In this document: positions 1 through 64,000 of the stretch, in pieces | Layout: each line of letters starts with the position of its first letter | Numbering within the stretch: the stretch's first letter is position 1 | NCBI GenBank assembly: GCA_958295905.1 | Contig: OY282382.1 | Location: forward strand, 2,442,001-2,506,000 | Direction: 5' to 3' | DNA: 64,000 bases | DNA from: an uncultured Vicinamibacterales bacterium | GTDB taxonomy: Bacteria; Acidobacteriota; Vicinamibacteria; Vicinamibacterales; UBA8438 | The notes under the pieces: model-generated | What the model saw: the letters and a program-made list of their open reading frames with translations, nothing else | Told to the model about the DNA's origin: nothing | The model's database searches: none | Translations under genes and position numbers: made by a program

Positions 1-174
1 AAGTGGATCCGGCGTCTCAAGAAGGACCGCCCGCCGCGCGGGGCCGACGCCGAGGATCGCGAGATGCACCGCAAGCTCCGCGACTACATGGTGCGGGTCG
101 ACGACATGGTGTCCTGCCCGCGGTGCCGCCGCCGGTTCGAAATTCCCTCGCACCAGACGATCGCCTTCCTGTGA
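1..174 (+). CDS. C-terminal end of a zinc-ribbon-like protein (partial)
   Basis: The reading frame is open from the first base and stops with TGA at 172-174, giving 57 residues of a protein whose start lies outside the window. It is rich in Arg and Lys and ends with a CPRC pair followed by RRRFEIPS, which looks like half of a small zinc ribbon. There is no full domain to name. It runs in the same direction as the following genes but is separated from them by about 145 bases in which I see nothing. Confidence 0.55.
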   Translation, partial: KWIRRLKKDRPPRGADAEDREMHRKLRDYMVRVDDMVSCPRCRRRFEIPSHQTIAFL

Positions 175-320
175 GCGGCCCGGAAGCGGAGCCGCCTCGT
201 CCATCGCGTGGCCGTCGCCGCGGCCTGCGCCGGCGGAGCGATCCGAACGCACGGCCGGACCGGGGGGCTCGGTCGGTCCGGTCGGTCGGTTTCCCGGCCG
301 GTGTCCGGTAGGATCCATCC

Positions 321-557
321 ATGTCCAATTCAGCCACCGTCGCCAAGTTCACCTGGGACGACATGCCGAAAGAGCGGGTCACCAACCGCATCGATCGCCG
401 GATCGTGTGCGGCGAGAGCACGATGGTGGCCCACGTCTACCTGGAGAAGGGCGCCGTCGTGCCCGAGCACTCGCACCACAACGAGCAGCTCGCGTACATC
501 CTGAAGGGCAGGCTCCGCTTACCGGACCTGGATATAATCGAACCGTTCACGACCTGA
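321..557 (+). pseudogene. Truncated cupin-domain protein
   Basis: The 78-residue product begins like a small cupin-fold protein. It has a short N-terminal segment (WDDMPKERVTNRIDRRIVCG) and the first cupin motif with its metal-ligand pattern (VVPEHSHHNEQLAYILKGRL, about residues 47-66). Family members are normally about 105-115 residues and carry a second histidine motif. Here the protein is lost after KGRLRL and ends in an unrelated tail, DLDIIEPFTT. The break lies directly before the duplicated block at 560-779, so the same rearrangement may have removed the 3' half. The tail holds an exact TATAAT at 533-538, which is rare in such GC-rich DNA, but I see no convincing -35 at the right distance. 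Confidence 0.6.
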
Positions 558-559
558 TG

Positions 560-779
560 CGGAGGGGAGAGGCAGTGTGACGAGCGGACGTCCCGGCTCC
601 GGCGGGTTTCTGCGCCGCGGTCGTCGTCGTCGCGTGCCGGTGGCCGTGCGGCGTCGGCCCGGGCCCTCAGAGGGAGAGGCAGTGTGACGAGCAGACTTCC
701 CGGCTTTGGCGGTTTCTGCGCCGCGGTCGTCGTCGTCGTCGCGTGCCAGTGGCCGGCCGCGGCGTCGGCCCAGGCCCGG
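560..779 (+). repeat. Two diverged tandem copies of the 5' end of the TPR-peptidase gene
   Basis: Two copies of about 107 bp lie head to tail (about 560-667 and 668-779). Each holds a purine-rich ribosome-binding region (gggagaggca), a GTG start followed by ACGAGC, and the sequence coding the signal peptide. The GTG codons are at 577 and 684. The copies differ by several substitutions and small indels, so the first no longer encodes the signal peptide in frame and stops early. Only the second copy leads into the long gene. Confidence 0.85.
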
Positions 780-3278
780 CAGACGCGGGCCGAGGAGGAT
801 CGGTTCCACCGCGCGGCCACGCGGGCGCTGGCCCACGGCGCCCGCGACGAGGCGCAGGCCCTGGCCGCGGAACGGGACGCCGGCGACCCGTCGGCGGCGG
901 CGCTGCTCGCGCGGCTCGACATCCTGCGCGGCGAGTACGCGGCGGCGGAGGACCGGCTCGCGCCGGTCGCGGCCGAGCATCCGATCAGCGCGGCGGGGCT
1001 CGAGCTGGCGTTGCTGCACCAGTATCTGGGCCGGCGCGACGCGGCGGCGGCCCGGTTGCGGGTGCTCGTCGACCGGCTGCAGCGCTCGCCGGATGCGGTC
1101 GACCTGTACCGGGCGGCCCGCGCCGCGCGGGCCCTCGGGCGCTACCGGCAGGCCAACGCGCTGCTGCGGAACGCGGCCGGAACCGCCCCCGACGACCCCG
1201 CGATTCAGACCCTCTGGGGCGACCTCTTCGGCGAGAAGTACGATCAGGCGGAGGCCTCGCAGTCGTACCGGGCCGCGCTGGAGATCGACGAAGACTGGGC
1301 GCCGGCGCTGCTGGGGATGGCCCGCGCCCTGGCGGACACGAATCCGCCGGGGGCGGTCGCGGCCGCGGGCCGGGCCATCGAGATCGATCCGGACTACCTG
1401 GACGCGCACCTGTTCCTGGCCCAGCGCAGTCTCGACGACCGCGACCACGAGGCCGGACGGGCGTCGCTCGGACGCGCCCTCGCCATCAACGAACGGAGCC
1501 TCGAGGCGCGGTCGCTGGTGGCCGCCATCGCCTACGTCGAGGACCGGCTGGACGACTTCGAGGCCGAGGTCGAGCGGGTGCTCGAGATCAATCCGGCCTA
1601 CGGCGAGGTCTACCGGGTCGCCGGCAACCTCACCGCCCGCAACTACCGGTTCGAGGAGGCGGCGGCGCTGGTGCGGCGGGGGCTGGAGATCGACCCGGCC
1701 AACACGCGCAGCCATGCCGAGCTGGGCATGCACCTGCTCCGCACGGGCGACGAGCCGGGGGCGCGGCGGGCTCTGGAACGGTCGTTCGAGGAGGACCCGT
1801 ACGACGTCATCACCTTCAACCTGCTGGAGATGCTCGACACCCTCGACGGGTTCGAGACGTTCGAGGAGGGCGACCTGATCGTCCGGCTTCATCCCGACGA
1901 GGCCCCGGTGCTGAAGGACTACGTGATCGACCTCGGCCAGCGGGCGCTGGACGACCTCTCGGCGCGCTACGGCATGGAGCCGGAGGTGCCGATCCTGATC
2001 GAGGTGTTCCCGCAGCACGACCACTTCGCGGTGCGGACGCTGGGCCTGCCCGGCATGATCGGGGCGCTCGGGGCCTGCTTCGGCAAGGTGGTGACGCTCG
2101 ATTCGCCGCGCGCCCGCAGCCCCGGCGAGTTCAACTGGGAGTCGACGCTGTGGCACGAGATGGCCCACGTCGTCGCCCTGCAGATGTCGAACCAGCGGGT
2201 GCCGCGGTGGTTGACCGAGGGGCTGTCGACGTTCGAAGAGAAGCGGGCGCGCGCCGACTGGGCCCGCGACCAGGACCTGGAGTTCGCGACGAACCTCAAC
2301 CGCGGCGACGTGCTGTCGCTCCGGGATCTGAACGGCGGCTTCTCCAGGCCCGAGACCATCTCCATCGCGTACTTCCAGGCCTCGGTGCTCGTCGAGCACA
2401 TCATCGAGGCGTACGGCGAGTTGACGATCTACGACCTCCTGCGGGCCTACGGGGACGGGCTCGACACCGAGGCGGCCCTCGGCCGGGTGGGGCTGGACTT
2501 CGACACGTTGCAGGCTTCGTTCGACGCCGCCGTCGAGGCGCGCTTCGGCGCGCTGCGCCGGGCGATGGCGGGCCCGGAGGACGGGAACCGCGGGCTGCAG
2601 GGCGTGTTGGGCGGGGCGGCGGAGGACCCGGAAGAGAGGATCCGCGGGTTGGAGGGCGATGCCCGGCTCGCGCGGCTGCGCGAGCTCGACGAGGAGTATC
2701 CCGAGAGCTTCCCCGTCCAGATGTCGCTGGGCCACGCCCTGTGGGCGGACGGCGACGCCGCGGCGGCGCGGGCGGCGTTCGAGAAGGCGGCGGCCCTCGC
2801 GCCGATGGCCACCGGCGACAGCAGCGCCCATCTGCCGCTGGCCGCCCTCGCCCTCGAGGAGGACGATCGAGAACGGGCGATGGCGCATCTGGAGGCTCAT
2901 CTCGAGCACGACCATCGGGCCGTCGACGCGGCCCGGCAACTGGCCGCGCTGGCCGAGGAGGCGGGGGATGATCGGCGGCGGCGCCGCGCCTACGAGCTGA
3001 TCGTCGAGCTCGACCCGTTCGACGCCGAGCCCCATCAGGTCCTCGGCCGATTCGCGATGGCCGCCGGCGAGACCGCGACCGCGGTGCGGGAGTTCTCGAT
3101 TGCGCTGGCCGCGGGGCCGATCGATCGGGTGTCGGCCCACGTCGACCTCGCCGAGAGCCACATGGTCACCGGGGAGCTGGACGCGGCGAAACGCGAGGTG
3201 ATTTCGGCGCTCGAGATCGCCCCGACCTACGAGCGGGCGCAGGAGCTGTTGCTGCAGATCGTGGAGGCCGGCCTGTGA
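684..3278 (+). CDS. Exported TPR protein with a gluzincin (peptidase MA-like) domain
   Basis: The 864-residue product starts with GTG and a hydrophobic signal segment (about residues 8-30, ending near ASAQA). TPR-like repeats fill roughly residues 35-390 and 680-860. Between them is a zinc metallopeptidase domain with HEMAH at 491-495 and the downstream glutamate in TEGLSTFEE at E512, the HExxH plus glutamate pattern of gluzincins. It is probably periplasmic or lipid-anchored. The stop overlaps the next gene's GTG (GTGA at 3275-3278), so the two are translationally coupled. It is the first gene of the Bat/MoxR-type operon. Substrate is unknown; TPR arrays suggest it works in a protein complex. 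Confidence 0.8.
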   Translation: MTSRLPGFGGFCAAVVVVVACQWPAAASAQARQTRAEEDRFHRAATRALAHGARDEAQALAAERDAGDPSAAALLARLDILRGEYAAAEDRLAPVAAEHPISAAGLELALLHQYLGRRDAAAARLRVLVDRLQRSPDAVDLYRAARAARALGRYRQANALLRNAAGTAPDDPAIQTLWGDLFGEKYDQAEASQSYRAALEIDEDWAPALLGMARALADTNPPGAVAAAGRAIEIDPDYLDAHLFLAQRSLDDRDHEAGRASLGRALAINERSLEARSLVAAIAYVEDRLDDFEAEVERVLEINPAYGEVYRVAGNLTARNYRFEEAAALVRRGLEIDPANTRSHAELGMHLLRTGDEPGARRALERSFEEDPYDVITFNLLEMLDTLDGFETFEEGDLIVRLHPDEAPVLKDYVIDLGQRALDDLSARYGMEPEVPILIEVFPQHDHFAVRTLGLPGMIGALGACFGKVVTLDSPRARSPGEFNWESTLWHEMAHVVALQMSNQRVPRWLTEGLSTFEEKRARADWARDQDLEFATNLNRGDVLSLRDLNGGFSRPETISIAYFQASVLVEHIIEAYGELTIYDLLRAYGDGLDTEAALGRVGLDFDTLQASFDAAVEARFGALRRAMAGPEDGNRGLQGVLGGAAEDPEERIRGLEGDARLARLRELDEEYPESFPVQMSLGHALWADGDAAAARAAFEKAAALAPMATGDSSAHLPLAALALEEDDRERAMAHLEAHLEHDHRAVDAARQLAALAEEAGDDRRRRRAYELIVELDPFDAEPHQVLGRFAMAAGETATAVREFSIALAAGPIDRVSAHVDLAESHMVTGELDAAKREVISALEIAPTYERAQELLLQIVEAGL

Positions 3279-4387
3279 CGCCGGCCGTCGGTCCGCGCCG
3301 GGCCGCGGCGCGCCCGGCCCGGCGCGCCCGAGGCGGGAGCCGCGGCGCTGTCGAGCGGCGTTCCCACTTGGCGAAGACCGGCCTGGACGTGCTGTCGGAT
3401 GGAGTCGGGAGCCGCGTTGCCGTCGAGCGGCGGTCCCCCCGACGGGGCCGAGCGAGACCACCTGCGGCGCCGGGCGCCGGGAGCCGCGTTGCCGTCGAGC
3501 GGCGGTCCCCCCGAGCGAGACCACCTGCGGCGCCGGGAGCCGGGAGCCGCGTTGCCGTCGAACGGTCCCGGGGCCGCACGCGGTTTCGCCGCGGGATTCC
3601 GGTCCTGCTCGCGCTCCTGGCCCTCGGCGCGCCTCCCGCCGCCGGTCAGCCGCCGGGCGCGGTGATCACCGATATCGACGCGGCCCCGCCCACGCCCCAG
3701 CTCGACGGCCTGGAGTGGACCTTCGTGCGCATCCGGTACAGCTCGTGGGAAGAGCAGTTGCGCGCCTTCCGGGCGCGGTACTGGAGCGACCCCTGGGCCA
3801 TCGACGGCCCCGCGGCCGAGCGGAACCTGTCGCGCCGGCTCGGGCGGGTCACCTCGATCCGGGTCGGGGACCCGGTGGTGCTGACCCTGGCCGACGAGCG
3901 GCTGTGGGAGTACCCCTGGATCTACTTCGTCGAGCCGGGCAACCTGCGGCTCACACCGGACGAGGTCGAGGTCCTGCGCGAGTTCCTGTTGCGGGGCGGC
4001 ACCGCGACCTTCGACGACTTCCATGGGCCGGTCGAGTTCGCCACCGTGCGGAACGAGCTGCGGCGGGTGTTTCCGGAGCGGGAGATCGTGAAGCTCCCGC
4101 TCGACCACCCGGTGTTCAGCGCCTTCTACCAGGTGACCGAGTACCCGCAGATACCGGGGCTCGGGTCGTTCTTCAACGGGGTCACCTGGGAGAAGGGCGG
4201 ATACGAGGCGGGGCTGCACGCGATTCTCGACGACGACGGCCGCGCCCTCGTGCTGCTCAACTTCAACACCGACATGGGCGACGGTTGGGAGTGGTCGAAT
4301 GCGGAGGACTACCCCGGCTACATCCAGTACACCGCCCAGGCCTACCGCATGATGATCAACGAGGTCGTCTATGCCCTCACGCACTGA
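3275..4387 (+). CDS. DUF4159 family exported protein
   Basis: The recognisable part is about residues 125-370, a DUF4159 domain (for example WTFVRIRYSS near its start and FDDFHGP and LLNFNTDMGDGWEW later). DUF4159 proteins are found in MoxR/Bat operons and have an amidotransferase-like fold of unknown role. The start at GTG 3275 is chosen because it overlaps the upstream stop. It gives an odd Arg-rich extension of about 105 residues that repeats GSRVAVERRSP, and only after this comes a typical signal peptide (PVLLALLALGAPPAAGQ). The extension is encoded by the repeats at 3334-3572, so the ancestral start may have been just before the signal peptide. Translation of the extension is uncertain. 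Confidence 0.75.
   Translation: MTPAVGPRRAAARPARRARGGSRGAVERRSHLAKTGLDVLSDGVGSRVAVERRSPRRGRARPPAAPGAGSRVAVERRSPRARPPAAPGAGSRVAVERSRGRTRFRRGIPVLLALLALGAPPAAGQPPGAVITDIDAAPPTPQLDGLEWTFVRIRYSSWEEQLRAFRARYWSDPWAIDGPAAERNLSRRLGRVTSIRVGDPVVLTLADERLWEYPWIYFVEPGNLRLTPDEVEVLREFLLRGGTATFDDFHGPVEFATVRNELRRVFPEREIVKLPLDHPVFSAFYQVTEYPQIPGLGSFFNGVTWEKGGYEAGLHAILDDDGRALVLLNFNTDMGDGWEWSNAEDYPGYIQYTAQAYRMMINEVVYALTH
3334..3572 (+). repeat. Four imperfect direct repeats at the start of the DUF4159 gene
   Basis: A segment of about 35 bp beginning CGGGAGCCGCGTTGCC recurs at 3406, 3478 and 3541, with a more diverged copy at 3334. The spacing is 72, 72 and 63 bp. The stretch between copies (GAGCGAGACCACCTGCGG and neighbours) is repeated too. 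The last copy runs into the signal-peptide coding sequence. This is the second junction in this operon with tandem copies. Confidence 0.85.
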
Positions 4388-4503
4388 TTGTCGGCCCGGC
4401 CCCGCGGCGGCGCTGCGCCGGTTCGCGCCCACCGTCCATCCCTTGATGCCCCGCGCGGCCCCGGCGCGGCGCGGGGCCGGCGCGCGCACCGGGGTTCGGG
4501 CGC

Positions 4504-5574
<1,071 letters not shown>

Positions 5575-5583
5575 GCGCGCGAG

Positions 5584-6489
5584 ATGCCCCCCGCCGCGGC
5601 CGACGAACGGTCGTTCCTGGACCCCGCCATCGTGGCCCGCATCGGGTCGCTCGAGCTGGTCGCCCGCACCATCGTCGAGGGGTTCCTCGTGGGCCTCCAC
5701 CGCAGCCCGTTCAAGGGGTTCAGCGTCGAGTTCAGCGAGTTCCGCCCGTATGCGCCGGGCGACGACACGGCGACCATCGACTGGAAGCTCGCGGCCCGCC
5801 GCGACCGCTACTACGTGAAGAAGTTCGAGGAGGAGACCAACCTCGAGTGCCACCTGCTGCTCGACGTCAGCGCGTCGATGGCCTACGCCTCCGGGTCCGT
5901 CAGCAAGCTCGAGTACGGGTCGTTCGCGCTGGCCGCGCTCGCCTACCTGATGCACCGCCAGCGGGACGCGGTCGCGCTGACCCTGTTCGACGACCAGGTG
6001 GTCGATGCGGTGCCCGCGGGCGCCCGGACCGCCCATCTGCGCCGGGTGCTCGCGCGGTTGAGCCGGGCCTCGGCGGGGGCGCGGTCGGACGTGGCCATGC
6101 CCCTCAACCGGCTCGCCGCGCGCCTGCGGCGCCGCGGTCTCGTGGTGCTCGTCTCGGACCTCCTGGACGACCCCGCGGGCATCATCCAGGGGCTGAAGCA
6201 CCTGCGCTTCCAGGGGTCGGACGTCCTCGTGTTCCAGGTTCTCGATCCGGCCGAGCTGACCTTTCCGTTCGAGCAGGCGGCGCGGTTCCGGGACCTGGAG
6301 TCCGCCGATGAGATGGCGGTGGTTCCGGGCCGGGTGCGCCGGCGCTACCTGGCGCAGCTCGACGCTCTCGTCGGACGCTATCGCGAGGCGCTCCCCGCCG
6401 CCGGCGTCGACTATCACCTCCTGCGGACCGACCGTCCCCTCGACACGGCGCTGCTCGCCTATCTCGCGACGCGGCGTCGGAGGCGTTGA
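5584..6489 (+). CDS. DUF58 family protein (VWA-like, MoxR partner)
   Basis: The 301-residue product carries the DUF58 core, including EFSEFRPYAPGDDTATIDWK at about 43-62 and the metal-site-like LLLDVSASMAY at about 92-102. No membrane segments are seen. DUF58 proteins are encoded beside MoxR ATPases and are thought to be their clients. The last codons (Arg-Arg-Arg-Arg, TGA) are inside the repeated junction block at 6470-6740, which separates this gene from the real start of the BatA gene by about 210 bases. Confidence 0.9.
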   Translation: MPPAAADERSFLDPAIVARIGSLELVARTIVEGFLVGLHRSPFKGFSVEFSEFRPYAPGDDTATIDWKLAARRDRYYVKKFEEETNLECHLLLDVSASMAYASGSVSKLEYGSFALAALAYLMHRQRDAVALTLFDDQVVDAVPAGARTAHLRRVLARLSRASAGARSDVAMPLNRLAARLRRRGLVVLVSDLLDDPAGIIQGLKHLRFQGSDVLVFQVLDPAELTFPFEQAARFRDLESADEMAVVPGRVRRRYLAQLDALVGRYREALPAAGVDYHLLRTDRPLDTALLAYLATRRRRR

Positions 6490-6740
6490 ATGTCGTTCCT
6501 GACGCCGGCGTTCATGTTCGGCGCGCTGGCCGCTGCGTCGGCTGTGGACGCGGCGCTGCCCGCGTGTCTTGCGCCGCGCCGGGGGAGGCGTTGAAATGTC
6601 GTTTCTGACGCCGGCGTTTCTGTTCGGCTGGCCGCTGCGTCGGCTGTGGACGCGGCGCTGCCCGCGTGTCTCACGGCGCGGCGTCGGAGGCGTTGAATGT
6701 CGTTCCTGACGCCGGCGTTTCTGTTCGGCGCGCTGGCCGC
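6470..6740 (+). repeat. Three tandem copies of the DUF58-BatA gene junction
   Basis: Three copies of about 100-106 bp each hold the end of the DUF58 gene (ggaggcgttga), the ATG start and the first codons of BatA (MSFLTPAF). The ATG codons are at 6490, 6596 and 6697. Copy 1 encodes a 34-residue peptide and stops at its own copy of the junction. Copy 2 has indels and leaves the frame. Copy 3 is the functional gene start. The copies differ by substitutions, so this is not a simple assembly duplication. Confidence 0.88.
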
Positions 6741-8592
6741 CGCGGTGCCGATCGTCCTGCACTTCCTGCGGCGTGAGCGGCTGCCGCGGGTGCCGTTCAG
6801 CGACCTGCGCCTCCTGCGGGGCGCGCGAATCGACCACAACCGCCGGCAGCGCTTGCGCGAGCTCCTGCTCCTGGCCCTCCGCGTGGCGGCGCTGCTGCTG
6901 CTCGCGCTGGCGTTCGCGCGCCCGTTCGTCGCCGACCGCGCCGCGTCCGGCGAGCCTGCGACGGTGGTGCTGGTCGACACGTCCTTCAGCGTGTCCGGGC
7001 CGGGGCAGGCGGTCGAGGCGCGGGCGCTGGCCCGCGCGGCCATCGACGCGGTTCCCGCCGGGCAACTTGTGGGGGTGGTGGCGTTCGACGACGTCGCGCG
7101 GGTGGTCGCGGTCCCCGCCCGCGAGCGCGGGGCGGCGCATGCCGCGGTCGACGGGCTGTCGCCGCGTCCCCGCGGCACCCGCTACCGCGAGGGGCTGGCC
7201 GCCGCCTCGGCGCTGATCGGGGACCGGCGGGGACGGGTGGTGGTGGTGACCGACCTGCAGGCCGGCGGCTGGGAGCGCGGGAGCGGCTATCTCTCGCGGC
7301 ATGTCGAGGTGGAGACCCGCCGGGTGGCGGCGCCGGCCGGGAACCTCGCCGTCGTCGGCATCGATCGGGAACCGTCGCAGACCGCCGTCCGGTTGCGGCG
7401 GTGGGGGACCGCCGCCGGCGACACCCGGCTCACGCTCACGGTGGACGGCGTGGTGCTGGACGACAGCGTGCAGCGGGTGGAGCCCGGCGAATCGACGATC
7501 AGGCTTCCCGTGACGCTGCCCGACTCGGGCGTCGTGACCGCGGTGATCTCGGATCCGGCGGGGTATCCGGCCGACGATCGCCGCTACCGGCGGCTGAACC
7601 CGTCGGATGCGGCCGGCGTGCTTCTCGTCACGGAAGACCGGGTCCGGGAGATCTATCTGGAGCGGGCGCTGGCGTCCGCGGGGGCGGATGCCGGCGCCGT
7701 CGCCACGGTGGCGGCGGCCGACCTGGGGCGGCGGCCCGACCTGCTGGCGGGCGCCGCGGTGGTGGTGCTGGCCGGCGCCCGCGGTCTTGGCCGCGCCGGG
7801 CGCGGGCGGCTCTCCGCGTTCGTGCGGGGCGGGGGCGGGCTGCTGGCCGTCGGCGGACCGGCGGCCGCCGCCGCGGCCAGGGCCGGTCTCCTGGGCGCCG
7901 GCGCCGAACCCGGTCCGGAAGCGGCCCGCATCCACGCCGAGCCGGTGGCCGCGGTGCCCTCGGATCGGCGTCATCCGGTGGTCCGCGCCCTGGGGGAGCT
8001 GGCCGACCGGCTCGGCGAGTCGCGGTTCGCGGCGACGGTGGGAATCGACGCCTCGGCCGGCGCCGTGGTTCTGTCGTTCACCGACGGCGCGCCGGCTCTC
8101 GTCGACCGGCCCGTCGGCGCCGGCCGCGTCCTCGTCTTCGCCTCCGACCTGCGCAACGAGGGCAACGACCTGCCCCGGCGGCCGGTCTTCGTGCCGTTCC
8201 TGCACGAAATGGTGAGCCATCTCGCGTCCCGGCCGGCGCGTCCGCGGGAGTTCGTCGTCGGCGCCGCCCCGCCGGGCGAACCGGGGCCGGCGCGGCTGCC
8301 CGGCGCCGCCGGCTCCGTCGCGCTCAACGTCGATACCCGCGAATCGGCGTTCGCCGCCCTCACCGACGAGGCGTTCCGGGCGTCGGTCGATCGCCTCGTC
8401 CGGGCGGGGGAGTCCGCCGCTGCGGATTCGGCCGCCCGGCAGGAGTCGCCGTTTCCCGAGGAGTCGGCGGCTCCCGGAGAACGCGGGTCGGCGCCTCCGG
8501 AGGAGGCCGCACAGCATCTGTGGCGCTACCTTCTGATGGGGCTGGCCCTCGTGCTCGTCGCCGAAGGGCTGCTGTCGGCCCGGATGGGTTGA
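6697..8592 (+). CDS. BatA-type membrane protein with VWA domain
   Basis: The 631-residue protein begins with a BatA N-terminal membrane segment (FLTPAFLFGALAAAVPIVLHFLRR, then RVPFSDLRLL), followed by a second hydrophobic segment near residues 55-75 and a VWA-like domain starting VVLVDTSFSVSGPG (DxSxS metal site). A long middle region includes a Rossmann-like segment, and there is a C-terminal membrane helix (WRYLLMGLALVLVAEGLLSA). It is probably anchored in the inner membrane and handled by the MoxR ATPase. The ATG at 6697 is the third of three repeated starts. Directly after its stop the operon is interrupted by the CRISPR island. Confidence 0.85.
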   Translation: MSFLTPAFLFGALAAAVPIVLHFLRRERLPRVPFSDLRLLRGARIDHNRRQRLRELLLLALRVAALLLLALAFARPFVADRAASGEPATVVLVDTSFSVSGPGQAVEARALARAAIDAVPAGQLVGVVAFDDVARVVAVPARERGAAHAAVDGLSPRPRGTRYREGLAAASALIGDRRGRVVVVTDLQAGGWERGSGYLSRHVEVETRRVAAPAGNLAVVGIDREPSQTAVRLRRWGTAAGDTRLTLTVDGVVLDDSVQRVEPGESTIRLPVTLPDSGVVTAVISDPAGYPADDRRYRRLNPSDAAGVLLVTEDRVREIYLERALASAGADAGAVATVAAADLGRRPDLLAGAAVVVLAGARGLGRAGRGRLSAFVRGGGGLLAVGGPAAAAAARAGLLGAGAEPGPEAARIHAEPVAAVPSDRRHPVVRALGELADRLGESRFAATVGIDASAGAVVLSFTDGAPALVDRPVGAGRVLVFASDLRNEGNDLPRRPVFVPFLHEMVSHLASRPARPREFVVGAAPPGEPGPARLPGAAGSVALNVDTRESAFAALTDEAFRASVDRLVRAGESAAADSAARQESPFPEESAAPGERGSAPPEEAAQHLWRYLLMGLALVLVAEGLLSARMG

Positions 8593-8858
8593 CGGCTGCG
8601 CGATGTCGGCGCCGGGGCGGCCCTTGCCGGCCGCCGCGGCTGCTGTCGGGCAGGAGCATCCACGCCGACTGCGCGTGACGGCCCGCCCCCGATTCGAGGG
8701 GTCGCCACCGTCTTGCCGGCCGGCCGGCGCCGCGTGAGACCCACGATTCCGCCCGTTCGGAGCCCCAGCCAGGACCCGCTACGATGCTGCCTGCGCGCGG
8801 CGGTGGTGGAGCGTGGCATTGTCCTGGCTGTCGGCCCGGACGGGTTGACGGCTGCGCG
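8572..8858. repeat. Direct repeat of the BatA gene end at the island boundary
   Basis: A 31-bp sequence beginning CTGTCGGCCCGGA/TGGGTTG occurs at 8572-8602, where it contains the BatA stop codon, and again at 8828-8858 with one mismatch (30 of 31). The 225 bases between them show no gene. The second copy lies just before the broken DUF4143 gene. The pair marks the left edge of the inserted island. Confidence 0.8.
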
Positions 8859-8863
8859 CGGCG

Positions 8864-9814
8864 GTGGCCGAGTTTGCGTCCCGGCCGTGTTTCCGGCCCG
8901 ATCTGTTTCCGGTGCTGCGGGTGCTGGCCGATCGGGACGGCAACCCGGCGCGGTTCCTCGTGCTCGGCAGCGCCGGCCCCAGTCTGTTGCGGCAGAGCGC
9001 CGAGTCGCTGGCCGGACGCATCGAGTACGTCGAGCTGACCGGCTTGCAGGTCGCCGAGGTCGGCGCCGCGCGGATGCCGCGGCTCTGGATCCGCGGCGGA
9101 TTCCCGCGGTCGTTCCTGGCCGGCACCGAGGCCGACGCCGCGGCGTGGCGGCGGGCGTTCCTCCGCGCGTTCATAGAACGCGACCTGCCGCAGTTCGGGG
9201 CCGAGCTCGGCGCTCCGGCGCTGCACCGGTTCCTCGCCATGCTCGCGCACTGCCACGGCCAAATCCTCAACATCGCCGAGCTGGCGACGGCGTTGAACCT
9301 AGCCCAGGCGACCGTGCGGCGCTATCTCGACCTGCTGGAGCAGCTCTATCTGATCCGGCAGTTGCGTCCCTGGCACGAGAATTTTCGGAAGCGGCAGGTG
9401 AAGCGCCCCAAGCTCTATGTCCGGGATTCCGGCCTTTACCACCATCTGCTCGGCGTCGGGACGATGGACGCCCTGCTGACGCACCCGCGCATCGGCGCCT
9501 CCTGGGAGGGGTTCGTTCTGGAGAAGGTGATCGCCGAGTCTTCACCGGAGGAGGTTTACTTCTGGGCGACCCACAACGGCGCCGAGCTCGACCTGCTGCT
9601 GTTGCGCCGGGGCCGGCGGGTGGGCGTCGAGATCAAGCGCGTCGACGCGCCGCGCCGCACCCGATCGATGGCGGTCGCCGTGGACGACCTGCGGCTGGAT
9701 GCGCTGTACGTGGTGTACCCCGGGGAGGCGCGGTACGTCATCGGCGAGAGGATCACCGCGGTGCCGGCCGCCGCGCCGTTCCCGGCGGACGCCGCCGGGG
9801 GGTTGGTGGCGTAG
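8864..9814 (+). pseudogene. DUF4143 family ATPase lacking its Walker A domain
   Basis: The 316-residue frame matches the second part of the AAA_14/DUF4143 family: DLFPVLRVLADRDGNPARFL, VLGSAGPSLLRQSAESLAGR, then IEYVELTGLQVAEV, a winged-helix-like middle (ELATALNLAQATVRRYLDLLEQ) and the C-terminal PD-(D/E)XK-like DUF4143 segment (AELDLLLLRRGRRVGVEIK). Full proteins are about 380-400 residues and start with a P-loop (GPRQVGKTT). This part is missing, and the bases upstream carry the duplicated BatA tail instead. It is therefore a 5'-deleted gene and unlikely to hydrolyse ATP. A start at 8864 is only the first available ATG. Confidence 0.75.
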
Positions 9815-9940
9815 TGGATCGGGGGGTGCGGCAGGGCGCGAAGAGCCCGCGGGCGGCCGCGCAGGTTCGGCGTGCAGGACGCGAAGCCCGAGGCCGCGCC
9901 GTCCGGCCTGGAGCGGACCGCCGCGCGAGCGGGAGGCACC

Positions 9941-10200
9941 CGCGCAATGAGGCCGCGATCTGCGACGATCGCGGAAGGATGCCGGGTCTGCCACGAGAAA
10001 ATGCTTCTGGCAGAGCTTCAATGAGGCCGCGGGCATCCACCAGCGGAAGCACGGCCCGGAGTGGGAGCGCCGGCCGGATTTCGGCCGCGCTTCAATGAGG
10101 CCGCGGGCATCTACCCGCGGAAACTTCGGCCCCGGCGATTTCTCCTCTCCCTCGTCCGCCGGTAGCTTCAATGAGGGCACGGGAGCTCACCGGATCCCGT
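9941..10200. CRISPR. Short CRISPR array, four 36-bp repeats, likely type I-G
   Basis: Repeats lie at 9941-9976, 10015-10050, 10089-10124 and 10165-10200. The spacers between them are 38, 38 and 40 bp. The two middle repeats begin GCTTCAATGAGGCCGCGGG. The third repeat has a perfect 7-bp stem (CCGCGGG/CCCGCGG). The outer two are diverged in sequence but keep a hairpin in the same place. Read on the minus strand the repeat ends in ATTGAAGC, close to the usual ATTGAAAC handle. Transcription is therefore probably leftward from an AT-rich leader at 10201-10350. It sits beside a type I-G cas operon. Confidence 0.85.
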
Positions 10201-10347
10201 CGTCGAGGTTGTGCAAGCTCCCTGACGCATGGTAGCATCTTATCTGCAAGAAGAATTTTAAATTCTGGCCCGAGCGAAGAACGCCAGCACACGGGGCACC
10301 GGGTCCAGGCTTCACCGAATGGCCGTTCAACGAAACCCAAGGGCCGC
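10201..10347. promoter_or_regulatory. AT-rich leader and probable divergent promoter region
   Basis: The interval between the array and the cas operon contains the only AT-rich block of the area (about 10228-10270), including the palindrome GAATTTTAAATTC. It is the natural place for a leader driving the array leftward and a promoter for the cas genes rightward. Candidate hexamers (TTGTGC about 18 bases before TAGCAT) are weak, so no exact start is assigned. Confidence 0.4.
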
Positions 10348-10359
10348 AAGGAGGAAGCG

Positions 10360-10551
10360 ATGAAATGCACTATCGAATACTCGCAGACCCGTTCGGAAAC
10401 CATCAGTATGCGTCTTGATCTGTCGGTCGACGATCCGCCGTTGTCCAGGTCCGTCGGACATCCAACGATGCCGTCGCGGCCGGGCGTTGTGATCCGGGGT
10501 CCCTGGCCGGAAGCGCCGGCCACCCGCGCCGAAGCGGAGAACGACCGATGA
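10360..10551 (+). CDS. 63-residue protein of unknown function heading the cas operon
   Basis: This small ORF has the best Shine-Dalgarno sequence seen in the window (AAGGAGG at 10348-10354, five bases before ATG). Its TGA overlaps the ATG of cas7 (ATGA at 10548-10551), so it is coupled to the effector operon. The product begins MKCTIEYSQTRSETISMRLD and ends in a Pro-rich, charged tail. I recognise no domain, signal peptide or membrane segment. It could be an accessory or regulatory peptide, a translational leader for cas7, or the remnant of a lost gene. The strong ribosome-binding site argues that it is translated. Confidence 0.6.
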   Translation: MKCTIEYSQTRSETISMRLDLSVDDPPLSRSVGHPTMPSRPGVVIRGPWPEAPATRAEAENDR

Positions 10552-11777
10552 ACGTGACATTGACCGTCTCGTCGCTGATCGAAGCTGTCGCCAACGATGC
10601 CGCGCTCCGGCGGGTCCGGCGCCTTCAGCCCGCCGGCGGGGTCGGGGACAAGCTGTTCCCGCCAACCTATCCAGGCGCCGGGCGAAACGCACCCCCACGC
10701 CACGTCTTCGAACGGCGGCGCGTGGATGGCGGCGACGTTTGGTGCGTGCTCATCGACAGCGTTCAGAGTCAGGCGAATCGTCTGGAGGAAGCGCTTCTGT
10801 CGGCGGCTGAACAGGGTGGAATCCGGCTTCCTTACGTGACGGTCGATTTTCGCGGGGCCGGCCTCGACCCGCTGGAGCGGATCACGTCGCTCGACGCGCC
10901 GCACCGAGTCTACGACGCGATTCTGCGTGACAGCCTTCTGGAAGGTCAACCCTTCATGCAGAGCCAAGCCGGCCGACGCCTCGCGGCGGCGAAGCCGGCC
11001 GACGCCACCGCGTTGCTGGAGCTTTCGCCGACCGCGCTCCTGTTCGGGGCGTGGCACAGCCAGGGGGAGGGCGGCGGGCTCGGCGCGAAGTTCCCGCGCG
11101 CGCTCGTGTCCGAAATCATGGGCATCGATACGCCGGTCGATGAAATTCCGAATCAGCGCACCGGCGAGAAGGAACCGAGGACGGCAGGGCAGCGCACCGG
11201 CAGCCGGATCGACCCTTTGGGTGTCCTCCGGAAGGTGGAGGTGTTCAAAGGGGGCGAGGGCTGGAGCCCCCATCAGAAAGAAGCCGGAGCGCGTGCGAAG
11301 AAGGTGCGCCCTTCCGAGATCAATCACGGCAACATTGCGCCCACCGTCCAACCGCTTGGCGTCACGTGCGCCTATGCCGAACACCGGGCTGTGATCACGC
11401 TGGCGGGACTGCGGCGGCTGCGCTTCGGGAGCGACGAACGGAACGACGCCGGACGCGCTCTGATCGCCGCCCTGGGACTCGTCGCCTTGGCTGAGCAGGA
11501 TGCCGGCGGCTATGCGCTGCGGTCGCGTTGCGATCTCGTGTGCGACGGTTCTGCGCCGCTGGAGCTGGTGCGGGCGGACGGCTCGACCGAGAGCGTTGAT
11601 CTCGACCGCGACAACGCGCAGGCGCTGTACCAGGAAACTTACGCTCGTGCCGAGTCGGCAGGTTTCCGATTCGAGTCGATCTCACTGAAGCCGCAAGAGA
11701 AACTGATCGAGATCGTCCGGCGCAGCCGGGAATTTGCGCTGGAAGGCGCGGGCGGCGAGGAGCCCGAGAAGAACTGA
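10548..11777 (+). CDS. csb1: Type I-G Cascade backbone protein Cas7 (Csb1)
   Basis: The 409-residue product matches the Csb1/GSU0053 RAMP family, the Cas7 backbone of type I-G (formerly I-U) Cascade that coats the crRNA. Recognisable parts are the N-terminal LIEAVANDAALRRVRRLQPA, GDKLFPPTYPG, the SVQSQANRLEEALL segment and ALLFGAWHSQGEGGGLGAKF followed by PRALVSEIMGID. It starts inside the stop of the small ORF and its stop overlaps the start of csb2 by one base. Function is assigned by family and by the conserved neighbourhood. Confidence 0.88.
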   Translation: MNVTLTVSSLIEAVANDAALRRVRRLQPAGGVGDKLFPPTYPGAGRNAPPRHVFERRRVDGGDVWCVLIDSVQSQANRLEEALLSAAEQGGIRLPYVTVDFRGAGLDPLERITSLDAPHRVYDAILRDSLLEGQPFMQSQAGRRLAAAKPADATALLELSPTALLFGAWHSQGEGGGLGAKFPRALVSEIMGIDTPVDEIPNQRTGEKEPRTAGQRTGSRIDPLGVLRKVEVFKGGEGWSPHQKEAGARAKKVRPSEINHGNIAPTVQPLGVTCAYAEHRAVITLAGLRRLRFGSDERNDAGRALIAALGLVALAEQDAGGYALRSRCDLVCDGSAPLELVRADGSTESVDLDRDNAQALYQETYARAESAGFRFESISLKPQEKLIEIVRRSREFALEGAGGEEPEKN

Positions 11778-13216
11778 TGAGCTTCCTTCTCGAGATCGAA
11801 TTCCTGACCGGCGTGTGCCGGGCGGCCCAAAGTCCGGCGAGCGACAAGCCCGACTGGCCGCCGCAGCCGGATCGCGTGTTCTCGGCGCTGGTCTGCGCGT
11901 GGGCCGGCCGTGGTGGACGCGAGGACGAGCGGCTGGCCCTCATGTGGTTGGAGGAACAGCCGGCGCCAACCGTTCACGCGAGCGGTCACGCCGCCAGAAC
12001 GGCGCCCGACGTGTTCGTGCCGCCCAATGACCCGAGGTCCTCCAAGGCGGCGAAGACGTACCTCAAGGTAGTGCCTGACGAGCGCGCGCGCCAGCCGCGC
12101 CGGTTCCCCGCCGCCTGTCCAGACGATCCGGTGATGGCCATGGTCTGGTCTGACGAGCCTGGTCCTGATCTGTTCAAGTCTCTGGACCGGGTGGCGCGTG
12201 ACATCGGTTATCTCGGACATTCGGCCAGTTTGGTGCGTTGCCGGTTTCTCCGTGACAACTCGGTGACGCCGCCTCACCCGGGTGCGCCCGCCCGGCGGAG
12301 CGTTTATCCGGGCCGCTTGGCCGAGTTGGAAGCCGCGCATCGCGCGAATCCGGTTCGTCCCGTGATCGGGCCGGGCGCCTCCGTGCCGATGGTCTCTCCG
12401 GCCTCGACGTCTGAATCGCCGGCCGAATGGCTGGTGCTGGAAGCGATCGAGGGGGAAACGCCCGATCTACGCGCGTCCGCGCTGGTTTGCCGCGCATTGC
12501 GTCGGGCCTTGATGAGTGGCTACCGACGCGCGGAGCTCGGCGACGCGATCCCGGAGATCGTATCGGGGCACACGGCAGACCGCAGGCCGACGCCACGCCC
12601 GCATCTTGCAGTGGCGCCGCTGGCGTTCGCGGGCTACCCGCATGCCGACGGCCGTGTGTTCGGTTTCGCCCTGATCCCTCCCGCTGACATACGTCTTCAA
12701 GGTGTGCCGGGGTTTCTCCGGGCCTTTGAAGCAGTTGCACGATACGATCCCGGGCGGGAGCGCCGCGTGCTGAAACTGGATGGATTACCCCTGAGCAAGC
12801 CGCTTCATCTTGCTCCCGCGGGTGCCACGGCGCCTCGCTCGCTCTCGCCGGAGCCGTATCTGAAACCGGCGCACGTGTGGGCGAGCGTTACGCCGATCGT
12901 TCTCGACCGGCATCTCAAACGGAACGGCGATAATGAAATCCGTGAAATCATCGCCAACGCCTGCGAGAACGCCGGACTGCCGCGTCCCGATCCGCAGCGG
13001 ATTCGCACCGGCAAGCACTCGGCCATCGAGGGTGCGCCGCCGGCGCGGCCCTTGGCCGGCGCGCCTTCCTGGATCCGCTGGAAGGTGCCCGAATCGTTCG
13101 CCACCCGCTCGCTGGTTCACGCGGTCATCGATTTCGGACGTGCGACGGCCGGTCCCGTTCTGCTGGGCGCCGGCCGGTTCACCGGTCTGGGTCTGTGCCG
13201 CGGCATCGGAGGGTGA
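11777..13216 (+). CDS. csb2: Type I-G Cas5-Cas6 fusion protein (Csb2)
   Basis: The 479-residue protein fits the Csb2/GSU0054 family, in which a Cas5-like N-terminal part (SFLLEIEFLTGVCRAAQ) is joined to a Cas6-like C-terminal part that cuts pre-crRNA. The C-terminus has the glycine-rich loop GPVLLGAGRFTGLGLCRG typical of RAMP folds. ATG at 11777 overlaps the csb1 stop. The stop is two bases before the Cas3 start. It would process the repeats at 9941-10200 and cap the Cascade complex. Confidence 0.87.
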   Translation: MSFLLEIEFLTGVCRAAQSPASDKPDWPPQPDRVFSALVCAWAGRGGREDERLALMWLEEQPAPTVHASGHAARTAPDVFVPPNDPRSSKAAKTYLKVVPDERARQPRRFPAACPDDPVMAMVWSDEPGPDLFKSLDRVARDIGYLGHSASLVRCRFLRDNSVTPPHPGAPARRSVYPGRLAELEAAHRANPVRPVIGPGASVPMVSPASTSESPAEWLVLEAIEGETPDLRASALVCRALRRALMSGYRRAELGDAIPEIVSGHTADRRPTPRPHLAVAPLAFAGYPHADGRVFGFALIPPADIRLQGVPGFLRAFEAVARYDPGRERRVLKLDGLPLSKPLHLAPAGATAPRSLSPEPYLKPAHVWASVTPIVLDRHLKRNGDNEIREIIANACENAGLPRPDPQRIRTGKHSAIEGAPPARPLAGAPSWIRWKVPESFATRSLVHAVIDFGRATAGPVLLGAGRFTGLGLCRGIGG

Positions 13217-13218
13217 TC

Positions 13219-16200
13219 ATGGAGCTTGGCGCTGCTGATTTCGCCGACTTTCTGCAGGCGATCCACGGTCACGACCCGTATCCATGGCAGCAGGCGCTGG
13301 TCGACCAGTTGGCAGAGGGCGACGAATGGCCCGACGTGCTGGATCTGCCGACGGGAGTGGGCAAGACCGCGGCGATCGATGCCGCCGTTTTCCATTTGGC
13401 GTTGCAGTTCAAGTCTCCCGGACGTGCCGCGTTACGAATGGCGCTGGTCGTCGATCGACGCTTGGTCGTCGACGACGCCTACGAACGGGCGAAGAAAATC
13501 GCCTGCGTTCTCAACGATCCGGCCCAAGTGAAAGATCCGCGGCGCCCGGTCGTCGACGAAGTCGCCGCCCGCCTGAAACATCTGGCCGGTGATGGCGAGC
13601 CGCCGCTGGTCGCGCAGCGACTCCGCGGGGGGGCGCCGCTGGAGTCCGATTGGGCACGGACGCCGACGCAGCCGACGATCCTCTGCTCGACCGTGGATCA
13701 GGTGGGATCGCGCCTGCTGTTCCGCGGCTACGGGGTTTCGAACCGCATGAAGCCGGTGCACGCCGGACTGTTGGGAACTCACACGCTGATCCTGCTCGAC
13801 GAAGCCCATCTGTCGGAGCCGTTCAGGGAAACCGTGCAGGCCATACAGGATCTTGACAAGGCCGACATGGCTCTTGGCAAGGCGAAGACGGTGTTGTTGT
13901 CCGCGACCCCCGGGGTGACGGCGAGGCGGCCGCTTGTGCTGACATGCAAGGATCGCGCGCACGCCGACCTCCGAAAACGAATCGAAGCCTCCAAACCAGC
14001 CACGTTGCGCGTCGAATCGGGCGATCCGGTCGATGCCTTCGTGAAGACCGCCAGCGGGACCGCGGCACGCCTGCGACAAGACGGAGTGCCGGCCCCGGTC
14101 GTCGGCGTGATCGTCAACCGCGTCGGCTTGGCGCGCGGGATTTTCATGAAACTGCGGGACCAAGAATCCGACGCCATCCTGCTGATCGGACGCTCGCGGG
14201 ACATTGAGCGTGATCGGATCGTCGAAAGACTCGCTCCCTTTCGTACGGGCAAATCCCGCACGCCAACGGTGTCGACACCGGAAAAGGGATTGGCGGAAGA
14301 CGACAGGCCGACGCTGCCCGGCGAAGCGCAAGATCGGCTTCCGCTGTTTCGGGAAGCGCCCAAGGACTTGAACGCGGGGCCGCTATTCGTGATCGCCACG
14401 CAGTGTCTCGAGGTGGGCGTCGATCTCGACCTGGACGGACTCGTAACGCAGGCCGCATCGTTGGACGCGCTCCGGCAACGGTTCGGCCGCCTGAACCGGG
14501 CCGGCCGGTCCGTCCGCGCCGAGGGCGTGATTGTCGCGCGCGCCGAGGACGTCACCAAAAAGGCCGACGACGCGGTTTATGGCGACCGTATCGCGAAGAC
14601 TTGGGAGGCGCTCCAGCGGATTGCGCACGAAGGAATCGTCGACTTCGGCGTCGCGGCGCTGGAACGCCGACTTCAGGGGATGGAAGTAACCGACCTCGCG
14701 GCGCCGCGGCCAAAGGCGCCCGTGGCGATGCCCGCCTACTTCGATCTCTGGTCGCAGACCTCGCCGCCGCCGGCCGCGGACCCGGACGTCGGGTTGTTTC
14801 TGCACGGCGTCGAGCGCAGATCCGCCGGCGCGTCGTTCGTTTGGCGCGGCGACATCACCCAGGACGATCTGAAAGCGGCCGGCGATCTGGCACCGCTCCT
14901 GCAACTGGCCCCGCCGCGGGCCGCGGAGATGGTCGAAGTGCCGCTGTGGGCCGCGAAAGCGTGGTTGCGCCGGAGCACGAACGGCGCGGACCTGACGGAC
15001 ATCTCGGACGTGGCCGAACGCGGCGGCTCCCGCGAGACGGATGAGCCCGATGGGCGTGGACGTTCGGCGTTCCGTTGGGCCGGTACCGGCGATCCGCGTA
15101 CCGGAGTCGTGTCCGCGAACGAATTGCGGCCGGGAGACGTGCTGGTGGTCCCGGCCGAGTACGGGGGCTGCGACGAGTTCGGTTGGGATCCGGCGTTCGA
15201 GAAACGTGTTGCCGACGTGGCCGACGACGCCGCGCGTCCCTTCCGGCAGCGGCGTCACGTGGTCCGGATCGCTCGTGACGTCGTGGCGACGGACGACCAG
15301 TGGGGTCGTCTCCGCGAGATTCTGGAGGATGACGGCGCCACGGGCCGCAATCTGGTCGAACGGTTGCTTGACGCATTGCCGGCGAGGTCTCCGTCTGAAC
15401 CGGAAGACGCAGAGCGGCCGCGCCAGATACGTGAGCCGCTCGAAGCCCTGCTGGAACGGGCAAGAGGAGGAATCGACAGGTCTAGGCATACCTACCCCGG
15501 CGATTCCGAAGGCCGGACGGTTCTCGTAGCACCGCAGGGATTGCGGCGGGAGAAAGCGGCAGCGGGATCGGAAGCCGGGCCGTCGACCGAGGACGACACG
15601 CTCTCGCACACGTCAGGAAAGGCCGTCAGCGTCGACAATCACACGTGCCACGTCGTTGAGACGGTCGCGTGCTTCGTTAAGACGTTGAAGCTGCCGGAGC
15701 CTGCCGCCAGCGATCTGAAGCTCGCCGCCTTTCTGCACGATGCCGGCAAGGCCGGCCATCGTTTTCAGGTCTACTTGGCCGGCGGCGATCCGTGGAACCG
15801 TCCGGACGGGCCCGCGATGGCCAAGAGCGGGCGGCGTTTGCCGAACGGCGCATGGGCACGGGCCGGGCTTCCGACGGGATGGCGTCACGAGGCGCTGTCG
15901 GTCCGGATGGCGCAGGCGCATCGGCGATTCGCGGAAGCCCGGGATCCCGCCCTTGTGCTGTGGTTGATTGGCACGCACCACGGGTTCGGGCGGCCGTTCT
16001 TCGGCTTCGCCGACCCGCGCGGGGGCAGTGCGGGTCACGAGGGCCCCGCGGCCTGTCTCGACGTCGAGAACTGGAGGCTTGCGCCCGGACCCGGGCCGCA
16101 ATCGATGGCGTTCGACGTCGATGGCGCCGACTGGGCGGCGTTGTATCAACAACTCAAGCAGCGATACGGCATATGGGGGTTGGCGTATCTGGAAACGATC

Positions 16201-16251
16201 CTGCGTTTGGCGGACCATCGCGCGTCGGAGTCCGAGCGACGTGATGACTGA
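13219..16251 (+). CDS. cas3: Type I-G Cas3 helicase-nuclease with C-terminal HD domain
   Basis: The helicase part comes first: Walker A LPTGVGKTAAID at about residues 45-56, DEAH box LLDEAHLSEPF at about 193-203, and the second RecA domain with QCLEVGVDLDLDGLV and RQRFGRLNRAGR. An HD nuclease domain follows at the C-terminus (HTCHVVETVACF, LAAFLHDAGKAGHRF, IGTHHGF). The order helicase then HD is the one known for type I-G, unlike the HD-first Cas3 of most type I systems. ATG 13219 is preferred over an in-frame start at 13195 because it follows a GGAGGG ribosome-binding site and the csb2 stop. All catalytic motifs look intact. Confidence 0.92.
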   Translation: MELGAADFADFLQAIHGHDPYPWQQALVDQLAEGDEWPDVLDLPTGVGKTAAIDAAVFHLALQFKSPGRAALRMALVVDRRLVVDDAYERAKKIACVLNDPAQVKDPRRPVVDEVAARLKHLAGDGEPPLVAQRLRGGAPLESDWARTPTQPTILCSTVDQVGSRLLFRGYGVSNRMKPVHAGLLGTHTLILLDEAHLSEPFRETVQAIQDLDKADMALGKAKTVLLSATPGVTARRPLVLTCKDRAHADLRKRIEASKPATLRVESGDPVDAFVKTASGTAARLRQDGVPAPVVGVIVNRVGLARGIFMKLRDQESDAILLIGRSRDIERDRIVERLAPFRTGKSRTPTVSTPEKGLAEDDRPTLPGEAQDRLPLFREAPKDLNAGPLFVIATQCLEVGVDLDLDGLVTQAASLDALRQRFGRLNRAGRSVRAEGVIVARAEDVTKKADDAVYGDRIAKTWEALQRIAHEGIVDFGVAALERRLQGMEVTDLAAPRPKAPVAMPAYFDLWSQTSPPPAADPDVGLFLHGVERRSAGASFVWRGDITQDDLKAAGDLAPLLQLAPPRAAEMVEVPLWAAKAWLRRSTNGADLTDISDVAERGGSRETDEPDGRGRSAFRWAGTGDPRTGVVSANELRPGDVLVVPAEYGGCDEFGWDPAFEKRVADVADDAARPFRQRRHVVRIARDVVATDDQWGRLREILEDDGATGRNLVERLLDALPARSPSEPEDAERPRQIREPLEALLERARGGIDRSRHTYPGDSEGRTVLVAPQGLRREKAAAGSEAGPSTEDDTLSHTSGKAVSVDNHTCHVVETVACFVKTLKLPEPAASDLKLAAFLHDAGKAGHRFQVYLAGGDPWNRPDGPAMAKSGRRLPNGAWARAGLPTGWRHEALSVRMAQAHRRFAEARDPALVLWLIGTHHGFGRPFFGFADPRGGSAGHEGPAACLDVENWRLAPGPGPQSMAFDVDGADWAALYQQLKQRYGIWGLAYLETILRLADHRASESERRDD

Positions 16252-17245
16252 ACGAGCCACGCATCGCTTGGCGGGGCTGGAACCCGACAACCTGCTGGCC
16301 TTCCTGGCCCTGCTGGGCACGTTGCGGACGCTCGAACACGCCCGCCCCGCTTGGCGGGCGCGCGTCGGCTGGGCGGTTGACACGCCTCCTGTCCGGCCGG
16401 TGCTGACGGTGGCTGCCTCGGCGATGGAACAGGAAATCGTGGCTACCGTCGCGGAGGGTCTAAGGGATTTGGCCCGCCGGCACGACTTCGGCGGGCTCAA
16501 GGACTTGAAGCTGTCCCGCGGGGAGGCGGCCGAGAGGCTCCGCCACGCCGCGGCCCGCGATCGGTACACGTCCGATCTGTGGGCCGCGCTGATCAGCGAC
16601 GCCGCGGCCCGTGACAAGAACAAGATGCACGAGGCGGAACCGACTCCTCTCTGCCTTCTGTTCGGTCAGGGGCACATGCACTTCATGTCCCGCTTGGCGT
16701 CGGTTCCGCGGGAATCGACGCCGCCGGACAGAGGCGCCGGCCGCGAGAAGATCACCATCGGTGAAACGGACTCTCTGCGGGAGGCGTTGTTCGAGCCCTG
16801 GACCCGCCCTGACGCGACGTTTTCTTTTCGGTGGGATCCGCACGAGGACGTGCGCTACGCGTTGCGCGCCACCGATCCGACGGATGCCAGGACCAAGGAG
16901 AAGACGCAGCACGGGGCCAACCGTCTGGCCGCCATCGGTCTTTCCGTGCTGACCGTGGTTCCCCGGCTGCGTGCCGGAACCGTTCGGTTGGACGTCGTCG
17001 GAGGTGAACGTAGCGGCGGCTTCGCGTTCACGTGGCCGATCTGGCGCGATCCGATCAGCCTCGCCACGATTAGATCGCTGCTTGGTCACACAGGACTTGA
17101 CAAGCCGGCGACGCGGGACGCGCTGGGGGTCGTCGAGTTGCGGCGCGCGCGACGGATCTCGGTCGGCAAGTTCATGAACGTCACGAGAGCCGAACCGGTC
17201 GACGATTCCGCAGGCGAGACACCACAGCCGGGCGGCGATTCGTGA
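16244..17245 (+). CDS. Probable type I-G Cas8-like large subunit
   Basis: The 333-residue product starts eight bases inside cas3 (ATGACTGA at 16244-16251). It begins THRLAGLEPDNLLAFLALLGTLR, the hallmark opening of the Cas8/Csx17-type large subunits of type I-G loci, and contains LLFGQGHMHFMSRL and the C-terminal RDALGVVELRRARRISVGKF. The large subunit would recognise the PAM and recruit Cas3. The family is very divergent, so the exact subfamily (Cas8u2/Csb3 or Csx17) is uncertain. It is the last cas gene; cas4, cas1 and cas2 do not follow. Confidence 0.75.
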   Translation: MTERATHRLAGLEPDNLLAFLALLGTLRTLEHARPAWRARVGWAVDTPPVRPVLTVAASAMEQEIVATVAEGLRDLARRHDFGGLKDLKLSRGEAAERLRHAAARDRYTSDLWAALISDAAARDKNKMHEAEPTPLCLLFGQGHMHFMSRLASVPRESTPPDRGAGREKITIGETDSLREALFEPWTRPDATFSFRWDPHEDVRYALRATDPTDARTKEKTQHGANRLAAIGLSVLTVVPRLRAGTVRLDVVGGERSGGFAFTWPIWRDPISLATIRSLLGHTGLDKPATRDALGVVELRRARRISVGKFMNVTRAEPVDDSAGETPQPGGDS

Positions 17246-17301
17246 GGGCATGGAAGGACCCGCCCGCCGCGGCCTGCCGGGCCGGTGCGTGAGACCCGTC
17301 C

Positions 17302-18849
17302 ATGAACCGAAGGCGGCTGCCGATCGGAATCCAGACGTTCCGCGAGCTTCGCGGGCGCGGCTGCTACTACGTCGACAAGACCGCCTACATCGCGTGGCTG
17401 GCCGACGAGGGCAAGCACTATTTCCTCTCGCGCCCGCGCCGCTTCGGCAAGAGCCTGTTCCTGGACACGCTGAAAGAGCTGTTCGAAGGCAACGAACCGC
17501 TGTTCGAAGGGCTGGCCGTTCACGACGGCTGGGACTGGTCGGTCCGCCATCCAGTGTTGCGCCTGAGTTTCGGCGGCGGCCACTTCCGCGCGGCCGGCGA
17601 TCTTCCGGCGGACGTGGCGGACCAGTTGGAGGCCATCGAGGCCGATGCCGGCGTCGCCGGCCGCCGGGGCCCCGTGCCGGCGCGTTTCCGCCGCCTGATC
17701 AAGGCGCTTCACGAGAGCGCCGGGCAACGGGTGGCGGTGCTGGTCGACGAGTACGACAAGCCGATTCTGGACGCGCTGGACGATCCGGACGTGGCCCGCG
17801 CCAACCGCGACTTCCTGAGGAGCGTCTACGCCGTCGTCAAGGACAGCGACGCCCACGTCCGGTTCACGTTCCTGACCGGCGTCAGCAAGTTCTCGAAGGT
17901 CAGCCTGTTCTCGGGGCTCAACAACCTCACCGACATCACCCTCGACCCGCGTTTCTCCGCCGTCTGCGGCTATACCGACGCGGACCTCGACACCGTGTTC
18001 GCGGCGGAGCTGCCGGGACTCGACCGCGACGAGATCAGACGCTGGTACAACGGCTACAACTGGCTCGGCGAGGAGAGCGTCTACAATCCGTACGACATCC
18101 TCCTGCTTTTGCGCAACCGCAAGTTCGACGCTTGGTGGTTCGAGACCGGCACGCCGTCGTTCCTGATCGACACGCTGCTCGCGCGCGGGGTCGGTTCGAT
18201 ATCCCTTGACGGCATGGTCGGCAGCGCCGACCTGTTGTCGTCGTTCGACGTCGACCACATCGCGACGGAGGCGCTGCTTTTCCAGACCGGTTACCTGACG
18301 ATCGCCGGCGTGGAGAACCTCGGCGGCAAGGCTCTCTATCGGCTGGGCTATCCGAACCGCGAGGTGCGCCAGAGTCTCAACGAGCGGCTGCTGCGCGCCA
18401 TGACGCCGGAGCCGTCGCAGCAGGGAGTGCGCGAGATCCGCCTCTACAGGTTGTTGCGGGCCAACGACTTCACCGGGTTGAGGACGTTCTTCGAGGCGTT
18501 CTTCGCGGGCATTCCCCACGATTGGCATCGGAAGAACGACATCGCGCGCTACGAGGGCTACTACGCCAGCGTGTTCTATTCCCACTTCGCGGCGCTGGGG
18601 TTGGACGTCGCCGTGGAGGAGGGAAGCAGCCGTGGCCGTCTGGACATGGCGGTCCGCTTCAACGGTCAGGTCTACCTGTTCGAGTTCAAGGTGGTGGAAC
18701 TGGCGCCCGAGGGCGCGGCGATGGCGCAGTTGAAGGCGAAGGGCTACGCGGACAAGTACCGCGGCCTCGGCCAGCCGATCCATCTGATCGCGGTGGAGTT
18801 CAGCCGGGAGGCGCGGAACGTCGCCGCGTTCGAGGTGGAGCGGGTCTGA
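17302..18849 (+). CDS. AAA-ATPase-like protein with PD-(D/E)XK nuclease-like domain (DUF1703 type)
   Basis: The 515-residue protein opens with the family signature (MNRRRLPIGIQTFRELR, YYVDKTAYIAWL), then a P-loop in SRPRRFGKSLFLDTL at about 45-59, Walker B-like VLVDEYDKPILDAL at about 148-161, and a C-terminal PD-(D/E)XK-like segment (RGRLDMAVRFNGQVYLFEFKV, about 452-472). Such genes occur in many copies in some large genomes and their role is unknown; mobility or toxin-antitoxin-like functions have been suggested. It lies 56 bases after the cas operon in the same direction and closes the inserted island. Confidence 0.85.
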   Translation: MNRRRLPIGIQTFRELRGRGCYYVDKTAYIAWLADEGKHYFLSRPRRFGKSLFLDTLKELFEGNEPLFEGLAVHDGWDWSVRHPVLRLSFGGGHFRAAGDLPADVADQLEAIEADAGVAGRRGPVPARFRRLIKALHESAGQRVAVLVDEYDKPILDALDDPDVARANRDFLRSVYAVVKDSDAHVRFTFLTGVSKFSKVSLFSGLNNLTDITLDPRFSAVCGYTDADLDTVFAAELPGLDRDEIRRWYNGYNWLGEESVYNPYDILLLLRNRKFDAWWFETGTPSFLIDTLLARGVGSISLDGMVGSADLLSSFDVDHIATEALLFQTGYLTIAGVENLGGKALYRLGYPNREVRQSLNERLLRAMTPEPSQQGVREIRLYRLLRANDFTGLRTFFEAFFAGIPHDWHRKNDIARYEGYYASVFYSHFAALGLDVAVEEGSSRGRLDMAVRFNGQVYLFEFKVVELAPEGAAMAQLKAKGYADKYRGLGQPIHLIAVEFSREARNVAAFEVERV

Positions 18850-19141
18850 TCGGCGGGTTCCGGGCGTTCTTCGGCCGCCGGTTACCCGGACCTGCCGCCG
18901 CGTTCGGCTTCGGCATGCGCGGCCGTTGTTGCACACGGTCTGAGACTACTGCTCGGCGGGATGCGGGGCCGCGTCCGGCCATCGGTCGGACTACCTGAGG
19001 AACCGGCGTTCCCCCAATTCAACGAGCTCGCCCAATAAGGCGCTCGTAACGAGTGGTCGCGTCGATTCTTCAGTCGCTGCGGTGACCGCTGATCGCGCAC
19101 CCCCCGCGGGCCGGTTGCCGGCGGCCGGGACGGGTGAGACA

Positions 19142-22100
19142 ATGGGCGCCATGGCTGACGGGCGCGGGGCCGAGCTGCGAACCGCCTTGACCCGGGTGCG
19201 GCGGCGCTGGCTGGCCGCCCGGTGGCTGCTCGCCCTGTCCCGCGTCGCGGGGTTCGCCTGCGTCGGCCTGCTGCTGGTCATCGCCGCAGACGTGCTTCTG
19301 GCCCCGCCGGACGCGTCCTTGCTGGCCGTCGCCGGCGCGGCGGCCCTCGCGACCCTCGCTTTCGGGGCGCGCGTGCTGTGGCCGCTGCGCCGGCCGCCCT
19401 CCGACGCTCGGGTGGCCCGGTTCGTCGAGGAACGGTGTCCCGAGCTCGAAGATCGGGTGGCTAGCGCGGCGGCGTTGGCGGCGTCGGGGCCGGCCACCGG
19501 CTTTCGCGAGCTGCTGCTCGCGGACGCCGCCGAACGTCTCCGCGGGATCGATCCGGCCCGGGTGGTCACGCCGGCCCGGGTGCGCCGCGCCGCCGCGCGG
19601 GGGGGCCTTGCCCTGGCCGTACTCGCCGCGGTGGCGGTCTTCGGGGCCGCCCCGCTGAGCCGGATCGTGGCGACGGCTTGGCTGCATGCCCTGCCGTCCG
19701 GGGCGGAACTCGCGGTGGACCCCGGCGATTTCGTTCTCGTGGCCGGCCAGCCTCTCCGCGTCCGCGCCCGATTCCGCGGCGGGAACGGCGTCAGGGGCCG
19801 GACCCCGCCCATCCTGTCGGTTCTCGACGGCATGACGCCGCGGCAGATTCGAATGCGGCCGGCCGGCGGCGGCTGGGTCGCGGAGTTTCCGTCGGTCGCC
19901 CGCAGTTTCCGGTACCGCGTCGCCGCCGCCGCGTTCACCAGCCGGGACTATCTCGTCGAGGCGCTGTCGCCGCCGCGGGTGACGCGGATCGACGTCGAGT
20001 ACACCTATCCCGCCTTCACCGGCCGCGCCCCGCGGGTCGAGGAGGACGGCGGCGACCTGTTCGCCCCCGCCGGCACCGCCGCGAGACTGGTCGTGCGCAC
20101 CGACAAGCCGGTTGCGCAAGGGGCGCTGGTGCTGTCGGACGGCCGGCGGGTGGCGCTGGACGATGCCGGCGACGGCCGCCGCACCGCGACGCTGGTGGTC
20201 GAGGGGAACGGCCGGTACGCGGTGCGGGTCGTCGACGCCCACGGGTTGTCGAACCGGGACGCGGGCGACTACGTCATTCGCGCCACGGCCGACCGCCCCC
20301 CGGCGGTGCGGGTGGTGCGCCCCGGCGGCGACCGCGAGATCACCCCGCTCGAAGAGGTCACCATCGAGGTGCAGGCCGACGACGACCACGCCGTCGACCG
20401 CCTGGATCTGGTCTACACCGTCGCCGGCCGGGCGGATCGGGCCCTGCCGTTCGACGTCCCCGAGCGGGCCGCGGCGGTCACCGGGGTCCGCACCCTGTTC
20501 GTCGAGGATCTGGCGGTCGAGCCCGGCGACGTGATCACCTACTTCGCCCGGGCGCGTGACGCGGGTCGCGCGGGTGCGTCGGCCGAGGCGCGATCCGACC
20601 TGTACTTCCTGGAGATTCGGCCCTTCGACAACGCGTTCGAGGAAGCGTTGAGCCAGGGCGGCCTGGGGCCGCAGGCGGCCGAGATCGGCAGGCTGGCGGC
20701 GCTGCAGAAGCAGATCGTCGTGGCCACGTGGCGGCTCGATCAGCGGCAGGATGACCGGCGCGCGGAGGATGTCCGGGCGGTGGCGCAAGCGCAGGGCGAC
20801 CTGCGCGACACGGCGGCGGGAGCGGCGGGGCGGATCATGCCGGAACGGCGGCGGCCCGGCGCCGCCGGCGACGTCGGTCCCGAGGCTCAGCGCCGGGCGA
20901 TGGCCGCGGCGGTGGAGGCGATGACGGCGGCCGAGGCGGCGCTGACCGCGCTGGACACGGCGTCGGCGATGCCCCACGAGACCGAGGCGCTGAACCGGTT
21001 GCTGACCGCCCAGGCGGCGGTCCGGCGCCGGCAGGTCTCGATGCAGCCGGGCCGGGGGGCGGGGGGGCAGCAGGCGCAACTGGATCTCTCGGCCCTCTTC
21101 GACCGCGAATTGCGGCGCGAGCAGGAGACCAGCTACGAAACCGGCGGGCAGCCCGGCGCGCCGCGGACGGGTGACGACGACGAGACGCTCGACCGCCTGC
21201 GGGAGCTCGCCCGGCGCCAGGAGCGGATCAACCGGGATCTCCGCCAATCCCCGGAGACCGGCGCGGCCGAGGAACGGCGGCGGGTGCTGGAACGGTTGCG
21301 GCGCGAGCAGCAGGCGCTGCGGGCCGAGCTCGAGGCCCTGGCCGAGCGGCTCGGCCCGTCGTCCGGCTCTGATGGGCGGTCCGGCTCTGAGGGGCGGTCC
21401 GGCTCGGAAGGGCAGCCGGGCTCGGCCGGCCGGTCCGGCTCGGGAGGGCGGTCCGGCTCGGGACGGACCGCGGGCGGGGAGCTGCGCCGGGCGGTCGAGC
21501 AGATGCAGCGCGCCACCGGCGGCCTGCGCCGCGGGGACGGGGCCGCGGCGCGCGAGCACGGGGACGGGGCCGCGGACGCCCTGCGGCGGCTTGCGGACCG
21601 CCTGCGGTCCGTCGGCGCCGCGGGGCGGGCCGGAGCCTTGGGCGACCTGCAGCTCGAAGCGCAGCAGATCGCGCAGGCCCAGCGCCGGCTGGCCGAGGAT
21701 GTGGCGCGTGCCGCGGACGGGGACCTCGGCCCCGGGTACCGCGAGCGGATGGCCGGCGAGAAGGACGATCTGGCCGACCGTACCGAGGCGCTCGAGCAGG
21801 GCCTGTCCGCGCTGGGCGGGGGGGGCGATGCCGCGGCGGGGACGCCGGCCTCGGCCCCGTCGGCGGTCGATCCGTCTATCGCGGAAGCGCAGGCGACGCT
21901 GATCAGGGAACAGGTGGCGGATCGCCTGCGGGCCGGCGCCGCTCGCCTCCGGTCCGGCGTCGGCGCGGGTCCGTCCGGCGCGGCCCCGTCGCCGGGGGCC
22001 GGGCGGGCGGAAGAGGCGGCGTTGGCCGATGTGCTGGGGACCGTGGCCGGACTGCTGCGGCAGGCGATGATGCAGGACGAGGCGCAACGCCGGCTGGCGG

Positions 22101-22732
22101 CCGAGCTCGAGACCGCCCGGCGGTTGCGCCGGCGACTTCAGGGATCGGCGGCGGAAGAGGACGCGCCGGGCCCGGCGCGCGTCGGCGCGCCCTCCGGCGA
22201 CGGCCCGGCCGGGGAGCCGACCGCCCCGGGGGCCCGGTCCGGGAACGCCGCCCGCGCGGCGCGCGCCGGCTCGGGAGAACGTGCGGCGGGCGGCTCGGGA
22301 CAGGGTGGAGGCTCCGCGCGCGGCGCCGATCGGTCGGAACGGCCGGGCGGTGACGCCGGCGGCGGGGACCCGGGAGGCTCGGGACGGGAAGCGGCCGGCG
22401 AGCTGGCGCGGCATCCCGGGTTGCTGCGGGCGTTGCGAGACATCGACCCCGGGTTGGCGGCCAGCCTCGAAGGCTGGGCGCGGCAGTGGCGGAGCCGGTC
22501 GGCGCCCGGCGCCGACCGGGCCCGGCTGGACTTCGCCCATTGGACCTCGCTGCGCCGCGAGCTGGTCACCGCCCTGCAGCGGTTCGAGAGGGACCGCTCG
22601 CGGGAACTCGCGGACCTGGCGCTTCGGGATCGATACGCGGTCGGAGCCGACGACGCGGTGCCCGAGCGCTACCGGCGTCTCGTGGAGCAGTACTATCGGT
22701 CGCTCGCAGACGCTCCGCGGGCGGTTCGGTGA
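19142..22732 (+). CDS. DUF4175-like membrane-anchored giant protein
   Basis: The product of about 1196 residues has two N-terminal membrane helices (WLLALSRVAGFACVGLLLVI and a second near residues 60-80), a third hydrophobic segment near 155-175, then Ig-like periplasmic regions and a very long Arg, Glu, Ala and Gln-rich helical part with a Ser-Gly repeat near residues 740-780. The layout fits DUF4175 proteins of Bat operons. The start at 19142 follows a GGGTGAG ribosome-binding site; 19151 and 19082 are alternatives. The stop overlaps the ATG of the next gene. It probably continues the operon that ends at 8592, before the island. Confidence 0.7.
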   Translation: MGAMADGRGAELRTALTRVRRRWLAARWLLALSRVAGFACVGLLLVIAADVLLAPPDASLLAVAGAAALATLAFGARVLWPLRRPPSDARVARFVEERCPELEDRVASAAALAASGPATGFRELLLADAAERLRGIDPARVVTPARVRRAAARGGLALAVLAAVAVFGAAPLSRIVATAWLHALPSGAELAVDPGDFVLVAGQPLRVRARFRGGNGVRGRTPPILSVLDGMTPRQIRMRPAGGGWVAEFPSVARSFRYRVAAAAFTSRDYLVEALSPPRVTRIDVEYTYPAFTGRAPRVEEDGGDLFAPAGTAARLVVRTDKPVAQGALVLSDGRRVALDDAGDGRRTATLVVEGNGRYAVRVVDAHGLSNRDAGDYVIRATADRPPAVRVVRPGGDREITPLEEVTIEVQADDDHAVDRLDLVYTVAGRADRALPFDVPERAAAVTGVRTLFVEDLAVEPGDVITYFARARDAGRAGASAEARSDLYFLEIRPFDNAFEEALSQGGLGPQAAEIGRLAALQKQIVVATWRLDQRQDDRRAEDVRAVAQAQGDLRDTAAGAAGRIMPERRRPGAAGDVGPEAQRRAMAAAVEAMTAAEAALTALDTASAMPHETEALNRLLTAQAAVRRRQVSMQPGRGAGGQQAQLDLSALFDRELRREQETSYETGGQPGAPRTGDDDETLDRLRELARRQERINRDLRQSPETGAAEERRRVLERLRREQQALRAELEALAERLGPSSGSDGRSGSEGRSGSEGQPGSAGRSGSGGRSGSGRTAGGELRRAVEQMQRATGGLRRGDGAAAREHGDGAADALRRLADRLRSVGAAGRAGALGDLQLEAQQIAQAQRRLAEDVARAADGDLGPGYRERMAGEKDDLADRTEALEQGLSALGGGGDAAAGTPASAPSAVDPSIAEAQATLIREQVADRLRAGAARLRSGVGAGPSGAAPSPGAGRAEEAALADVLGTVAGLLRQAMMQDEAQRRLAAELETARRLRRRLQGSAAEEDAPGPARVGAPSGDGPAGEPTAPGARSGNAARAARAGSGERAAGGSGQGGGSARGADRSERPGGDAGGGDPGGSGREAAGELARHPGLLRALRDIDPGLAASLEGWARQWRSRSAPGADRARLDFAHWTSLRRELVTALQRFERDRSRELADLALRDRYAVGADDAVPERYRRLVEQYYRSLADAPRAVR
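21358..21475 (+). repeat. Ser-Gly coding tandem repeat inside the DUF4175-like gene
   Basis: About six or seven degenerate units of 18 bp (core CGGTCCGGCTC) encode a run of Arg-Ser-Gly-Ser-Glu-Gly-type hexapeptides. It probably forms a flexible linker between helical segments and is likely to vary in length between strains. Confidence 0.75.
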
Positions 22733-24936
22733 TGCGCTTCGCTGCGCCGTGGCCGTGGTGGGTGGCGCTGGGGCTGGCGGCGGCGTTCGCCGCGGTCGCC
22801 GCCTGGGGCTATCTGCAGCCGTTCGCGCGGCTGTCCCGGCCGCGCCGGCGGCTCCTGATCGGGCTCCGGCTCGCCGTGTTCCTGCTGATCCTCCTTCTGC
22901 TCGCCCGGCCGGTGCGGGTGGAGCCGGCGACCGCCGACCGCCCGGCGCTTCCCATCCTCCTCGATCTGTCGCGCAGCATGGGCATCGCCGACGCGGCCGG
23001 CGCGCGCCGCCTCGACGCGGCGGTGGCGGCGATTCGGGACGACCTGATTCCCGCTCTCGGCGGCGACGTGCAGGTCGATCTGTGGGGGGTCGGCGAGCGG
23101 CTCGATCCCCTGGATCTCGCCGCGGCGCGCCCGGAGGCCCGCTGGAGCGACCTGACGGGCGCCCTCGGCCAGGTCTCGAAGCACTACGCGGACCGGGCGG
23201 TGGCCGGCGTCGTGCTGGTGTCCGACGGCGCCGACACCGGGTCCGGCCCCCCCGCCGCGCCCGCGGGACCGCCCGTCTACACGGTGGGCGTCGGCGCTGC
23301 CGAGATCGCCCGCGACCGTGAAGTGATCGACCTCGCGGCGGGCCGTCCGGTCGCCGCCGGGTCGGCCGTCGACCTCGCGTTCTCGACCGTCGGCCACGGG
23401 TTCGACGGCGAGCCGTTCGAGGTCCGCGTGCTGGAGGACGGCCGCGCGATCCGGGTGGTGACGGTGGCTCCCCCCGGCGACGGCGCGGTCACCCGGACGG
23501 TCGTGCCGGTGTCGCCCAAGCCCGAGAGCGCAACTCTGTACACGGTCGAGATCCCCGTCGCCGACGGCGAGCTGGTGGCGGACAACAACGTCCGCCGCGT
23601 GCTCGTGCCGCCCCCGGGCCGGCCCCGGCGCGTGCTGCTCGTCGAGGGTGCGCCCGGATACGAGCACAGCTTCCTGAAGCGGGTCCTGCGCAGCGACCCC
23701 GGCGTCGTCGTCGATGCGGTGATCGACAAGGGCCGGAACGACTTGGGCGAGCGCACCTTCTACATACAGGGCGCGCCCGGCCGCGCGCCGGCGCTGGCCG
23801 GCGGCTATCCGGCGACGCGCGAGGCCCTGTTCCGGTACGACGCCCTCATTCTGGGGAACGTCGAGCCCGATCGGCTGCGCCCGCCGCAGATCGAGAGCAC
23901 GGCGGCGTTCGTGTCCGAGCGGGGCGGGGGTCTGCTGGTCATGGGCGCCCGTTCGTTCGAGGGTCGCGGCTTCCAGGCGACGCCCCTGGAAGCGCTGCTG
24001 CCGCTGGAATTGCGGGAAGAGGGCCGGTCCGGCGTCCTCGGGCCGGGCGCCGCCGCCGGCCCGCCCCGCATCGCCCTGACCCCCGACGGCGAGCGGCACC
24101 CGGTGATGCGGCTGGGAGCGGGCGTCGAGGAGACGGCCGCGGGTTGGGCGGCGATGCCGGCGCTGGGACGTATCGTGCCGATGGGACCGCCACGCCCCGG
24201 CGCGGCGGTGCTGGCCGTGGCGGCCGGCGAACCGGGGTCGGCGCCGGTCGTCGCGGTGCAGCGCTTCGGGCGCGGCCGCACCATGGTGTTCGCGGGCGAG
24301 GCGTCCTGGCGCTGGCGGATGCTGGCCCCCTCGACCGACCGGACCTACGAGCGGTTCTGGCGTCAGACGGTGCGCTGGCTGGGCGGCGGCGCGCCCGAGC
24401 GGGTTACGCTGCGGGCCGGCGGCGGGCGGTCGGAGGGCGAGGCCCTGCGCATCGAGATCGCGGCGGTCGACGAACGGTTCGCGCCGCTGGCCGACGCCCG
24501 CGTACGGGTTCGCGTGCGAGACCCGAACGGCGACGAGCACGAGCATGCCGCGTTGCCGCGGCCGGGCGGGCCGGGCCGCTACGCGGTGGAGATTCCGCCG
24601 GGAGGCCGGGGTGTGCACCGGGTGACGGCGGTGGTCGAGCACGGCGGCGGCGTCCTCGAACCGGCGGGTGCGGCGGTGCTGGTGGGGGGGGCGGACCCCG
24701 AGCTGAGCGAGCCCCGGCGAGACGACCGTCTGCTGCGGGGGCTCGCGCAGGCGACCGGCGGTCGCTCCTTCGATCTCGGCGGCGCCGCCCGGCTCGCGGG
24801 CGCGGTGCGCGCCGGCCTCGGCCCGCCCCCCGCCCCGGTCCTGCGCGATGCCTGGGACAGCGTCTGGGGATTCCTGGCGCTTGCGGGTCTTCTCTGCGCC
24901 GAATGGGGATTGCGGCGCCGGTGGGGGCTGCGATGA
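22732..24936 (+). CDS. Membrane VWA / glutamine-amidotransferase-like protein
   Basis: The 734-residue protein has two N-terminal helices (PWWVALGLAAAFAAVAAWG, then LLIGLRLAVFLLILLLLARP). A VWA domain follows with LPILLDLSRSMGIADA at about 77-92 (DxSxS) and VVLVSDGADTGSG at about 161-173. A class-I amidotransferase-like domain comes next (RRVLLVEGAPGYEHSFLKRVL, then GGGLLVMGARSFEGRG) and lacks a clear catalytic cysteine triad. The last helix (VWGFLALAGLLCAEWGL) is encoded inside the fourfold repeat at 24868-25199. It is coupled to the upstream gene by TGATG. It is probably a structural partner in the Bat/MoxR complex. Confidence 0.82.
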   Translation: MRFAAPWPWWVALGLAAAFAAVAAWGYLQPFARLSRPRRRLLIGLRLAVFLLILLLLARPVRVEPATADRPALPILLDLSRSMGIADAAGARRLDAAVAAIRDDLIPALGGDVQVDLWGVGERLDPLDLAAARPEARWSDLTGALGQVSKHYADRAVAGVVLVSDGADTGSGPPAAPAGPPVYTVGVGAAEIARDREVIDLAAGRPVAAGSAVDLAFSTVGHGFDGEPFEVRVLEDGRAIRVVTVAPPGDGAVTRTVVPVSPKPESATLYTVEIPVADGELVADNNVRRVLVPPPGRPRRVLLVEGAPGYEHSFLKRVLRSDPGVVVDAVIDKGRNDLGERTFYIQGAPGRAPALAGGYPATREALFRYDALILGNVEPDRLRPPQIESTAAFVSERGGGLLVMGARSFEGRGFQATPLEALLPLELREEGRSGVLGPGAAAGPPRIALTPDGERHPVMRLGAGVEETAAGWAAMPALGRIVPMGPPRPGAAVLAVAAGEPGSAPVVAVQRFGRGRTMVFAGEASWRWRMLAPSTDRTYERFWRQTVRWLGGGAPERVTLRAGGGRSEGEALRIEIAAVDERFAPLADARVRVRVRDPNGDEHEHAALPRPGGPGRYAVEIPPGGRGVHRVTAVVEHGGGVLEPAGAAVLVGGADPELSEPRRDDRLLRGLAQATGGRSFDLGGAARLAGAVRAGLGPPPAPVLRDAWDSVWGFLALAGLLCAEWGLRRRWGLR

Positions 24937-25199
24937 ACCGGACGCGGCGGGATTCCTGGCGCTTGCGGGTCTTCTCTGCGCCGAGTGGGGATTGCGGCGC
25001 CGGTGGGGGCTGCGATGAACCGGACGCGGCGGGGGTTCCTGGCGCTTGCGGGTCTTCTCTGCGCCGAGTGGGGATTGCGGCGCCGGTGGGGGCTGCGATG
25101 AACCGGGCCGGTGGGATTCCTGGCGCTTGCGGGTCTTCTCTGCGCCGAGTGGGGATTGCGGCGCCGGTGGGGGCTGCGATGAACCGGGCCCGGCGATAC
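24868..25199 (+). repeat. Four tandem copies of a gene junction (81-83 bp units)
   Basis: Four nearly identical units begin at about 24868, 24950, 25032 and 25113. Each starts ggattcctggcgcttgcggg, ends with a gene start (GGGGCTGCGATGAACCGG), and carries the stop of the upstream gene overlapping the start of the next (ATGA). The four ATGs are at 24933, 25015, 25098 and 25179. The first, third and fourth share the caspase-like reading frame and the second does not. The first unit ends the VWA gene and the last starts the caspase-like gene. Units differ by a few substitutions and indels. Confidence 0.93.
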
Positions 25200-26237
25200 G
25201 GCGCGGCGGTCCTGCTGGGGGCGGTCCTCGCGGGCGGGACGGCGCCGGCGTCCCTGTCGGCCCAGGAACAGTACGCTCTGGTGGTCAGCGGCGCGTCGGG
25301 AGGCGCGGCGTTTCGCGAGAGGCACGCGCAGTGGCGTGACACCCTGGTCACCGCCCTGCGCGGTCTGCCGGGGTTCGACGACACCCATTTGATCGTGCTG
25401 GCGGAGACGCCCGGTCCCGGGGTGGGGCGGGCGTCGCGCGCCGGCGTCCGGCAGGCGGTGGATCGGTTGGCGGGCCTCATGGGGGACGACGCGGTCCTGC
25501 ATGTCGTCCTCATCGGCCACGGCTCGTTCGACGGCGTGGACGCCAAGTTCAACTTGGCCGGTCCGGACCTCGAGGCGGGGGAGTGGGACCGGTGGCTGGG
25601 CAGGTTGCCGGGGCGGCTCGTCTTCGTCAACACCACCAGCGCCAGCTTTCCGTTCCTCCAGCGGCTGTCGGCGGCGGGCCGCACCGTCGTCACCGCGACC
25701 GAGTCCGCGGCGCAGCGCTACGACACGGTCTTCCCCCAGTTCTTCATCGACTCGCTGACCGATGCCGCCGCCGACGAAGACCGGGACGGCCGCGTCTCGG
25801 TGCTCGAGGCCTTCGAGTTCGCCAGTTTCGGGGTGCGGCAGTGGTATCGCCGACGGGGACGGCTGGCGACCGAGCGCGCGCTGATCGACGACAACGGCGA
25901 CGGGCGCGGCCGGGAGGCGGGCGAGCCGGGTCCGGACGGTTCCGTTGCGGCCCGGCTTTACGCCGGGGCCGGTCCGGGGCGGCCCCCGGCCGCGGTGACC
26001 GACCCGGCGGTGGCGTCCCTGCTGGCGCGGCGGGCTGCGCTCGAGGAGGCGGTTCACGCGCTGAAGGCGGCCCGGCCCCGCATGCCGCGCGAGGCGTACC
26101 TCGACGACCTCGAACGAACGCTGATCGATCTGGCCCGGGTGTCGCGGCAGATCCGGCAATCGTCGCCTGCGGCTCCGGTTGACCCCAACCCGCCCGCCGG
26201 GAGTCCGCGCCGTGCCACGGCGCAGATTCCTGGCTAG
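25179..26237 (+). CDS. Exported caspase-like / C13-type fold protein lacking the catalytic Cys
   Basis: The 352-residue product has a signal peptide (GAAVLLGAVLAGGTAPASLSA) and a caspase-hemoglobinase fold. The His motif is clear (VVLIGHGSFDG, about 110-120). The strand where the nucleophile Cys should follow reads VFVNTTSASFPF, with no cysteine, so peptidase activity is doubtful. Two Asp-rich loops (DEDRDGRVSVLEAF and DDNGDGRG) look like calcium-binding. ATG 25179 gives the signal peptide at the N-terminus. The coupled start at 24933 would add 82 repeat-encoded residues. Its last codons and stop come from the dispersed element at 26217-26363. Confidence 0.78.
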   Translation: MNRARRYGAAVLLGAVLAGGTAPASLSAQEQYALVVSGASGGAAFRERHAQWRDTLVTALRGLPGFDDTHLIVLAETPGPGVGRASRAGVRQAVDRLAGLMGDDAVLHVVLIGHGSFDGVDAKFNLAGPDLEAGEWDRWLGRLPGRLVFVNTTSASFPFLQRLSAAGRTVVTATESAAQRYDTVFPQFFIDSLTDAAADEDRDGRVSVLEAFEFASFGVRQWYRRRGRLATERALIDDNGDGRGREAGEPGPDGSVAARLYAGAGPGRPPAAVTDPAVASLLARRAALEEAVHALKAARPRMPREAYLDDLERTLIDLARVSRQIRQSSPAAPVDPNPPAGSPRRATAQIPG

Positions 26238-26363
26238 CGCATTGCCATGACTAAAAATGGAGTAGCCGGGGAAACTCACCTCGAACCGAAAATAGTCCCA
26301 TGCAGAAGCAATACATCGTTCGACTCGGGTCCGTCTATTTGAAGATTATGGCGTGATGAACCC
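26217..26363 (-). repeat. Dispersed intergenic element, copy 1
   Basis: This block resembles the reverse complement of 44814-45002. The shared parts are an arm ending in GCGCAGATTCCTGG (26221-26232 region), a central stretch with AACTCACC and CCCATGCAG, and a conserved end with GAAGATTATGGCGTGA (26341-26356). The shared ATG does not lead the same reading frame in the two copies, so the element is probably non-coding. It overlaps the end of the caspase-like gene and supplies its stop. The rest of the gap to 26536 holds nothing recognisable. Confidence 0.7.
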
Positions 26364-26536
26364 GGCGGCAGTGAGCCTCCCGCGCTTGGCGTTGGGGACC
26401 GCCCTGCGCTATTCGATGCCTTGGGTCTGCACCTCTGGTGCACGGGGTGGTCGACGACCCGCCGCGGGAAACGAGAGGTGGCCACCTATTTCCGGGGCGG
26501 CGCAATAGCGTCGAGCCGACAGGATTCCTGATTGCC

Positions 26537-26851
26537 ATGCGCTGCGCAACCTGCGGCACCGAGATAGCCGACAAGGCGTTGATCTGCTTCCGATGCGGTG
26601 CTGCGACCACCCGGCGGCGCCGGGAGCCGGCGCGGGTCGGCCGACGCCGGCGGTGGCCCTGGGTCTTGCTGGCCGCAGCCGCTCTCCTGGGGCTGATCGG
26701 CTGGATGCGGTTCGGCGTAGGGTGGGTGGAGCGGTTCCGCGGGCCGGCCCCGCCGTCCTCCGAGCGGATGCGGCCTGATGACGCCCGGAATCGGGCCGCG
26801 GTCTCCGGATTCGAGGGGTTCCATGGCCTCACCCAGACTCGACGTCAATGA
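26537..26851 (+). CDS. Small zinc-ribbon membrane protein
   Basis: The 104-residue protein starts with a zinc ribbon ([20 protein letters not shown]), an Arg-rich linker, one membrane helix ([20 protein letters not shown], about 38-57) and a short tail. It resembles zinc-ribbon membrane proteins found near signalling genes; no function is known. The ATG at 26537 is chosen because it begins the CxxC ribbon directly. It overlaps the next gene's start by 29 bases. Confidence 0.65.
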
Positions 26852-28469
26852 CCAGCGCGGCCGACGGGTCGTTCCCGTGGACCGGGACCCGTTCACCATC
26901 GGGCGGCGTATCGAGAGCGACCTGCACCTGACGAACGGCGACGTGTCGCGCGTCCACGCCGAGATCACCGCCGCCGTCGACGGTTTCCGCCTTTGCGATC
27001 GGGGGTCGCGCCACGGCACCTTCGTCAACGGCGAGGCGGTCACCGAGCATCGGCTCGCCCATGGCGACCGGGTCCGGCTCGGCCGTCGGGACGGGGCGGA
27101 GTTCGTCTTTCTGTCCGATGACGGCGCGTCGGTCGACGGATCCCCGGAGCGCGCCGCCGTCGGCGAGATGCGCCAGGTGGCGGTGCTGCTGGAGGGGCTG
27201 AAGGCGCTGAGCTCCGGCAAGGTGCTGGACGACGTGCTGGCGATGGTGGTCGACTCCGCGATCGCCGTCAGCCGGGCCGAACGCGGCTTCATCATGCTGG
27301 CGGGCGACGACGGCGGGCTCGAGTTCAAGCTGGGCCGCTCGCGGGACCGGGCCACCCTGCCGGGGGACACCTTCCAGACCAGCCGGAAGATTCCGGAGGA
27401 GGTCTTTCGCGCGGGCCGGCCGCGCATCGAGACCGACCTGCTCGACGGCGGGCTGGCCGACCGGCACATGGGCACGATAGCGCTGGGGATACGGAACGTC
27501 CTGTGCGTGCCGCTGCGCTTGGTGCGGTACGTCGAGTCGCAGGACACGGTCACCGAGGATCGGCGCATCGGCGTGCTCTATCTCGACAGCCGCACGAAGG
27601 GCCCCTTGCTGGCGCCCGAGACCGGCGCCACGCTCGATGCGCTCGCGGCCGAGGCGGCGGTGGCCATCGACAACGCGCGGCTCTATCGGGCCGCGGTGGA
27701 GAAGGCGCGGCTCGACCAGGAGATGGCCACGGCGGCCGAGATACAGCAGGCCCTGCTGCCGACCCGCAGCCGAAACGGTCCGTACTTCGATGCCGCGGCG
27801 GAAATGCTGCCGTGCCTGGCGATCGGCGGCGACTTCTTCGAGTACATCGATCTGCCGGACGGCCGATTCGGGTTCGCGCTCGGCGACGTCTCGGGCAAGG
27901 GGCCGCCGGCGGCCCTGCTCGGGGCCCTGACGCAGGGCAGTCTCGCCGCCCAGACGACCGTCGCCTCGGGGCCCGCGGACGCCCTGATCCGGCTCAACGC
28001 CGCCCTCGTCCGGCGGGCCATCGAGGGCCGGTTCGTCACGTTGTTCTATGCCCAGCTCGACCCCGACGGCACGCTGACCTTCTGCAACGGCGGGCACAAT
28101 CCGCCGTTCCTGGTCGGCGGGGGCGGCGACGTGCGCCGGCTGGAGACCGGCGGCATGCCGATGGGACTGTTCGACGGCCTGCCGTTCACCGAAGAGTCGG
28201 TCACGATGGCGCCGGGCGACTTCCTCGTCCTGTTCTCCGACGGGGTGTCCGAGGCCCTTGATCTGAACGGCGCCGAGTTCGAGGACGAGCGCATCCTCGA
28301 GAGCATCGCCGGCGCCCCCGCCCGGGAGGCGCCGGTCCAACTGGAGCATCTGCTGTCGAACGTGAAGAAGTTCACGGCCGGGGCACCGCAGAACGACGAC
28401 GTGACGGTGGTGGTGGTCGCGTATCGGGGGCCCGCGCCGGCTTCGGCCGCGGCGGCCGGGAAGCGCTGA
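26823..28469 (+). CDS. FHA-GAF-PP2C (SpoIIE-type) phosphatase
   Basis: The protein of about 548 residues has an FHA domain ([20 protein letters not shown], then [10 protein letters not shown], about 20-85), a GAF domain (about 125-295) and a SpoIIE/PP2C-type phosphatase domain (from about 305) with [19 protein letters not shown] and [10 protein letters not shown] acidic metal-site motifs. It would bind a phosphothreonine protein, sense a ligand and dephosphorylate an anti-sigma-antagonist-like target. ATG 26823 is preferred over 26778 since it follows GAGGGG and starts the FHA domain. It may report on or regulate the upstream envelope operon. Confidence 0.88.
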
Positions 28470-28626
28470 TTGGGGCTGGGCGCAGTGTCCCGTCTTCTTG
28501 GTGGTCTTGGCGTCGTGGAGACGGCGAACTTCACGAACAAGACGCGTTACATGGGCGCCAGCGGGAACATGACGCCGAACTACCTTGACGTCTGCGCGGC
28601 GCTCCGACGTCAGATACGAAGCGCTA

Positions 28627-30273
28627 CTACAAGCGATCCCCGTACTCTTTGACGGCAACCGCCAAGGCCGCATCAAGCCAACGGCTGAACGAGTCCGTAA
28701 TATCGGTGTGCACCGTCCGATAAGTCAAAACGAACGGCTCCAGAGAGCAGACGAAGAAGTCGTGAGAAACGCTGTCCCGATCGTCCGATTGTTCGAAAGA
28801 CTCGAGCCGGGCGAATGCGGTGGCCTCCATGATTCCGGACAGTTCGCGGCCTACATGGTGAAACGACGTGACGAAAATCAGTCGTTCCCGGCCGGCGCGG
28901 AACGATGCTTTGACAAAGTAGTGATTCTCGTCAAAATTCGCGAACGTCTTGGCCGCGATGGCCGACTGCACCACTTCGAACTTGTACCAATGCGCGTTGG
29001 CTCTGTCGGGACCGCCGTCCGTAATGTGGATGTCCGGCTGCGCGATGATGTTGGACACCGGTTCTTTCAAGCGATTGAGCGCCTCCTCGATATACCCGCG
29101 CGTGCGTTGCCGCAGAGTCATGGCCAGATCGTCGACCTTGCGGAATTGCTCGTCCTTCTGTTTCTTTCGCCGTCCAATTTTGTCTGCGAGAGTGTCGATT
29201 ACGGTCGCCGTGAGCGTCTTCTCGTGCGATATCTCGGCGTCGGCGTCGACGCTGAGCGCTTGGAGAATCGCCGTCCGCTCAAGGCTGGCGAACAGCGTCG
29301 TCAGAGGCTCCAGATTACCGAGGTCCGCGCTCTCCAGAGCGCCGATGTAATCACTCCGCAGATCTCTGTCGATGACGAGCGGAAGGAGATCGGCGCGGAG
29401 AAGCACGAGCGTCGTCAGCGTCCTGGCAACCCGGCCGTTGCCATCCTGGTACGGATGTATCTGCGTGAATCGGTGATGAAACCAAGTGGCGAGGATCACG
29501 GGATCCGCGCCGCTCGACTGCGACAACCAGTCAAGCAAATTATCCATCTCCGATTCAACCTGGACGGGAGGGCAATATTCATGAATCGCTCCATCAGGAC
29601 GTCTCGGATTGTTCGCTTGCTCCTTGAACCGCCCCTTTAGCAACGGTATCTCATGCCGGTTGCCCAGCGGATCGACCGCCATGGTCGTGTTCTGGTGTCT
29701 GGTCAGTATCGCGTGCAAGTTGTGGATGAGATCCCTTGTCAAGTCCCGGTTTCCCGCTACCGCATCCATTACCAGTCCGTGGCAGAAGTTGTGCTGCATC
29801 CGGCCGGGACCGTATTCGGCCCAAGAGCGTGTCGTACAGCGGTCGAAATCGCCGAAATCTGGCCGATCCGAGCCGTTTCCGCGCCAGCGCCGGCCAGTTC
29901 TGGCGCGCCGCGGAGTTTTGCCACGGGCTGTTACGCATTGTATTGCGGCTTCCTGATCCTTGAGGATGTCAATGAGCCTCGATGGTTCAATATCAGTACT
30001 CGATCGCGAGACGAGATCCTCCACGAAGCCCTTGGCGACCAAGGCTTCCGTCGTTCCCCGGTCCAGGTCGTAAAGACGCTCCAGTATGCCCGTCTCCACG
30101 CTGAGGCGACGAACCAACCGTTCCGTGAAACGCTGCAAGCTTGCTCCACTCGACTCCTGCAACCGGGCTCGGGATTGCCGCCACGTCTCGTACAGCGGCT
30201 GAATCGAGGCCAAGTCGATTGCGCGCTCCGTATCTGAGAGCTCTTGGATTGGACTCCAGCGATAATCCGGCAC
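28627..30273 (-). CDS. Fic family protein (probable AMP-transferase)
   Basis: The 548-residue protein contains the Fic catalytic motif HPYQDGNGRVAR beginning at about H273, preceded by WFHHRFTQI. A C-terminal region with a winged-helix-like part follows. Fic enzymes transfer AMP or related groups to target proteins. GTG at 30273 is chosen because GAGGAG lies four bases before it; an earlier GTG at 30294 is in frame. Residues about 120-170 are unusually rich in Arg and Trp and do not look like the rest, so a compensated frameshift there is possible. GC content is lower than that of its neighbours, which suggests transfer. Confidence 0.85.
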   Translation of the reverse strand: MPDYRWSPIQELSDTERAIDLASIQPLYETWRQSRARLQESSGASLQRFTERLVRRLSVETGILERLYDLDRGTTEALVAKGFVEDLVSRSSTDIEPSRLIDILKDQEAAIQCVTARGKTPRRARTGRRWRGNGSDRPDFGDFDRCTTRSWAEYGPGRMQHNFCHGLVMDAVAGNRDLTRDLIHNLHAILTRHQNTTMAVDPLGNRHEIPLLKGRFKEQANNPRRPDGAIHEYCPPVQVESEMDNLLDWLSQSSGADPVILATWFHHRFTQIHPYQDGNGRVARTLTTLVLLRADLLPLVIDRDLRSDYIGALESADLGNLEPLTTLFASLERTAILQALSVDADAEISHEKTLTATVIDTLADKIGRRKKQKDEQFRKVDDLAMTLRQRTRGYIEEALNRLKEPVSNIIAQPDIHITDGGPDRANAHWYKFEVVQSAIAAKTFANFDENHYFVKASFRAGRERLIFVTSFHHVGRELSGIMEATAFARLESFEQSDDRDSVSHDFFVCSLEPFVLTYRTVHTDITDSFSRWLDAALAVAVKEYGDRL

Positions 30274-30561
30274 TTTACTCCTCGATTCCCGCACCGGAAC
30301 GTGGCGCCGCGCGCACCGTCCCGCAGCGGATTGCAGGACAACGCACCGCCGGCGCCGCTACTGCCCGTTCAGGCGCGCGCCAGCGAGAATGCCGGTCATC
30401 GCGTGATTCCCCTCGTGGGGCACCGCCTCGTATCCCGTTCTCGCGGTTGTCCAGACGGTTGAGCGGCGCTTCGATGGTTCAGGACTCGCTGAGCACCGTG
30501 GGATTCTGGATGGTGGCGCGGCGGAGGACGGTGTCCGGACCGGTCATCGTTGGAATCCCCG

Positions 30562-31845
<1,284 letters not shown>

Positions 31846-31903
31846 GTCTGTTCGCGGTTGTTTCTTGGGAATCGGATTGTGCCTGGCCGCGCGGGGCAAA
31901 GGC

Positions 31904-32126
31904 CCCGCTGCGTTCGACCGGCGGTGCATCCCGCCTGACTGCGTTGCGCGTCGCTCCGGGGGCGCGTCTGCCCAAACCGTCGTGCTCGGGACGCCGACCA
32001 CCCCGACGCCGCGAAACGTCGGGACCTGTTTCGCAGCAGATGCCCCCCTCGCCGCGCCTTGTCGCCCGGGCGCCCTGCGGCCCGCCGGCGCCCCCGCCCG
32101 TCTCGGTGCGGCGCGAGGTTCGGCCA
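31904..32126 (+). repeat. Dispersed repeat, copy 1 (upstream of gltA)
   Basis: The left end (31904-31946, including TGCATCCCGCCTGACTGCG) matches 48586-48628 at 39 of 43 positions. The right end (about 32070-32121, with GCCGGCGCC and TCTCGGTGCG) matches 48700-48754 and 37331-37370. The middle differs in length and sequence between copies. No ORF is conserved. It fills most of the 333-base gap between gltA and yacG. Confidence 0.7.
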
Positions 32127-32178
32127 CGGGTCATCGGGCGGGCGGGCCGGCTCCGGCCGCGCGGGGATGACGCCGCCG

Positions 32179-32355
32179 TCAGGGCTGTCGGTCCGAGTCG
32201 TCCCCGCCCGCCGCGGCTGCATCTTCTCCGGGGACGCGATACCCGCCGTCCACCCAGTTCCGAAGATCCAGCAGCTTGCAGCGCTCGCTGCAGAATGGCG
32301 CCCATTTCGGGGCCACGGCCCGTTTCCGGCAATAAACGCAGATCGTCTGCCCCAT
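32179..32355 (-). CDS. yacG: YacG-like zinc-binding DNA gyrase inhibitor
   Basis: The 58-residue product has the four-cysteine YacG pattern: CVYC near the start, then PFCSERCKLLDL-like sequence (APFCSERCKLLDLRNWVDGG) and a short acidic tail. YacG binds GyrB and inhibits DNA gyrase in E. coli. The ATG at 32355 gives the usual family length; a longer in-frame start at 32433 adds a tail without similarity. Its closest neighbour is the chromate transporter on the same strand. Confidence 0.8.
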   Translation of the reverse strand: MGQTICVYCRKRAVAPKWAPFCSERCKLLDLRNWVDGGYRVPGEDAAAAGGDDSDRQP

Positions 32356-32490
32356 TCCGCTCGTCCCGGCGCCGGCGTGCCACGGCCCCGCAAGCCCGCA
32401 CAATTCTAGTGCCGGAGTCCCGGCCTGCGCCACCTAAATCCTGGCCGCCCGCGGCGGACGGCGGCCCGGCGCAACTTCTGCCGCGGGCGG

Positions 32491-33627
32491 TCAGGCCGCG
32501 CTCCGCAGGATCGCCCCGACAACCCCGCCCGCCAGCACCAGCCAGGTGGAGTTGAGGCGGGTGGTGAACAACAGGAGGGCCGCGGCCGCCGCGAGCGCCG
32601 CGGCGGGCGGGTCCACGATCGTCGAGCGGAAGAGATTCCAGGTGACCGCGGCCATCAGCCCGAGCGAGGCGACGACGACGCCGTCGAGGACGGCGCTGGT
32701 GACGGCCGAGGCCCGCAGGCGGGGGATCAGCGGCTGTGAGCAGGCCACGAAGAGGAACCCCGGCGCGAAGATGCCGAAGGTGGCGAGCAGCGCCCCGCTC
32801 CACCCGTGCAGCACGTAGCCGATGAACGTGGCGGTCGTGAAGACCGGGCCCGGGGTCACCTGGCCGATGGTGACGGCGTCGATCAACTGGGCGTCGCTCA
32901 GCCAGCTCCAGCGGTCGACGAGGTCCGCCCGGAGGAAGGCCAGCAGCACGTAGCCGCTGCCGAACAGGACCGACCCGACCTTCAGGAAAAAGAAGGTCAG
33001 GCGGGTGAGGGTGATCGGCGCCGCGACACCGGAGCCCGCCGCCAGGGCGACCGTCGCCGGCAGGCACGCCGCGGCGAGGGCGGCGATGCCGGGGCGGCCC
33101 AGCCGGGCCCCGGCCATCACCAGGCCGCCGATCGCGAGCAGCCCGAGCTCGTTCCAACCCCGCAGCGCCAAGCCCCCCGCGGCGAGACCGATCAGCAGGG
33201 TCAGCGGCCCTTTGATGGCGGCGGTCCCGAGTTTCCACAGGGCTTGGGCGACGATCGCGATGATGACGGGACCGACGCCGTACATCACCCACCCGAGCTG
33301 CGGGGTGTCGCCGAAGCGGACGTAGGTCCAGGCCAGGCCGCCGACGATGAGGGTGGCGGGCAGGATGAAACAGGCGCCGGCGACGAGCAGCCCCGGACCG
33401 CCGCCGCGTCGATACCCGAGATGAATCGCCATCTCGGTCGAGTTGGGACCGGGAATCAGGTGGGTCGCGGCGAGCAGATCGAGGAAGTCGGCGTCGGTCA
33501 GCCAGCGGCGCCGCTCGACGACCTCGTCCCGCATCATCGCGATGTGCGCGGCCGGGCCGCCGAAGGCGGTCACCCCCAGGCGCAGGAACAGACCGGCCAG
33601 CTCACGCAGGGCGCCGTGCGTCGTCAC
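32491..33627 (-). CDS. chrA: Chromate transporter ChrA, two-domain type
   Basis: The 378-residue inner-membrane protein has two CHR domains. Each has the family signature: LRLGVTAFGGPAAHIAMM with THLIPGPNSTEMAIHLGYRR in the first half, and FLKVGSVLFGSGYVLLAFL with IGQVTPGPVFTTATFIGY in the second. It is rich in hydrophobic helices (about 10-12). ChrA exports chromate and has been proposed to use proton motive force. Length is typical of the fused form. Confidence 0.93.
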   Translation of the reverse strand: MTTHGALRELAGLFLRLGVTAFGGPAAHIAMMRDEVVERRRWLTDADFLDLLAATHLIPGPNSTEMAIHLGYRRGGGPGLLVAGACFILPATLIVGGLAWTYVRFGDTPQLGWVMYGVGPVIIAIVAQALWKLGTAAIKGPLTLLIGLAAGGLALRGWNELGLLAIGGLVMAGARLGRPGIAALAAACLPATVALAAGSGVAAPITLTRLTFFFLKVGSVLFGSGYVLLAFLRADLVDRWSWLSDAQLIDAVTIGQVTPGPVFTTATFIGYVLHGWSGALLATFGIFAPGFLFVACSQPLIPRLRASAVTSAVLDGVVVASLGLMAAVTWNLFRSTIVDPPAAALAAAAALLLFTTRLNSTWLVLAGGVVGAILRSAA

Positions 33628-33661
33628 GCCGGAATTCCGTCCATCCTCTGCTCCCGGACCG

Positions 33662-34543
33662 TCAGGGTCCGGTCGACCGGGATTCGACGATGCGGGCGTT
33701 CACGATGCCGAGCTCGACCCGCCGGTTCCGGGCATGCGCCTCGTCGCTGTCCCCGGTGTCGAGGGGGTAGGCCTTGCCCAGGCCCACCACCGTGAACCGT
33801 TCGCCGGCGAGTCCGGCCTCGATCAGGTAGTCGGCGACGGCCCGGGCCCGCCGCTCCGAGAGCCGCTGGTTGTACTCGTCGCTGCCGCGGGCGTCCGTAT
33901 GGCCGGTGACGGTGATGGCGAAGTCCTCCGACGTGAACAGGATGCCGGCGATGCGGGAGAGTATCTCCCGGCTCTCCTGCCGCAGGTCCGTCCGGTCGAA
34001 ATCGAACTTCAGAGAGCCTTCGTCCAGGCTCATCACCAGCCCGAGGGCGGTGCGGCGGGTCTCGGCGACCCGGCCCAGCGCCGCGCTCAGACGGTTCATC
34101 TCCGCTTCGGCGGCCTGGCGGGTCGCCTCGGCCTCTTCCTGCGCCCGGCGGGCCTCCGCCTGCGCCGCGAGCGACGTGGCCTGGGCGTCGGCCGCCCGCT
34201 CGAGAGCCGTGGTGGCCCGCTGGTCGGCGTCCGCGGCCACTCTCTGCGCCGTCTCGGCCTCCGCTTCGGCCTCCTCCCGCGCCGCGGCCGCTTCGCGGGC
34301 GGACCGTTCCGCCGCGTCGGCCCGCGCCGTCTGCTCGCGGGCCGACGAGGCCGCGCGCTGCCCGGTGACCTCCAGCGTGGCGATCCGATCGTTCAACTGA
34401 TTGATGTGATTGATCACCCAACTGCCCAGCAACCCCCCGCCGCCGCCGACCAGACTGCCGACGACGATGATGATCGGCAAACGCTGGCCGGCGCGTGGTC
34501 TCCGGCGGGGTGCGGGCGTGCGTGATGCGCGGGTCTTGGACAT
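33662..34543 (-). CDS. OmpA family protein with long coiled coil
   Basis: The 293-residue protein has an N-terminal membrane anchor (LPIIIVVGSLVGGGGGLLGSW, about 22-42), a long Ala, Glu and Arg-rich coiled coil (about 50-165), and a C-terminal OmpA/MotB peptidoglycan-binding domain (FDFDRTDLRQESREIL, then TGHTDARGSDEYNQRLSERR, about 215-234). It likely spans from the inner membrane to the cell wall. It lies 34 bases upstream of chrA on the same strand. Confidence 0.9.
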   Translation of the reverse strand: MSKTRASRTPAPRRRPRAGQRLPIIIVVGSLVGGGGGLLGSWVINHINQLNDRIATLEVTGQRAASSAREQTARADAAERSAREAAAAREEAEAEAETAQRVAADADQRATTALERAADAQATSLAAQAEARRAQEEAEATRQAAEAEMNRLSAALGRVAETRRTALGLVMSLDEGSLKFDFDRTDLRQESREILSRIAGILFTSEDFAITVTGHTDARGSDEYNQRLSERRARAVADYLIEAGLAGERFTVVGLGKAYPLDTGDSDEAHARNRRVELGIVNARIVESRSTGP

Positions 34544-34616
34544 GGGTCGCCCTCAATGTGCCGACGCCCCCATTGTCGCGCAGCGGGGCGAGAAATCAAG
34601 AGGGGCGCACCGACTG

Positions 34617-35888
34617 CTAGAGCTCCCGCACCTGCCGGTGGCCGAGCAGAAACAGGGCCGCCACCAGCGACAGCAGGCATCCGCTCGCGGCGATGACCGG
34701 GGGCGCCGAGAACTGCGCGATGAGCGTCCCGCTCACCAGGCTGCCCAGCGGCATGCCGCCGCGGAACGCCACGAGATAGATGCTGATGACCCGGCCGCGC
34801 AGCTCGTCGGGGACGGTGAGCTGCACCAGCGAGTTGGTCAGCGAGGCGATCACCAGCAGCGCCGTGCCGCCGAGGAACAGCAGCACGTAGCTGGCGCCGC
34901 CGACCGGCAGAAGGGCGAACGCGGTGACGATGCCGCCGAAGACGATCTGGGTCTGCAGGAGCGTGCGGCCCATGTGCGCGAACCGGCCCAGCCAGGCGAC
35001 GACCAGCGCTCCCGCCACCGCGCCGGCGCCGAACGTCGTCATCATGCGGCTGAGCAGCAGGACGTCGTCTTCGGCGAAGACGGGCAGGAACGCCCTGATC
35101 GGCAGGGCGAGCGACGTCGTCGCGAACGCCAGGACCGTCAACCCGCGAAGGGCGCGGCTGTGCCGCACGTACCGAAGGCCGCTCCCCAGCTCGGTCAGGA
35201 GCCGCTGGCGCGTGGCCGGCGCCGGCGGGGGGACCTGCATCAGCCCGAGGACCGCGATCACGACCAGGAACGACAGGCTGTTGAGGCCGAAGCAGGCTGC
35301 CATGCCGAGCCCCACCATGACCACGCCGCCGATGGCCGGCCCGACCATCTGGGCCAGGTTGAACTGAATCGAGTTGAGGGCGACCGCGTTGGGCAGATGC
35401 TGCCGGGGCACGAGGGACGGCACCAGGGACTGGAAGGCCGGTCCCCCGAAGGCTTGGGCGAGGCCGGACATGAACGACAGCACCAGGATGTGCCGCACCT
35501 GGACGACGTCGAAGAACACCAGCGCGGTGAGGGTGAGGGCGCAGGCCATCTGCAGGCCCTGCGAGCCCATCAGCAGATGCCGGCGATCGTAGCGGTCGGC
35601 GACGACCCCGCCGATCAGGGTGAACAGCAACAGGGGCAGCTCGGCGAGGAACGTGTCGAGGCCGAGGAAGAACGCGGACCCGGTCAGGCTCAGAATCAGC
35701 CACTGCTGGGCGATGCGCTGCACCCAGGTTCCGACGGCCGACGTGAACGCGGCCAGCCACATGTTCCGGAATTTGGCGAAGGTGAATGCCGCGGCCAGCC
35801 GGCCGAACAGGGCGGATCCGAGCGGCGGCGCGGCGGCGGGGTCGGGGCGGGATGCGTCGCCGCGGTCTCCGATTACCGGTTCGGCCAC
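34617..35888 (-). CDS. MFS transporter (EntS/MFS_3-like exporter)
   Basis: The 423-residue protein has about 12 membrane helices and MFS_3 features: FRNMWLAAFTSAVGTWVQRIAQQWL at the start, GGVVADRYDRRHLL between helices 2 and 3, and VPDELRGRVISIYLVAFRGG later. Family members export siderophores or drugs. The start is taken as GTG 35888 (VAEPVIGD). It overlaps the end of the DUF983 gene by 16 bases, so the two are coupled. No substrate can be assigned. Confidence 0.87.
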   Translation of the reverse strand: MAEPVIGDRGDASRPDPAAAPPLGSALFGRLAAAFTFAKFRNMWLAAFTSAVGTWVQRIAQQWLILSLTGSAFFLGLDTFLAELPLLLFTLIGGVVADRYDRRHLLMGSQGLQMACALTLTALVFFDVVQVRHILVLSFMSGLAQAFGGPAFQSLVPSLVPRQHLPNAVALNSIQFNLAQMVGPAIGGVVMVGLGMAACFGLNSLSFLVVIAVLGLMQVPPPAPATRQRLLTELGSGLRYVRHSRALRGLTVLAFATTSLALPIRAFLPVFAEDDVLLLSRMMTTFGAGAVAGALVVAWLGRFAHMGRTLLQTQIVFGGIVTAFALLPVGGASYVLLFLGGTALLVIASLTNSLVQLTVPDELRGRVISIYLVAFRGGMPLGSLVSGTLIAQFSAPPVIAASGCLLSLVAALFLLGHRQVREL

Positions 35889-36295
35889 GGAATGTAGAGT
35901 CCTTCGCCCAGGAAGATGATGCTGGTCCAGAGACCCGTGGCCAGACGGAAAAAGAGAAACGGGCCGAGGGCGGCGACGGGGAGCAGAAGGCTGAGCTGAT
36001 GTGACATCGGCAAGGCGGTGAAGGCGTTGATGACCAGGTATCCGCCGGCCGGAAGGATGCCGGACAGCCCGAGGTTGATGTAGATGACCCCGAACCACTG
36101 TCCGGGCTCGCGTTCGAAGCGCTCACCGCACGAGAGGCAGTGGTCGTAGGTGCGGAACCTCGTCCGAAAGAGCCGCCCGTGCCCGCAGCACGGGCACCGC
36201 AGCTTCGCGCCGCGGCCGAGGATGTCGAGGATCTCGAAGAACACCTGCGCCCCCGCGCTGATCACGGCATGGTAACACCCTCCGCCCCGGCGCAT
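35873..36295 (-). CDS. DUF983 family membrane protein
   Basis: The 140-residue protein has the DUF983 pattern: CPCCGHGRLFRTRFRTYDHC with CGERFEREPGQWFGVIYINLG, giving two CxxC zinc-ribbon halves, followed by two or three membrane helices (SLLLPVAALGPFLFFRLATGL). Its function is unknown. It is the first gene of a two-gene unit with the MFS transporter. Confidence 0.88.
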   Translation of the reverse strand: MRRGGGCYHAVISAGAQVFFEILDILGRGAKLRCPCCGHGRLFRTRFRTYDHCLSCGERFEREPGQWFGVIYINLGLSGILPAGGYLVINAFTALPMSHQLSLLLPVAALGPFLFFRLATGLWTSIIFLGEGLYIPWPNR

Positions 36296-36343
36296 CAGCC
36301 GCCGGAGCCGCCGGGCCGCGGCGCGGCCGCAAGGTCGCGCTGA

Positions 36344-37039
36344 CTAACGCGTGAAACCGGCCGCGGCGACGAGCGGGGCGTTGAGGAACTCGACGAAGGG
36401 CGCCAGGGTCTCGAAGCGGCGCAGCAGGGCGCCGCAGAACCGGGGGCTGAGCGCGAGCGCCGGGTCGGGCTCTTCACCGCCCGCCAGATACTGCTTCAGC
36501 TTCAGATAGTCCGCCGCCTCGTGGTCGGCGGGGAAGCCTCGGGGAACGCGCTTCAGGCTCTCGCCGTGCACACCCCCCCGGCGCCGCAGCGCCGGCGACT
36601 CCACGAGACGCCGAAAGCGGCCGGGGTCGGCCGCGATGTGTTGGCGGATGCGGCGCAACCGGGGTGTCCCGGGGGCGTACAACCCGGCGCCTATCCACAA
36701 CTGGCCGGGCGCGAAGTGGAAGTACAGGGCGGCGCTCTCGTTCTTCGGCAGGGTCCGGTGCGTGAACGCGGCGGCCACATGGGTCTTGTACGGGGTCTTG
36801 TCGGGAGAGAACCGCGTGTCGCGGTAGATGCGGTACATGGACCGGGGCGAGGCGACGAGATCGGGGGCGATGCGTGGAAAGTCCTGCGCGAGCCGCTCGA
36901 TGATCGCCAGCATCGGCGTGCGGACGTGGGTCTCGTAGTCGGCCTTGTGCGCGTTGAACCAGTCCCGGGTGTTGTTCCCCTTCAGGGCCTTCAGAAACGC
37001 GAGGGTCTGCTCCGTGAAACGGGGTGCGGCGACGCTCAT
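36344..37039 (-). CDS. DUF2461 (TIGR02453) family protein
   Basis: The 231-residue protein matches DUF2461: FTEQTLAFLKALKGNNTRDW, FNAHKADYE, then YRIYRDTRFSPDKTPYKTH, and LYFHFAPGQLWIGAGLYAP. It is a cytoplasmic protein of unknown function. ATG 37039 is chosen since the sequence matches the family start; the longer frame upstream runs into an intergenic element. Confidence 0.9.
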   Translation of the reverse strand: MSVAAPRFTEQTLAFLKALKGNNTRDWFNAHKADYETHVRTPMLAIIERLAQDFPRIAPDLVASPRSMYRIYRDTRFSPDKTPYKTHVAAAFTHRTLPKNESAALYFHFAPGQLWIGAGLYAPGTPRLRRIRQHIAADPGRFRRLVESPALRRRGGVHGESLKRVPRGFPADHEAADYLKLKQYLAGGEEPDPALALSPRFCGALLRRFETLAPFVEFLNAPLVAAAGFTR

Positions 37040-37141
37040 CGGCCGGAGTATAGCAGCGGGCCGGCGCCGCGGCCCCTCGTCAGGATGTACGGCTTCTCGT
37101 TGGGCAGACCGAAAATGCAGCGACGTCGGCGTCCGGGGAAT

Positions 37142-37370
37142 CCAGGCTGCGAGTCTGCGCCGTAGAACGATGTTGGGCACGATTAGGCCCTGTATATAGT
37201 AGTCGTAGACCTTCGACCCCACTATATGTGGGGGCTGATTTCCTGCGGCACAGACTCCTATGTGCGGTCCGTTTTACGTGACATGCGCAGGCATCTTCGG
37301 AGTGAATGCGGCCTTTGACAGGGCGGGTCGGCCGGCGCCGCCGCTGATCTCGGTGCGCCGGGTCTCAAGG
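37142..37370. repeat. Intergenic patchwork with repeat fragments and a hairpin
   Basis: The 325-base gap 37040-37364 carries no gene. At 37142-37168 there is a piece with GAGTCTGCGCCGTAGA matching the arm of the element at 44981-45002. A weaker inverted partner lies at 37243-37258. Between them is a perfect hairpin (CCCCAC-tatat-GTGGGG, 37217-37233). At 37331-37370 the sequence matches the right end of the repeats at 32084 and 48711. This looks like decayed mobile or REP-type elements stacked together. Confidence 0.5.
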
Positions 37371-37778
37371 GGGGCCGCCGGACCCCTCGTCCGACGCGGC
37401 CCACTTGACGGTCGGGGCGAGCGACCAGTCGAAGGCGTCGAGCCGGTCCGGCCCGAGACGGTCCACCGCCTGCCGCACGCGCGCCGCCCCGGCGATGAGA
37501 TCCGCCACGTCGACGCCTTGACAGACCGGCGCGAACGGGCGCAGGTGGTTGGTCCCGCGCGCGATCATCGTGACCACGCCGTGGTGGTTGCCCCGCCGCA
37601 GGTGGTACAGGGCGATGCCGACCTGCAGAATGCCCTGGTAGAGGCGGCGAATCGGCCGGGTCTCCGCCCGCCAGAGATCTTCCAGGGTCTCGTGCTGGTC
37701 GAAGAACCCGCCGTCGTTGAACTGGTCGATCCCGCGCCGCAACAACGGCGGCGCCGGCTCGTGGCAGGCATCCGTCAC
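37365..37778 (-). CDS. DUF309 family protein
   Basis: The 137-residue protein carries the DUF309 motif (FNDGGFFDQHETLEDLWRAE, then YQGILQVGIALYHLRRGN, about 20-70). It is an all-helical cytoplasmic family of unknown function. The start is taken as GTG 37778 (VTDACHEPAPPLL), because no ATG fits and the family begins here. Confidence 0.85.
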   Translation of the reverse strand: MTDACHEPAPPLLRRGIDQFNDGGFFDQHETLEDLWRAETRPIRRLYQGILQVGIALYHLRRGNHHGVVTMIARGTNHLRPFAPVCQGVDVADLIAGAARVRQAVDRLGPDRLDAFDWSLAPTVKWAASDEGSGGPP

Positions 37779-37881
37779 CGGCCGGATTATAGAGGCGCTC
37801 CGGGAATGATGGTAGGGTAGACCGATCCCGGCCGGATGCCCGCGCCGCGGGAACCGCGGCGGGACCGCACCTTGCGCCGAG

Positions 37882-37985
37882 ACCGCCGGTCGAAGGCGAC
37901 GGGGCCTTCGCCGCTTGGTGGGCGGGCGTGAAATCAGGCGCGCCGCCGGGAGGCCGCCGGTCGAAGGCGACGGGGCTTTCGCCGC
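37882..37985. repeat. REP-like palindromic direct repeat before the glycosyltransferase gene
   Basis: A 33-bp unit occurs at 37882-37914 and 37953-37985 with two mismatches. It contains the hairpin CGAAGGC-gacggg-GCCTTCG, perfect in the first copy. A related copy lies at 40473-40503 inside the last codons of msrQ. It is a candidate REP element. Confidence 0.7.
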
Positions 37986-38003
37986 GGGTTCCGGATACGG
38001 GTC

Positions 38004-38738
38004 ATGTCGGTGGACGATCTCCAGGCGCCAGCCGCCCCCGCCGTATCGGTGATCATTCCGGTGCTGCACGACGCGGCGCAGCTGGCGGCGCTGTTGCCGC
38101 GCCTGCCGGGCCGGCCCCGGTGCGAGGTCATCGTCGCCAACGGCGCCGCCGGCGACGCGGCCGTCGGCGGCGTGCGCCGGACGCGGCCGGACGTGGTCTG
38201 GGTCGAGAGCGAACCGGGGCGGGGACGACAGATGAACGCCGGGGCGGCGCGCGCGGCCGGAGCTTGGCTGCTCTTTCTCCACGCCGACGCGCGGCCGGAC
38301 GCGGGATGGATGGGCGAGATCGAAAGGGCCGACGCGGCCGGCGCGGTCGGGGGCTGCTTCCGGTTGCGGATCGATGCCCGCCGGTGGCAGGCGCGGGTGA
38401 TCGAGGCGGGGGTTCGCTGGCGGGTGCGGTGGTTCGGGCTCGCCTATGGCGATCAGGCCATCTTCGTCCGGCGCGACCTGTTCCGTCGGCTCGGCGGCTA
38501 CCGGCCGATACCGGTGATGGAAGACGCCGACCTCGTGGGGCGGATGCGCGCCCGGGGGCGGTTCTGGCGGTCGTCCCTCGGCGTCACGGTGTCGGCGAGA
38601 CGCTGGGAGCAGGACGGCTGGTGGCGGCGCACGGCCGCCAACCTGCGCATCCTGGGTCTGCATCTGGCCGGCCGTTCGCCGGACCGTCTGGCCGTGCGGT
38701 ACCCGGCGTGGAGGGACCTGGGCGGGGACGGCCGTTGA
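38004..38738 (+). CDS. Family 2 glycosyltransferase (TIGR04283 type)
   Basis: The 244-residue protein has a GT-A fold pattern: VSVIIPVLHDAAQLAALLPR at the start, ESEPGRGRQMNAGAARA, the metal-binding LLFLHADARPDAGW, and YGDQAIFVRRDLFRRLGGY with VMEDADLVGRM. The TIGR04283 family is linked to arsenosugar-type or other small glycosylation, but the substrate here is unknown. It is cytoplasmic, with no membrane anchor seen. Confidence 0.88.
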   Translation: MSVDDLQAPAAPAVSVIIPVLHDAAQLAALLPRLPGRPRCEVIVANGAAGDAAVGGVRRTRPDVVWVESEPGRGRQMNAGAARAAGAWLLFLHADARPDAGWMGEIERADAAGAVGGCFRLRIDARRWQARVIEAGVRWRVRWFGLAYGDQAIFVRRDLFRRLGGYRPIPVMEDADLVGRMRARGRFWRSSLGVTVSARRWEQDGWWRRTAANLRILGLHLAGRSPDRLAVRYPAWRDLGGDGR

Positions 38739-38775
38739 CAAGCCGGCCGCGCCGGAGCGAACATAGCTTATAAGA

Positions 38776-38794
38776 GGGCGATCGGTCATCGCCC
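38776..38794. promoter_or_regulatory. Perfect hairpin upstream of msrP
   Basis: GGGCGAT-cggtc-ATCGCCC forms a 7-bp stem with a 5-base loop, ending 15 bases before the msrP ATG. A TTATAAG stretch lies just upstream (38768-38774). It could be an operator or a messenger leader hairpin. It lacks a T run, so it is not an obvious terminator. Confidence 0.4.
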
Positions 38795-38809
38795 GACTGG
38801 AGCAGCACG

Positions 38810-39769
38810 ATGTTGATCAGGCAGGCACCGGATATCCGCTCGTCGGAGATTACCCCCGAGCGACTGTACCGCAACCGGCGGGAGTTCATCCGCACCGCAT
38901 CGGGCGCGGTCGCGGGGGCGATTGCCGCCGGGACCGGGTTCGGCCCCGAGGCCGGCCGGCTGCGGGCGCAGAAGCCGATCCCGGACCTGCGGAAGTCTCC
39001 GCTGAGCACCGATGAGCCGCCGAACTCGTTCGACGACATCACGACCTACAACAACTTCTACGAGTTCGGACTCGACAAGGGCGACCCGGCGCGCTACTCG
39101 CATGAGATGACCATCGACCCCTGGTCGGTCCGGGTCGAAGGGGAGATGAACAAGCCGGCCGCCGACGTGCCCCTCGAGACGTTGCTGCGCCCGCATCCTC
39201 TCGAAGAGCGCATCTACCGGTTGCGCTGCGTCGAAGCGTGGTCGATGGTGGTGCCGTGGGTCGGGTTCCCGCTCGGCGACCTCATCAAGCGGTTCGAGCC
39301 GACCTCCAGGGCGAGGTACGTCCGGTTCGAGACGCTCTATCGTCCGTCCGAGATGCGCGGCCAGCGCGGCCGCTCGCTCGACTGGCCGTACGTTGAAGGG
39401 TTGCGGATGGACGAGGCGATGCACCCCTTGGCGATTCTCGCCGTCGGCGTCTACGGCAAGACCCTGCTGAACCAGCAGGGCGCCCCGTTGCGGCTGGTCG
39501 TGCCGTGGAAGTACGGCTTCAAGAGCATCAAGTCCATCGTGAAGATCCAGTTCGTGGAGGACCAGCCGAGGAACTCGTGGAACGTGGCGATTCCGAACGA
39601 GTACGGCTTCTACTCGAACGTGAACCCCGAGGTGAATCACCCCCGGTGGAGCCAGGCGAGCGAGCGCCGCATCGGCAGCTTCTTCCGCATGCGGACGCAG
39701 ATGTTCAATGGCTACCGCGATCAGGTGGCGGGCCTCTACGACGGGATGGACCTGCGCCGGAACTACTAG
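38810..39769 (+). CDS. msrP: Protein-methionine-sulfoxide reductase catalytic subunit MsrP
   Basis: The 319-residue molybdenum enzyme has a Tat signal ([20 protein letters not shown], residues about 22-41) and the sulfite-oxidase fold, with the molybdenum-ligand cysteine in [10 protein letters not shown] at about C140, [10 protein letters not shown], and [18 protein letters not shown]. It repairs oxidised methionines in periplasmic proteins using electrons from MsrQ, which follows 33 bases downstream. GGAG lies 7 bases before the ATG. Confidence 0.94.
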
Positions 39770-39802
39770 CAGGAGGGCCGCCGAAGCGCGCGTTCGGGCC
39801 GT

Positions 39803-40510
39803 ATGGACATGTCGGTGCGCCGTGTCAAGCCGTGGGTCTTCGCCGCCTGCCTGATCCCGCTGGGGATGCTCCTCTGGCGGGCCTTCACCGGCGATCTGTC
39901 CGCCAATCCCATCGAGTTCATCACCCACCGGACGGGTGACTGGACGCTGCGGTTCCTGCTGATCGCGCTGGCCGTGACCCCGCTGCGGCGCGTCTTCGGC
40001 TGGCCGTGGGCGGCCGCTTTCCGCCGCATGTTCGGGCTGTTCGCCTTCTTCTACGCCCTGCTGCACTTCAGCACTTACCTCGTGCTCGACTTCTTCTTCG
40101 CGTTCGATCTCATCCTGGACGACATCGTCGAGCGGCGCTACGTGACGGCGGGGTTCGCGGGGTTCGTCCTGCTCGTGCCCCTGGCCGTCACCTCGACGAA
40201 CGCGATGATCCGGCGCCTGGGGGGCGGGCGGTGGCGGCGGCTGCACCGGCTGGCCTACGTCGCGGCCATCGCCGGCGTCGTGCACTACCTGTGGCTGGTC
40301 AAGATCGACATCCGGCCGCCGCTCGCGTACGCGGCGGTGCTGGCTCTGCTCCTCGGCGTGCGTCTCTGGTTCCGGTTCCGTCCCCGGCCGGCGGCGGCGG
40401 GAGCGGAGAGCAGGGCGGCGCGGCCGCGCATCGCTTCCCGGGAGCCCGTGGTGAACGCCGCGTTGCGCCGGGGCCGGTCGAAGGCGGCGGGGCCTCTCGC
40501 GGGCTCCTGA
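39803..40510 (+). CDS. msrQ: MsrQ heme-binding membrane subunit
   Basis: The 235-residue protein has about six membrane helices and the YedZ/MsrQ pattern: LSANPIEFITHRTGDWTLRF, then LLHFSTYLVLDFFF and RRLHRLAYVAAIAGVVHYLW with heme-ligand histidines. It passes electrons to MsrP. The last residues (RGRSKAAGPLAGS) come from a copy of the REP-like repeat, so the C-terminus has been rewritten by the element. Confidence 0.93.
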   Translation: MDMSVRRVKPWVFAACLIPLGMLLWRAFTGDLSANPIEFITHRTGDWTLRFLLIALAVTPLRRVFGWPWAAAFRRMFGLFAFFYALLHFSTYLVLDFFFAFDLILDDIVERRYVTAGFAGFVLLVPLAVTSTNAMIRRLGGGRWRRLHRLAYVAAIAGVVHYLWLVKIDIRPPLAYAAVLALLLGVRLWFRFRPRPAAAGAESRAARPRIASREPVVNAALRRGRSKAAGPLAGS

Positions 40511-40515
40511 CCCCC

Positions 40516-40616
40516 CTCAGAATATCCGGCGCCCGTGCGGGCGGCGGTCACGCGACCCCTGGTTGCCGACCCCTGGGCCGGGCGCCGCCTCAGAATATCT
40601 GCCGCCCCCGCGGGTG
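40516..40616. repeat. Duplicated 3' end of the flavin amine oxidase gene
   Basis: The sequence CTCAGAATATC plus following GC-rich bases occurs at 40516-40543 and again at 40589-40616. The right copy contains the real stop (TCA on this strand, 40590-40592) of the minus-strand oxidase gene. The left copy is an extra tail. This mirrors the gene-start duplications seen elsewhere, here at a gene end. Confidence 0.7.
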
Positions 40617-41762
40617 CCGGTGTCCGGCCAGGGTGAGCCGCGGCTCGGGCTCGTCGATGCCGGTGAGCTGCGAAGCGACGTAGTTGCCGACGGCGGGACC
40701 GTGCTTGAAGCCGTGGCCGGACCCGCCGCCGACGAGCCATACATTGGCGATGTCCGGGTGGCGGTCGATCAGAAAGTCGCCGTTCCAACTGTTCGAGTAG
40801 GCGCACACCCGCGCGTCGAGCAGCGGCGCATCGCGCAGGGCGGGCATGCGCCGGGTCAGGATCATGCGGGCGATCTGCTGGCCGCTCTCGGAGCCGGTGC
40901 GGTCGTCGCGGGAGTTCGGGTCGAACGGGTGGCCGTGGTGGTCGAGGCCGAGCTTGACCCCCCGGCCCTCGATGTCGGGGAGTCCGTACACCCCCCCCGA
41001 CGGATCGATCCAGGCCGGCATCGCCGGGGCCGCGAAACGCCGGTCGCCCGCGTCGGGTCCGAAGAAGAACACCTCCTGCCGGGTGGGGTGAATCCGTTCA
41101 CCGAGCACGTCCGGGAAAATCTCCGGGAGCCAGGGGCCGCAGGCGAAGACGTAGGTGCCGGCCACGATCTGGTCGCCGGTGTTCGTCTGCAGCGCCTGGA
41201 CGCGCTCGGTGTTCGCGGGCGGGGGCAGCACCTTCGCGATCAGGTAGTCGACGCTCCGCTTGACCGCCTGGCGCACCACGCTCTGCACCGCCCGGCGCGC
41301 GAGGATGACCCCGGCCGTCGGCTCGAGCAGGCCGTGCGTGACCGGTCCCAGCGTGAACTGGGGATACCGGCGTTCGATTTCGGCTCGATCGAGCTTCTCG
41401 AACGGAATGCGCAGCCGTTCCAGGCTGCCGGCGGTCTCGTCGAGGGCGGTGTCGTTCGGCCGGGCCATCCACAGCACCCCGGTGCGGATGAAGAGATCCT
41501 CGCGCCAGTCGCGAAGGAGCTCCTGCCACGCTTGGGCCGAGTATTGGGACCAGCGCGTATAGAAGTCGTGCTTGCCGTAGCCGAAGCGGATGATCCGCGA
41601 TTCTCCGCTCGAGCTCGACCGGGTGTTGCCCGACCCGAAGGCGTCGACCAGGACCACGGATTGGCCGGTGCCCCGGAGCCGCAGCGCCGTCCAGGCGCCG
41701 AACACGCCGGCTCCGATCACCGCGATGTCAACCGAGTGTCGCGTTTTCCAGGCAGTGTTCAA
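40590..41762 (-). CDS. FAD-dependent amine oxidase (sarcosine oxidase / SolA-like)
   Basis: The 390-residue protein has the FAD-binding motif DIAVIGAGVFGAWTALRL (about 12-29) and the monomeric sarcosine oxidase layout, with SSSSGESRIIRFGYG, THGLLEPTAGVI, the cysteine in ARVCAYSNSWNGDFLIDRHP expected for covalent flavin, and GGGSGHGFKHGPAVG at the end. It would oxidise an N-methyl amino acid, producing hydrogen peroxide. The exact substrate is unknown. Confidence 0.88.
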   Translation of the reverse strand: MNTAWKTRHSVDIAVIGAGVFGAWTALRLRGTGQSVVLVDAFGSGNTRSSSSGESRIIRFGYGKHDFYTRWSQYSAQAWQELLRDWREDLFIRTGVLWMARPNDTALDETAGSLERLRIPFEKLDRAEIERRYPQFTLGPVTHGLLEPTAGVILARRAVQSVVRQAVKRSVDYLIAKVLPPPANTERVQALQTNTGDQIVAGTYVFACGPWLPEIFPDVLGERIHPTRQEVFFFGPDAGDRRFAAPAMPAWIDPSGGVYGLPDIEGRGVKLGLDHHGHPFDPNSRDDRTGSESGQQIARMILTRRMPALRDAPLLDARVCAYSNSWNGDFLIDRHPDIANVWLVGGGSGHGFKHGPAVGNYVASQLTGIDEPEPRLTLAGHRHPRGRQIF

Positions 41763-41841
41763 GATTCGAGCATCCTCGATCGGGACTGTCGTGCGCCGGC
41801 AGGTCGGTCCGAGCGCGCTTCCGGCCCTTAAAATAGCACTG

Positions 41842-42480
41842 ATGCCGGCTGCTTGTATCGAGATCCATCCCGGCGCGGCGCACCTGCCCGAGGTGCTGGC
41901 TCCGGAAGAGCAGCGCGCGCTCGCCGCGCAGTGCCTGGCGATCGGCGCCGGACCGGCCGGTTGGTACGTCCCCCGGGTGCGGGGCGGCGGCCGGATGCGG
42001 GTGCGGATGGTCTGTCTGGGCCGGCACTGGAACGCCCGGACCTATCGCTACGAGGCGTCGCGGAGCGATCACGACGGCCGGACCGTCCTCCCCCTGCCCG
42101 CCAATCTGGCCGATCTGGCGTCGCGGGTGGCGGCGGCCGCCGGCATGCGGCTCGCGCCCGACGTCTGCATCCTCAACTACTATCAGGCCGACGGCAGGAT
42201 GGGGCTGCATCAGGACAAGGACGAGCGCCCCGAGACGCTCGACGCGGGCGTGCCCATCGTGTCGCTTTCCCTCGGCGACACCGCGAAGTTCGTCATCGGC
42301 GGGTTCACGCGGCAGGCGCCGAAGACCCTGGTGCGGTTGGCGTCGGGGGACGGGTTCGTCTTCGGGGGCCGCAGCCGGCTGCGCTATCACGGGGTGGTGT
42401 CGATTCTCCCCGGAACGGGTCCGTCCGGGCACGGTTTCGCGGGGCGGCTCAACCTCACGTTCCGTCAGGGCGCGGCCTGA
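41842..42480 (+). CDS. alkB: AlkB-type 2-oxoglutarate/Fe(II) dioxygenase
   Basis: The 212-residue protein has the AlkB active site: HQDKDE with Fe ligands H123 and D125, the third ligand in RYHGV at about H183, and the 2-oxoglutarate-binding arginine in GRLNLTF near the end. NYYQADGRMGLH is also typical. It directly repairs alkylated bases in DNA. ATG 41842 begins the family-like N-terminus. An upstream in-frame region overlaps the divergent oxidase gene and is not used. Confidence 0.92.
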   Translation: MPAACIEIHPGAAHLPEVLAPEEQRALAAQCLAIGAGPAGWYVPRVRGGGRMRVRMVCLGRHWNARTYRYEASRSDHDGRTVLPLPANLADLASRVAAAAGMRLAPDVCILNYYQADGRMGLHQDKDERPETLDAGVPIVSLSLGDTAKFVIGGFTRQAPKTLVRLASGDGFVFGGRSRLRYHGVVSILPGTGPSGHGFAGRLNLTFRQGAA

Positions 42481-42715
42481 CCGTCCCGCCGCCGCACCGG
42501 GAGCGCGCCGCCGGGGTGCGCCAATCAACGCCGTGGATGCCCGTTCAGCGCGCCGATACGCCATCCTGGAGAAAAGTTGCGCGGGTTCCCCGCCGGCCCG
42601 CGCTAAGCTGCGGCGATACAGAATTGCAGGCCGGCCCGCCGGGACCGCTTCTCCCGGCCGGGTGCGGCCGGTCGGCGCGGCAGCGTTCGATGCCCGCGCC
42701 CGATCTGCAGGAGCC

Positions 42716-44812
42716 ATGATGCACAAACCGATCAAGTACGCCGAGAAGAGTCTGACCCTGGTGGCCGATGCCGGCTTCCGGGTGTTCGATTTCGTGAACC
42801 GGTTCAACCAGCGCCCGTCGTTCACGCCGGCCTGGGCCGACAAGCCGCTGCTGAAGTCGCACGAGAAGGTGAAGCCGCCCCTGGGTTGGCCCCGCGAGAC
42901 CGACTCGCTCTGCCCGAAGTGCGTCCGCGAGGCGCGGCAGGAGATTCTCGACGGCAAGAAGGACTACAAGATCCTGCTGAACGAGAAGGTCGGCGAGATC
43001 AAGGCGACCATCATCGAGCGCGACGGCAAGATCATGATGGTGAAGGACTGCCCGATCCATGGCCGCTTCGAGGACGTGATGGCCATCGACACCGAGTTCT
43101 TCAAGCACCTCGAAGAGTCGTTCCCGGGCAGCGACATGCCGGCCCACAACGACGAGAAGCTGCACAACCACGGCAGCAGCACCATCAAGTACGGCCGCGG
43201 CTCGGTGCTGACCATCGACCTGACCAACCGCTGCAACATGATGTGCGACCCCTGCTTCATGGACGCGAACCAAGTCGGGTTCGTCCACGAGCTCGGGTGG
43301 GACGACATCAAGACGCTGCTCGACAACGCCATCTCGATCAAGCCGAAGCGGCAGATGTCGGTGCAGTTCTCCGGCGGCGAGCCGACCATCTCGCCGTATT
43401 TCCTCGACGCCGTGCGCTACGCCCGCAAGGTCGGCTACAACAGCGTGCAGGCGGCCACCAACGGCATCGAGTTCGCCAAAAGCGCGGACTTCGCGCAGGC
43501 CGCGGCCGACGCCGGCCTGCGCTACGCCTACCTGCAGTTCGACGGCATCGGCAACGCCGCCAACTCGCACCGCCTCGTCGGCAACCTGTTCGACGTCAAG
43601 CTGCGCGCCATCGAGAACCTGCACCGGGCCGGGGTCGACATCGTCCCCGTCATCACCATTCTCAACGGCATCAACAACGAGCAGGTCGGCCGGGTCGTGC
43701 AGTTCGCGCTGGACAACCCGAAGAAGATCAACTTCCTGTCGTTCCAGCCGGTGTCGTTCACGGGGCGGGACGAGGAGATCACCGACGAGCGGCGGCATGC
43801 CCAGCGCTACACCCTGTCGCACCTCGCCCACGACGTGAAGAACCAGACCGGCATCGGCGAGCCGGTCCGCGACTGGTTCCCGATCTCGTTCATGGGCACG
43901 TTCACCGATTCGGCCGACCACATCCACGGGCCGCAGGCCGACTGGGGCCAGCTCAACTGCGGGTGCCATCCCAACTGCGGCGTGGGCATGGCGGTGATGA
44001 TCGACAAGGAGACCCGGGAGTCGGTGCCGGTCACCGCGTTCCTGAAGGCCGAGAGGCTGGCCCGGGACCTCGGCCGGGTGAACGACGGCGGCCGCGGCCG
44101 CAGGGCCTCCGTCCTCGGGATGGCCCTGGCCCTGATGCGGAACTACGACCCGTTCCGGGCGCCGACGCACTTCAAGCTCTGGGACCTGCTGCAGAAGTTC
44201 GACAAGACGTTCGGCGCGTCCAGGAAGGACTACGGCAAGGTGACCGGCGACCGGACGCGGGCCGACATCACCAAGCGGCGGTCCGACCGCTGGAACTTCC
44301 TGTTCATCGCCGGCATGTGGTTCCAGGACCTCTTCAACTACGACTTCCGCCGCACCGAGCGGTGCATCATCCCCTACGCCACCCAGGAGGGGGAGATCTC
44401 GTTCTGCGCCTACAACACCGGCGTCGGCTGGCGCAACATCATCGAGAAGATGCACATGACGGCCACCCTCACCAAGTGGTACGACGAGCACGGCCGCCAC
44501 GAGATCTTCGCCGGCGGCAAGAACGTCGACATGGCGAGCGCCGAGCACCACTTGGTGCTCGATCCCGAGGCGGTGGCGGCCGGCCAGCAGACCGACCTCG
44601 ACGAGAAGGGCGTCGCCAAGAACGCCCGGCAGGAGAAGATCGAGGCCCGCGAGCGGATGAAGCAGGAAGCCGAGAACAAGCGGATGGCCGATCTCTACCG
44701 CCAGCACATCCTGAAGGAGGAGGCGCCCGCGCAGAGCGGCGTCATTCAGATTCAAGGCCTCGGCAACGCCAAGCCGAAGACGGAAGACCGCCAGCCCGTC
44801 GGCGTCGGCTAG
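42716..44812 (+). CDS. Radical SAM enzyme of the MJ0619 / tetraether-synthase type
   Basis: The product is about 698 residues. The N-terminal metal-binding part has CPKC at C66/C69 and KDCPIHGRFEDV (C112, H115), matching the KxCPxHG pattern of MJ0619-type (COG1964) proteins. The radical SAM cluster motif CNMMCDPC is at C173, C177 and C180, followed by QFSGGEPTISPYF. A second Cys-rich region (NCGCHPNCGVG) follows, then a long C-terminal extension with a charged helix. Family members include archaeal tetraether synthase and bacterial membrane-spanning lipid synthases; whether this one joins lipid tails is inference. ATG 42716 follows GCAGGAGCC. Confidence 0.72.
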   Translation: MMHKPIKYAEKSLTLVADAGFRVFDFVNRFNQRPSFTPAWADKPLLKSHEKVKPPLGWPRETDSLCPKCVREARQEILDGKKDYKILLNEKVGEIKATIIERDGKIMMVKDCPIHGRFEDVMAIDTEFFKHLEESFPGSDMPAHNDEKLHNHGSSTIKYGRGSVLTIDLTNRCNMMCDPCFMDANQVGFVHELGWDDIKTLLDNAISIKPKRQMSVQFSGGEPTISPYFLDAVRYARKVGYNSVQAATNGIEFAKSADFAQAAADAGLRYAYLQFDGIGNAANSHRLVGNLFDVKLRAIENLHRAGVDIVPVITILNGINNEQVGRVVQFALDNPKKINFLSFQPVSFTGRDEEITDERRHAQRYTLSHLAHDVKNQTGIGEPVRDWFPISFMGTFTDSADHIHGPQADWGQLNCGCHPNCGVGMAVMIDKETRESVPVTAFLKAERLARDLGRVNDGGRGRRASVLGMALALMRNYDPFRAPTHFKLWDLLQKFDKTFGASRKDYGKVTGDRTRADITKRRSDRWNFLFIAGMWFQDLFNYDFRRTERCIIPYATQEGEISFCAYNTGVGWRNIIEKMHMTATLTKWYDEHGRHEIFAGGKNVDMASAEHHLVLDPEAVAAGQQTDLDEKGVAKNARQEKIEARERMKQEAENKRMADLYRQHILKEEAPAQSGVIQIQGLGNAKPKTEDRQPVGVG

Positions 44813-44813
44813 T

Positions 44814-45003
44814 GGTCCGTCACGCCATAATCTTCGTATGGACGGACTTGAGTCGAGGGTGCGATTTTCCTGCATGGGGGACTCTCCCGGATTCCAGGTG
44901 AGTTCTCCGATGACTCTACGGCGCGGATTCCTGGAGGGTTGGTTGGGCGGCAATCGGAGCCGCAGGCGACGATTTCCGGGCCAGGAGTCTGCGCCGTAGA
45001 GTG
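44814..45003 (+). repeat. Dispersed intergenic element, copy 2, with long inverted repeat
   Basis: The block 44814-44908 resembles the reverse complement of the element at 26217-26363, including TCACGCCATAATCTTC (44820-44835). Next to it is an inverted repeat with 22-bp arms at 44913-44934 and 44981-45002 (20 of 22 positions pair), separated by 46 bases. It begins two bases after the radical SAM stop and may also work as a transcript end. Non-coding. Confidence 0.75.
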
Positions 45004-45484
45004 TCGCGCCGGCGAATTTCCCAACCCGTGGCGTGCTGCGGCGCGCCTCTGAGGCGTGCCGTCTCGGCGCGGCCTGACAGCCCGGATCGAAGGGGTGCGG
45101 CGGGAGATCGGGGTCCGGATCGGCAACATCCTGCCCGCGGACCGGAAGTCCTCGTCGTCAGGAACCGGGGCCCGACCACTACCGGTTTCTTCGGGTTGCG
45201 GCCGCGATTTCGATGAAGCCTCCGCGTTACGGGTTCCGATCTTCCGCCCGTCCGTCAGACGCGGACCCTCACGTATCGACTTCGGAACGGCCATTCCAGC
45301 CGGCCGCATCCACGGCGGTCCGCATGGCCGAAGGCCGCGGCGCGTGCGGACGGGCCGCGGGAAGCGGGCGTGTGCGGCGCCCGGTCTGTAGTAGACTCGC
45401 CCGAAAAATCGGGGCGGCGTTTCGTGGAAGAAACTCGCCCGCCCCGCGCCGCTGAGAACCGGGTGTGAGGGAGGACGGCAGACG
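45004..45484. other. Non-coding gap before the defence operon
   Basis: No reading frame here looks real. A short GC hairpin with an A-rich loop (CGCCC-gaaaaatc-GGGCG, near 45402-45420) lies about 65 bases before the next start and could belong to the promoter or leader of the operon at 45485. A GGGAGGA stretch about 11 bases before the GTG is the likely ribosome-binding site. Confidence 0.4.
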
Positions 45485-46270
45485 GTGAGCGTTTTCGAAC
45501 AGGCCTTCGGAGAGGTCGAACATGCCGCGGCCTCCACGGCCGCGTCGGCTCAGGGGCTCGTTTCGCTGGCGAAGAAGATGCAGAAGGCGGCCCGGGAAGG
45601 GAACATCGCGGGCGTGAAGCGGGCGCGGAGCGAGCTCGACGCCGCCCTCGGCGAGTTGCGGCACGCGGTCGCCGGCGCCGTCGATTCATGGTCCCTGCCC
45701 GAGGATGAAGAGCAGGGTTATCTCGAGGACGGCTACGCTGCCGAGCTCCGCGCGGCGGCGGAGGAACAGGGGCTGAACGTCTACGAGCGGGACGGGAAGC
45801 TGATCTCGTACCCGTCCATCGTGCGCATTCTGCCCGGTGACCGGGCGGTCCGGGTGGACGGGAAGAAGGTGGCCGCCCTTCGGCCGTCCCATCTCGCCGG
45901 TCTGCTGCTGAAGAACCAGAAGAAGCCCGGTCGATACCGGTCGGACCGCTTCCTCCAGGCGCTCCACACGGTCTATGTGGAGATCGTGCGCGGGGACGGG
46001 CGCGGGGCGGGCGACGGGCCCGTCGTGCCCCTGACCCGGGTCTACAGGCTCCTCACGTCCCTGCCGGGGGCCGGCCGGGAGTACGACAAGACGGACTTCG
46101 CGCGGGATCTGTACATCCTGGAAGCCGACGGTCCCCGGCGGACCCGGAAGGGCGCCGCCGTGGCCTTCCCCGCCTCCACCGGCATCCGGCAGTCCGGGTT
46201 CTTCTCGTTCGTCGGCCCCGACGGGCAGGAGGCCCGGTACTACGGCATCAGCTTCACCGCGGACGGGTAA
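45485..46270 (+). CDS. Protein of unknown function, first gene of a BrxD-linked operon
   Basis: The 261-residue product starts with GTG. It has a helical N-terminal third (FEQAFGEVEHAAASTAASAQ and a Lys, Arg and Ala-rich helix, about 4-65) that may form a coiled coil, and a mixed middle part (NVYERDGKLISYPSIVRILPGDRAVRVDGKK). The C-terminal part contains FARDLYILEADGPRRTRKG. I recognise no domain. Its TAA overlaps the next ATG (TAATG), so it is coupled to the two ATPase-like genes and should be a subunit of the same system. Confidence 0.7.
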   Translation: MSVFEQAFGEVEHAAASTAASAQGLVSLAKKMQKAAREGNIAGVKRARSELDAALGELRHAVAGAVDSWSLPEDEEQGYLEDGYAAELRAAAEEQGLNVYERDGKLISYPSIVRILPGDRAVRVDGKKVAALRPSHLAGLLLKNQKKPGRYRSDRFLQALHTVYVEIVRGDGRGAGDGPVVPLTRVYRLLTSLPGAGREYDKTDFARDLYILEADGPRRTRKGAAVAFPASTGIRQSGFFSFVGPDGQEARYYGISFTADG

Positions 46271-47259
46271 TGACGAACGCCATCTCCATCGACGACTGGC
46301 TGCGCCGTATCGAAGACGAATACCTGTCGACGTTCGTCAGGGACGGCGGTGCGGCCGTGAAGTTCGCCGTGACCCCGGACGACGAGCAGCCGGCGTTGCG
46401 CGAGGCGCTGGAGCGCCGCTGCCGGGAGTCGGGCTACGTCTTCGCCGCGCTGGACGCGGCGGCGTTGCGGGCCCACATGCCCCATGACCTCTTCTTCGGG
46501 CTGGCGCGGCAGATCGATTGGCGGGGGTTGGCGCGCCGGCGGGTGCTGCGGCTGGCGGCCGACAGGCGGTATCAGGTCGGCGCCATCGACGCCGAGGGCG
46601 ACGACAACGTCTTCGACGCCATCGCCGGCGCCAACGGCCTCGAGGCGCAGTCGGTGCTCGTGCGGCTCAGGCCCGACATCGAGACGCGCGTCTTCAAGCA
46701 CCCCGCGATGGTCCGGGACTTCCGGGTGGCCATGACCAGTCTGTGCGAGCTCGCCGGGAACCGGCCGGACGGCAGCTACGAAGGCCAGCCGGTGCTGGAC
46801 TGGCTGACCGGCGCCAACACGCGCCTGAGCCCCGTGCGGCCCTTCCTCATCCACACCGCCATCAACCGGGCGACGGCCCGTCGCTTCCTGGAGTCGGCGC
46901 TGCACTGGGTGCGGGAGGCGGGCTGCACGGGGACGGTGGTGTTGCTGGACAACCGCCGCGTCACCGTGGCCCGCAACCCCAGAGACGGACTGCGGTACTA
47001 CACCCGGGCGATGACCGTCGATCACTACGAGTTGCTGCGCGAGTTCGTGGACGGCGTTGATCGCCTGGCCGGGACCCTGCTGGTGGTGGCGACCGGCGAC
47101 GGCTTCCTCGACGAGGCCGGCCACGGCTCGCGGGGCTTCGGCATCTACGAAGCGTTGAAGACCCGTGTGATGAACGACGTGCGGGACCGGCGCCTGGTCA
47201 ATCCGGTCGCCGCGCTGGTGCGGCTGTCGCACCACGGCGGACTGCAGCATGGATCGTGA
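46270..47259 (+). CDS. Protein of unknown function, ATPase-partner-like
   Basis: The 329-residue protein sits between the first gene and the BrxD-like ATPase and overlaps both (1 and 11 bases). It has no Walker A. Segments such as AVKFAVTPDDEQPALREALE, DLFFGLARQIDW and GTVVLLDNRRVTVAR with TLLVVATGDGFLDEAGHG have the strand pattern of a P-loop-like fold without the nucleotide loop. It may be a degenerate ATPase that pairs with the following protein. I give no function. Confidence 0.7.
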   Translation: MTNAISIDDWLRRIEDEYLSTFVRDGGAAVKFAVTPDDEQPALREALERRCRESGYVFAALDAAALRAHMPHDLFFGLARQIDWRGLARRRVLRLAADRRYQVGAIDAEGDDNVFDAIAGANGLEAQSVLVRLRPDIETRVFKHPAMVRDFRVAMTSLCELAGNRPDGSYEGQPVLDWLTGANTRLSPVRPFLIHTAINRATARRFLESALHWVREAGCTGTVVLLDNRRVTVARNPRDGLRYYTRAMTVDHYELLREFVDGVDRLAGTLLVVATGDGFLDEAGHGSRGFGIYEALKTRVMNDVRDRRLVNPVAALVRLSHHGGLQHGS

Positions 47260-48526
47260 TGACGGGAAGCTGACGATACGGCGCGCCGTCGAGGCGCTGC
47301 GCAACGGTGTGCCCAACCCGGCGGCCGTGGAGATGCTGGGCTGCCGCCAGCCGAAGGCGGAAGCGGCGTTCGCCGAGCTGCTGGCCGGGGCCGAAGACGC
47401 GCGCGTTCCGGCCGCGCGCGTCCAGGGGATGCTGGTGTCGGGAGACTTTGGCGCGGGCAAGTCTCACGTGCTGGTCCACCTCGAGCGGCAGGCGCTCGCG
47501 CAGGGTTTCGTGTGCAGCCGGGTGGCCGTGAGCAAGGAGACGCCCTTCTACGACCTCGGCAAGGTGTTCAAGTCCGCCGTCGACAACGCCCGCATGCCGG
47601 ATCGCGAGGGGCGCCTGTTCGAGGAGCTGGGGACGGTCGCCGACCGGGGATCGGAGAGCTTCGCCGGGTTCGTCGAGTGGGTGGAGGCCGCCGAGTCGAA
47701 AGGGGTCCTGCACCGGGTCTTCCCGGCCAGCGTGGCCGTGTACGACAGCCGGCGAGACCCCGAGCGCAACGCCAGGATCGAGTCGTTCTGGGCCGGAGAC
47801 CGGATCAAGGTGTCCGACGTCAAGGACGGACTGCGGCTGATCGGACAGGGGCAGCGGTGCGCCTTCCGCACGCCCCGGGCCGCCGAGCTGCCGCCGCAGC
47901 GCCTCCGTTTCGCGGTCGAGCTGATGCGGGGCGCCGGGTACAAGGGCTGGGTGGTGTTGCTGGACGAGCTCGAACTGGTCGGCTCGTACTCGCCCCTGCA
48001 GCGCGGCCGGTCGTACGCCGAGCTGACCCGCTGGCTGGGGCACGCCTCGGGCGACGGCTGTCCGGGCCTGATCGCGGTCGCGGCGGTGACCGGCGACTTC
48101 GCGTCCGCCATCCTCGGTCCGGACGGCAAGAACGACCGCGAGGGCGTGGTTCGGCGGTTGGCGGACAGCCGCTACGCGGACAGCGTGCGCCGGGCCGAGG
48201 CGGGCATCCGCCTGCTGGAACGCAAGTGCATCCGCCTGTCCCCGCCCACCGCCGACGACGTGCGCGACACCCTGGAGACGCTGCGGCGGATCTACAGCGA
48301 CGCTTACGGGTGGGAGGCCCCGCGGCTGGAGCCGAGCGTCCGCGGCGTGGGCATCCAGGCCCGGATGCGCTACAAGGTCAGGGCCGCCATCAACGAGTGG
48401 GACCTGCGGCGAATCTATCCGGGCTCCCGTCCGGACACCGTGGGCGGCGAGTTCCACCACGCCTACGAGGAGAACGCCGACCTCGAGCGGGAGTCCGGAG
48501 ACGACGCGGAGGGCGCCGGTCGGTAG
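47249..48526 (+). CDS. BrxD-like (DUF2791) ATP-binding protein
   Basis: The 425-residue protein has the DUF2791/BrxD layout: TIRRAVEALRNGVPNPAAVE at the N-terminus, Walker A GDFGAGKSHVLVHLE at about 67-81, and Walker B WVVLLDELELVGSYSPLQRG at about 234-253, followed by RYADSVRRAEAGIRLLE and RKCIRLSPPTADD. BrxD belongs to BREX-type phage defence, where it works with a BrxHI helicase. Here a DUF1998 helicase follows about 1 kb downstream, after an insertion-like region. Start ATG 47249 overlaps the upstream gene. Confidence 0.85.
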   Translation: MDRDDGKLTIRRAVEALRNGVPNPAAVEMLGCRQPKAEAAFAELLAGAEDARVPAARVQGMLVSGDFGAGKSHVLVHLERQALAQGFVCSRVAVSKETPFYDLGKVFKSAVDNARMPDREGRLFEELGTVADRGSESFAGFVEWVEAAESKGVLHRVFPASVAVYDSRRDPERNARIESFWAGDRIKVSDVKDGLRLIGQGQRCAFRTPRAAELPPQRLRFAVELMRGAGYKGWVVLLDELELVGSYSPLQRGRSYAELTRWLGHASGDGCPGLIAVAAVTGDFASAILGPDGKNDREGVVRRLADSRYADSVRRAEAGIRLLERKCIRLSPPTADDVRDTLETLRRIYSDAYGWEAPRLEPSVRGVGIQARMRYKVRAAINEWDLRRIYPGSRPDTVGGEFHHAYEENADLERESGDDAEGAGR

Positions 48527-48585
48527 CTCCCGCGCCTGCCGGCGGTGCGCTGATGGGCGTGGCGCCTGAGCCCGTGTCGAAGTCC

Positions 48586-48775
48586 CCCGCTGCCTTCGAG
48601 CGGCGATGCATCCCGCCCGACTGCGTTGTTCGTCGGTCGCCTATGCCCATATGGGCGCCCTCCCTGACGCCTTGTCAGGCACGGCCGTTCTTTGCCCGCG
48701 GGCGCTCTCCAGCCCGCCGGCGCCCTCGCTGCTCCCGGTGCGACGCGGGGTTTCACCGCGGCTGCTGAGCTGCAG
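48586..48775 (+). repeat. Dispersed repeat, copy 2 (after the BrxD-like gene)
   Basis: The left end (48586-48628) matches 31904-31946 at 39 of 43 positions and the right end (48700-48754) matches 32070-32121. It lies in the 1,010-base stretch between the BrxD-like gene and the DUF1998 helicase. That stretch otherwise holds only the Rpn remnant and about 125 bases on either side in which I see nothing. Confidence 0.7.
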
Positions 48776-48902
48776 CTTGGCGGCGTCGATCCGGTTGCCG
48801 AACTGGTGGTCGTGGTCCCAGGACGTGGCCGTGTCGGCGTCGAGCCGCTGGCTGTCGGGCGGTCGTTCCGCGGTCCTTGGCGCGGTATGATCGACTCGAT
48901 TC

Positions 48903-49426
48903 ATGGATGATCCCGCGTACAAACGCCTGTTCTCGCGGCCCCGGATGGTCCAGGACCTGCTGCGCGGCTTCGCCGCCCGCGACTGGAGCGGCGACCTCGA
49001 TTTGGCGTCGCTGACGCCGCTGCCGGCGAGCTGTTGCGGAAGCAGGACGATGAGGAACTGACGGCGGCGTTCACCGAATGGGCGGCGCAGGTGCTGCTGC
49101 TGCGGCGGTTCCGCGGGTCGGTGTCGGGGCCGCTGCCGCGGCTCGAGGAGGTGCGGACGATGTTGGTCGAAACCGTTCAGGAGTGGACCGTCGCGTGGGT
49201 CGAGCAGGGCCGCGAGCAGGGCCGCGAGCAGGGCCGCGAGCAGGGCCAGCGTGCGTTGCTGTGCCGCTTGGCGGCGCAGAAGTTCGACGCGGCGGCGGCG
49301 CAACGGCTGGCGGCTGCGATCGAGAGCGTTGCGGATCCGGACCGCTTGGCGCAGGTAGGCGACTGGATCATCGAGTGCGCGACGGCGGCCGAGCTGTGGG
49401 CTCGCTTCCAGGATGGCTCGGTGTAG
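48903..49426 (+). pseudogene. Rpn/PDDEXK-type nuclease gene with internal deletion
   Basis: The start encodes DDPAYKRLFSRPRMVQDLLR and GFAARDWSGDLDLASLTPLP, the typical beginning of Rpn-family (recombination-promoting nuclease-like) proteins of about 300 residues. After about 117 bases the frame changes, and from 49034 a second frame carries the family's C-terminal part (LLRKQDDEELTAAFTEWAAQ, then repeats of EQGR, and a DUF4351-like tail). The central nuclease domain is gone. This is a broken gene inserted between two defence genes. Confidence 0.75.
49202..49249 (+). repeat. Four 12-bp tandem repeats (GAGCAGGGCCGC)
   Basis: Three exact units and one diverged unit in register encode Glu-Gln-Gly-Arg repeats in the hinge of the Rpn-type remnant. 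Such repeats are common in this family and change copy number easily. Confidence 0.85.
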
Positions 49427-49536
49427 TCGGTCAACTGATACAGAATCGGAGGTGTCTACCCGGTTGGGATGGGGGTTGGATGCGGCAGCGCCTCCATGCC
49501 TCGATCTGCGGGTGCGCACTGGCGTCGCTTTCTACC

Positions 49537-52500
49537 ATGGATGTTTTTGCTCTCAGGAGCCGTCTGGTCTCCGACTACCGGAACTATATCCGCAGCTTCA
49601 TCAAAATCGGCGACCCCCGCATCAAGCAGTTTGTTGACAGCCACCTTGCTGGAGAGGGGTTCTGGCCGGAACCGCTCCTGCAATTGAACCCGACGTTCAA
49701 GCCGGGCGGCACGATCGATGATCTGGTAACGGAGGGGATCCTTCACAAGGAGTGCTCGCGGATCTTCCGGATCGGCAAGTCGGATACGGACCACCGCGGC
49801 AAGCAGCTTCTTCTGCACCAGCACCAGCGCGAGGCGATCCTTGAGGCCGCCAAGGGTCGGTCCTACGTGCTGACGACGGGCACTGGATCTGGCAAGAGCC
49901 TCGCCTATATCGTGCCGATCGTGGACCACGTACTCCGAAGCGGGTCCGGTCGAGGCGTCCAGGCCATCATCGTCTATCCCATGAACGCCCTCGCCAACAG
50001 CCAGGACGAGGAGCTCGGCAAGTTCGTTAACAAGGGCTATCCGGATGGCCGGTCACCGGTGCGGTTCGCGCGGTATACGGGGCAGGAGCGGGGCCCGGCC
50101 CGCGAAGCCATTCGGAGCGACCCGCCGGATATCCTCCTGACGAACTACATGATGCTGGAGCTGCTGCTCACGCGAACGGAGGACCGTGAGGTGCTGAGAG
50201 CCGCACAAGGTCTCAGGTTCCTCGTCTTCGACGAGCTGCACACGTACCGAGGTCGTCAGGGGGCTGACATCGCAATGCTGATCCGCCGTTGCCGCCACGC
50301 GGTCGGGGGCGGTGTCGTCTGCATCGGCACTTCCGCCACGATGACCCGCGGCGGTAGCAGCGACGAGCAGCGCCGTGACGTGGCGGAAGTGTCGCAGTCC
50401 CTGTTCGGTGTGAAAATTTCGCCGGAGCAGGTGGTCACCGAAAGTCTGGAGCGGGCGACCCCGGAGATCGACCCTGCGGATCCGTCGATCCGGACCGGTA
50501 TCCGGGCCGCCGTCGTTTCGGATGAAGGACCGCCGGCTGACTACGGGACGTTCTGTAGGCACCCTCTTGCCTCGTGGATCGAATCGACCTTCGGCGTGTG
50601 CGAGGAAACGGGCACCGGCAGGTTGCTCAGACAGACGCCGCGGGGACTGGAAGGGGATCCGATCGGGGATCGACGCAGCGCGGCCGCGGAGCTTGCAGAG
50701 CTGGTGGACGCCGATCCTGGACGCTGCGCGGCGGCGCTTCGCCGCTGGCTGCTTCGGGGGTCCAGCCTGTATCCAAGCATCTCCAGTCGTTTTTCCATCT
50801 TTGCGTTCCGGTTGCATCAGTTCCTGACCCGCGGTGATACGGTGTGGGCATCGCTCGAACCGGTAGCGGACCGCCATCTGGAGATCGCGAAGAAGGCGGC
50901 CAAGCCGGGTGAACCGGACAAGCCGCTGTTCCCGCTCGTTTTCTGCCGCCGCTGCGGAACCGCCTACTACCGGGTCCGGGTCGTCGATGACGACAACGGC
51001 AGGGGGCTGCTGCCCCGCGAGGATCGTCGGGAGCAGGAGGATGGCAGCGGCCATGATGGCTACCTGTATCTCTCGGAGGAAGCGCCCTGGCCTCGTGCTG
51101 ACGGCCCTCCGCTGCTCGGTCGCTTGCCGGAATCTCTCAAGGAGACGACCGTTCGGGGCGTCGAACGAATCCGCTCTGCTGTCCGCGGGGACGTTCCGGA
51201 GGCGGTGTTCGTCGCGCCCTCTGGGCGGATCGTCTCGGAGGGAGCCGGGGCGCCGGCTGCTCTAGTCCACCGCAATTTTCTGTTCTGCCTGGAGCCCTCC
51301 TGCGGCGTCGCCTACACCCGGACCCAGCGTTCCGAGCGTTTCAAGCTCGCGACCCTGGGGGTCGACAACCGGAGCACGGCCACGACCATCCTTGCGGTCC
51401 GGTCGCTCATTGAGCTGCAGCGTGATCAGGCACTGGAGCCCGAGGCGCGCAAGCTGCTGAGCTTCACGGACAACCGCCAGGACGCTTCCCTGCAGGCGGG
51501 TCACTTCAACGACTTTGTGCAGGTCGCTCTGTTGCGGTCGGCGTTGTATCGCGCGTGCCGAGCGGCGAGCACGCAAGGGCTTGGCCACGGTGATCTGTCA
51601 CGTTGCGTCTTCGACGCCATGAATCCGCGGTTCGACGATTACGCCGCCGACCCGGAGGTGCGCGGCCCGGCGCGGCAGCGTACTCAAGACGCCCTGCGGC
51701 GCGCTCTCGAGTACTTCCTCTATCGCGACCTCGAACGGGGTTGGCGGGTGACGGCGCCCAACCTCGAGGATTGCGGGTTGCTGCGGTTCGAGTACGAAGG
51801 GCTCGCCGGGGACGACGGGCTGCTCGGCGAGACGGCGTTGTGGGAATCGGGATTCTCCGTACGGGAGGACCGGGGGAGCGAACGATTCGTCGAAGTGCCC
51901 GCAGGGCTTCGGTTGGCGTCTGCCGAGTCTCGGGAGCAAGTCGTTCGGACCTTGCTTGACGAGCTGCGGCGGGCGCTGGTCGTCAAGGTCGATGCCCTCG
52001 ATTCCGGAAAGCAACATGATCTCGTCGAGCAGACGAAGCCGCGTCTCCTCGAAGGCACCGTCTGGTACCTCGACGACGAACGGGAGTTGACCAGCGCTGT
52101 CATCGCGTGGCCTCGTTCCAGAAGACCACGTGAGCACGGTTTCTTCGTCTCGTCCCGTGGCGCCTACGGTCAATACGTCAAACGCGTGCTCGCCCCGCAT
52201 TCGGCGCCGGACGGGACTCTCGGACGCGAGGGCATCGACGAGATCATCCGGTTCCTGTTTCTGGCGCTGAAGCGCTACGGCATCGTCGAACAGGTCCGGA
52301 CAAGTCGTGCGGGCGACGATCCGGGCTATCAGCTCAATGCCGGCGCTCTTCGCTGGTTCCCAGGCGACGGTCAGGGTGCGTCCGATCGCACCCGTTTGCT
52401 TGACGAAGGCGGGCTACCGGCGGAAGTGAACCGCTATTTCGTGGAGTGCTACCGCAGTTTCGTGGATCTGCGATGCGTTCTCGAAGCCCGCGAGCATACG

Positions 52501-54822
52501 GCGCAGGTGACCTCCGAAGAACGGCAGGAACGGGAGGAGCGCTTCCGGCAGGGAGCATTGCAGGGGGGGCTGCCGCTTCTTTTCTGTTCCCCGACGATGG
52601 AACTGGGCGTTGACATCGCCCAGCTCAACCTCGTCAACCTGCGCAACGTCCCGCCCACACCGGCCAACTACGCGCAGCGCAGCGGGCGCGCCGGGCGCGG
52701 CGGACAGCCTGCCTTGGTCTTCACCTACTGTGCGGGGCGGAGCCCGCACGATCAGTACTTCTACCGCGAACCCGCCAGGATGGTCGCCGGAGCGGTGGCG
52801 CCGCCCCGCATCGATCTCCGGAACCGCGATCTGATCCGTTCGCACGTTCATGCCATCTGGATGGAGAGTGCGTGTCTGGATCTGGGGAAAACGCTGACGG
52901 CGGTCGTGGACGTGAACAGGGATGAGGAGACGCTCTCGTTGCGTGTCGGGAGGGCGGTCGGCGACGAATTGCGAAGTCCGATCCATCGAAGCGCGGCCCG
53001 GGCGAGAGCGGAGGCGGTCATCACGGAAATCCGGCCCGAGCTCGAGGGAACGACCTGGTTCCACGATGGCTGGACGGACGACGTGCTCGGCCGGATTGAG
53101 CGCAGCTTTGACTCGGCATGCGATCGGTGGCGCACTCTCTACCGGGCGGCCGTCCGCCAGCGCGCGCTCCACCACGCCATCATCGGCGATCATTCCCGGC
53201 CGGACGCCGAGCGTAGCCATTCGCGGCGGCTGCGCGCTCAGGCTGAGAGCCAGATTCGTCTTCTCACCGAAGCCGAGGGAATCTACGAGGGAGACTTCTA
53301 CTCCTACCGATACTTCGCGACCGAGGGGTTCCTGCCCGGGTACAACTTCCCCCGGTTGCCGATTTCCGCCTATGTTCCCGGTAGACGCGGGGGTCGGGAG
53401 CGCGACGAGTTCATTTCCCGCCCGCGTTTCCTCGCGATCTCGGAGTTCGGTCCCCGGGCATTGATCTACCACGAGGGTGCGCGCTACCAAGTCTACAAGG
53501 TCAATCTCGACTTCGGGTCGGACGCCATCGAGGACAGCCACCAGATCGCCACCGACACGATGAAGCGTTGTCTCCGGTGCGGCTACGCCCATCTCCAGGG
53601 GAGCGACACCCATTTGAGCGAGATCTGCGAGTGTTGTCGGGCGGCACTCGATCCGGAGTCCCGCATCGACGGTCTCGTCCAGTTGCAGAACGTGAGTCTG
53701 AAGCTCGCCCAGCGCATCACCTGCGACGAGGAGGAGCGGCGGCGCTTCGGCTACGATGTCGTAACCGCCTACCGCTTTCCCGAGACCGACGGCAAGCTGG
53801 ACCGCCGGGACGCGGACGTTCACTGCGGCGACAGGCGCGTGCTCAGGCTCAGCTACGGCGACGCCACCGATCTCTACCGCGTCAACCTTGGTTGGACGAA
53901 CCAGAATCGGAGCCAGCCGCGCGGCTTCAATCTCGACCTGGAACGCGGCTACTGGTCTCGCAACCAAGCGGATCCCGATGACCGCGAGGACGCGGCGAGC
54001 CAAGCGCGCACCGCCCGCGTCGTGCCCTTCGTCCGGGACACCAGGAACGCCTTGGTGATGGGTTTCGATCCGCTCCCCTGCGGACCCGAGCTGGCCAGCC
54101 TCCAGGCGGCCTTCAAGCAAGCGATTCAGCGGCATTTTCAACTCGAGCCGCGCGAGCTCTCTGCGGAGGCGATGCCGTCGCGGGACAACCGGCGGGAGAT
54201 TCTCCTCTACGAGGCGTCGGAAGGCGGCGCGGGCGTCCTGCGTCAGCTCGCCGAGGACCCGGCGGTGCTGCCCGCGCTCGCTCGCCGAGCGCTCGACGTC
54301 TGTCACTACGTGCCCGACACCCTTGAGGATCGGGCTGCCGATCGGTGCGGCAAGGCCTGCTACGAATGTCTTCTGGACTATGGCAATCAGCCGGACCACC
54401 GGTACCTTGATCGGGCGCTGATCCGTGATCTGCTCGCAGAGCTTGCGCACGCTGAATGCCGGCCGGCGGGCGGCGCGGGCACGCGCGCGGAGCGTCTGGA
54501 CGCGCTTCGCCGGCGTTGCGACAGCGCGCTCGAACGGCGGTGGCTCGACATGGTGGATTCGCTGGGGCTTCGATTGCCGAGCCACGCTCAGTACGGCATC
54601 CCGGACCACCACACGCGTCCGGATTTCTTCTATCGAGAGGCGAATGCCGCGATCTACGTCGACGGCCCGCCGCACGACGTCCCAGACCAGGCCCGTGTGG
54701 ATGACGTGACCACGCGAGGCTTGATCGAGGTCGGCTGCATCGTGCTCCGCTTTCACCACGCGGCCGATTGGCCCGCCCTGTTCGGCCGCCATGCCGACGT
54801 CTTCGGCGCCTCGGTGAGGTGA
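49537..54822 (+). CDS. DUF1998 helicase with C-terminal nuclease-like domain (DruE-like)
   Basis: The 1761-residue protein starts MDVFALRSRLVSDYRNYIRS. It has a DEAD/DEAH-type helicase core with Walker A TTGTGSGKSLAY at about 113-124, the box VFDELHTYRGRQGADI near 231, and motif VI QRSGRAGRGGQPALV near 1047. A DUF1998 zinc region follows (CGKACYECLLDYGNQPDH near 1603). The last 100 residues (RPDFFYREANAAIYVDGPPH, then RVDDVTTRGLIEVGCIVLRF) resemble VSR/DUF559-type nucleases. Druantia's DruE and MrfA-type repair helicases share parts of this layout. Translation is taken from 49537 since the family start is there. Probably a defence helicase. Confidence 0.85.
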   Translation: MDVFALRSRLVSDYRNYIRSFIKIGDPRIKQFVDSHLAGEGFWPEPLLQLNPTFKPGGTIDDLVTEGILHKECSRIFRIGKSDTDHRGKQLLLHQHQREAILEAAKGRSYVLTTGTGSGKSLAYIVPIVDHVLRSGSGRGVQAIIVYPMNALANSQDEELGKFVNKGYPDGRSPVRFARYTGQERGPAREAIRSDPPDILLTNYMMLELLLTRTEDREVLRAAQGLRFLVFDELHTYRGRQGADIAMLIRRCRHAVGGGVVCIGTSATMTRGGSSDEQRRDVAEVSQSLFGVKISPEQVVTESLERATPEIDPADPSIRTGIRAAVVSDEGPPADYGTFCRHPLASWIESTFGVCEETGTGRLLRQTPRGLEGDPIGDRRSAAAELAELVDADPGRCAAALRRWLLRGSSLYPSISSRFSIFAFRLHQFLTRGDTVWASLEPVADRHLEIAKKAAKPGEPDKPLFPLVFCRRCGTAYYRVRVVDDDNGRGLLPREDRREQEDGSGHDGYLYLSEEAPWPRADGPPLLGRLPESLKETTVRGVERIRSAVRGDVPEAVFVAPSGRIVSEGAGAPAALVHRNFLFCLEPSCGVAYTRTQRSERFKLATLGVDNRSTATTILAVRSLIELQRDQALEPEARKLLSFTDNRQDASLQAGHFNDFVQVALLRSALYRACRAASTQGLGHGDLSRCVFDAMNPRFDDYAADPEVRGPARQRTQDALRRALEYFLYRDLERGWRVTAPNLEDCGLLRFEYEGLAGDDGLLGETALWESGFSVREDRGSERFVEVPAGLRLASAESREQVVRTLLDELRRALVVKVDALDSGKQHDLVEQTKPRLLEGTVWYLDDERELTSAVIAWPRSRRPREHGFFVSSRGAYGQYVKRVLAPHSAPDGTLGREGIDEIIRFLFLALKRYGIVEQVRTSRAGDDPGYQLNAGALRWFPGDGQGASDRTRLLDEGGLPAEVNRYFVECYRSFVDLRCVLEAREHTAQVTSEERQEREERFRQGALQGGLPLLFCSPTMELGVDIAQLNLVNLRNVPPTPANYAQRSGRAGRGGQPALVFTYCAGRSPHDQYFYREPARMVAGAVAPPRIDLRNRDLIRSHVHAIWMESACLDLGKTLTAVVDVNRDEETLSLRVGRAVGDELRSPIHRSAARARAEAVITEIRPELEGTTWFHDGWTDDVLGRIERSFDSACDRWRTLYRAAVRQRALHHAIIGDHSRPDAERSHSRRLRAQAESQIRLLTEAEGIYEGDFYSYRYFATEGFLPGYNFPRLPISAYVPGRRGGRERDEFISRPRFLAISEFGPRALIYHEGARYQVYKVNLDFGSDAIEDSHQIATDTMKRCLRCGYAHLQGSDTHLSEICECCRAALDPESRIDGLVQLQNVSLKLAQRITCDEEERRRFGYDVVTAYRFPETDGKLDRRDADVHCGDRRVLRLSYGDATDLYRVNLGWTNQNRSQPRGFNLDLERGYWSRNQADPDDREDAASQARTARVVPFVRDTRNALVMGFDPLPCGPELASLQAAFKQAIQRHFQLEPRELSAEAMPSRDNRREILLYEASEGGAGVLRQLAEDPAVLPALARRALDVCHYVPDTLEDRAADRCGKACYECLLDYGNQPDHRYLDRALIRDLLAELAHAECRPAGGAGTRAERLDALRRRCDSALERRWLDMVDSLGLRLPSHAQYGIPDHHTRPDFFYREANAAIYVDGPPHDVPDQARVDDVTTRGLIEVGCIVLRFHHAADWPALFGRHADVFGASVR

Positions 54823-54897
54823 GCCGGTAGCCGCACTACAGCCGCCGAGCGCAGATTCCGATAGGGAAGGCGACAGCCGTTCACTTCCCTTCGGAGC

Positions 54898-57744
54898 ATG
54901 AGCACCGCTTCTCTCTCCGCGCCGGGAACCCTCGTTCAGGCGAGGGGCCGCGAGTGGGTTGTGCTGCCCGAGTCCACGGACGAGATGCTCATGGTCCGTC
55001 CGGTTGGCGGGCTTGACGAGGAGATCGCCGGCATCCTGCCGGGCGTCGAGTTGGTCGAATCGGCGGTGTTCCGCCTGCCCGGCAGAGAGGACGTCGGGGA
55101 TTTCACCACGGGCCGACTGCTGCGCGACGCGGCCCGCCTGTCGACCCGCTCGGCCGCGGGTCCGTTCCGTAGCTTCGGCCGCATCGCCGTCGAGCCCCGG
55201 CCGTATCAGCTTGTGCCTCTGATGATGGCGCTCAAGCTCGATCCGGTGCGGATGCTCATCGCCGACGACGTTGGCATCGGCAAGACCATCGAGGCGTGTC
55301 TCATCGCGCGGGAGCTGCTCGACCGCGGCGAGATCCGTCGAATTGCGGTGCTGTGTCCGCCGCATCTGGCTGAGCAGTGGCAGCGCGAGCTGGCGGAGAA
55401 GTTCCACGTCGAGGCGGAACTCGTTCTGTCGAGCACGGTGCAGCGTCTCGAACGCGATCTTCCCCTCGGCGAGTCGGTCTTCGACCGGCATGCCTTCACG
55501 GTGGTCTCGACCGACTTCATCAAGGCGGCACGGCGAGCCGACGACTTCGTCCTCAAGTGCCCCGAGTTCGTCATCGTGGACGAGGCCCACGGCTGTACTC
55601 TGGCCGGCGGCGGCCGCGGCCGGCAGCGGCGTCACGACCTGCTGCGCCGCCTTGCGGCGGCGCCCGACCGCCATGTAGTGCTGGTCACCGCGACGCCGCA
55701 CAGTGGGAACGAACAAGCGTTCCGTTCGCTCCTGAGTCTGCTCGACGACGACTTCGCCAACCTGCCGGCGGATCTCGATCAGGCCGGCCGCGAAGGCGTT
55801 CGCCGCCGGCTTGCGCGCCATCTCGTCCAGCGTCGCCGCGGCGACATCCGCCGCTACCTCGAAGCCGACACCGCGTTTCCGGAACGCAGCGACAAGGAAG
55901 AGACGTACAGTTTCAGCCCCGTCTACCGCAAGCTCTTTGACGACATCCTCGCGTTCGCCCGCGAGTACGTGACGGACGCCGATGGAGGGCGTCGCCGGCA
56001 GCGCGTGCGCTACTGGTCGGCGCTCGCGCTGTTGCGCTGCGTCTCGTCGAGCCCGGCGGCCGCTGTGGCGACCCTGCGCAGCCGGGCCGCGGTCGACGAA
56101 GCCGACGACGAAGACCTGGATGACGTGGGCCGCCGCACCGTCCTTGACCAGAGCGACGATGACGACGCCGCCGTGTTCGACTTCAGTCCCGGCTCGGAGA
56201 TGGAAGGCGGTCGCGAGACGACGCGGCGCCGGCTGCTGGAGTTCGCCCGCCGGGCCGAATCGATCACTCACCGGGATGATCGGAAGCTCCAGGGCGCTGC
56301 GCGCGAAGTCAGGGCCTTGCTCCGGGATGGTTTCCATCCGGTCGTCTTCTGTCGGTTCGTCGACACCGCAGAGTACGTCGCAGGTTTTCTTCGAGAGGCG
56401 CTGCCGGGGGACGTCGGGGTGGAATGGGTTACGGGTCGGCTCCCGCCTGCGGAGCGCGAGGCGCGTATCGATGCCGTCACCGCTGGCGGCGGCTCGTTCG
56501 TGCTGGTCTGCACCGACTGCCTGTCGGAAGGCGTCAATTTGCAGGCGCACTTCGACGCCGTGTTGCATTACGACCTCGCGTGGAACCCGACGCGGCACGA
56601 GCAGCGGGAAGGGCGCGTGGACCGTTTCGGGCAGCAACGGCCCGAGGTTCGGACCGTCACCTACTATGGCGCCGACAACGCGATAGACGGTGTGATTCTC
56701 GATGTGCTCATCCGCAAGCACAAGTCCATCAAGAGCGATCTCGGGGTGGCGGTCGCGGTACCCGCCTCCGCCGAGCAGATGGCAGAGACGCTGTTCCAAG
56801 GCGCGCTGTTTCGCGAGCAGGCGGGCGCGGCAGTCCAACAGCTCTCCCTTGACTTCATCGACCATCTCGACATTACGAACCACAACCTTCACGCCGAATG
56901 GGAGAACGCCCGCGACCGTGAGAAGGTCAGCCGCTCCCGCTTCGCACAACACACGCTCCATCCCGAGGTGGTCGCTGCCGAGATTGCGCGCGTACGGGCC
57001 GCCATTGGCCGGAGCGAAGAGGTTGCGCGGTTTTTCACCGCTGTTCTCCACACGGCGAACGTGCGTGCCCGCATGAACGGACGGATCGAGGTCCACGTCA
57101 GCCGTGAAACGCCGCGCGCGCTGCGTCAGGCGATCGGGCGGGACGAGCCGTTCGTCGGGCGTTTCGAGCTGCCCGTGGCGGACGGGGAAATTCACCTCGG
57201 GCGCACGAGCCCCATCGTCGAAGGCCTCGCGAGCTGGACGCTGGATCAGGCCCTCGACCCGGAATCCCGCGACGCCGGCGGGTCCGTCGCCTCCCGCTGC
57301 GGGGTGATCGTCACCGCGGCGGTGACGGTGCGAACGACGCTGTTGCTGGTGCGCTTCCGCTATCACCTGCGTCGTCCCGGATCGGGCGGCGGCACCCTGC
57401 TCTGCGAAGAAATCGTCCCGCTGGCGTGCGCCGGTTCGGAGAAGGCGCCGCGCTGGCTGTCGCCGGAGGACGGGGAGCGTCTGCTGGCCGCGCCGCCCGC
57501 GCGCAACCTGCCGCCGACCGGCGTCGAACAGCAGCTTCGTGTTCTGTTGCCGGTTCTGCCGTCGTTCCAGGCGGCCCTCGAATCTGTCGCGGCTGAGCGT
57601 GCGGACGCTCAGCGTGCGGCGCACGAGCGGGTGCGCGCGGCGTCCCGCGCAGGGACGTCACGCGGCCGGAACCGCACCGCCGTGAAGCCCGTGCTACCCG
57701 CCGATATCCTCGGCGCGTACGTTCTCCTGCCCACGTTGAACTGA
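54898..57744 (+). CDS. SNF2-type helicase (DrmD/BrxHII-like)
   Basis: The 948-residue protein has an SNF2 core: Walker A LIADDVGIGKTIEACLIARE at about 120-139, DEAH box VIVDEAHG at about 224-231, SAT-like TATPHSGNEQAF, and the second domain with TDCLSEGVNLQAHFDAVLHY and QREGRVDRFGQQRPEV near 570-585. A C-terminal domain of about 300 residues follows. Similar proteins are DrmD of DISARM and BrxHII of BREX. It begins 75 bases after the DUF1998 helicase and ends one base before the methyltransferase start. Confidence 0.88.
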   Translation: MSTASLSAPGTLVQARGREWVVLPESTDEMLMVRPVGGLDEEIAGILPGVELVESAVFRLPGREDVGDFTTGRLLRDAARLSTRSAAGPFRSFGRIAVEPRPYQLVPLMMALKLDPVRMLIADDVGIGKTIEACLIARELLDRGEIRRIAVLCPPHLAEQWQRELAEKFHVEAELVLSSTVQRLERDLPLGESVFDRHAFTVVSTDFIKAARRADDFVLKCPEFVIVDEAHGCTLAGGGRGRQRRHDLLRRLAAAPDRHVVLVTATPHSGNEQAFRSLLSLLDDDFANLPADLDQAGREGVRRRLARHLVQRRRGDIRRYLEADTAFPERSDKEETYSFSPVYRKLFDDILAFAREYVTDADGGRRRQRVRYWSALALLRCVSSSPAAAVATLRSRAAVDEADDEDLDDVGRRTVLDQSDDDDAAVFDFSPGSEMEGGRETTRRRLLEFARRAESITHRDDRKLQGAAREVRALLRDGFHPVVFCRFVDTAEYVAGFLREALPGDVGVEWVTGRLPPAEREARIDAVTAGGGSFVLVCTDCLSEGVNLQAHFDAVLHYDLAWNPTRHEQREGRVDRFGQQRPEVRTVTYYGADNAIDGVILDVLIRKHKSIKSDLGVAVAVPASAEQMAETLFQGALFREQAGAAVQQLSLDFIDHLDITNHNLHAEWENARDREKVSRSRFAQHTLHPEVVAAEIARVRAAIGRSEEVARFFTAVLHTANVRARMNGRIEVHVSRETPRALRQAIGRDEPFVGRFELPVADGEIHLGRTSPIVEGLASWTLDQALDPESRDAGGSVASRCGVIVTAAVTVRTTLLLVRFRYHLRRPGSGGGTLLCEEIVPLACAGSEKAPRWLSPEDGERLLAAPPARNLPPTGVEQQLRVLLPVLPSFQAALESVAAERADAQRAAHERVRAASRAGTSRGRNRTAVKPVLPADILGAYVLLPTLN

Positions 57745-57745
57745 C

Positions 57746-60700
57746 ATGGCCCGTCGACGGCCGCGAGGGTTTCAGACGATTCGCTCGGAGGGCGGGCTGC
57801 TTCCGGCGGATCTGCTGCGGCGCCTGACGGATTCCCGCTCAACGCCGCCGGGTGCCCGGCCGGGCGACTATGCGCTCGCCGCCGGGGAGCGTCTGAACGA
57901 GGTCATCACGCAGTCCTGGAACCGTCTGCGCAAGCACTGGACGGAATTCCGCACCGCTGCCGCGAATCTGTCCGTGGGCCGGGCGGGGACGGGACTCACG
58001 AACGACAAGTGGAGCCTCCCGCTGCTTCGCGACCTCGGGTTCGGTCTACTGCCGACGACCGCCGGCCCCGAGATCGGCGGCCGTACCTACGCCGTCCGAC
58101 GCAGTTTCGGGCCGGCGCCCGTTCACCTCATCGGGTGCGGGCTTTCGCTCGATCGCCGCGCCGCCGGCCAGCACGGCGCCGCGTCCGCCAATCCGCACGG
58201 GCTGGTGCAGGATCTGCTTAACCGCGACGACGAGCGGTTGTGGGGTATCGTCTCGAACGGGCTCCGCCTGCGCCTTCTCCGGGACAACCAGGCGCTTTCC
58301 CGCCAGTCGTTTCTCGAGTTCGATCTCGAAGCGATGTTCTCTGGCGAGGTCTACGCCGACTTCGTGATCCTTTGGCTCGTGGCGCACGCCACGCGCTTCG
58401 CACCGCGGGAGGGGGGCGACCGACCCGAGACATGCCGGCTGGAGCAATGGACCCGCGAGGCGGAACGACAGGGCGCGCGGGCGTTGGGGGAACTGCGCGG
58501 CAACGTTGAGGGCGTCCTGCAGATTCTGGGCCAGGGATTCACCGCTCACCCGAAGAACACTGCGTTGCGCGAGGCGCTGCGCGCCGGCACGATCGGGCTG
58601 GACGATTTCCACGGCCAGCTCCTGCGCGTCGTGTACCGGCTGATCTTTCTATTCGTCGCGGAGGATCGCATCCTCGACGGACAGCCGCTCCTTCACCCGC
58701 GGGACGATTCCGACGCTGGGCGGATCGCCCGCGAGCGCTACGCTGCGCACTACGGCACCGGTCGGCTGCGGGAGCTGGCCGGTCGGATCAGGGGATCCCG
58801 CCACGGCGATCTGTGGCGCCAGTTCCGGCTTCTGGTGGGCGCGCTGTCGGGTGATGCCCGCTTTGAACCGACCCGGCGGGCGCTGGCGCTCCCCGCGCTC
58901 GGCAGCTTTCTTTGGGACCCGGATACGACCGTCGCCCTGAACGACGCCGAGCTGACCAACTACGACTTTCTGGAGTCGCTGCGCCGCCTCGCCTTCATCC
59001 GTCAGGACAAGGTCCTGCGGCCGGTGGATTACCGCAACCTCGGCGCGGAGGAGCTGGGCGGCGTCTACGAGAGCCTGCTCGGACTGACGCCGCAGCTCAA
59101 CGGTGACGGCGCCCGTTTCACCTTCGCGGAGTTCGCCGGCAACGCCCGCAAGACGTCGGGCTCCTACTACACGCCGGACGAGCTGGTGCAATGCCTGCTC
59201 GATTCCGCCCTCGACCCGGTGGTCGAGGCGGCGGTCCAGGACAAGGCCGGCGCTGCGGCGGAGCGGGCGCTCCTCGACCTCAAGGTCTGTGATCCCGCGG
59301 TTGGCTCCGGCCACTTCCTCGTCGGCGCCGCGCACCGCCTCGCCCGCCACCTGGCGCGTGTCCGGGCGCACGCGGCGGGGGACGGCGAACCGTCGCCGCT
59401 GCTCTATCAGCACGCGCTGCGCGACGTGATCGGCCGCTGCCTTTACGGCGTCGACGTGAACCCGATGGCCGCCGAACTCTGCCGCGTGAGCCTCTGGCTG
59501 GAAGCCCTGGAGCCCGGCAGGCCGCTCTCGTTTCTCGATCATCACGTCCGCGTCGGCGACAGCCTGCTCGGGACGACGCCCGCGCTCATCGAAGCGGGCC
59601 TGCCCGACGAGGCGTTCAAGCCGATCGGGGGCGACGACAAGCACGTCTGTTCCGCGATCAGGAAGCGGAATCGTCTTGAGCGCGAGGGTGGCCAGCGCCA
59701 CATGGGGCGGTTGCTGGCCGCCGAACCGCGGCCGGAGTACGGCGGCATCGCACAGCTGAGCCGGGACCTCGACGAATCGCCGGACGACACCCTGGACGAA
59801 GTGCGGCGGAAGGAAGCCCGGTTCCGAGGCTTGGTCCTCTCACCGAAGTACCGCCAGAGGCTGCTCGTCGCGGATGCTTGGTGCGCCGCGTTCGTCTGGC
59901 CCAAACGGGCGGGCGACGCGGGCGACGTCGCCCTCTGCGTCACGACCGATACGATGAGGGAGCTTCATGACGATCCCGACGTCTTGGCGGCGGACCAACG
60001 TCGGGAGGTCGACCGCTTGGCCGCAGGGTACCGGTTCTTTCACTGGGATCTCGCGTTCCCGGACGTGTTCGAGAACGGCGGCTTCGACTGCGTGCTCGGC
60101 AACCCGCCGTGGGAGAAGGTCAAACTCCAGGAGAAGGAATGGTTCGCGGAGCGCAAGACGGAGATCGCGGACGCCCCCACCGCGGCGGCGCGCAAGCGGA
60201 TGATTCAGACCCTGAAGACGGATGACTTCCCGCTCTACCAGCGTTTCCTCGACGACTTGCGCGAATCCGAGGGCCGGAGCCATCTGATGCGCAACACCGG
60301 CCGCTATCCGCTGTGCGGTCGGGGCGACCTCAACCTGTACGCCGTCTTCGCCGAAGCGATGCGGACCATCGTGAACGAGCGCGGCCGCGCCGGTTGCGTG
60401 CTGCCCACCGGCATCGCCACCGACGACACGACCAAGTTCTTTTTTCAGGACGTGGTGGAGACCAATTCGCTCGTCAGTATTCTCGACTTCGAGAACAAAG
60501 GCGTCTTCTTTCCCGACGTCCACAGCGGCCAAAAATTCTGCCTGTTCACCGCAGGCAGTGGCTCACGGTCCATCATCGGGATCATCGGGCAACAGCGGCA
60601 ACAGCCCACTACCAGCGGCGCGGAGTTCGTCTTCTTCTGCCACGACGTGGAGGAGCTGCGCGACCCCGCACGTCGCTTCACGCTCTCTCCCGAAGACATC

Positions 60701-62452
60701 GCCCTCCTGAACCCCAACACCCGCACCTGCCCGATCTTCCGCTCCCGCAAGGACGCCGAGCTGACCAAGGCGATCTATCGGCGGGTGCCGGTGCTGCTCC
60801 GTGAGGCACGGAGCGGGCGCCCCCCAGAAAATCCTTGGGGCATCCGTTTCAAAAGAATGTTCGACATGTCCAACGACTCGTATCTCTTCCGGACTCGGGA
60901 GCAACTCGAGGTTGGAGGCTGGGAACTGGATGGCAACGTGTTTCGCCAGGGCGGCTTGCAGCATCTGCCGTTGTACGAAGCGAAGATGACCCAGATGTAC
61001 AACCACCGTGCCGCGGACGTCGTGGTCAGTCACCGTGCACGCCAGCGCAGGGCCCAGCCGGCTCCGCTCGAAGGCGCACTGCTTGCCGATCCGCATCGCT
61101 CGGCGATTCCGCTCTATTGGATCGAGGAACACCGATGTTCCCATGCTCTTGACGGCCTCTGGACTCGCGACTGGATGCTCGGGTTCACGGACGTCACGAG
61201 CCCCACGAATGAACGGACCATGAACGCAGTCGTGTTGCCTTGGGCAGGTATCGGTAACACCATGCCCATCCTGGTCGGTACAGAGCACGCGCTGGACTTC
61301 CGAATCCTGTACGCAAACCTGTGCTCCTTCGTATACGACTACGTCGTCCGACAGAAAATCGGCGGCATCCACCTGAATTTCTACCTAGTGAATCAGTTTC
61401 CGGCGTTGCCGCCGAAGATGGCCGGCGAGGTATGTCCCTGGGATGCTTCTCGGACGAACGGTTCCTGGGTGACGGATCGCGTCCTTGAACTCACCTACAC
61501 CGCGTGGGATCTTAAACCCTTCGCGAGCGACTGCGGCTGCCACGGCCCGCCATTCCGCTGGAACGAGGACCGCCGCTTCCTCCTCCGTAGCGAGCTCGAA
61601 GCCGCCTTCTTTCATCTCTATCTTCCGGCGAACGAACGAGGGCATTGGCGTCCCGCACGCCGATCCGGCGGCTGCCCTTGCGACGAAACATCCACGGAAC
61701 TTGCGGAACTCGAACGCCACTTCCCCAAGCCGTGCGACGCGGTCGCCTACGTCTTGGACACCTTCCGCATCGTCCGCGACAAGGACGAACAGAGGTTCGG
61801 CGAGTACCGCACGAAGCGCGTGATCCTTGAAATCTACGACGCGATGCAGGAGGCGACTGCCACCGGTACTTCCTATCGGACGACGCTTGACCCGGTGCCC
61901 GCCGATCCGCGGTGCTGTCATCCGCTCCAGTCGGTCGCACCCGAGGTCGTGCTGCCGGCATTGGCGGATCTGCCTGACGGTGCTTGGGTCAAGCCAGCTA
62001 CCGGCGACCAGGTGAACCATGAGATCGTGGTCCTTGCGGCCGTTCTCAAGGCTGTCGGCGCGCCGGCGCCGATACGCCGTGTCCGGCTCGCCGCGGTCCT
62101 GGCGATGGAGCCAAGACTGCTCACGCCGTCGTTGTCACAGGCGGACGCAGCCGATTGGCACCGTCTGATTGGTCCTGATGCAGAGCCGTTGCCCGCGGGA
62201 GTGTCGCGGTTGCAGCGTCCGGCGCACGCTTGGGGTGAAGCCGTGGGACAGCTCCGCGGCGCCGGCGATCTGATCGAGGACCTGGACGCGAAGACGTGGG
62301 CGCGGGGTTCGGCGCTGAATGCCGTCGAAACCGAGGGATGGCCGGACGGACGCGTGCGTATGGTGCTCGAGGCCTTGCAACGGCGCGGCGACGGGGAGAT
62401 CGTTCGGACGCTCCCGGAGGCCGTCAGGGTCTGGGTCAATGAAGCAGCTTGA
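57746..62452 (+). CDS. Eco57I/DrmMI-like DNA N6-adenine methyltransferase
   Basis: The 1568-residue protein has an amino-terminal helical part, a class I methyltransferase core with motif I VCDPAVGSGHFLVGAAHRLA at about 514-533, DVNPMAAELCRVSLWLEAL, and the catalytic motif NPPWEKVKLQEKEWF at about 786, the N6-adenine type. A target-recognition-like region and a C-terminal part follow. The size and motifs match DrmMI of class 1 DISARM and large Eco57I-like enzymes. No separate restriction domain is obvious. The stop overlaps the next gene (ATGAAGCAGCTTGA). It would mark self DNA. Confidence 0.87.
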   Translation: MARRRPRGFQTIRSEGGLLPADLLRRLTDSRSTPPGARPGDYALAAGERLNEVITQSWNRLRKHWTEFRTAAANLSVGRAGTGLTNDKWSLPLLRDLGFGLLPTTAGPEIGGRTYAVRRSFGPAPVHLIGCGLSLDRRAAGQHGAASANPHGLVQDLLNRDDERLWGIVSNGLRLRLLRDNQALSRQSFLEFDLEAMFSGEVYADFVILWLVAHATRFAPREGGDRPETCRLEQWTREAERQGARALGELRGNVEGVLQILGQGFTAHPKNTALREALRAGTIGLDDFHGQLLRVVYRLIFLFVAEDRILDGQPLLHPRDDSDAGRIARERYAAHYGTGRLRELAGRIRGSRHGDLWRQFRLLVGALSGDARFEPTRRALALPALGSFLWDPDTTVALNDAELTNYDFLESLRRLAFIRQDKVLRPVDYRNLGAEELGGVYESLLGLTPQLNGDGARFTFAEFAGNARKTSGSYYTPDELVQCLLDSALDPVVEAAVQDKAGAAAERALLDLKVCDPAVGSGHFLVGAAHRLARHLARVRAHAAGDGEPSPLLYQHALRDVIGRCLYGVDVNPMAAELCRVSLWLEALEPGRPLSFLDHHVRVGDSLLGTTPALIEAGLPDEAFKPIGGDDKHVCSAIRKRNRLEREGGQRHMGRLLAAEPRPEYGGIAQLSRDLDESPDDTLDEVRRKEARFRGLVLSPKYRQRLLVADAWCAAFVWPKRAGDAGDVALCVTTDTMRELHDDPDVLAADQRREVDRLAAGYRFFHWDLAFPDVFENGGFDCVLGNPPWEKVKLQEKEWFAERKTEIADAPTAAARKRMIQTLKTDDFPLYQRFLDDLRESEGRSHLMRNTGRYPLCGRGDLNLYAVFAEAMRTIVNERGRAGCVLPTGIATDDTTKFFFQDVVETNSLVSILDFENKGVFFPDVHSGQKFCLFTAGSGSRSIIGIIGQQRQQPTTSGAEFVFFCHDVEELRDPARRFTLSPEDIALLNPNTRTCPIFRSRKDAELTKAIYRRVPVLLREARSGRPPENPWGIRFKRMFDMSNDSYLFRTREQLEVGGWELDGNVFRQGGLQHLPLYEAKMTQMYNHRAADVVVSHRARQRRAQPAPLEGALLADPHRSAIPLYWIEEHRCSHALDGLWTRDWMLGFTDVTSPTNERTMNAVVLPWAGIGNTMPILVGTEHALDFRILYANLCSFVYDYVVRQKIGGIHLNFYLVNQFPALPPKMAGEVCPWDASRTNGSWVTDRVLELTYTAWDLKPFASDCGCHGPPFRWNEDRRFLLRSELEAAFFHLYLPANERGHWRPARRSGGCPCDETSTELAELERHFPKPCDAVAYVLDTFRIVRDKDEQRFGEYRTKRVILEIYDAMQEATATGTSYRTTLDPVPADPRCCHPLQSVAPEVVLPALADLPDGAWVKPATGDQVNHEIVVLAAVLKAVGAPAPIRRVRLAAVLAMEPRLLTPSLSQADAADWHRLIGPDAEPLPAGVSRLQRPAHAWGEAVGQLRGAGDLIEDLDAKTWARGSALNAVETEGWPDGRVRMVLEALQRRGDGEIVRTLPEAVRVWVNEAA

Positions 62453-64000
62453 TTTCCTCGACCGCGGTGGACCGCCTCTGGCATTCGGCAAGGGTGGCTC
62501 CGAGCCGCGCCTCTGGGTGCGTCGTCTCGTAGTTTGGAGCGAGCCTGGCGTCGAGTTGCGCGAAGTTCGATTGCGGCCGGGCCTCAACATCCTCTGGGCG
62601 CCCGACCCGGCAGAGAAGGGCGACGCACCGGATGACGACCTCGATGTCGTAGGCCACGGCAGCGGAAAGACACTGTTCTGCCGCCTGCTTCGGTATTGCC
62701 TGGGAGAGGACCGTTTCGCGCCGGACGACCAGCGCGACCGTATCGCCCACGCGTTTCCGAAGGGCCTTGTCGGCGCGGAAGTCGCGGTGGATGGCGTCAC
62801 GTGGGCCGTGGTCCGGCCGATCCGCATGGGGGGGCGTCATTGGGTCGTTCGGGACGCGCACCTCGATCAGGTGGTGAAGGGGAATGGCGAAGCGGGCGGC
62901 ATGGATCCGCTACTGGATGCGATCGCCGCGACCTTCGCGCTCAACGAGCTGGTCCCTGTCAGTCCCGGAGATCGTCCCCGGGACGTGTGGCGTCTGGCGC
63001 TCGCGTGGTTGTCCCGGGATCAGGAGTGCCGTTTCGACAAGCTGCTGGACTGGCGCTCGGCGGATTCGAATTCCCGATCTCCCGCCCGTAACCTCTCTGT
63101 TCACCAGCTTCTGGACACGGTGAGGGCGTTGATCGGCGCAATCGTCCCGGATGAATCCGCGATTCGTGCGGAAATCGCCGAACTGGAAGCGAAGCGCGGG
63201 GAAGTCCGGGACCAAGCTGATCGGCGAGCCTCGGAAGCGGCCAGTCTGCGATCGAGACTGATCGACGAACTGCGGCTCAGTTCTGAAGACTTGCTTCCCG
63301 GCCGCATGGCCGTGGAGTCATTGCGGAATGCGGCGAAGACACGTTTGGACGGTTTTGGGAAGACGGGGACCGGTCCTGCTGCGGACATGGGCGATCTCAG
63401 CGATCTCGACGTGTTGCGGTCGGAACGCGACGCCGCGCAGCGTCAAGTCCAGAAGCTGCAGAACAACCTGTCCGTTGTTCAAGCACGGATGCCGGAGATC
63501 CAGGCAATAATCTCCCGTATCAAAGGAGAAATCCCCAGCGCGTCAGCTCGCACGCACCGCGCGGAGCATTGGCTGTGCCCCGTCTGTGAAGTACCCGTGG
63601 ACAGAGTACTGGCGGAAGGCTGCAAGCTGTCGCGTGAACTCCCGGATCTGGAAGAACTGAAGCGGCGGCAGGAGCAGCTTCATCAAGATCATGCGTGGCA
63701 ACAGCGCCGGCTGCAGGAACACCAAGAGGAAGAGGGGCGCATTGCGCGGGAGTTAAATCCCGCGCGCGAACGTGCGGACGCTCTGCACCGGCGGCTGCGC
63801 GCCGTGGAGCACGCGCGAGACGAGCGGTCCGAAGCGTGGTTTGCTGCACGTCGTCTGCTCGATGACGTCGATCGGCTGGATCGGTCGCTGGTCGAGGAGG
63901 AATCGATGCGGTCCCGCGCTGACGCGCTGGAAGACGAGATCCGGACCAAGCGTGATCGACTGGCCGCCTTGCGCGATGAGCAGGCCGGGGTCTTCGATAG
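62439..64000 (+). CDS. SMC-like ATPase with zinc hook (partial, runs off the window)
   Basis: The frame is open from ATG 62439 to the window end (520 codons). It has an ABC-type Walker A, VVGHGSGKTLFCRLL at about 70-84, then coiled coils from about residue 225, interrupted by a CPVC zinc-hook motif at C380/C383, and a second coiled-coil arm. The second half with the signature and Walker B is beyond the window. Related proteins include Rad50/SbcC and defence ATPases such as those paired with nucleases. The start overlaps the methyltransferase stop by 14 bases, tying it to the same operon. Confidence 0.82.
   Translation, partial: MKQLDFLDRGGPPLAFGKGGSEPRLWVRRLVVWSEPGVELREVRLRPGLNILWAPDPAEKGDAPDDDLDVVGHGSGKTLFCRLLRYCLGEDRFAPDDQRDRIAHAFPKGLVGAEVAVDGVTWAVVRPIRMGGRHWVVRDAHLDQVVKGNGEAGGMDPLLDAIAATFALNELVPVSPGDRPRDVWRLALAWLSRDQECRFDKLLDWRSADSNSRSPARNLSVHQLLDTVRALIGAIVPDESAIRAEIAELEAKRGEVRDQADRRASEAASLRSRLIDELRLSSEDLLPGRMAVESLRNAAKTRLDGFGKTGTGPAADMGDLSDLDVLRSERDAAQRQVQKLQNNLSVVQARMPEIQAIISRIKGEIPSASARTHRAEHWLCPVCEVPVDRVLAEGCKLSRELPDLEELKRRQEQLHQDHAWQQRRLQEHQEEEGRIARELNPARERADALHRRLRAVEHARDERSEAWFAARRLLDDVDRLDRSLVEEESMRSRADALEDEIRTKRDRLAALRDEQAGVFD

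What the first reader, a model, noticed from the sequence alone, without database searches (positions are those of the whole stretch)
45485..64000. Composite defence island mixing BREX, Druantia and DISARM parts
Order: unknown protein, ATPase-like protein, BrxD-like ATPase, (Rpn remnant), DUF1998 helicase with nuclease-like tail, DrmD-like helicase, DrmMI-like methyltransferase, SMC-like ATPase. All run the same way and most overlap or nearly touch. No PglZ, BrxL, DrmB, DrmC or separate restriction gene is seen. In DISARM terms, DrmA and DrmB roles may be fused in the first helicase and the nuclease role moved to its C-terminus. I do not recognise this set as a named system, so it is the best candidate for an undescribed one.
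Basis: inference. Interest (0 to 1): 0.85.

Follow-up and report, generated by a model that had tools for sequence, protein, structure and literature searches.

The report
ARMADA-type defence operon beside BREX-ATPase module
The stretch holds two separate anti-virus gene sets lying side by side in an acidobacterium: a recently named DNA-restricting system (ARMADA) extended by an SMC-like motor protein, and a three-gene ATPase module that is spread over many bacterial phyla and that I could not match to any named system.

Summary
(1) 49537-64424: DUF1998/YprA helicase with an intact Vsr-like nuclease tail, SNF2 helicase, PglX-like methyltransferase, SMC-like ATPase. The first three match ARMADA Type I, described in 2025 (PMC12458937). 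The fourth gene (Rad50-like, CPxC motif) recurs in the same order in another Vicinamibacteria MAG and seven proteobacterial plasmids. It always follows a ~180-aa domain at the methyltransferase's C-terminus, which ARMADA copies without it lack. One viral contig carries the same domain-plus-SMC pair on a Type III restriction enzyme, so the pair looks like a plug-in. I found no mention of it in that paper's main text. (2) 45485-48526: a triad of coiled-coil protein, BrxD-like pseudo-ATPase and BrxD-like ATPase. It is found in 72 of 75 loci in at least nine phyla, usually followed by a SNF2 helicase, in some Actinobacteria by a PbeA-like helicase or beside Shango, and never within about 10 kb of ARMADA. 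The window's copy has lost its helicase but stays under purifying selection. Sister species carry the triad without ARMADA; another relative carries ARMADA+SMC without the triad. Verdict: a chance junction of two modules, one a new ARMADA variant, one apparently unnamed.

The parts
45485..46270 (+). A: 261-aa protein, N-terminal helical hairpin plus mixed C-terminal domain; adaptor of the A-B-C triad
   Evidence: Conserved upstream of B in 72 of 75 loci; AlphaFold2 pLDDT 92
46270..47259 (+). B: BrxC/D-like pseudo-ATPase, no Walker A or B
   Evidence: PF10923 34.3 bits; 0 of 72 homologues with Walker A
47249..48526 (+). C: BrxD-like AAA+ ATPase (GDFGAGKS, VVLLDE)
   Evidence: PF10923 68 bits; 70 of 73 homologues with Walker A
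48903..49426 (+). Broken Rpn-like remnant between the two modules
   Evidence: Stops and frameshift on translation; Rpn by reading only
48833..64000 (+). Block shared with the ARMADA+SMC locus of G085 (to 64432 in the genome)
   Evidence: blastn 73-82% identity
49537..54822 (+). D: YprA/DruE-like helicase with MZB/DUF1998 domain (ArmC of ARMADA)
54523..54819 (+). Vsr-like PD-(D/E)XK nuclease domain at the C-terminus of D
   Evidence: E..RPDF..YVDGPPHD aligned with homologues
54898..57744 (+). E: SNF2 helicase, BrxHII/DrmD-like (ArmA of ARMADA)
   Evidence: DVGIGKT and DEAH
57746..62452 (+). F: PglX/DrmMI-like adenine methyltransferase (ArmB of ARMADA)
   Evidence: Eco57I, N6_Mtase; DPAVGSG, NPPW
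61901..62449 (+). Extra C-terminal domain of F, found only where G follows
   Evidence: tblastn against all fetched loci, alignment A3
62439..64000 (+). G: SMC/LmuB-like ATPase with CPxC motif (runs on to 64424)

Best explanation
Two independently inherited defence modules meet at a chromosomal hotspot. Module 2 (D-E-F-G, 49537-64424) is an ARMADA Type I restriction system with an added SMC-like subunit. Inferred mechanism: F methylates host DNA at a recognition site. D (YprA-type helicase) and E (SNF2 translocase) load on unmodified incoming DNA and translocate, and D's Vsr-like PD-(D/E)XK tail cuts it. G, a Rad50-like ATPase, docks on F through F's extra C-terminal domain and probably bridges or compacts DNA, or senses ends, to hold the complex on linear or replicating foreign DNA. 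Module 1 (A-B-C) is a BrxD-like loader pair: an active AAA+ subunit C and an inactive partner B, with A as coiled-coil adaptor. It normally delivers a helicase (SNF2 or PbeA-like) to invading DNA. Here its own helicase gene is lost, and the triad is kept under purifying selection, either for a reduced function or with a helicase supplied in trans. Shown: gene content, conservation, linkage, motifs, selection and independent occurrence. Inferred: all biochemical steps.
For: ARMADA identity: order YprA-like, BrxHII/DrmD-like, PglX-like and C-terminal Vsr-type nuclease as defined in PMC12458937. D hits DruE models at 1e-106 and has DEAD, Helicase_C and MZB/DUF1998 domains; Walker A TGTGSGKS, DELH box, and E..RPDF..YVDGPPHD nuclease motif shared with Deinococcus, Nocardioides, Roseomonas, Rhodococcus and others. 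F has DPAVGSG and NPPW and Eco57I/N6_Mtase domains. SMC subunit: same D-E-F-G order in G085 (84/83/76/68% identity) and on plasmids of Paraburkholderia, Caballeronia, Agrobacterium, two Mesorhizobium, R. gallicum and R. leguminosarum. G has LmuB hits, GHGSGKT and CPxC. The F C-terminal domain occurs only in loci with G, and with G on a Type III Res in L149. Module 1: 75 loci, A-B-C in order in 72; Walker A in 0 of 72 B and 70 of 73 C; SNF2 helicase next in 43, PbeA-like in 5, Shango beside it in 3; the tree places the window copy among helicase-bearing ones; dN/dS 0.24-0.36. Separate histories.
Against: No expression, methylation or phage data exist. D was not placed in the published YprA tree, since reference sequences were not at hand, so Type I rests on gene order and the nuclease type. 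The structure model of the F C-terminal domain is poor (pLDDT 47), so docking of G on F is a guess from linkage. A has a confident model (pLDDT 92) but no convincing structural match. In rhizobial G-bearing loci aligned, D's nuclease motif is degenerate, so D is not always the cutter.
Confidence: 0.78

Rival explanations
1. The seven genes are one composite system: the BrxD-like pair loads the two helicases of the ARMADA part.
For: Same strand, 1 kb apart, both intact in this genome. BrxD is proposed to load or activate its helicase (PMC12839542), and the triad's own helicase is missing here.
Against: Combination seen in this genome only: 75 triad loci without an ARMADA operon within about 10 kb, no triad at any ARMADA locus fetched. 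G118 keeps an intact triad with no ARMADA helicase found in its genome. The block shared with G085 (48833-64432) and the one shared with G115/G118 (45371-48511) do not overlap.
Confidence: 0.06
2. Separate in origin, but the triad now helps ARMADA in this cell: an A-B-C module that tolerates different helicases has been re-plugged onto the ARMADA helicases after losing its own.
For: The triad is found with at least three kinds of helicase neighbour: SNF2, PbeA-like, Shango SngC. Its helicase is absent here and the ORFs are under purifying selection.
Against: The same purifying selection is seen between G115 and G118, which have no ARMADA next to the triad. Only one example of the pairing exists.
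Confidence: 0.17
3. The triad in this lineage is a relic on the way out: the helicase was lost and the rest has not yet decayed.
For: Helicase-less loci need at least five changes on the tree; a C-terminal helicase remnant lies next to the triad in G100.
Against: All three ORFs are intact in three congeneric genomes with dN/dS 0.16-0.36; a drifting gene would approach 1.
Confidence: 0.17
4. G is an independent Lamassu-like defence gene that merely follows ARMADA.
For: Best profile matches are LmuB; most ARMADA carriers lack it.
Against: No LmuA gene beside it; G overlaps F here and by 17 bp on several plasmids. The F C-terminal domain is present in the G-bearing loci and in none of the ARMADA loci without G that were examined.
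Confidence: 0.05

Closest known systems
ARMADA Type I (Bell et al. 2025, PMC12458937)
   Same: YprA/DruE-like helicase first, then BrxHII/DrmD-like SNF2 helicase, then PglX-like methyltransferase; Vsr-like nuclease at the helicase C-terminus; MZB/DUF1998 domain
   Different: A fourth gene, SMC-like ATPase G, and an extra C-terminal domain on the methyltransferase; neither SMC nor DUF2326 is mentioned in the paper's main text (its supplements were not readable here)
ARMADA Type II
   Same: Same three shared proteins plus a fourth gene
   Different: Order differs (BrxHII-like, PglX-like, then YprA-like) and its fourth gene is a GajB-like helicase with a RelE-like domain, not an SMC-like ATPase
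DISARM class 1
   Same: DrmD-like and DrmMI-like proteins
   Different: No separate DrmA, DrmB or PLD nuclease DrmC; helicase and DUF1998 parts are fused
Druantia Type III (DruH-DruE)
   Same: D is closest to DruE3 profiles in PADLOC
   Different: No DruH; nuclease is Vsr-like rather than PLD; methyltransferase present
Lamassu (LmuB)
   Same: G matches LmuB profiles; ABC/SMC ATPase with coiled coils and CPxC
   Different: No LmuA effector; G is tied to the methyltransferase
BrxD of Type 2 BREX, and Shango SngB
   Same: C (and, degenerate, B) belong to the BrxC/BrxD ATPase family; helicase neighbour as in BrxD-BrxHI and SngB-SngC
   Different: Always an active/inactive pair plus protein A; helicase is SNF2 or PbeA-like; no PglZ, PglX or SngA

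Membership tests
ARMADA Type I | Operon of YprA-like helicase, then BrxHII-like helicase, then PglX-like methyltransferase | tested here: met
   order as in PMC12458937
ARMADA Type I | Vsr-like (PD-(D/E)XK) nuclease at the C-terminus of the YprA homologue | tested here: met
   E..PDF..VDG..HD motif aligned over 13 homologues, intact in the window copy; motif-based, no structure
ARMADA Type I | Place in the ARMADA Type I clade of the YprA tree, BrxA-like insert after RecA1 | not tested
   Reference set of the paper not held; only gene order and profiles used
ARMADA Type II | Fourth gene GajB-like helicase with RelE-like domain | tested here: not met
   G is SMC/LmuB-like
DISARM | Separate drmA, drmB and drmC genes | tested here: not met
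   PADLOC scan of all genes in the block
Druantia Type III | DruH partner of DruE | tested here: not met
   No DruH match among block genes
Dpd | DpdE passing its curated cut-off, with 7-deazapurine genes | tested here: not met
   NCBIfam DpdE 193.9 bits against a cut-off of 500; PADLOC's DpdE model PDLC02853 matches E with 818 bits but no Dpd modification genes lie in the block
BREX | PglZ phosphatase and BrxC core | tested here: not met
   No PglZ or BrxL match in the block; NCBIfam BrxD 27.7 and 54.5 bits against a cut-off of 350
Shango | SngA (TerB-containing), SngB and SngC together | tested here: not met
   C matches SngB only weakly (17.8 bits); no SngA or SngC match among A, B, C
Lamassu | LmuB with an LmuA effector | tested here: not met
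   LmuB-like G present, no LmuA among neighbours
A-B-C(-helicase) module | A, pseudo-ATPase B and ATPase C in order on one strand | tested here: met
   72 of 75 loci and the window
A-B-C(-helicase) module | SF2 helicase as next gene | tested here: not met
   Absent after C in the window, G115, G118 and G066; remnant in G100

The most novel reading that the evidence does not exclude
Two portable parts unknown to the literature searched here sit side by side. First, an A-B-C module (pseudo-ATPase plus ATPase plus coiled-coil adaptor), found in at least nine phyla, that loads exchangeable helicases onto foreign DNA and would be an unnamed defence system. Second, an SMC-like ATPase with its own docking domain that can be grafted onto restriction enzymes of different kinds (the ARMADA methyltransferase, a Type III restriction subunit), giving restriction systems an SMC-type DNA sensor or bridge.
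Probability: 0.4. Interest if true: 0.78.

Novelty: new variant of a known kind. Interest (0 to 1): 0.62.

Why it matters
It replaces a puzzling hybrid by two testable modules. An SMC-like subunit tied to a restriction-modification system through a swappable domain would join two branches of DNA-based immunity (SMC-type sensing and methylation-based self/non-self marking). A conserved active/inactive BrxD-like pair with exchangeable helicases would test the idea that BrxD-type ATPases are helicase loaders, and adds a candidate system that occurs in cultured actinobacteria (Phytohabitans, Actinoplanes, Saccharopolyspora).

Tried and rejected
Single composite system: rejected on linkage. Dpd, as suggested by the PADLOC DpdE model: rejected, the curated NCBIfam cut-off fails. 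The triad's own helicase elsewhere in the genome: only 37-39% partial SNF2 paralogues within other, mostly longer proteins. Fold of A: AlphaFold2 pLDDT 91.7, but Foldseek found no match at E below 0.001 and VIA-align mainly the N-terminal helical hairpin (residues 1-69), which is not diagnostic; the C-terminal part was not searched alone. Pfam on 54 A homologues gave only marginal matches (CATASP 0.015). Fold of the F C-terminal domain: pLDDT 47, not used; Pfam only a marginal winged-helix match (0.079). Viral contigs: no relative of C, one of G; no G in phage records. Literature searches for the triad and for an SMC-ARMADA link found nothing; supplementary files and subscription journals could not be read.

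Full report
The genome of origin was searchable (G000, 6.3 Mb, an acidobacterium: the closest named relatives are Vicinamibacteria MAGs), so the cut gene G could be completed: 62439-64424, 661 aa. D begins at ATG 49537. I call the genes A to G in order. In coordinates beyond 64000, one search is one base too high.

D-E-F is ARMADA Type I. D (1761 aa) has DEAD, Helicase_C and MZB/DUF1998 domains and is nearest to DruE3 profiles; E (948 aa) is a SNF2 helicase near DrmD; F (1568 aa) is an Eco57I/PglX-like adenine methyltransferase with DPAVGSG and NPPW. Bell et al. 2025 (PMC12458937) describe exactly this order, with a Vsr-type nuclease at the helicase C-terminus, and showed for the related Type II that all four proteins are needed for non-abortive phage protection and that most of their catalytic motifs are too. 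The window's D has the nuclease motif intact (E..RPDF..YVDGPPHD, residues 1663-1714). The same three genes occur without A-B-C in Deinococcus radiodurans MP1, Nocardioides, Roseomonas and Rhodococcus, rearranged in Chroococcidiopsis, and as a second copy in this genome.

G is a real part of a variant. tblastn of G against 72,556 plasmids found eight full-length relatives. Seven sit directly behind D-E-F in the same order (Paraburkholderia, Caballeronia, Agrobacterium, Mesorhizobium AR07 and AR02, R. gallicum, R. leguminosarum); the eighth (Paracoccus) keeps only G and, after what looks like an insertion, the last 65 residues of F. G085, a relative in the same family, has all four genes. F in these loci carries a C-terminal domain (window residues 1386-1568) that is missing from F of the ARMADA loci without G that I examined. 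In a viral contig, L149, a related domain forms the C-terminus of a Type III restriction subunit, and a G relative overlaps its end. Domain and ATPase thus travel as a pair between different restriction systems. G has GHGSGKT, a CPxC motif in its middle part as in Rad50-type hooks, and a conserved HDSPREADLG near the C-terminus. Most ARMADA carriers lack G (1 of 20 carrier genomes tested). In the Agrobacterium and two Mesorhizobium loci an HNH nuclease gene follows G; in the Agrobacterium and Mesorhizobium AR02 copies aligned, D's nuclease motif is degenerate, which suggests that nuclease activity is needed and replaceable.

A-B-C is another module. One scan of 84,980 species genomes with C gave 75 loci; 72 have A, B and C in order on one strand, in Acidobacteriota, Chloroflexota, Pseudomonadota, Actinomycetota, Bacillota, Spirochaetota, Nitrospirota, Myxococcota, Thermodesulfobacteriota and candidate phyla. 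B never has a Walker A motif (0 of 72), C nearly always (70 of 73). Forty-three loci have a SNF2 helicase (ZorD-like by profile) as the next gene, one of them only a remnant and a few partial; five actinobacterial-type loci have a PbeA-like helicase; three have a complete Shango system beside them, transcribed the other way. Neighbours in other loci include a DUF1156 methyltransferase with PLD-helicase, and a Type I restriction subunit, so the context is defence. The tree of C nests the window's copy among helicase-bearing ones; the helicase was lost several times, and G100 keeps a remnant. In the window lineage the triad stays intact with dN/dS 0.24-0.36. No profile in PADLOC or Pfam matches A convincingly, and C matches BrxD far below the curated NCBIfam cut-off. 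I found no description of this set in the papers searched.

The two modules have separate histories. Congeneric G115 and G118 carry A-B-C between the same flanking genes without D-E-F-G, and G118 has no ARMADA helicase that the search could find. The block shared with G115/G118 ends at 48511; the block shared with G085 runs from 48833 to 64432. A 430-bp block lies upstream of A-B-C in G115/G118 but downstream of G here, so this is a shuffling hotspot. None of the 75 triad loci has an ARMADA operon within the up to 10 kb held on each side; the only close match is one helicase fragment 9 kb away in L068.

Mechanism. For ARMADA: F marks self DNA, D and E translocate on unmarked DNA, D cuts, and G docks on F to hold or bridge DNA. 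Steps beyond sequence are inferred from the families and from the mutational data on ARMADA Type II. For A-B-C: BrxD has been proposed to load its partner helicase (PMC12839542); an active/inactive ATPase pair with exchangeable helicases fits that idea. I put about 0.8 on the modular reading and clearly less on the biochemical detail.

Noticed in passing
L006/L007 (G000:C1 about 1071-1085 kb, minus strand): A second ARMADA D-E-F copy in the same genome, 37-45% identical, with F interrupted by about 1.3 kb near residue 857 and a degenerate nuclease tail in D.
   Followed up: partly
window 44915-45000: An 86-base imperfect palindrome (predicted fold -55 kcal/mol) with diverged or partial copies at 26153-26213 and downstream of the window, and relatives in G115/G118; another dispersed repeat lies at 48569-48620, so both flank A-B-C. 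May be a mobile or REP-like element.
   Followed up: partly
L143, L144, L145: An HNH endonuclease gene follows G in rhizobial ARMADA-SMC loci; where D was aligned (L143, L145) its nuclease motif is degenerate.
   Followed up: partly
L141, L145: ARMADA-SMC operons lie next to Tn7/Tn5053-like transposition genes (Mu-type transposase, TniB, TniQ) on plasmids.
   Followed up: no
L102, L106, L115: A Shango system (SngA, SngB, SngC) lies divergently next to the A-B-C triad in Actinobacteria.
   Followed up: partly
L021 (Desulfomonile tiedjei plasmid): A related four-gene set: hypothetical protein, two BrxD-like ATPases and a BrxHI/SngC-like helicase.
   Followed up: partly
window 54898-57744 and L006:1499-5464: PADLOC model PDLC02853 (DpdE) fits the ARMADA SNF2 helicase almost full length (818 bits), so PADLOC may label ARMADA helicases as DpdE.
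   Followed up: partly
L149 (IMG/VR contig): A Type III restriction-modification set with an HKD+SNF2 helicase, whose restriction subunit carries the G-docking domain, followed by a G relative.
   Followed up: yes
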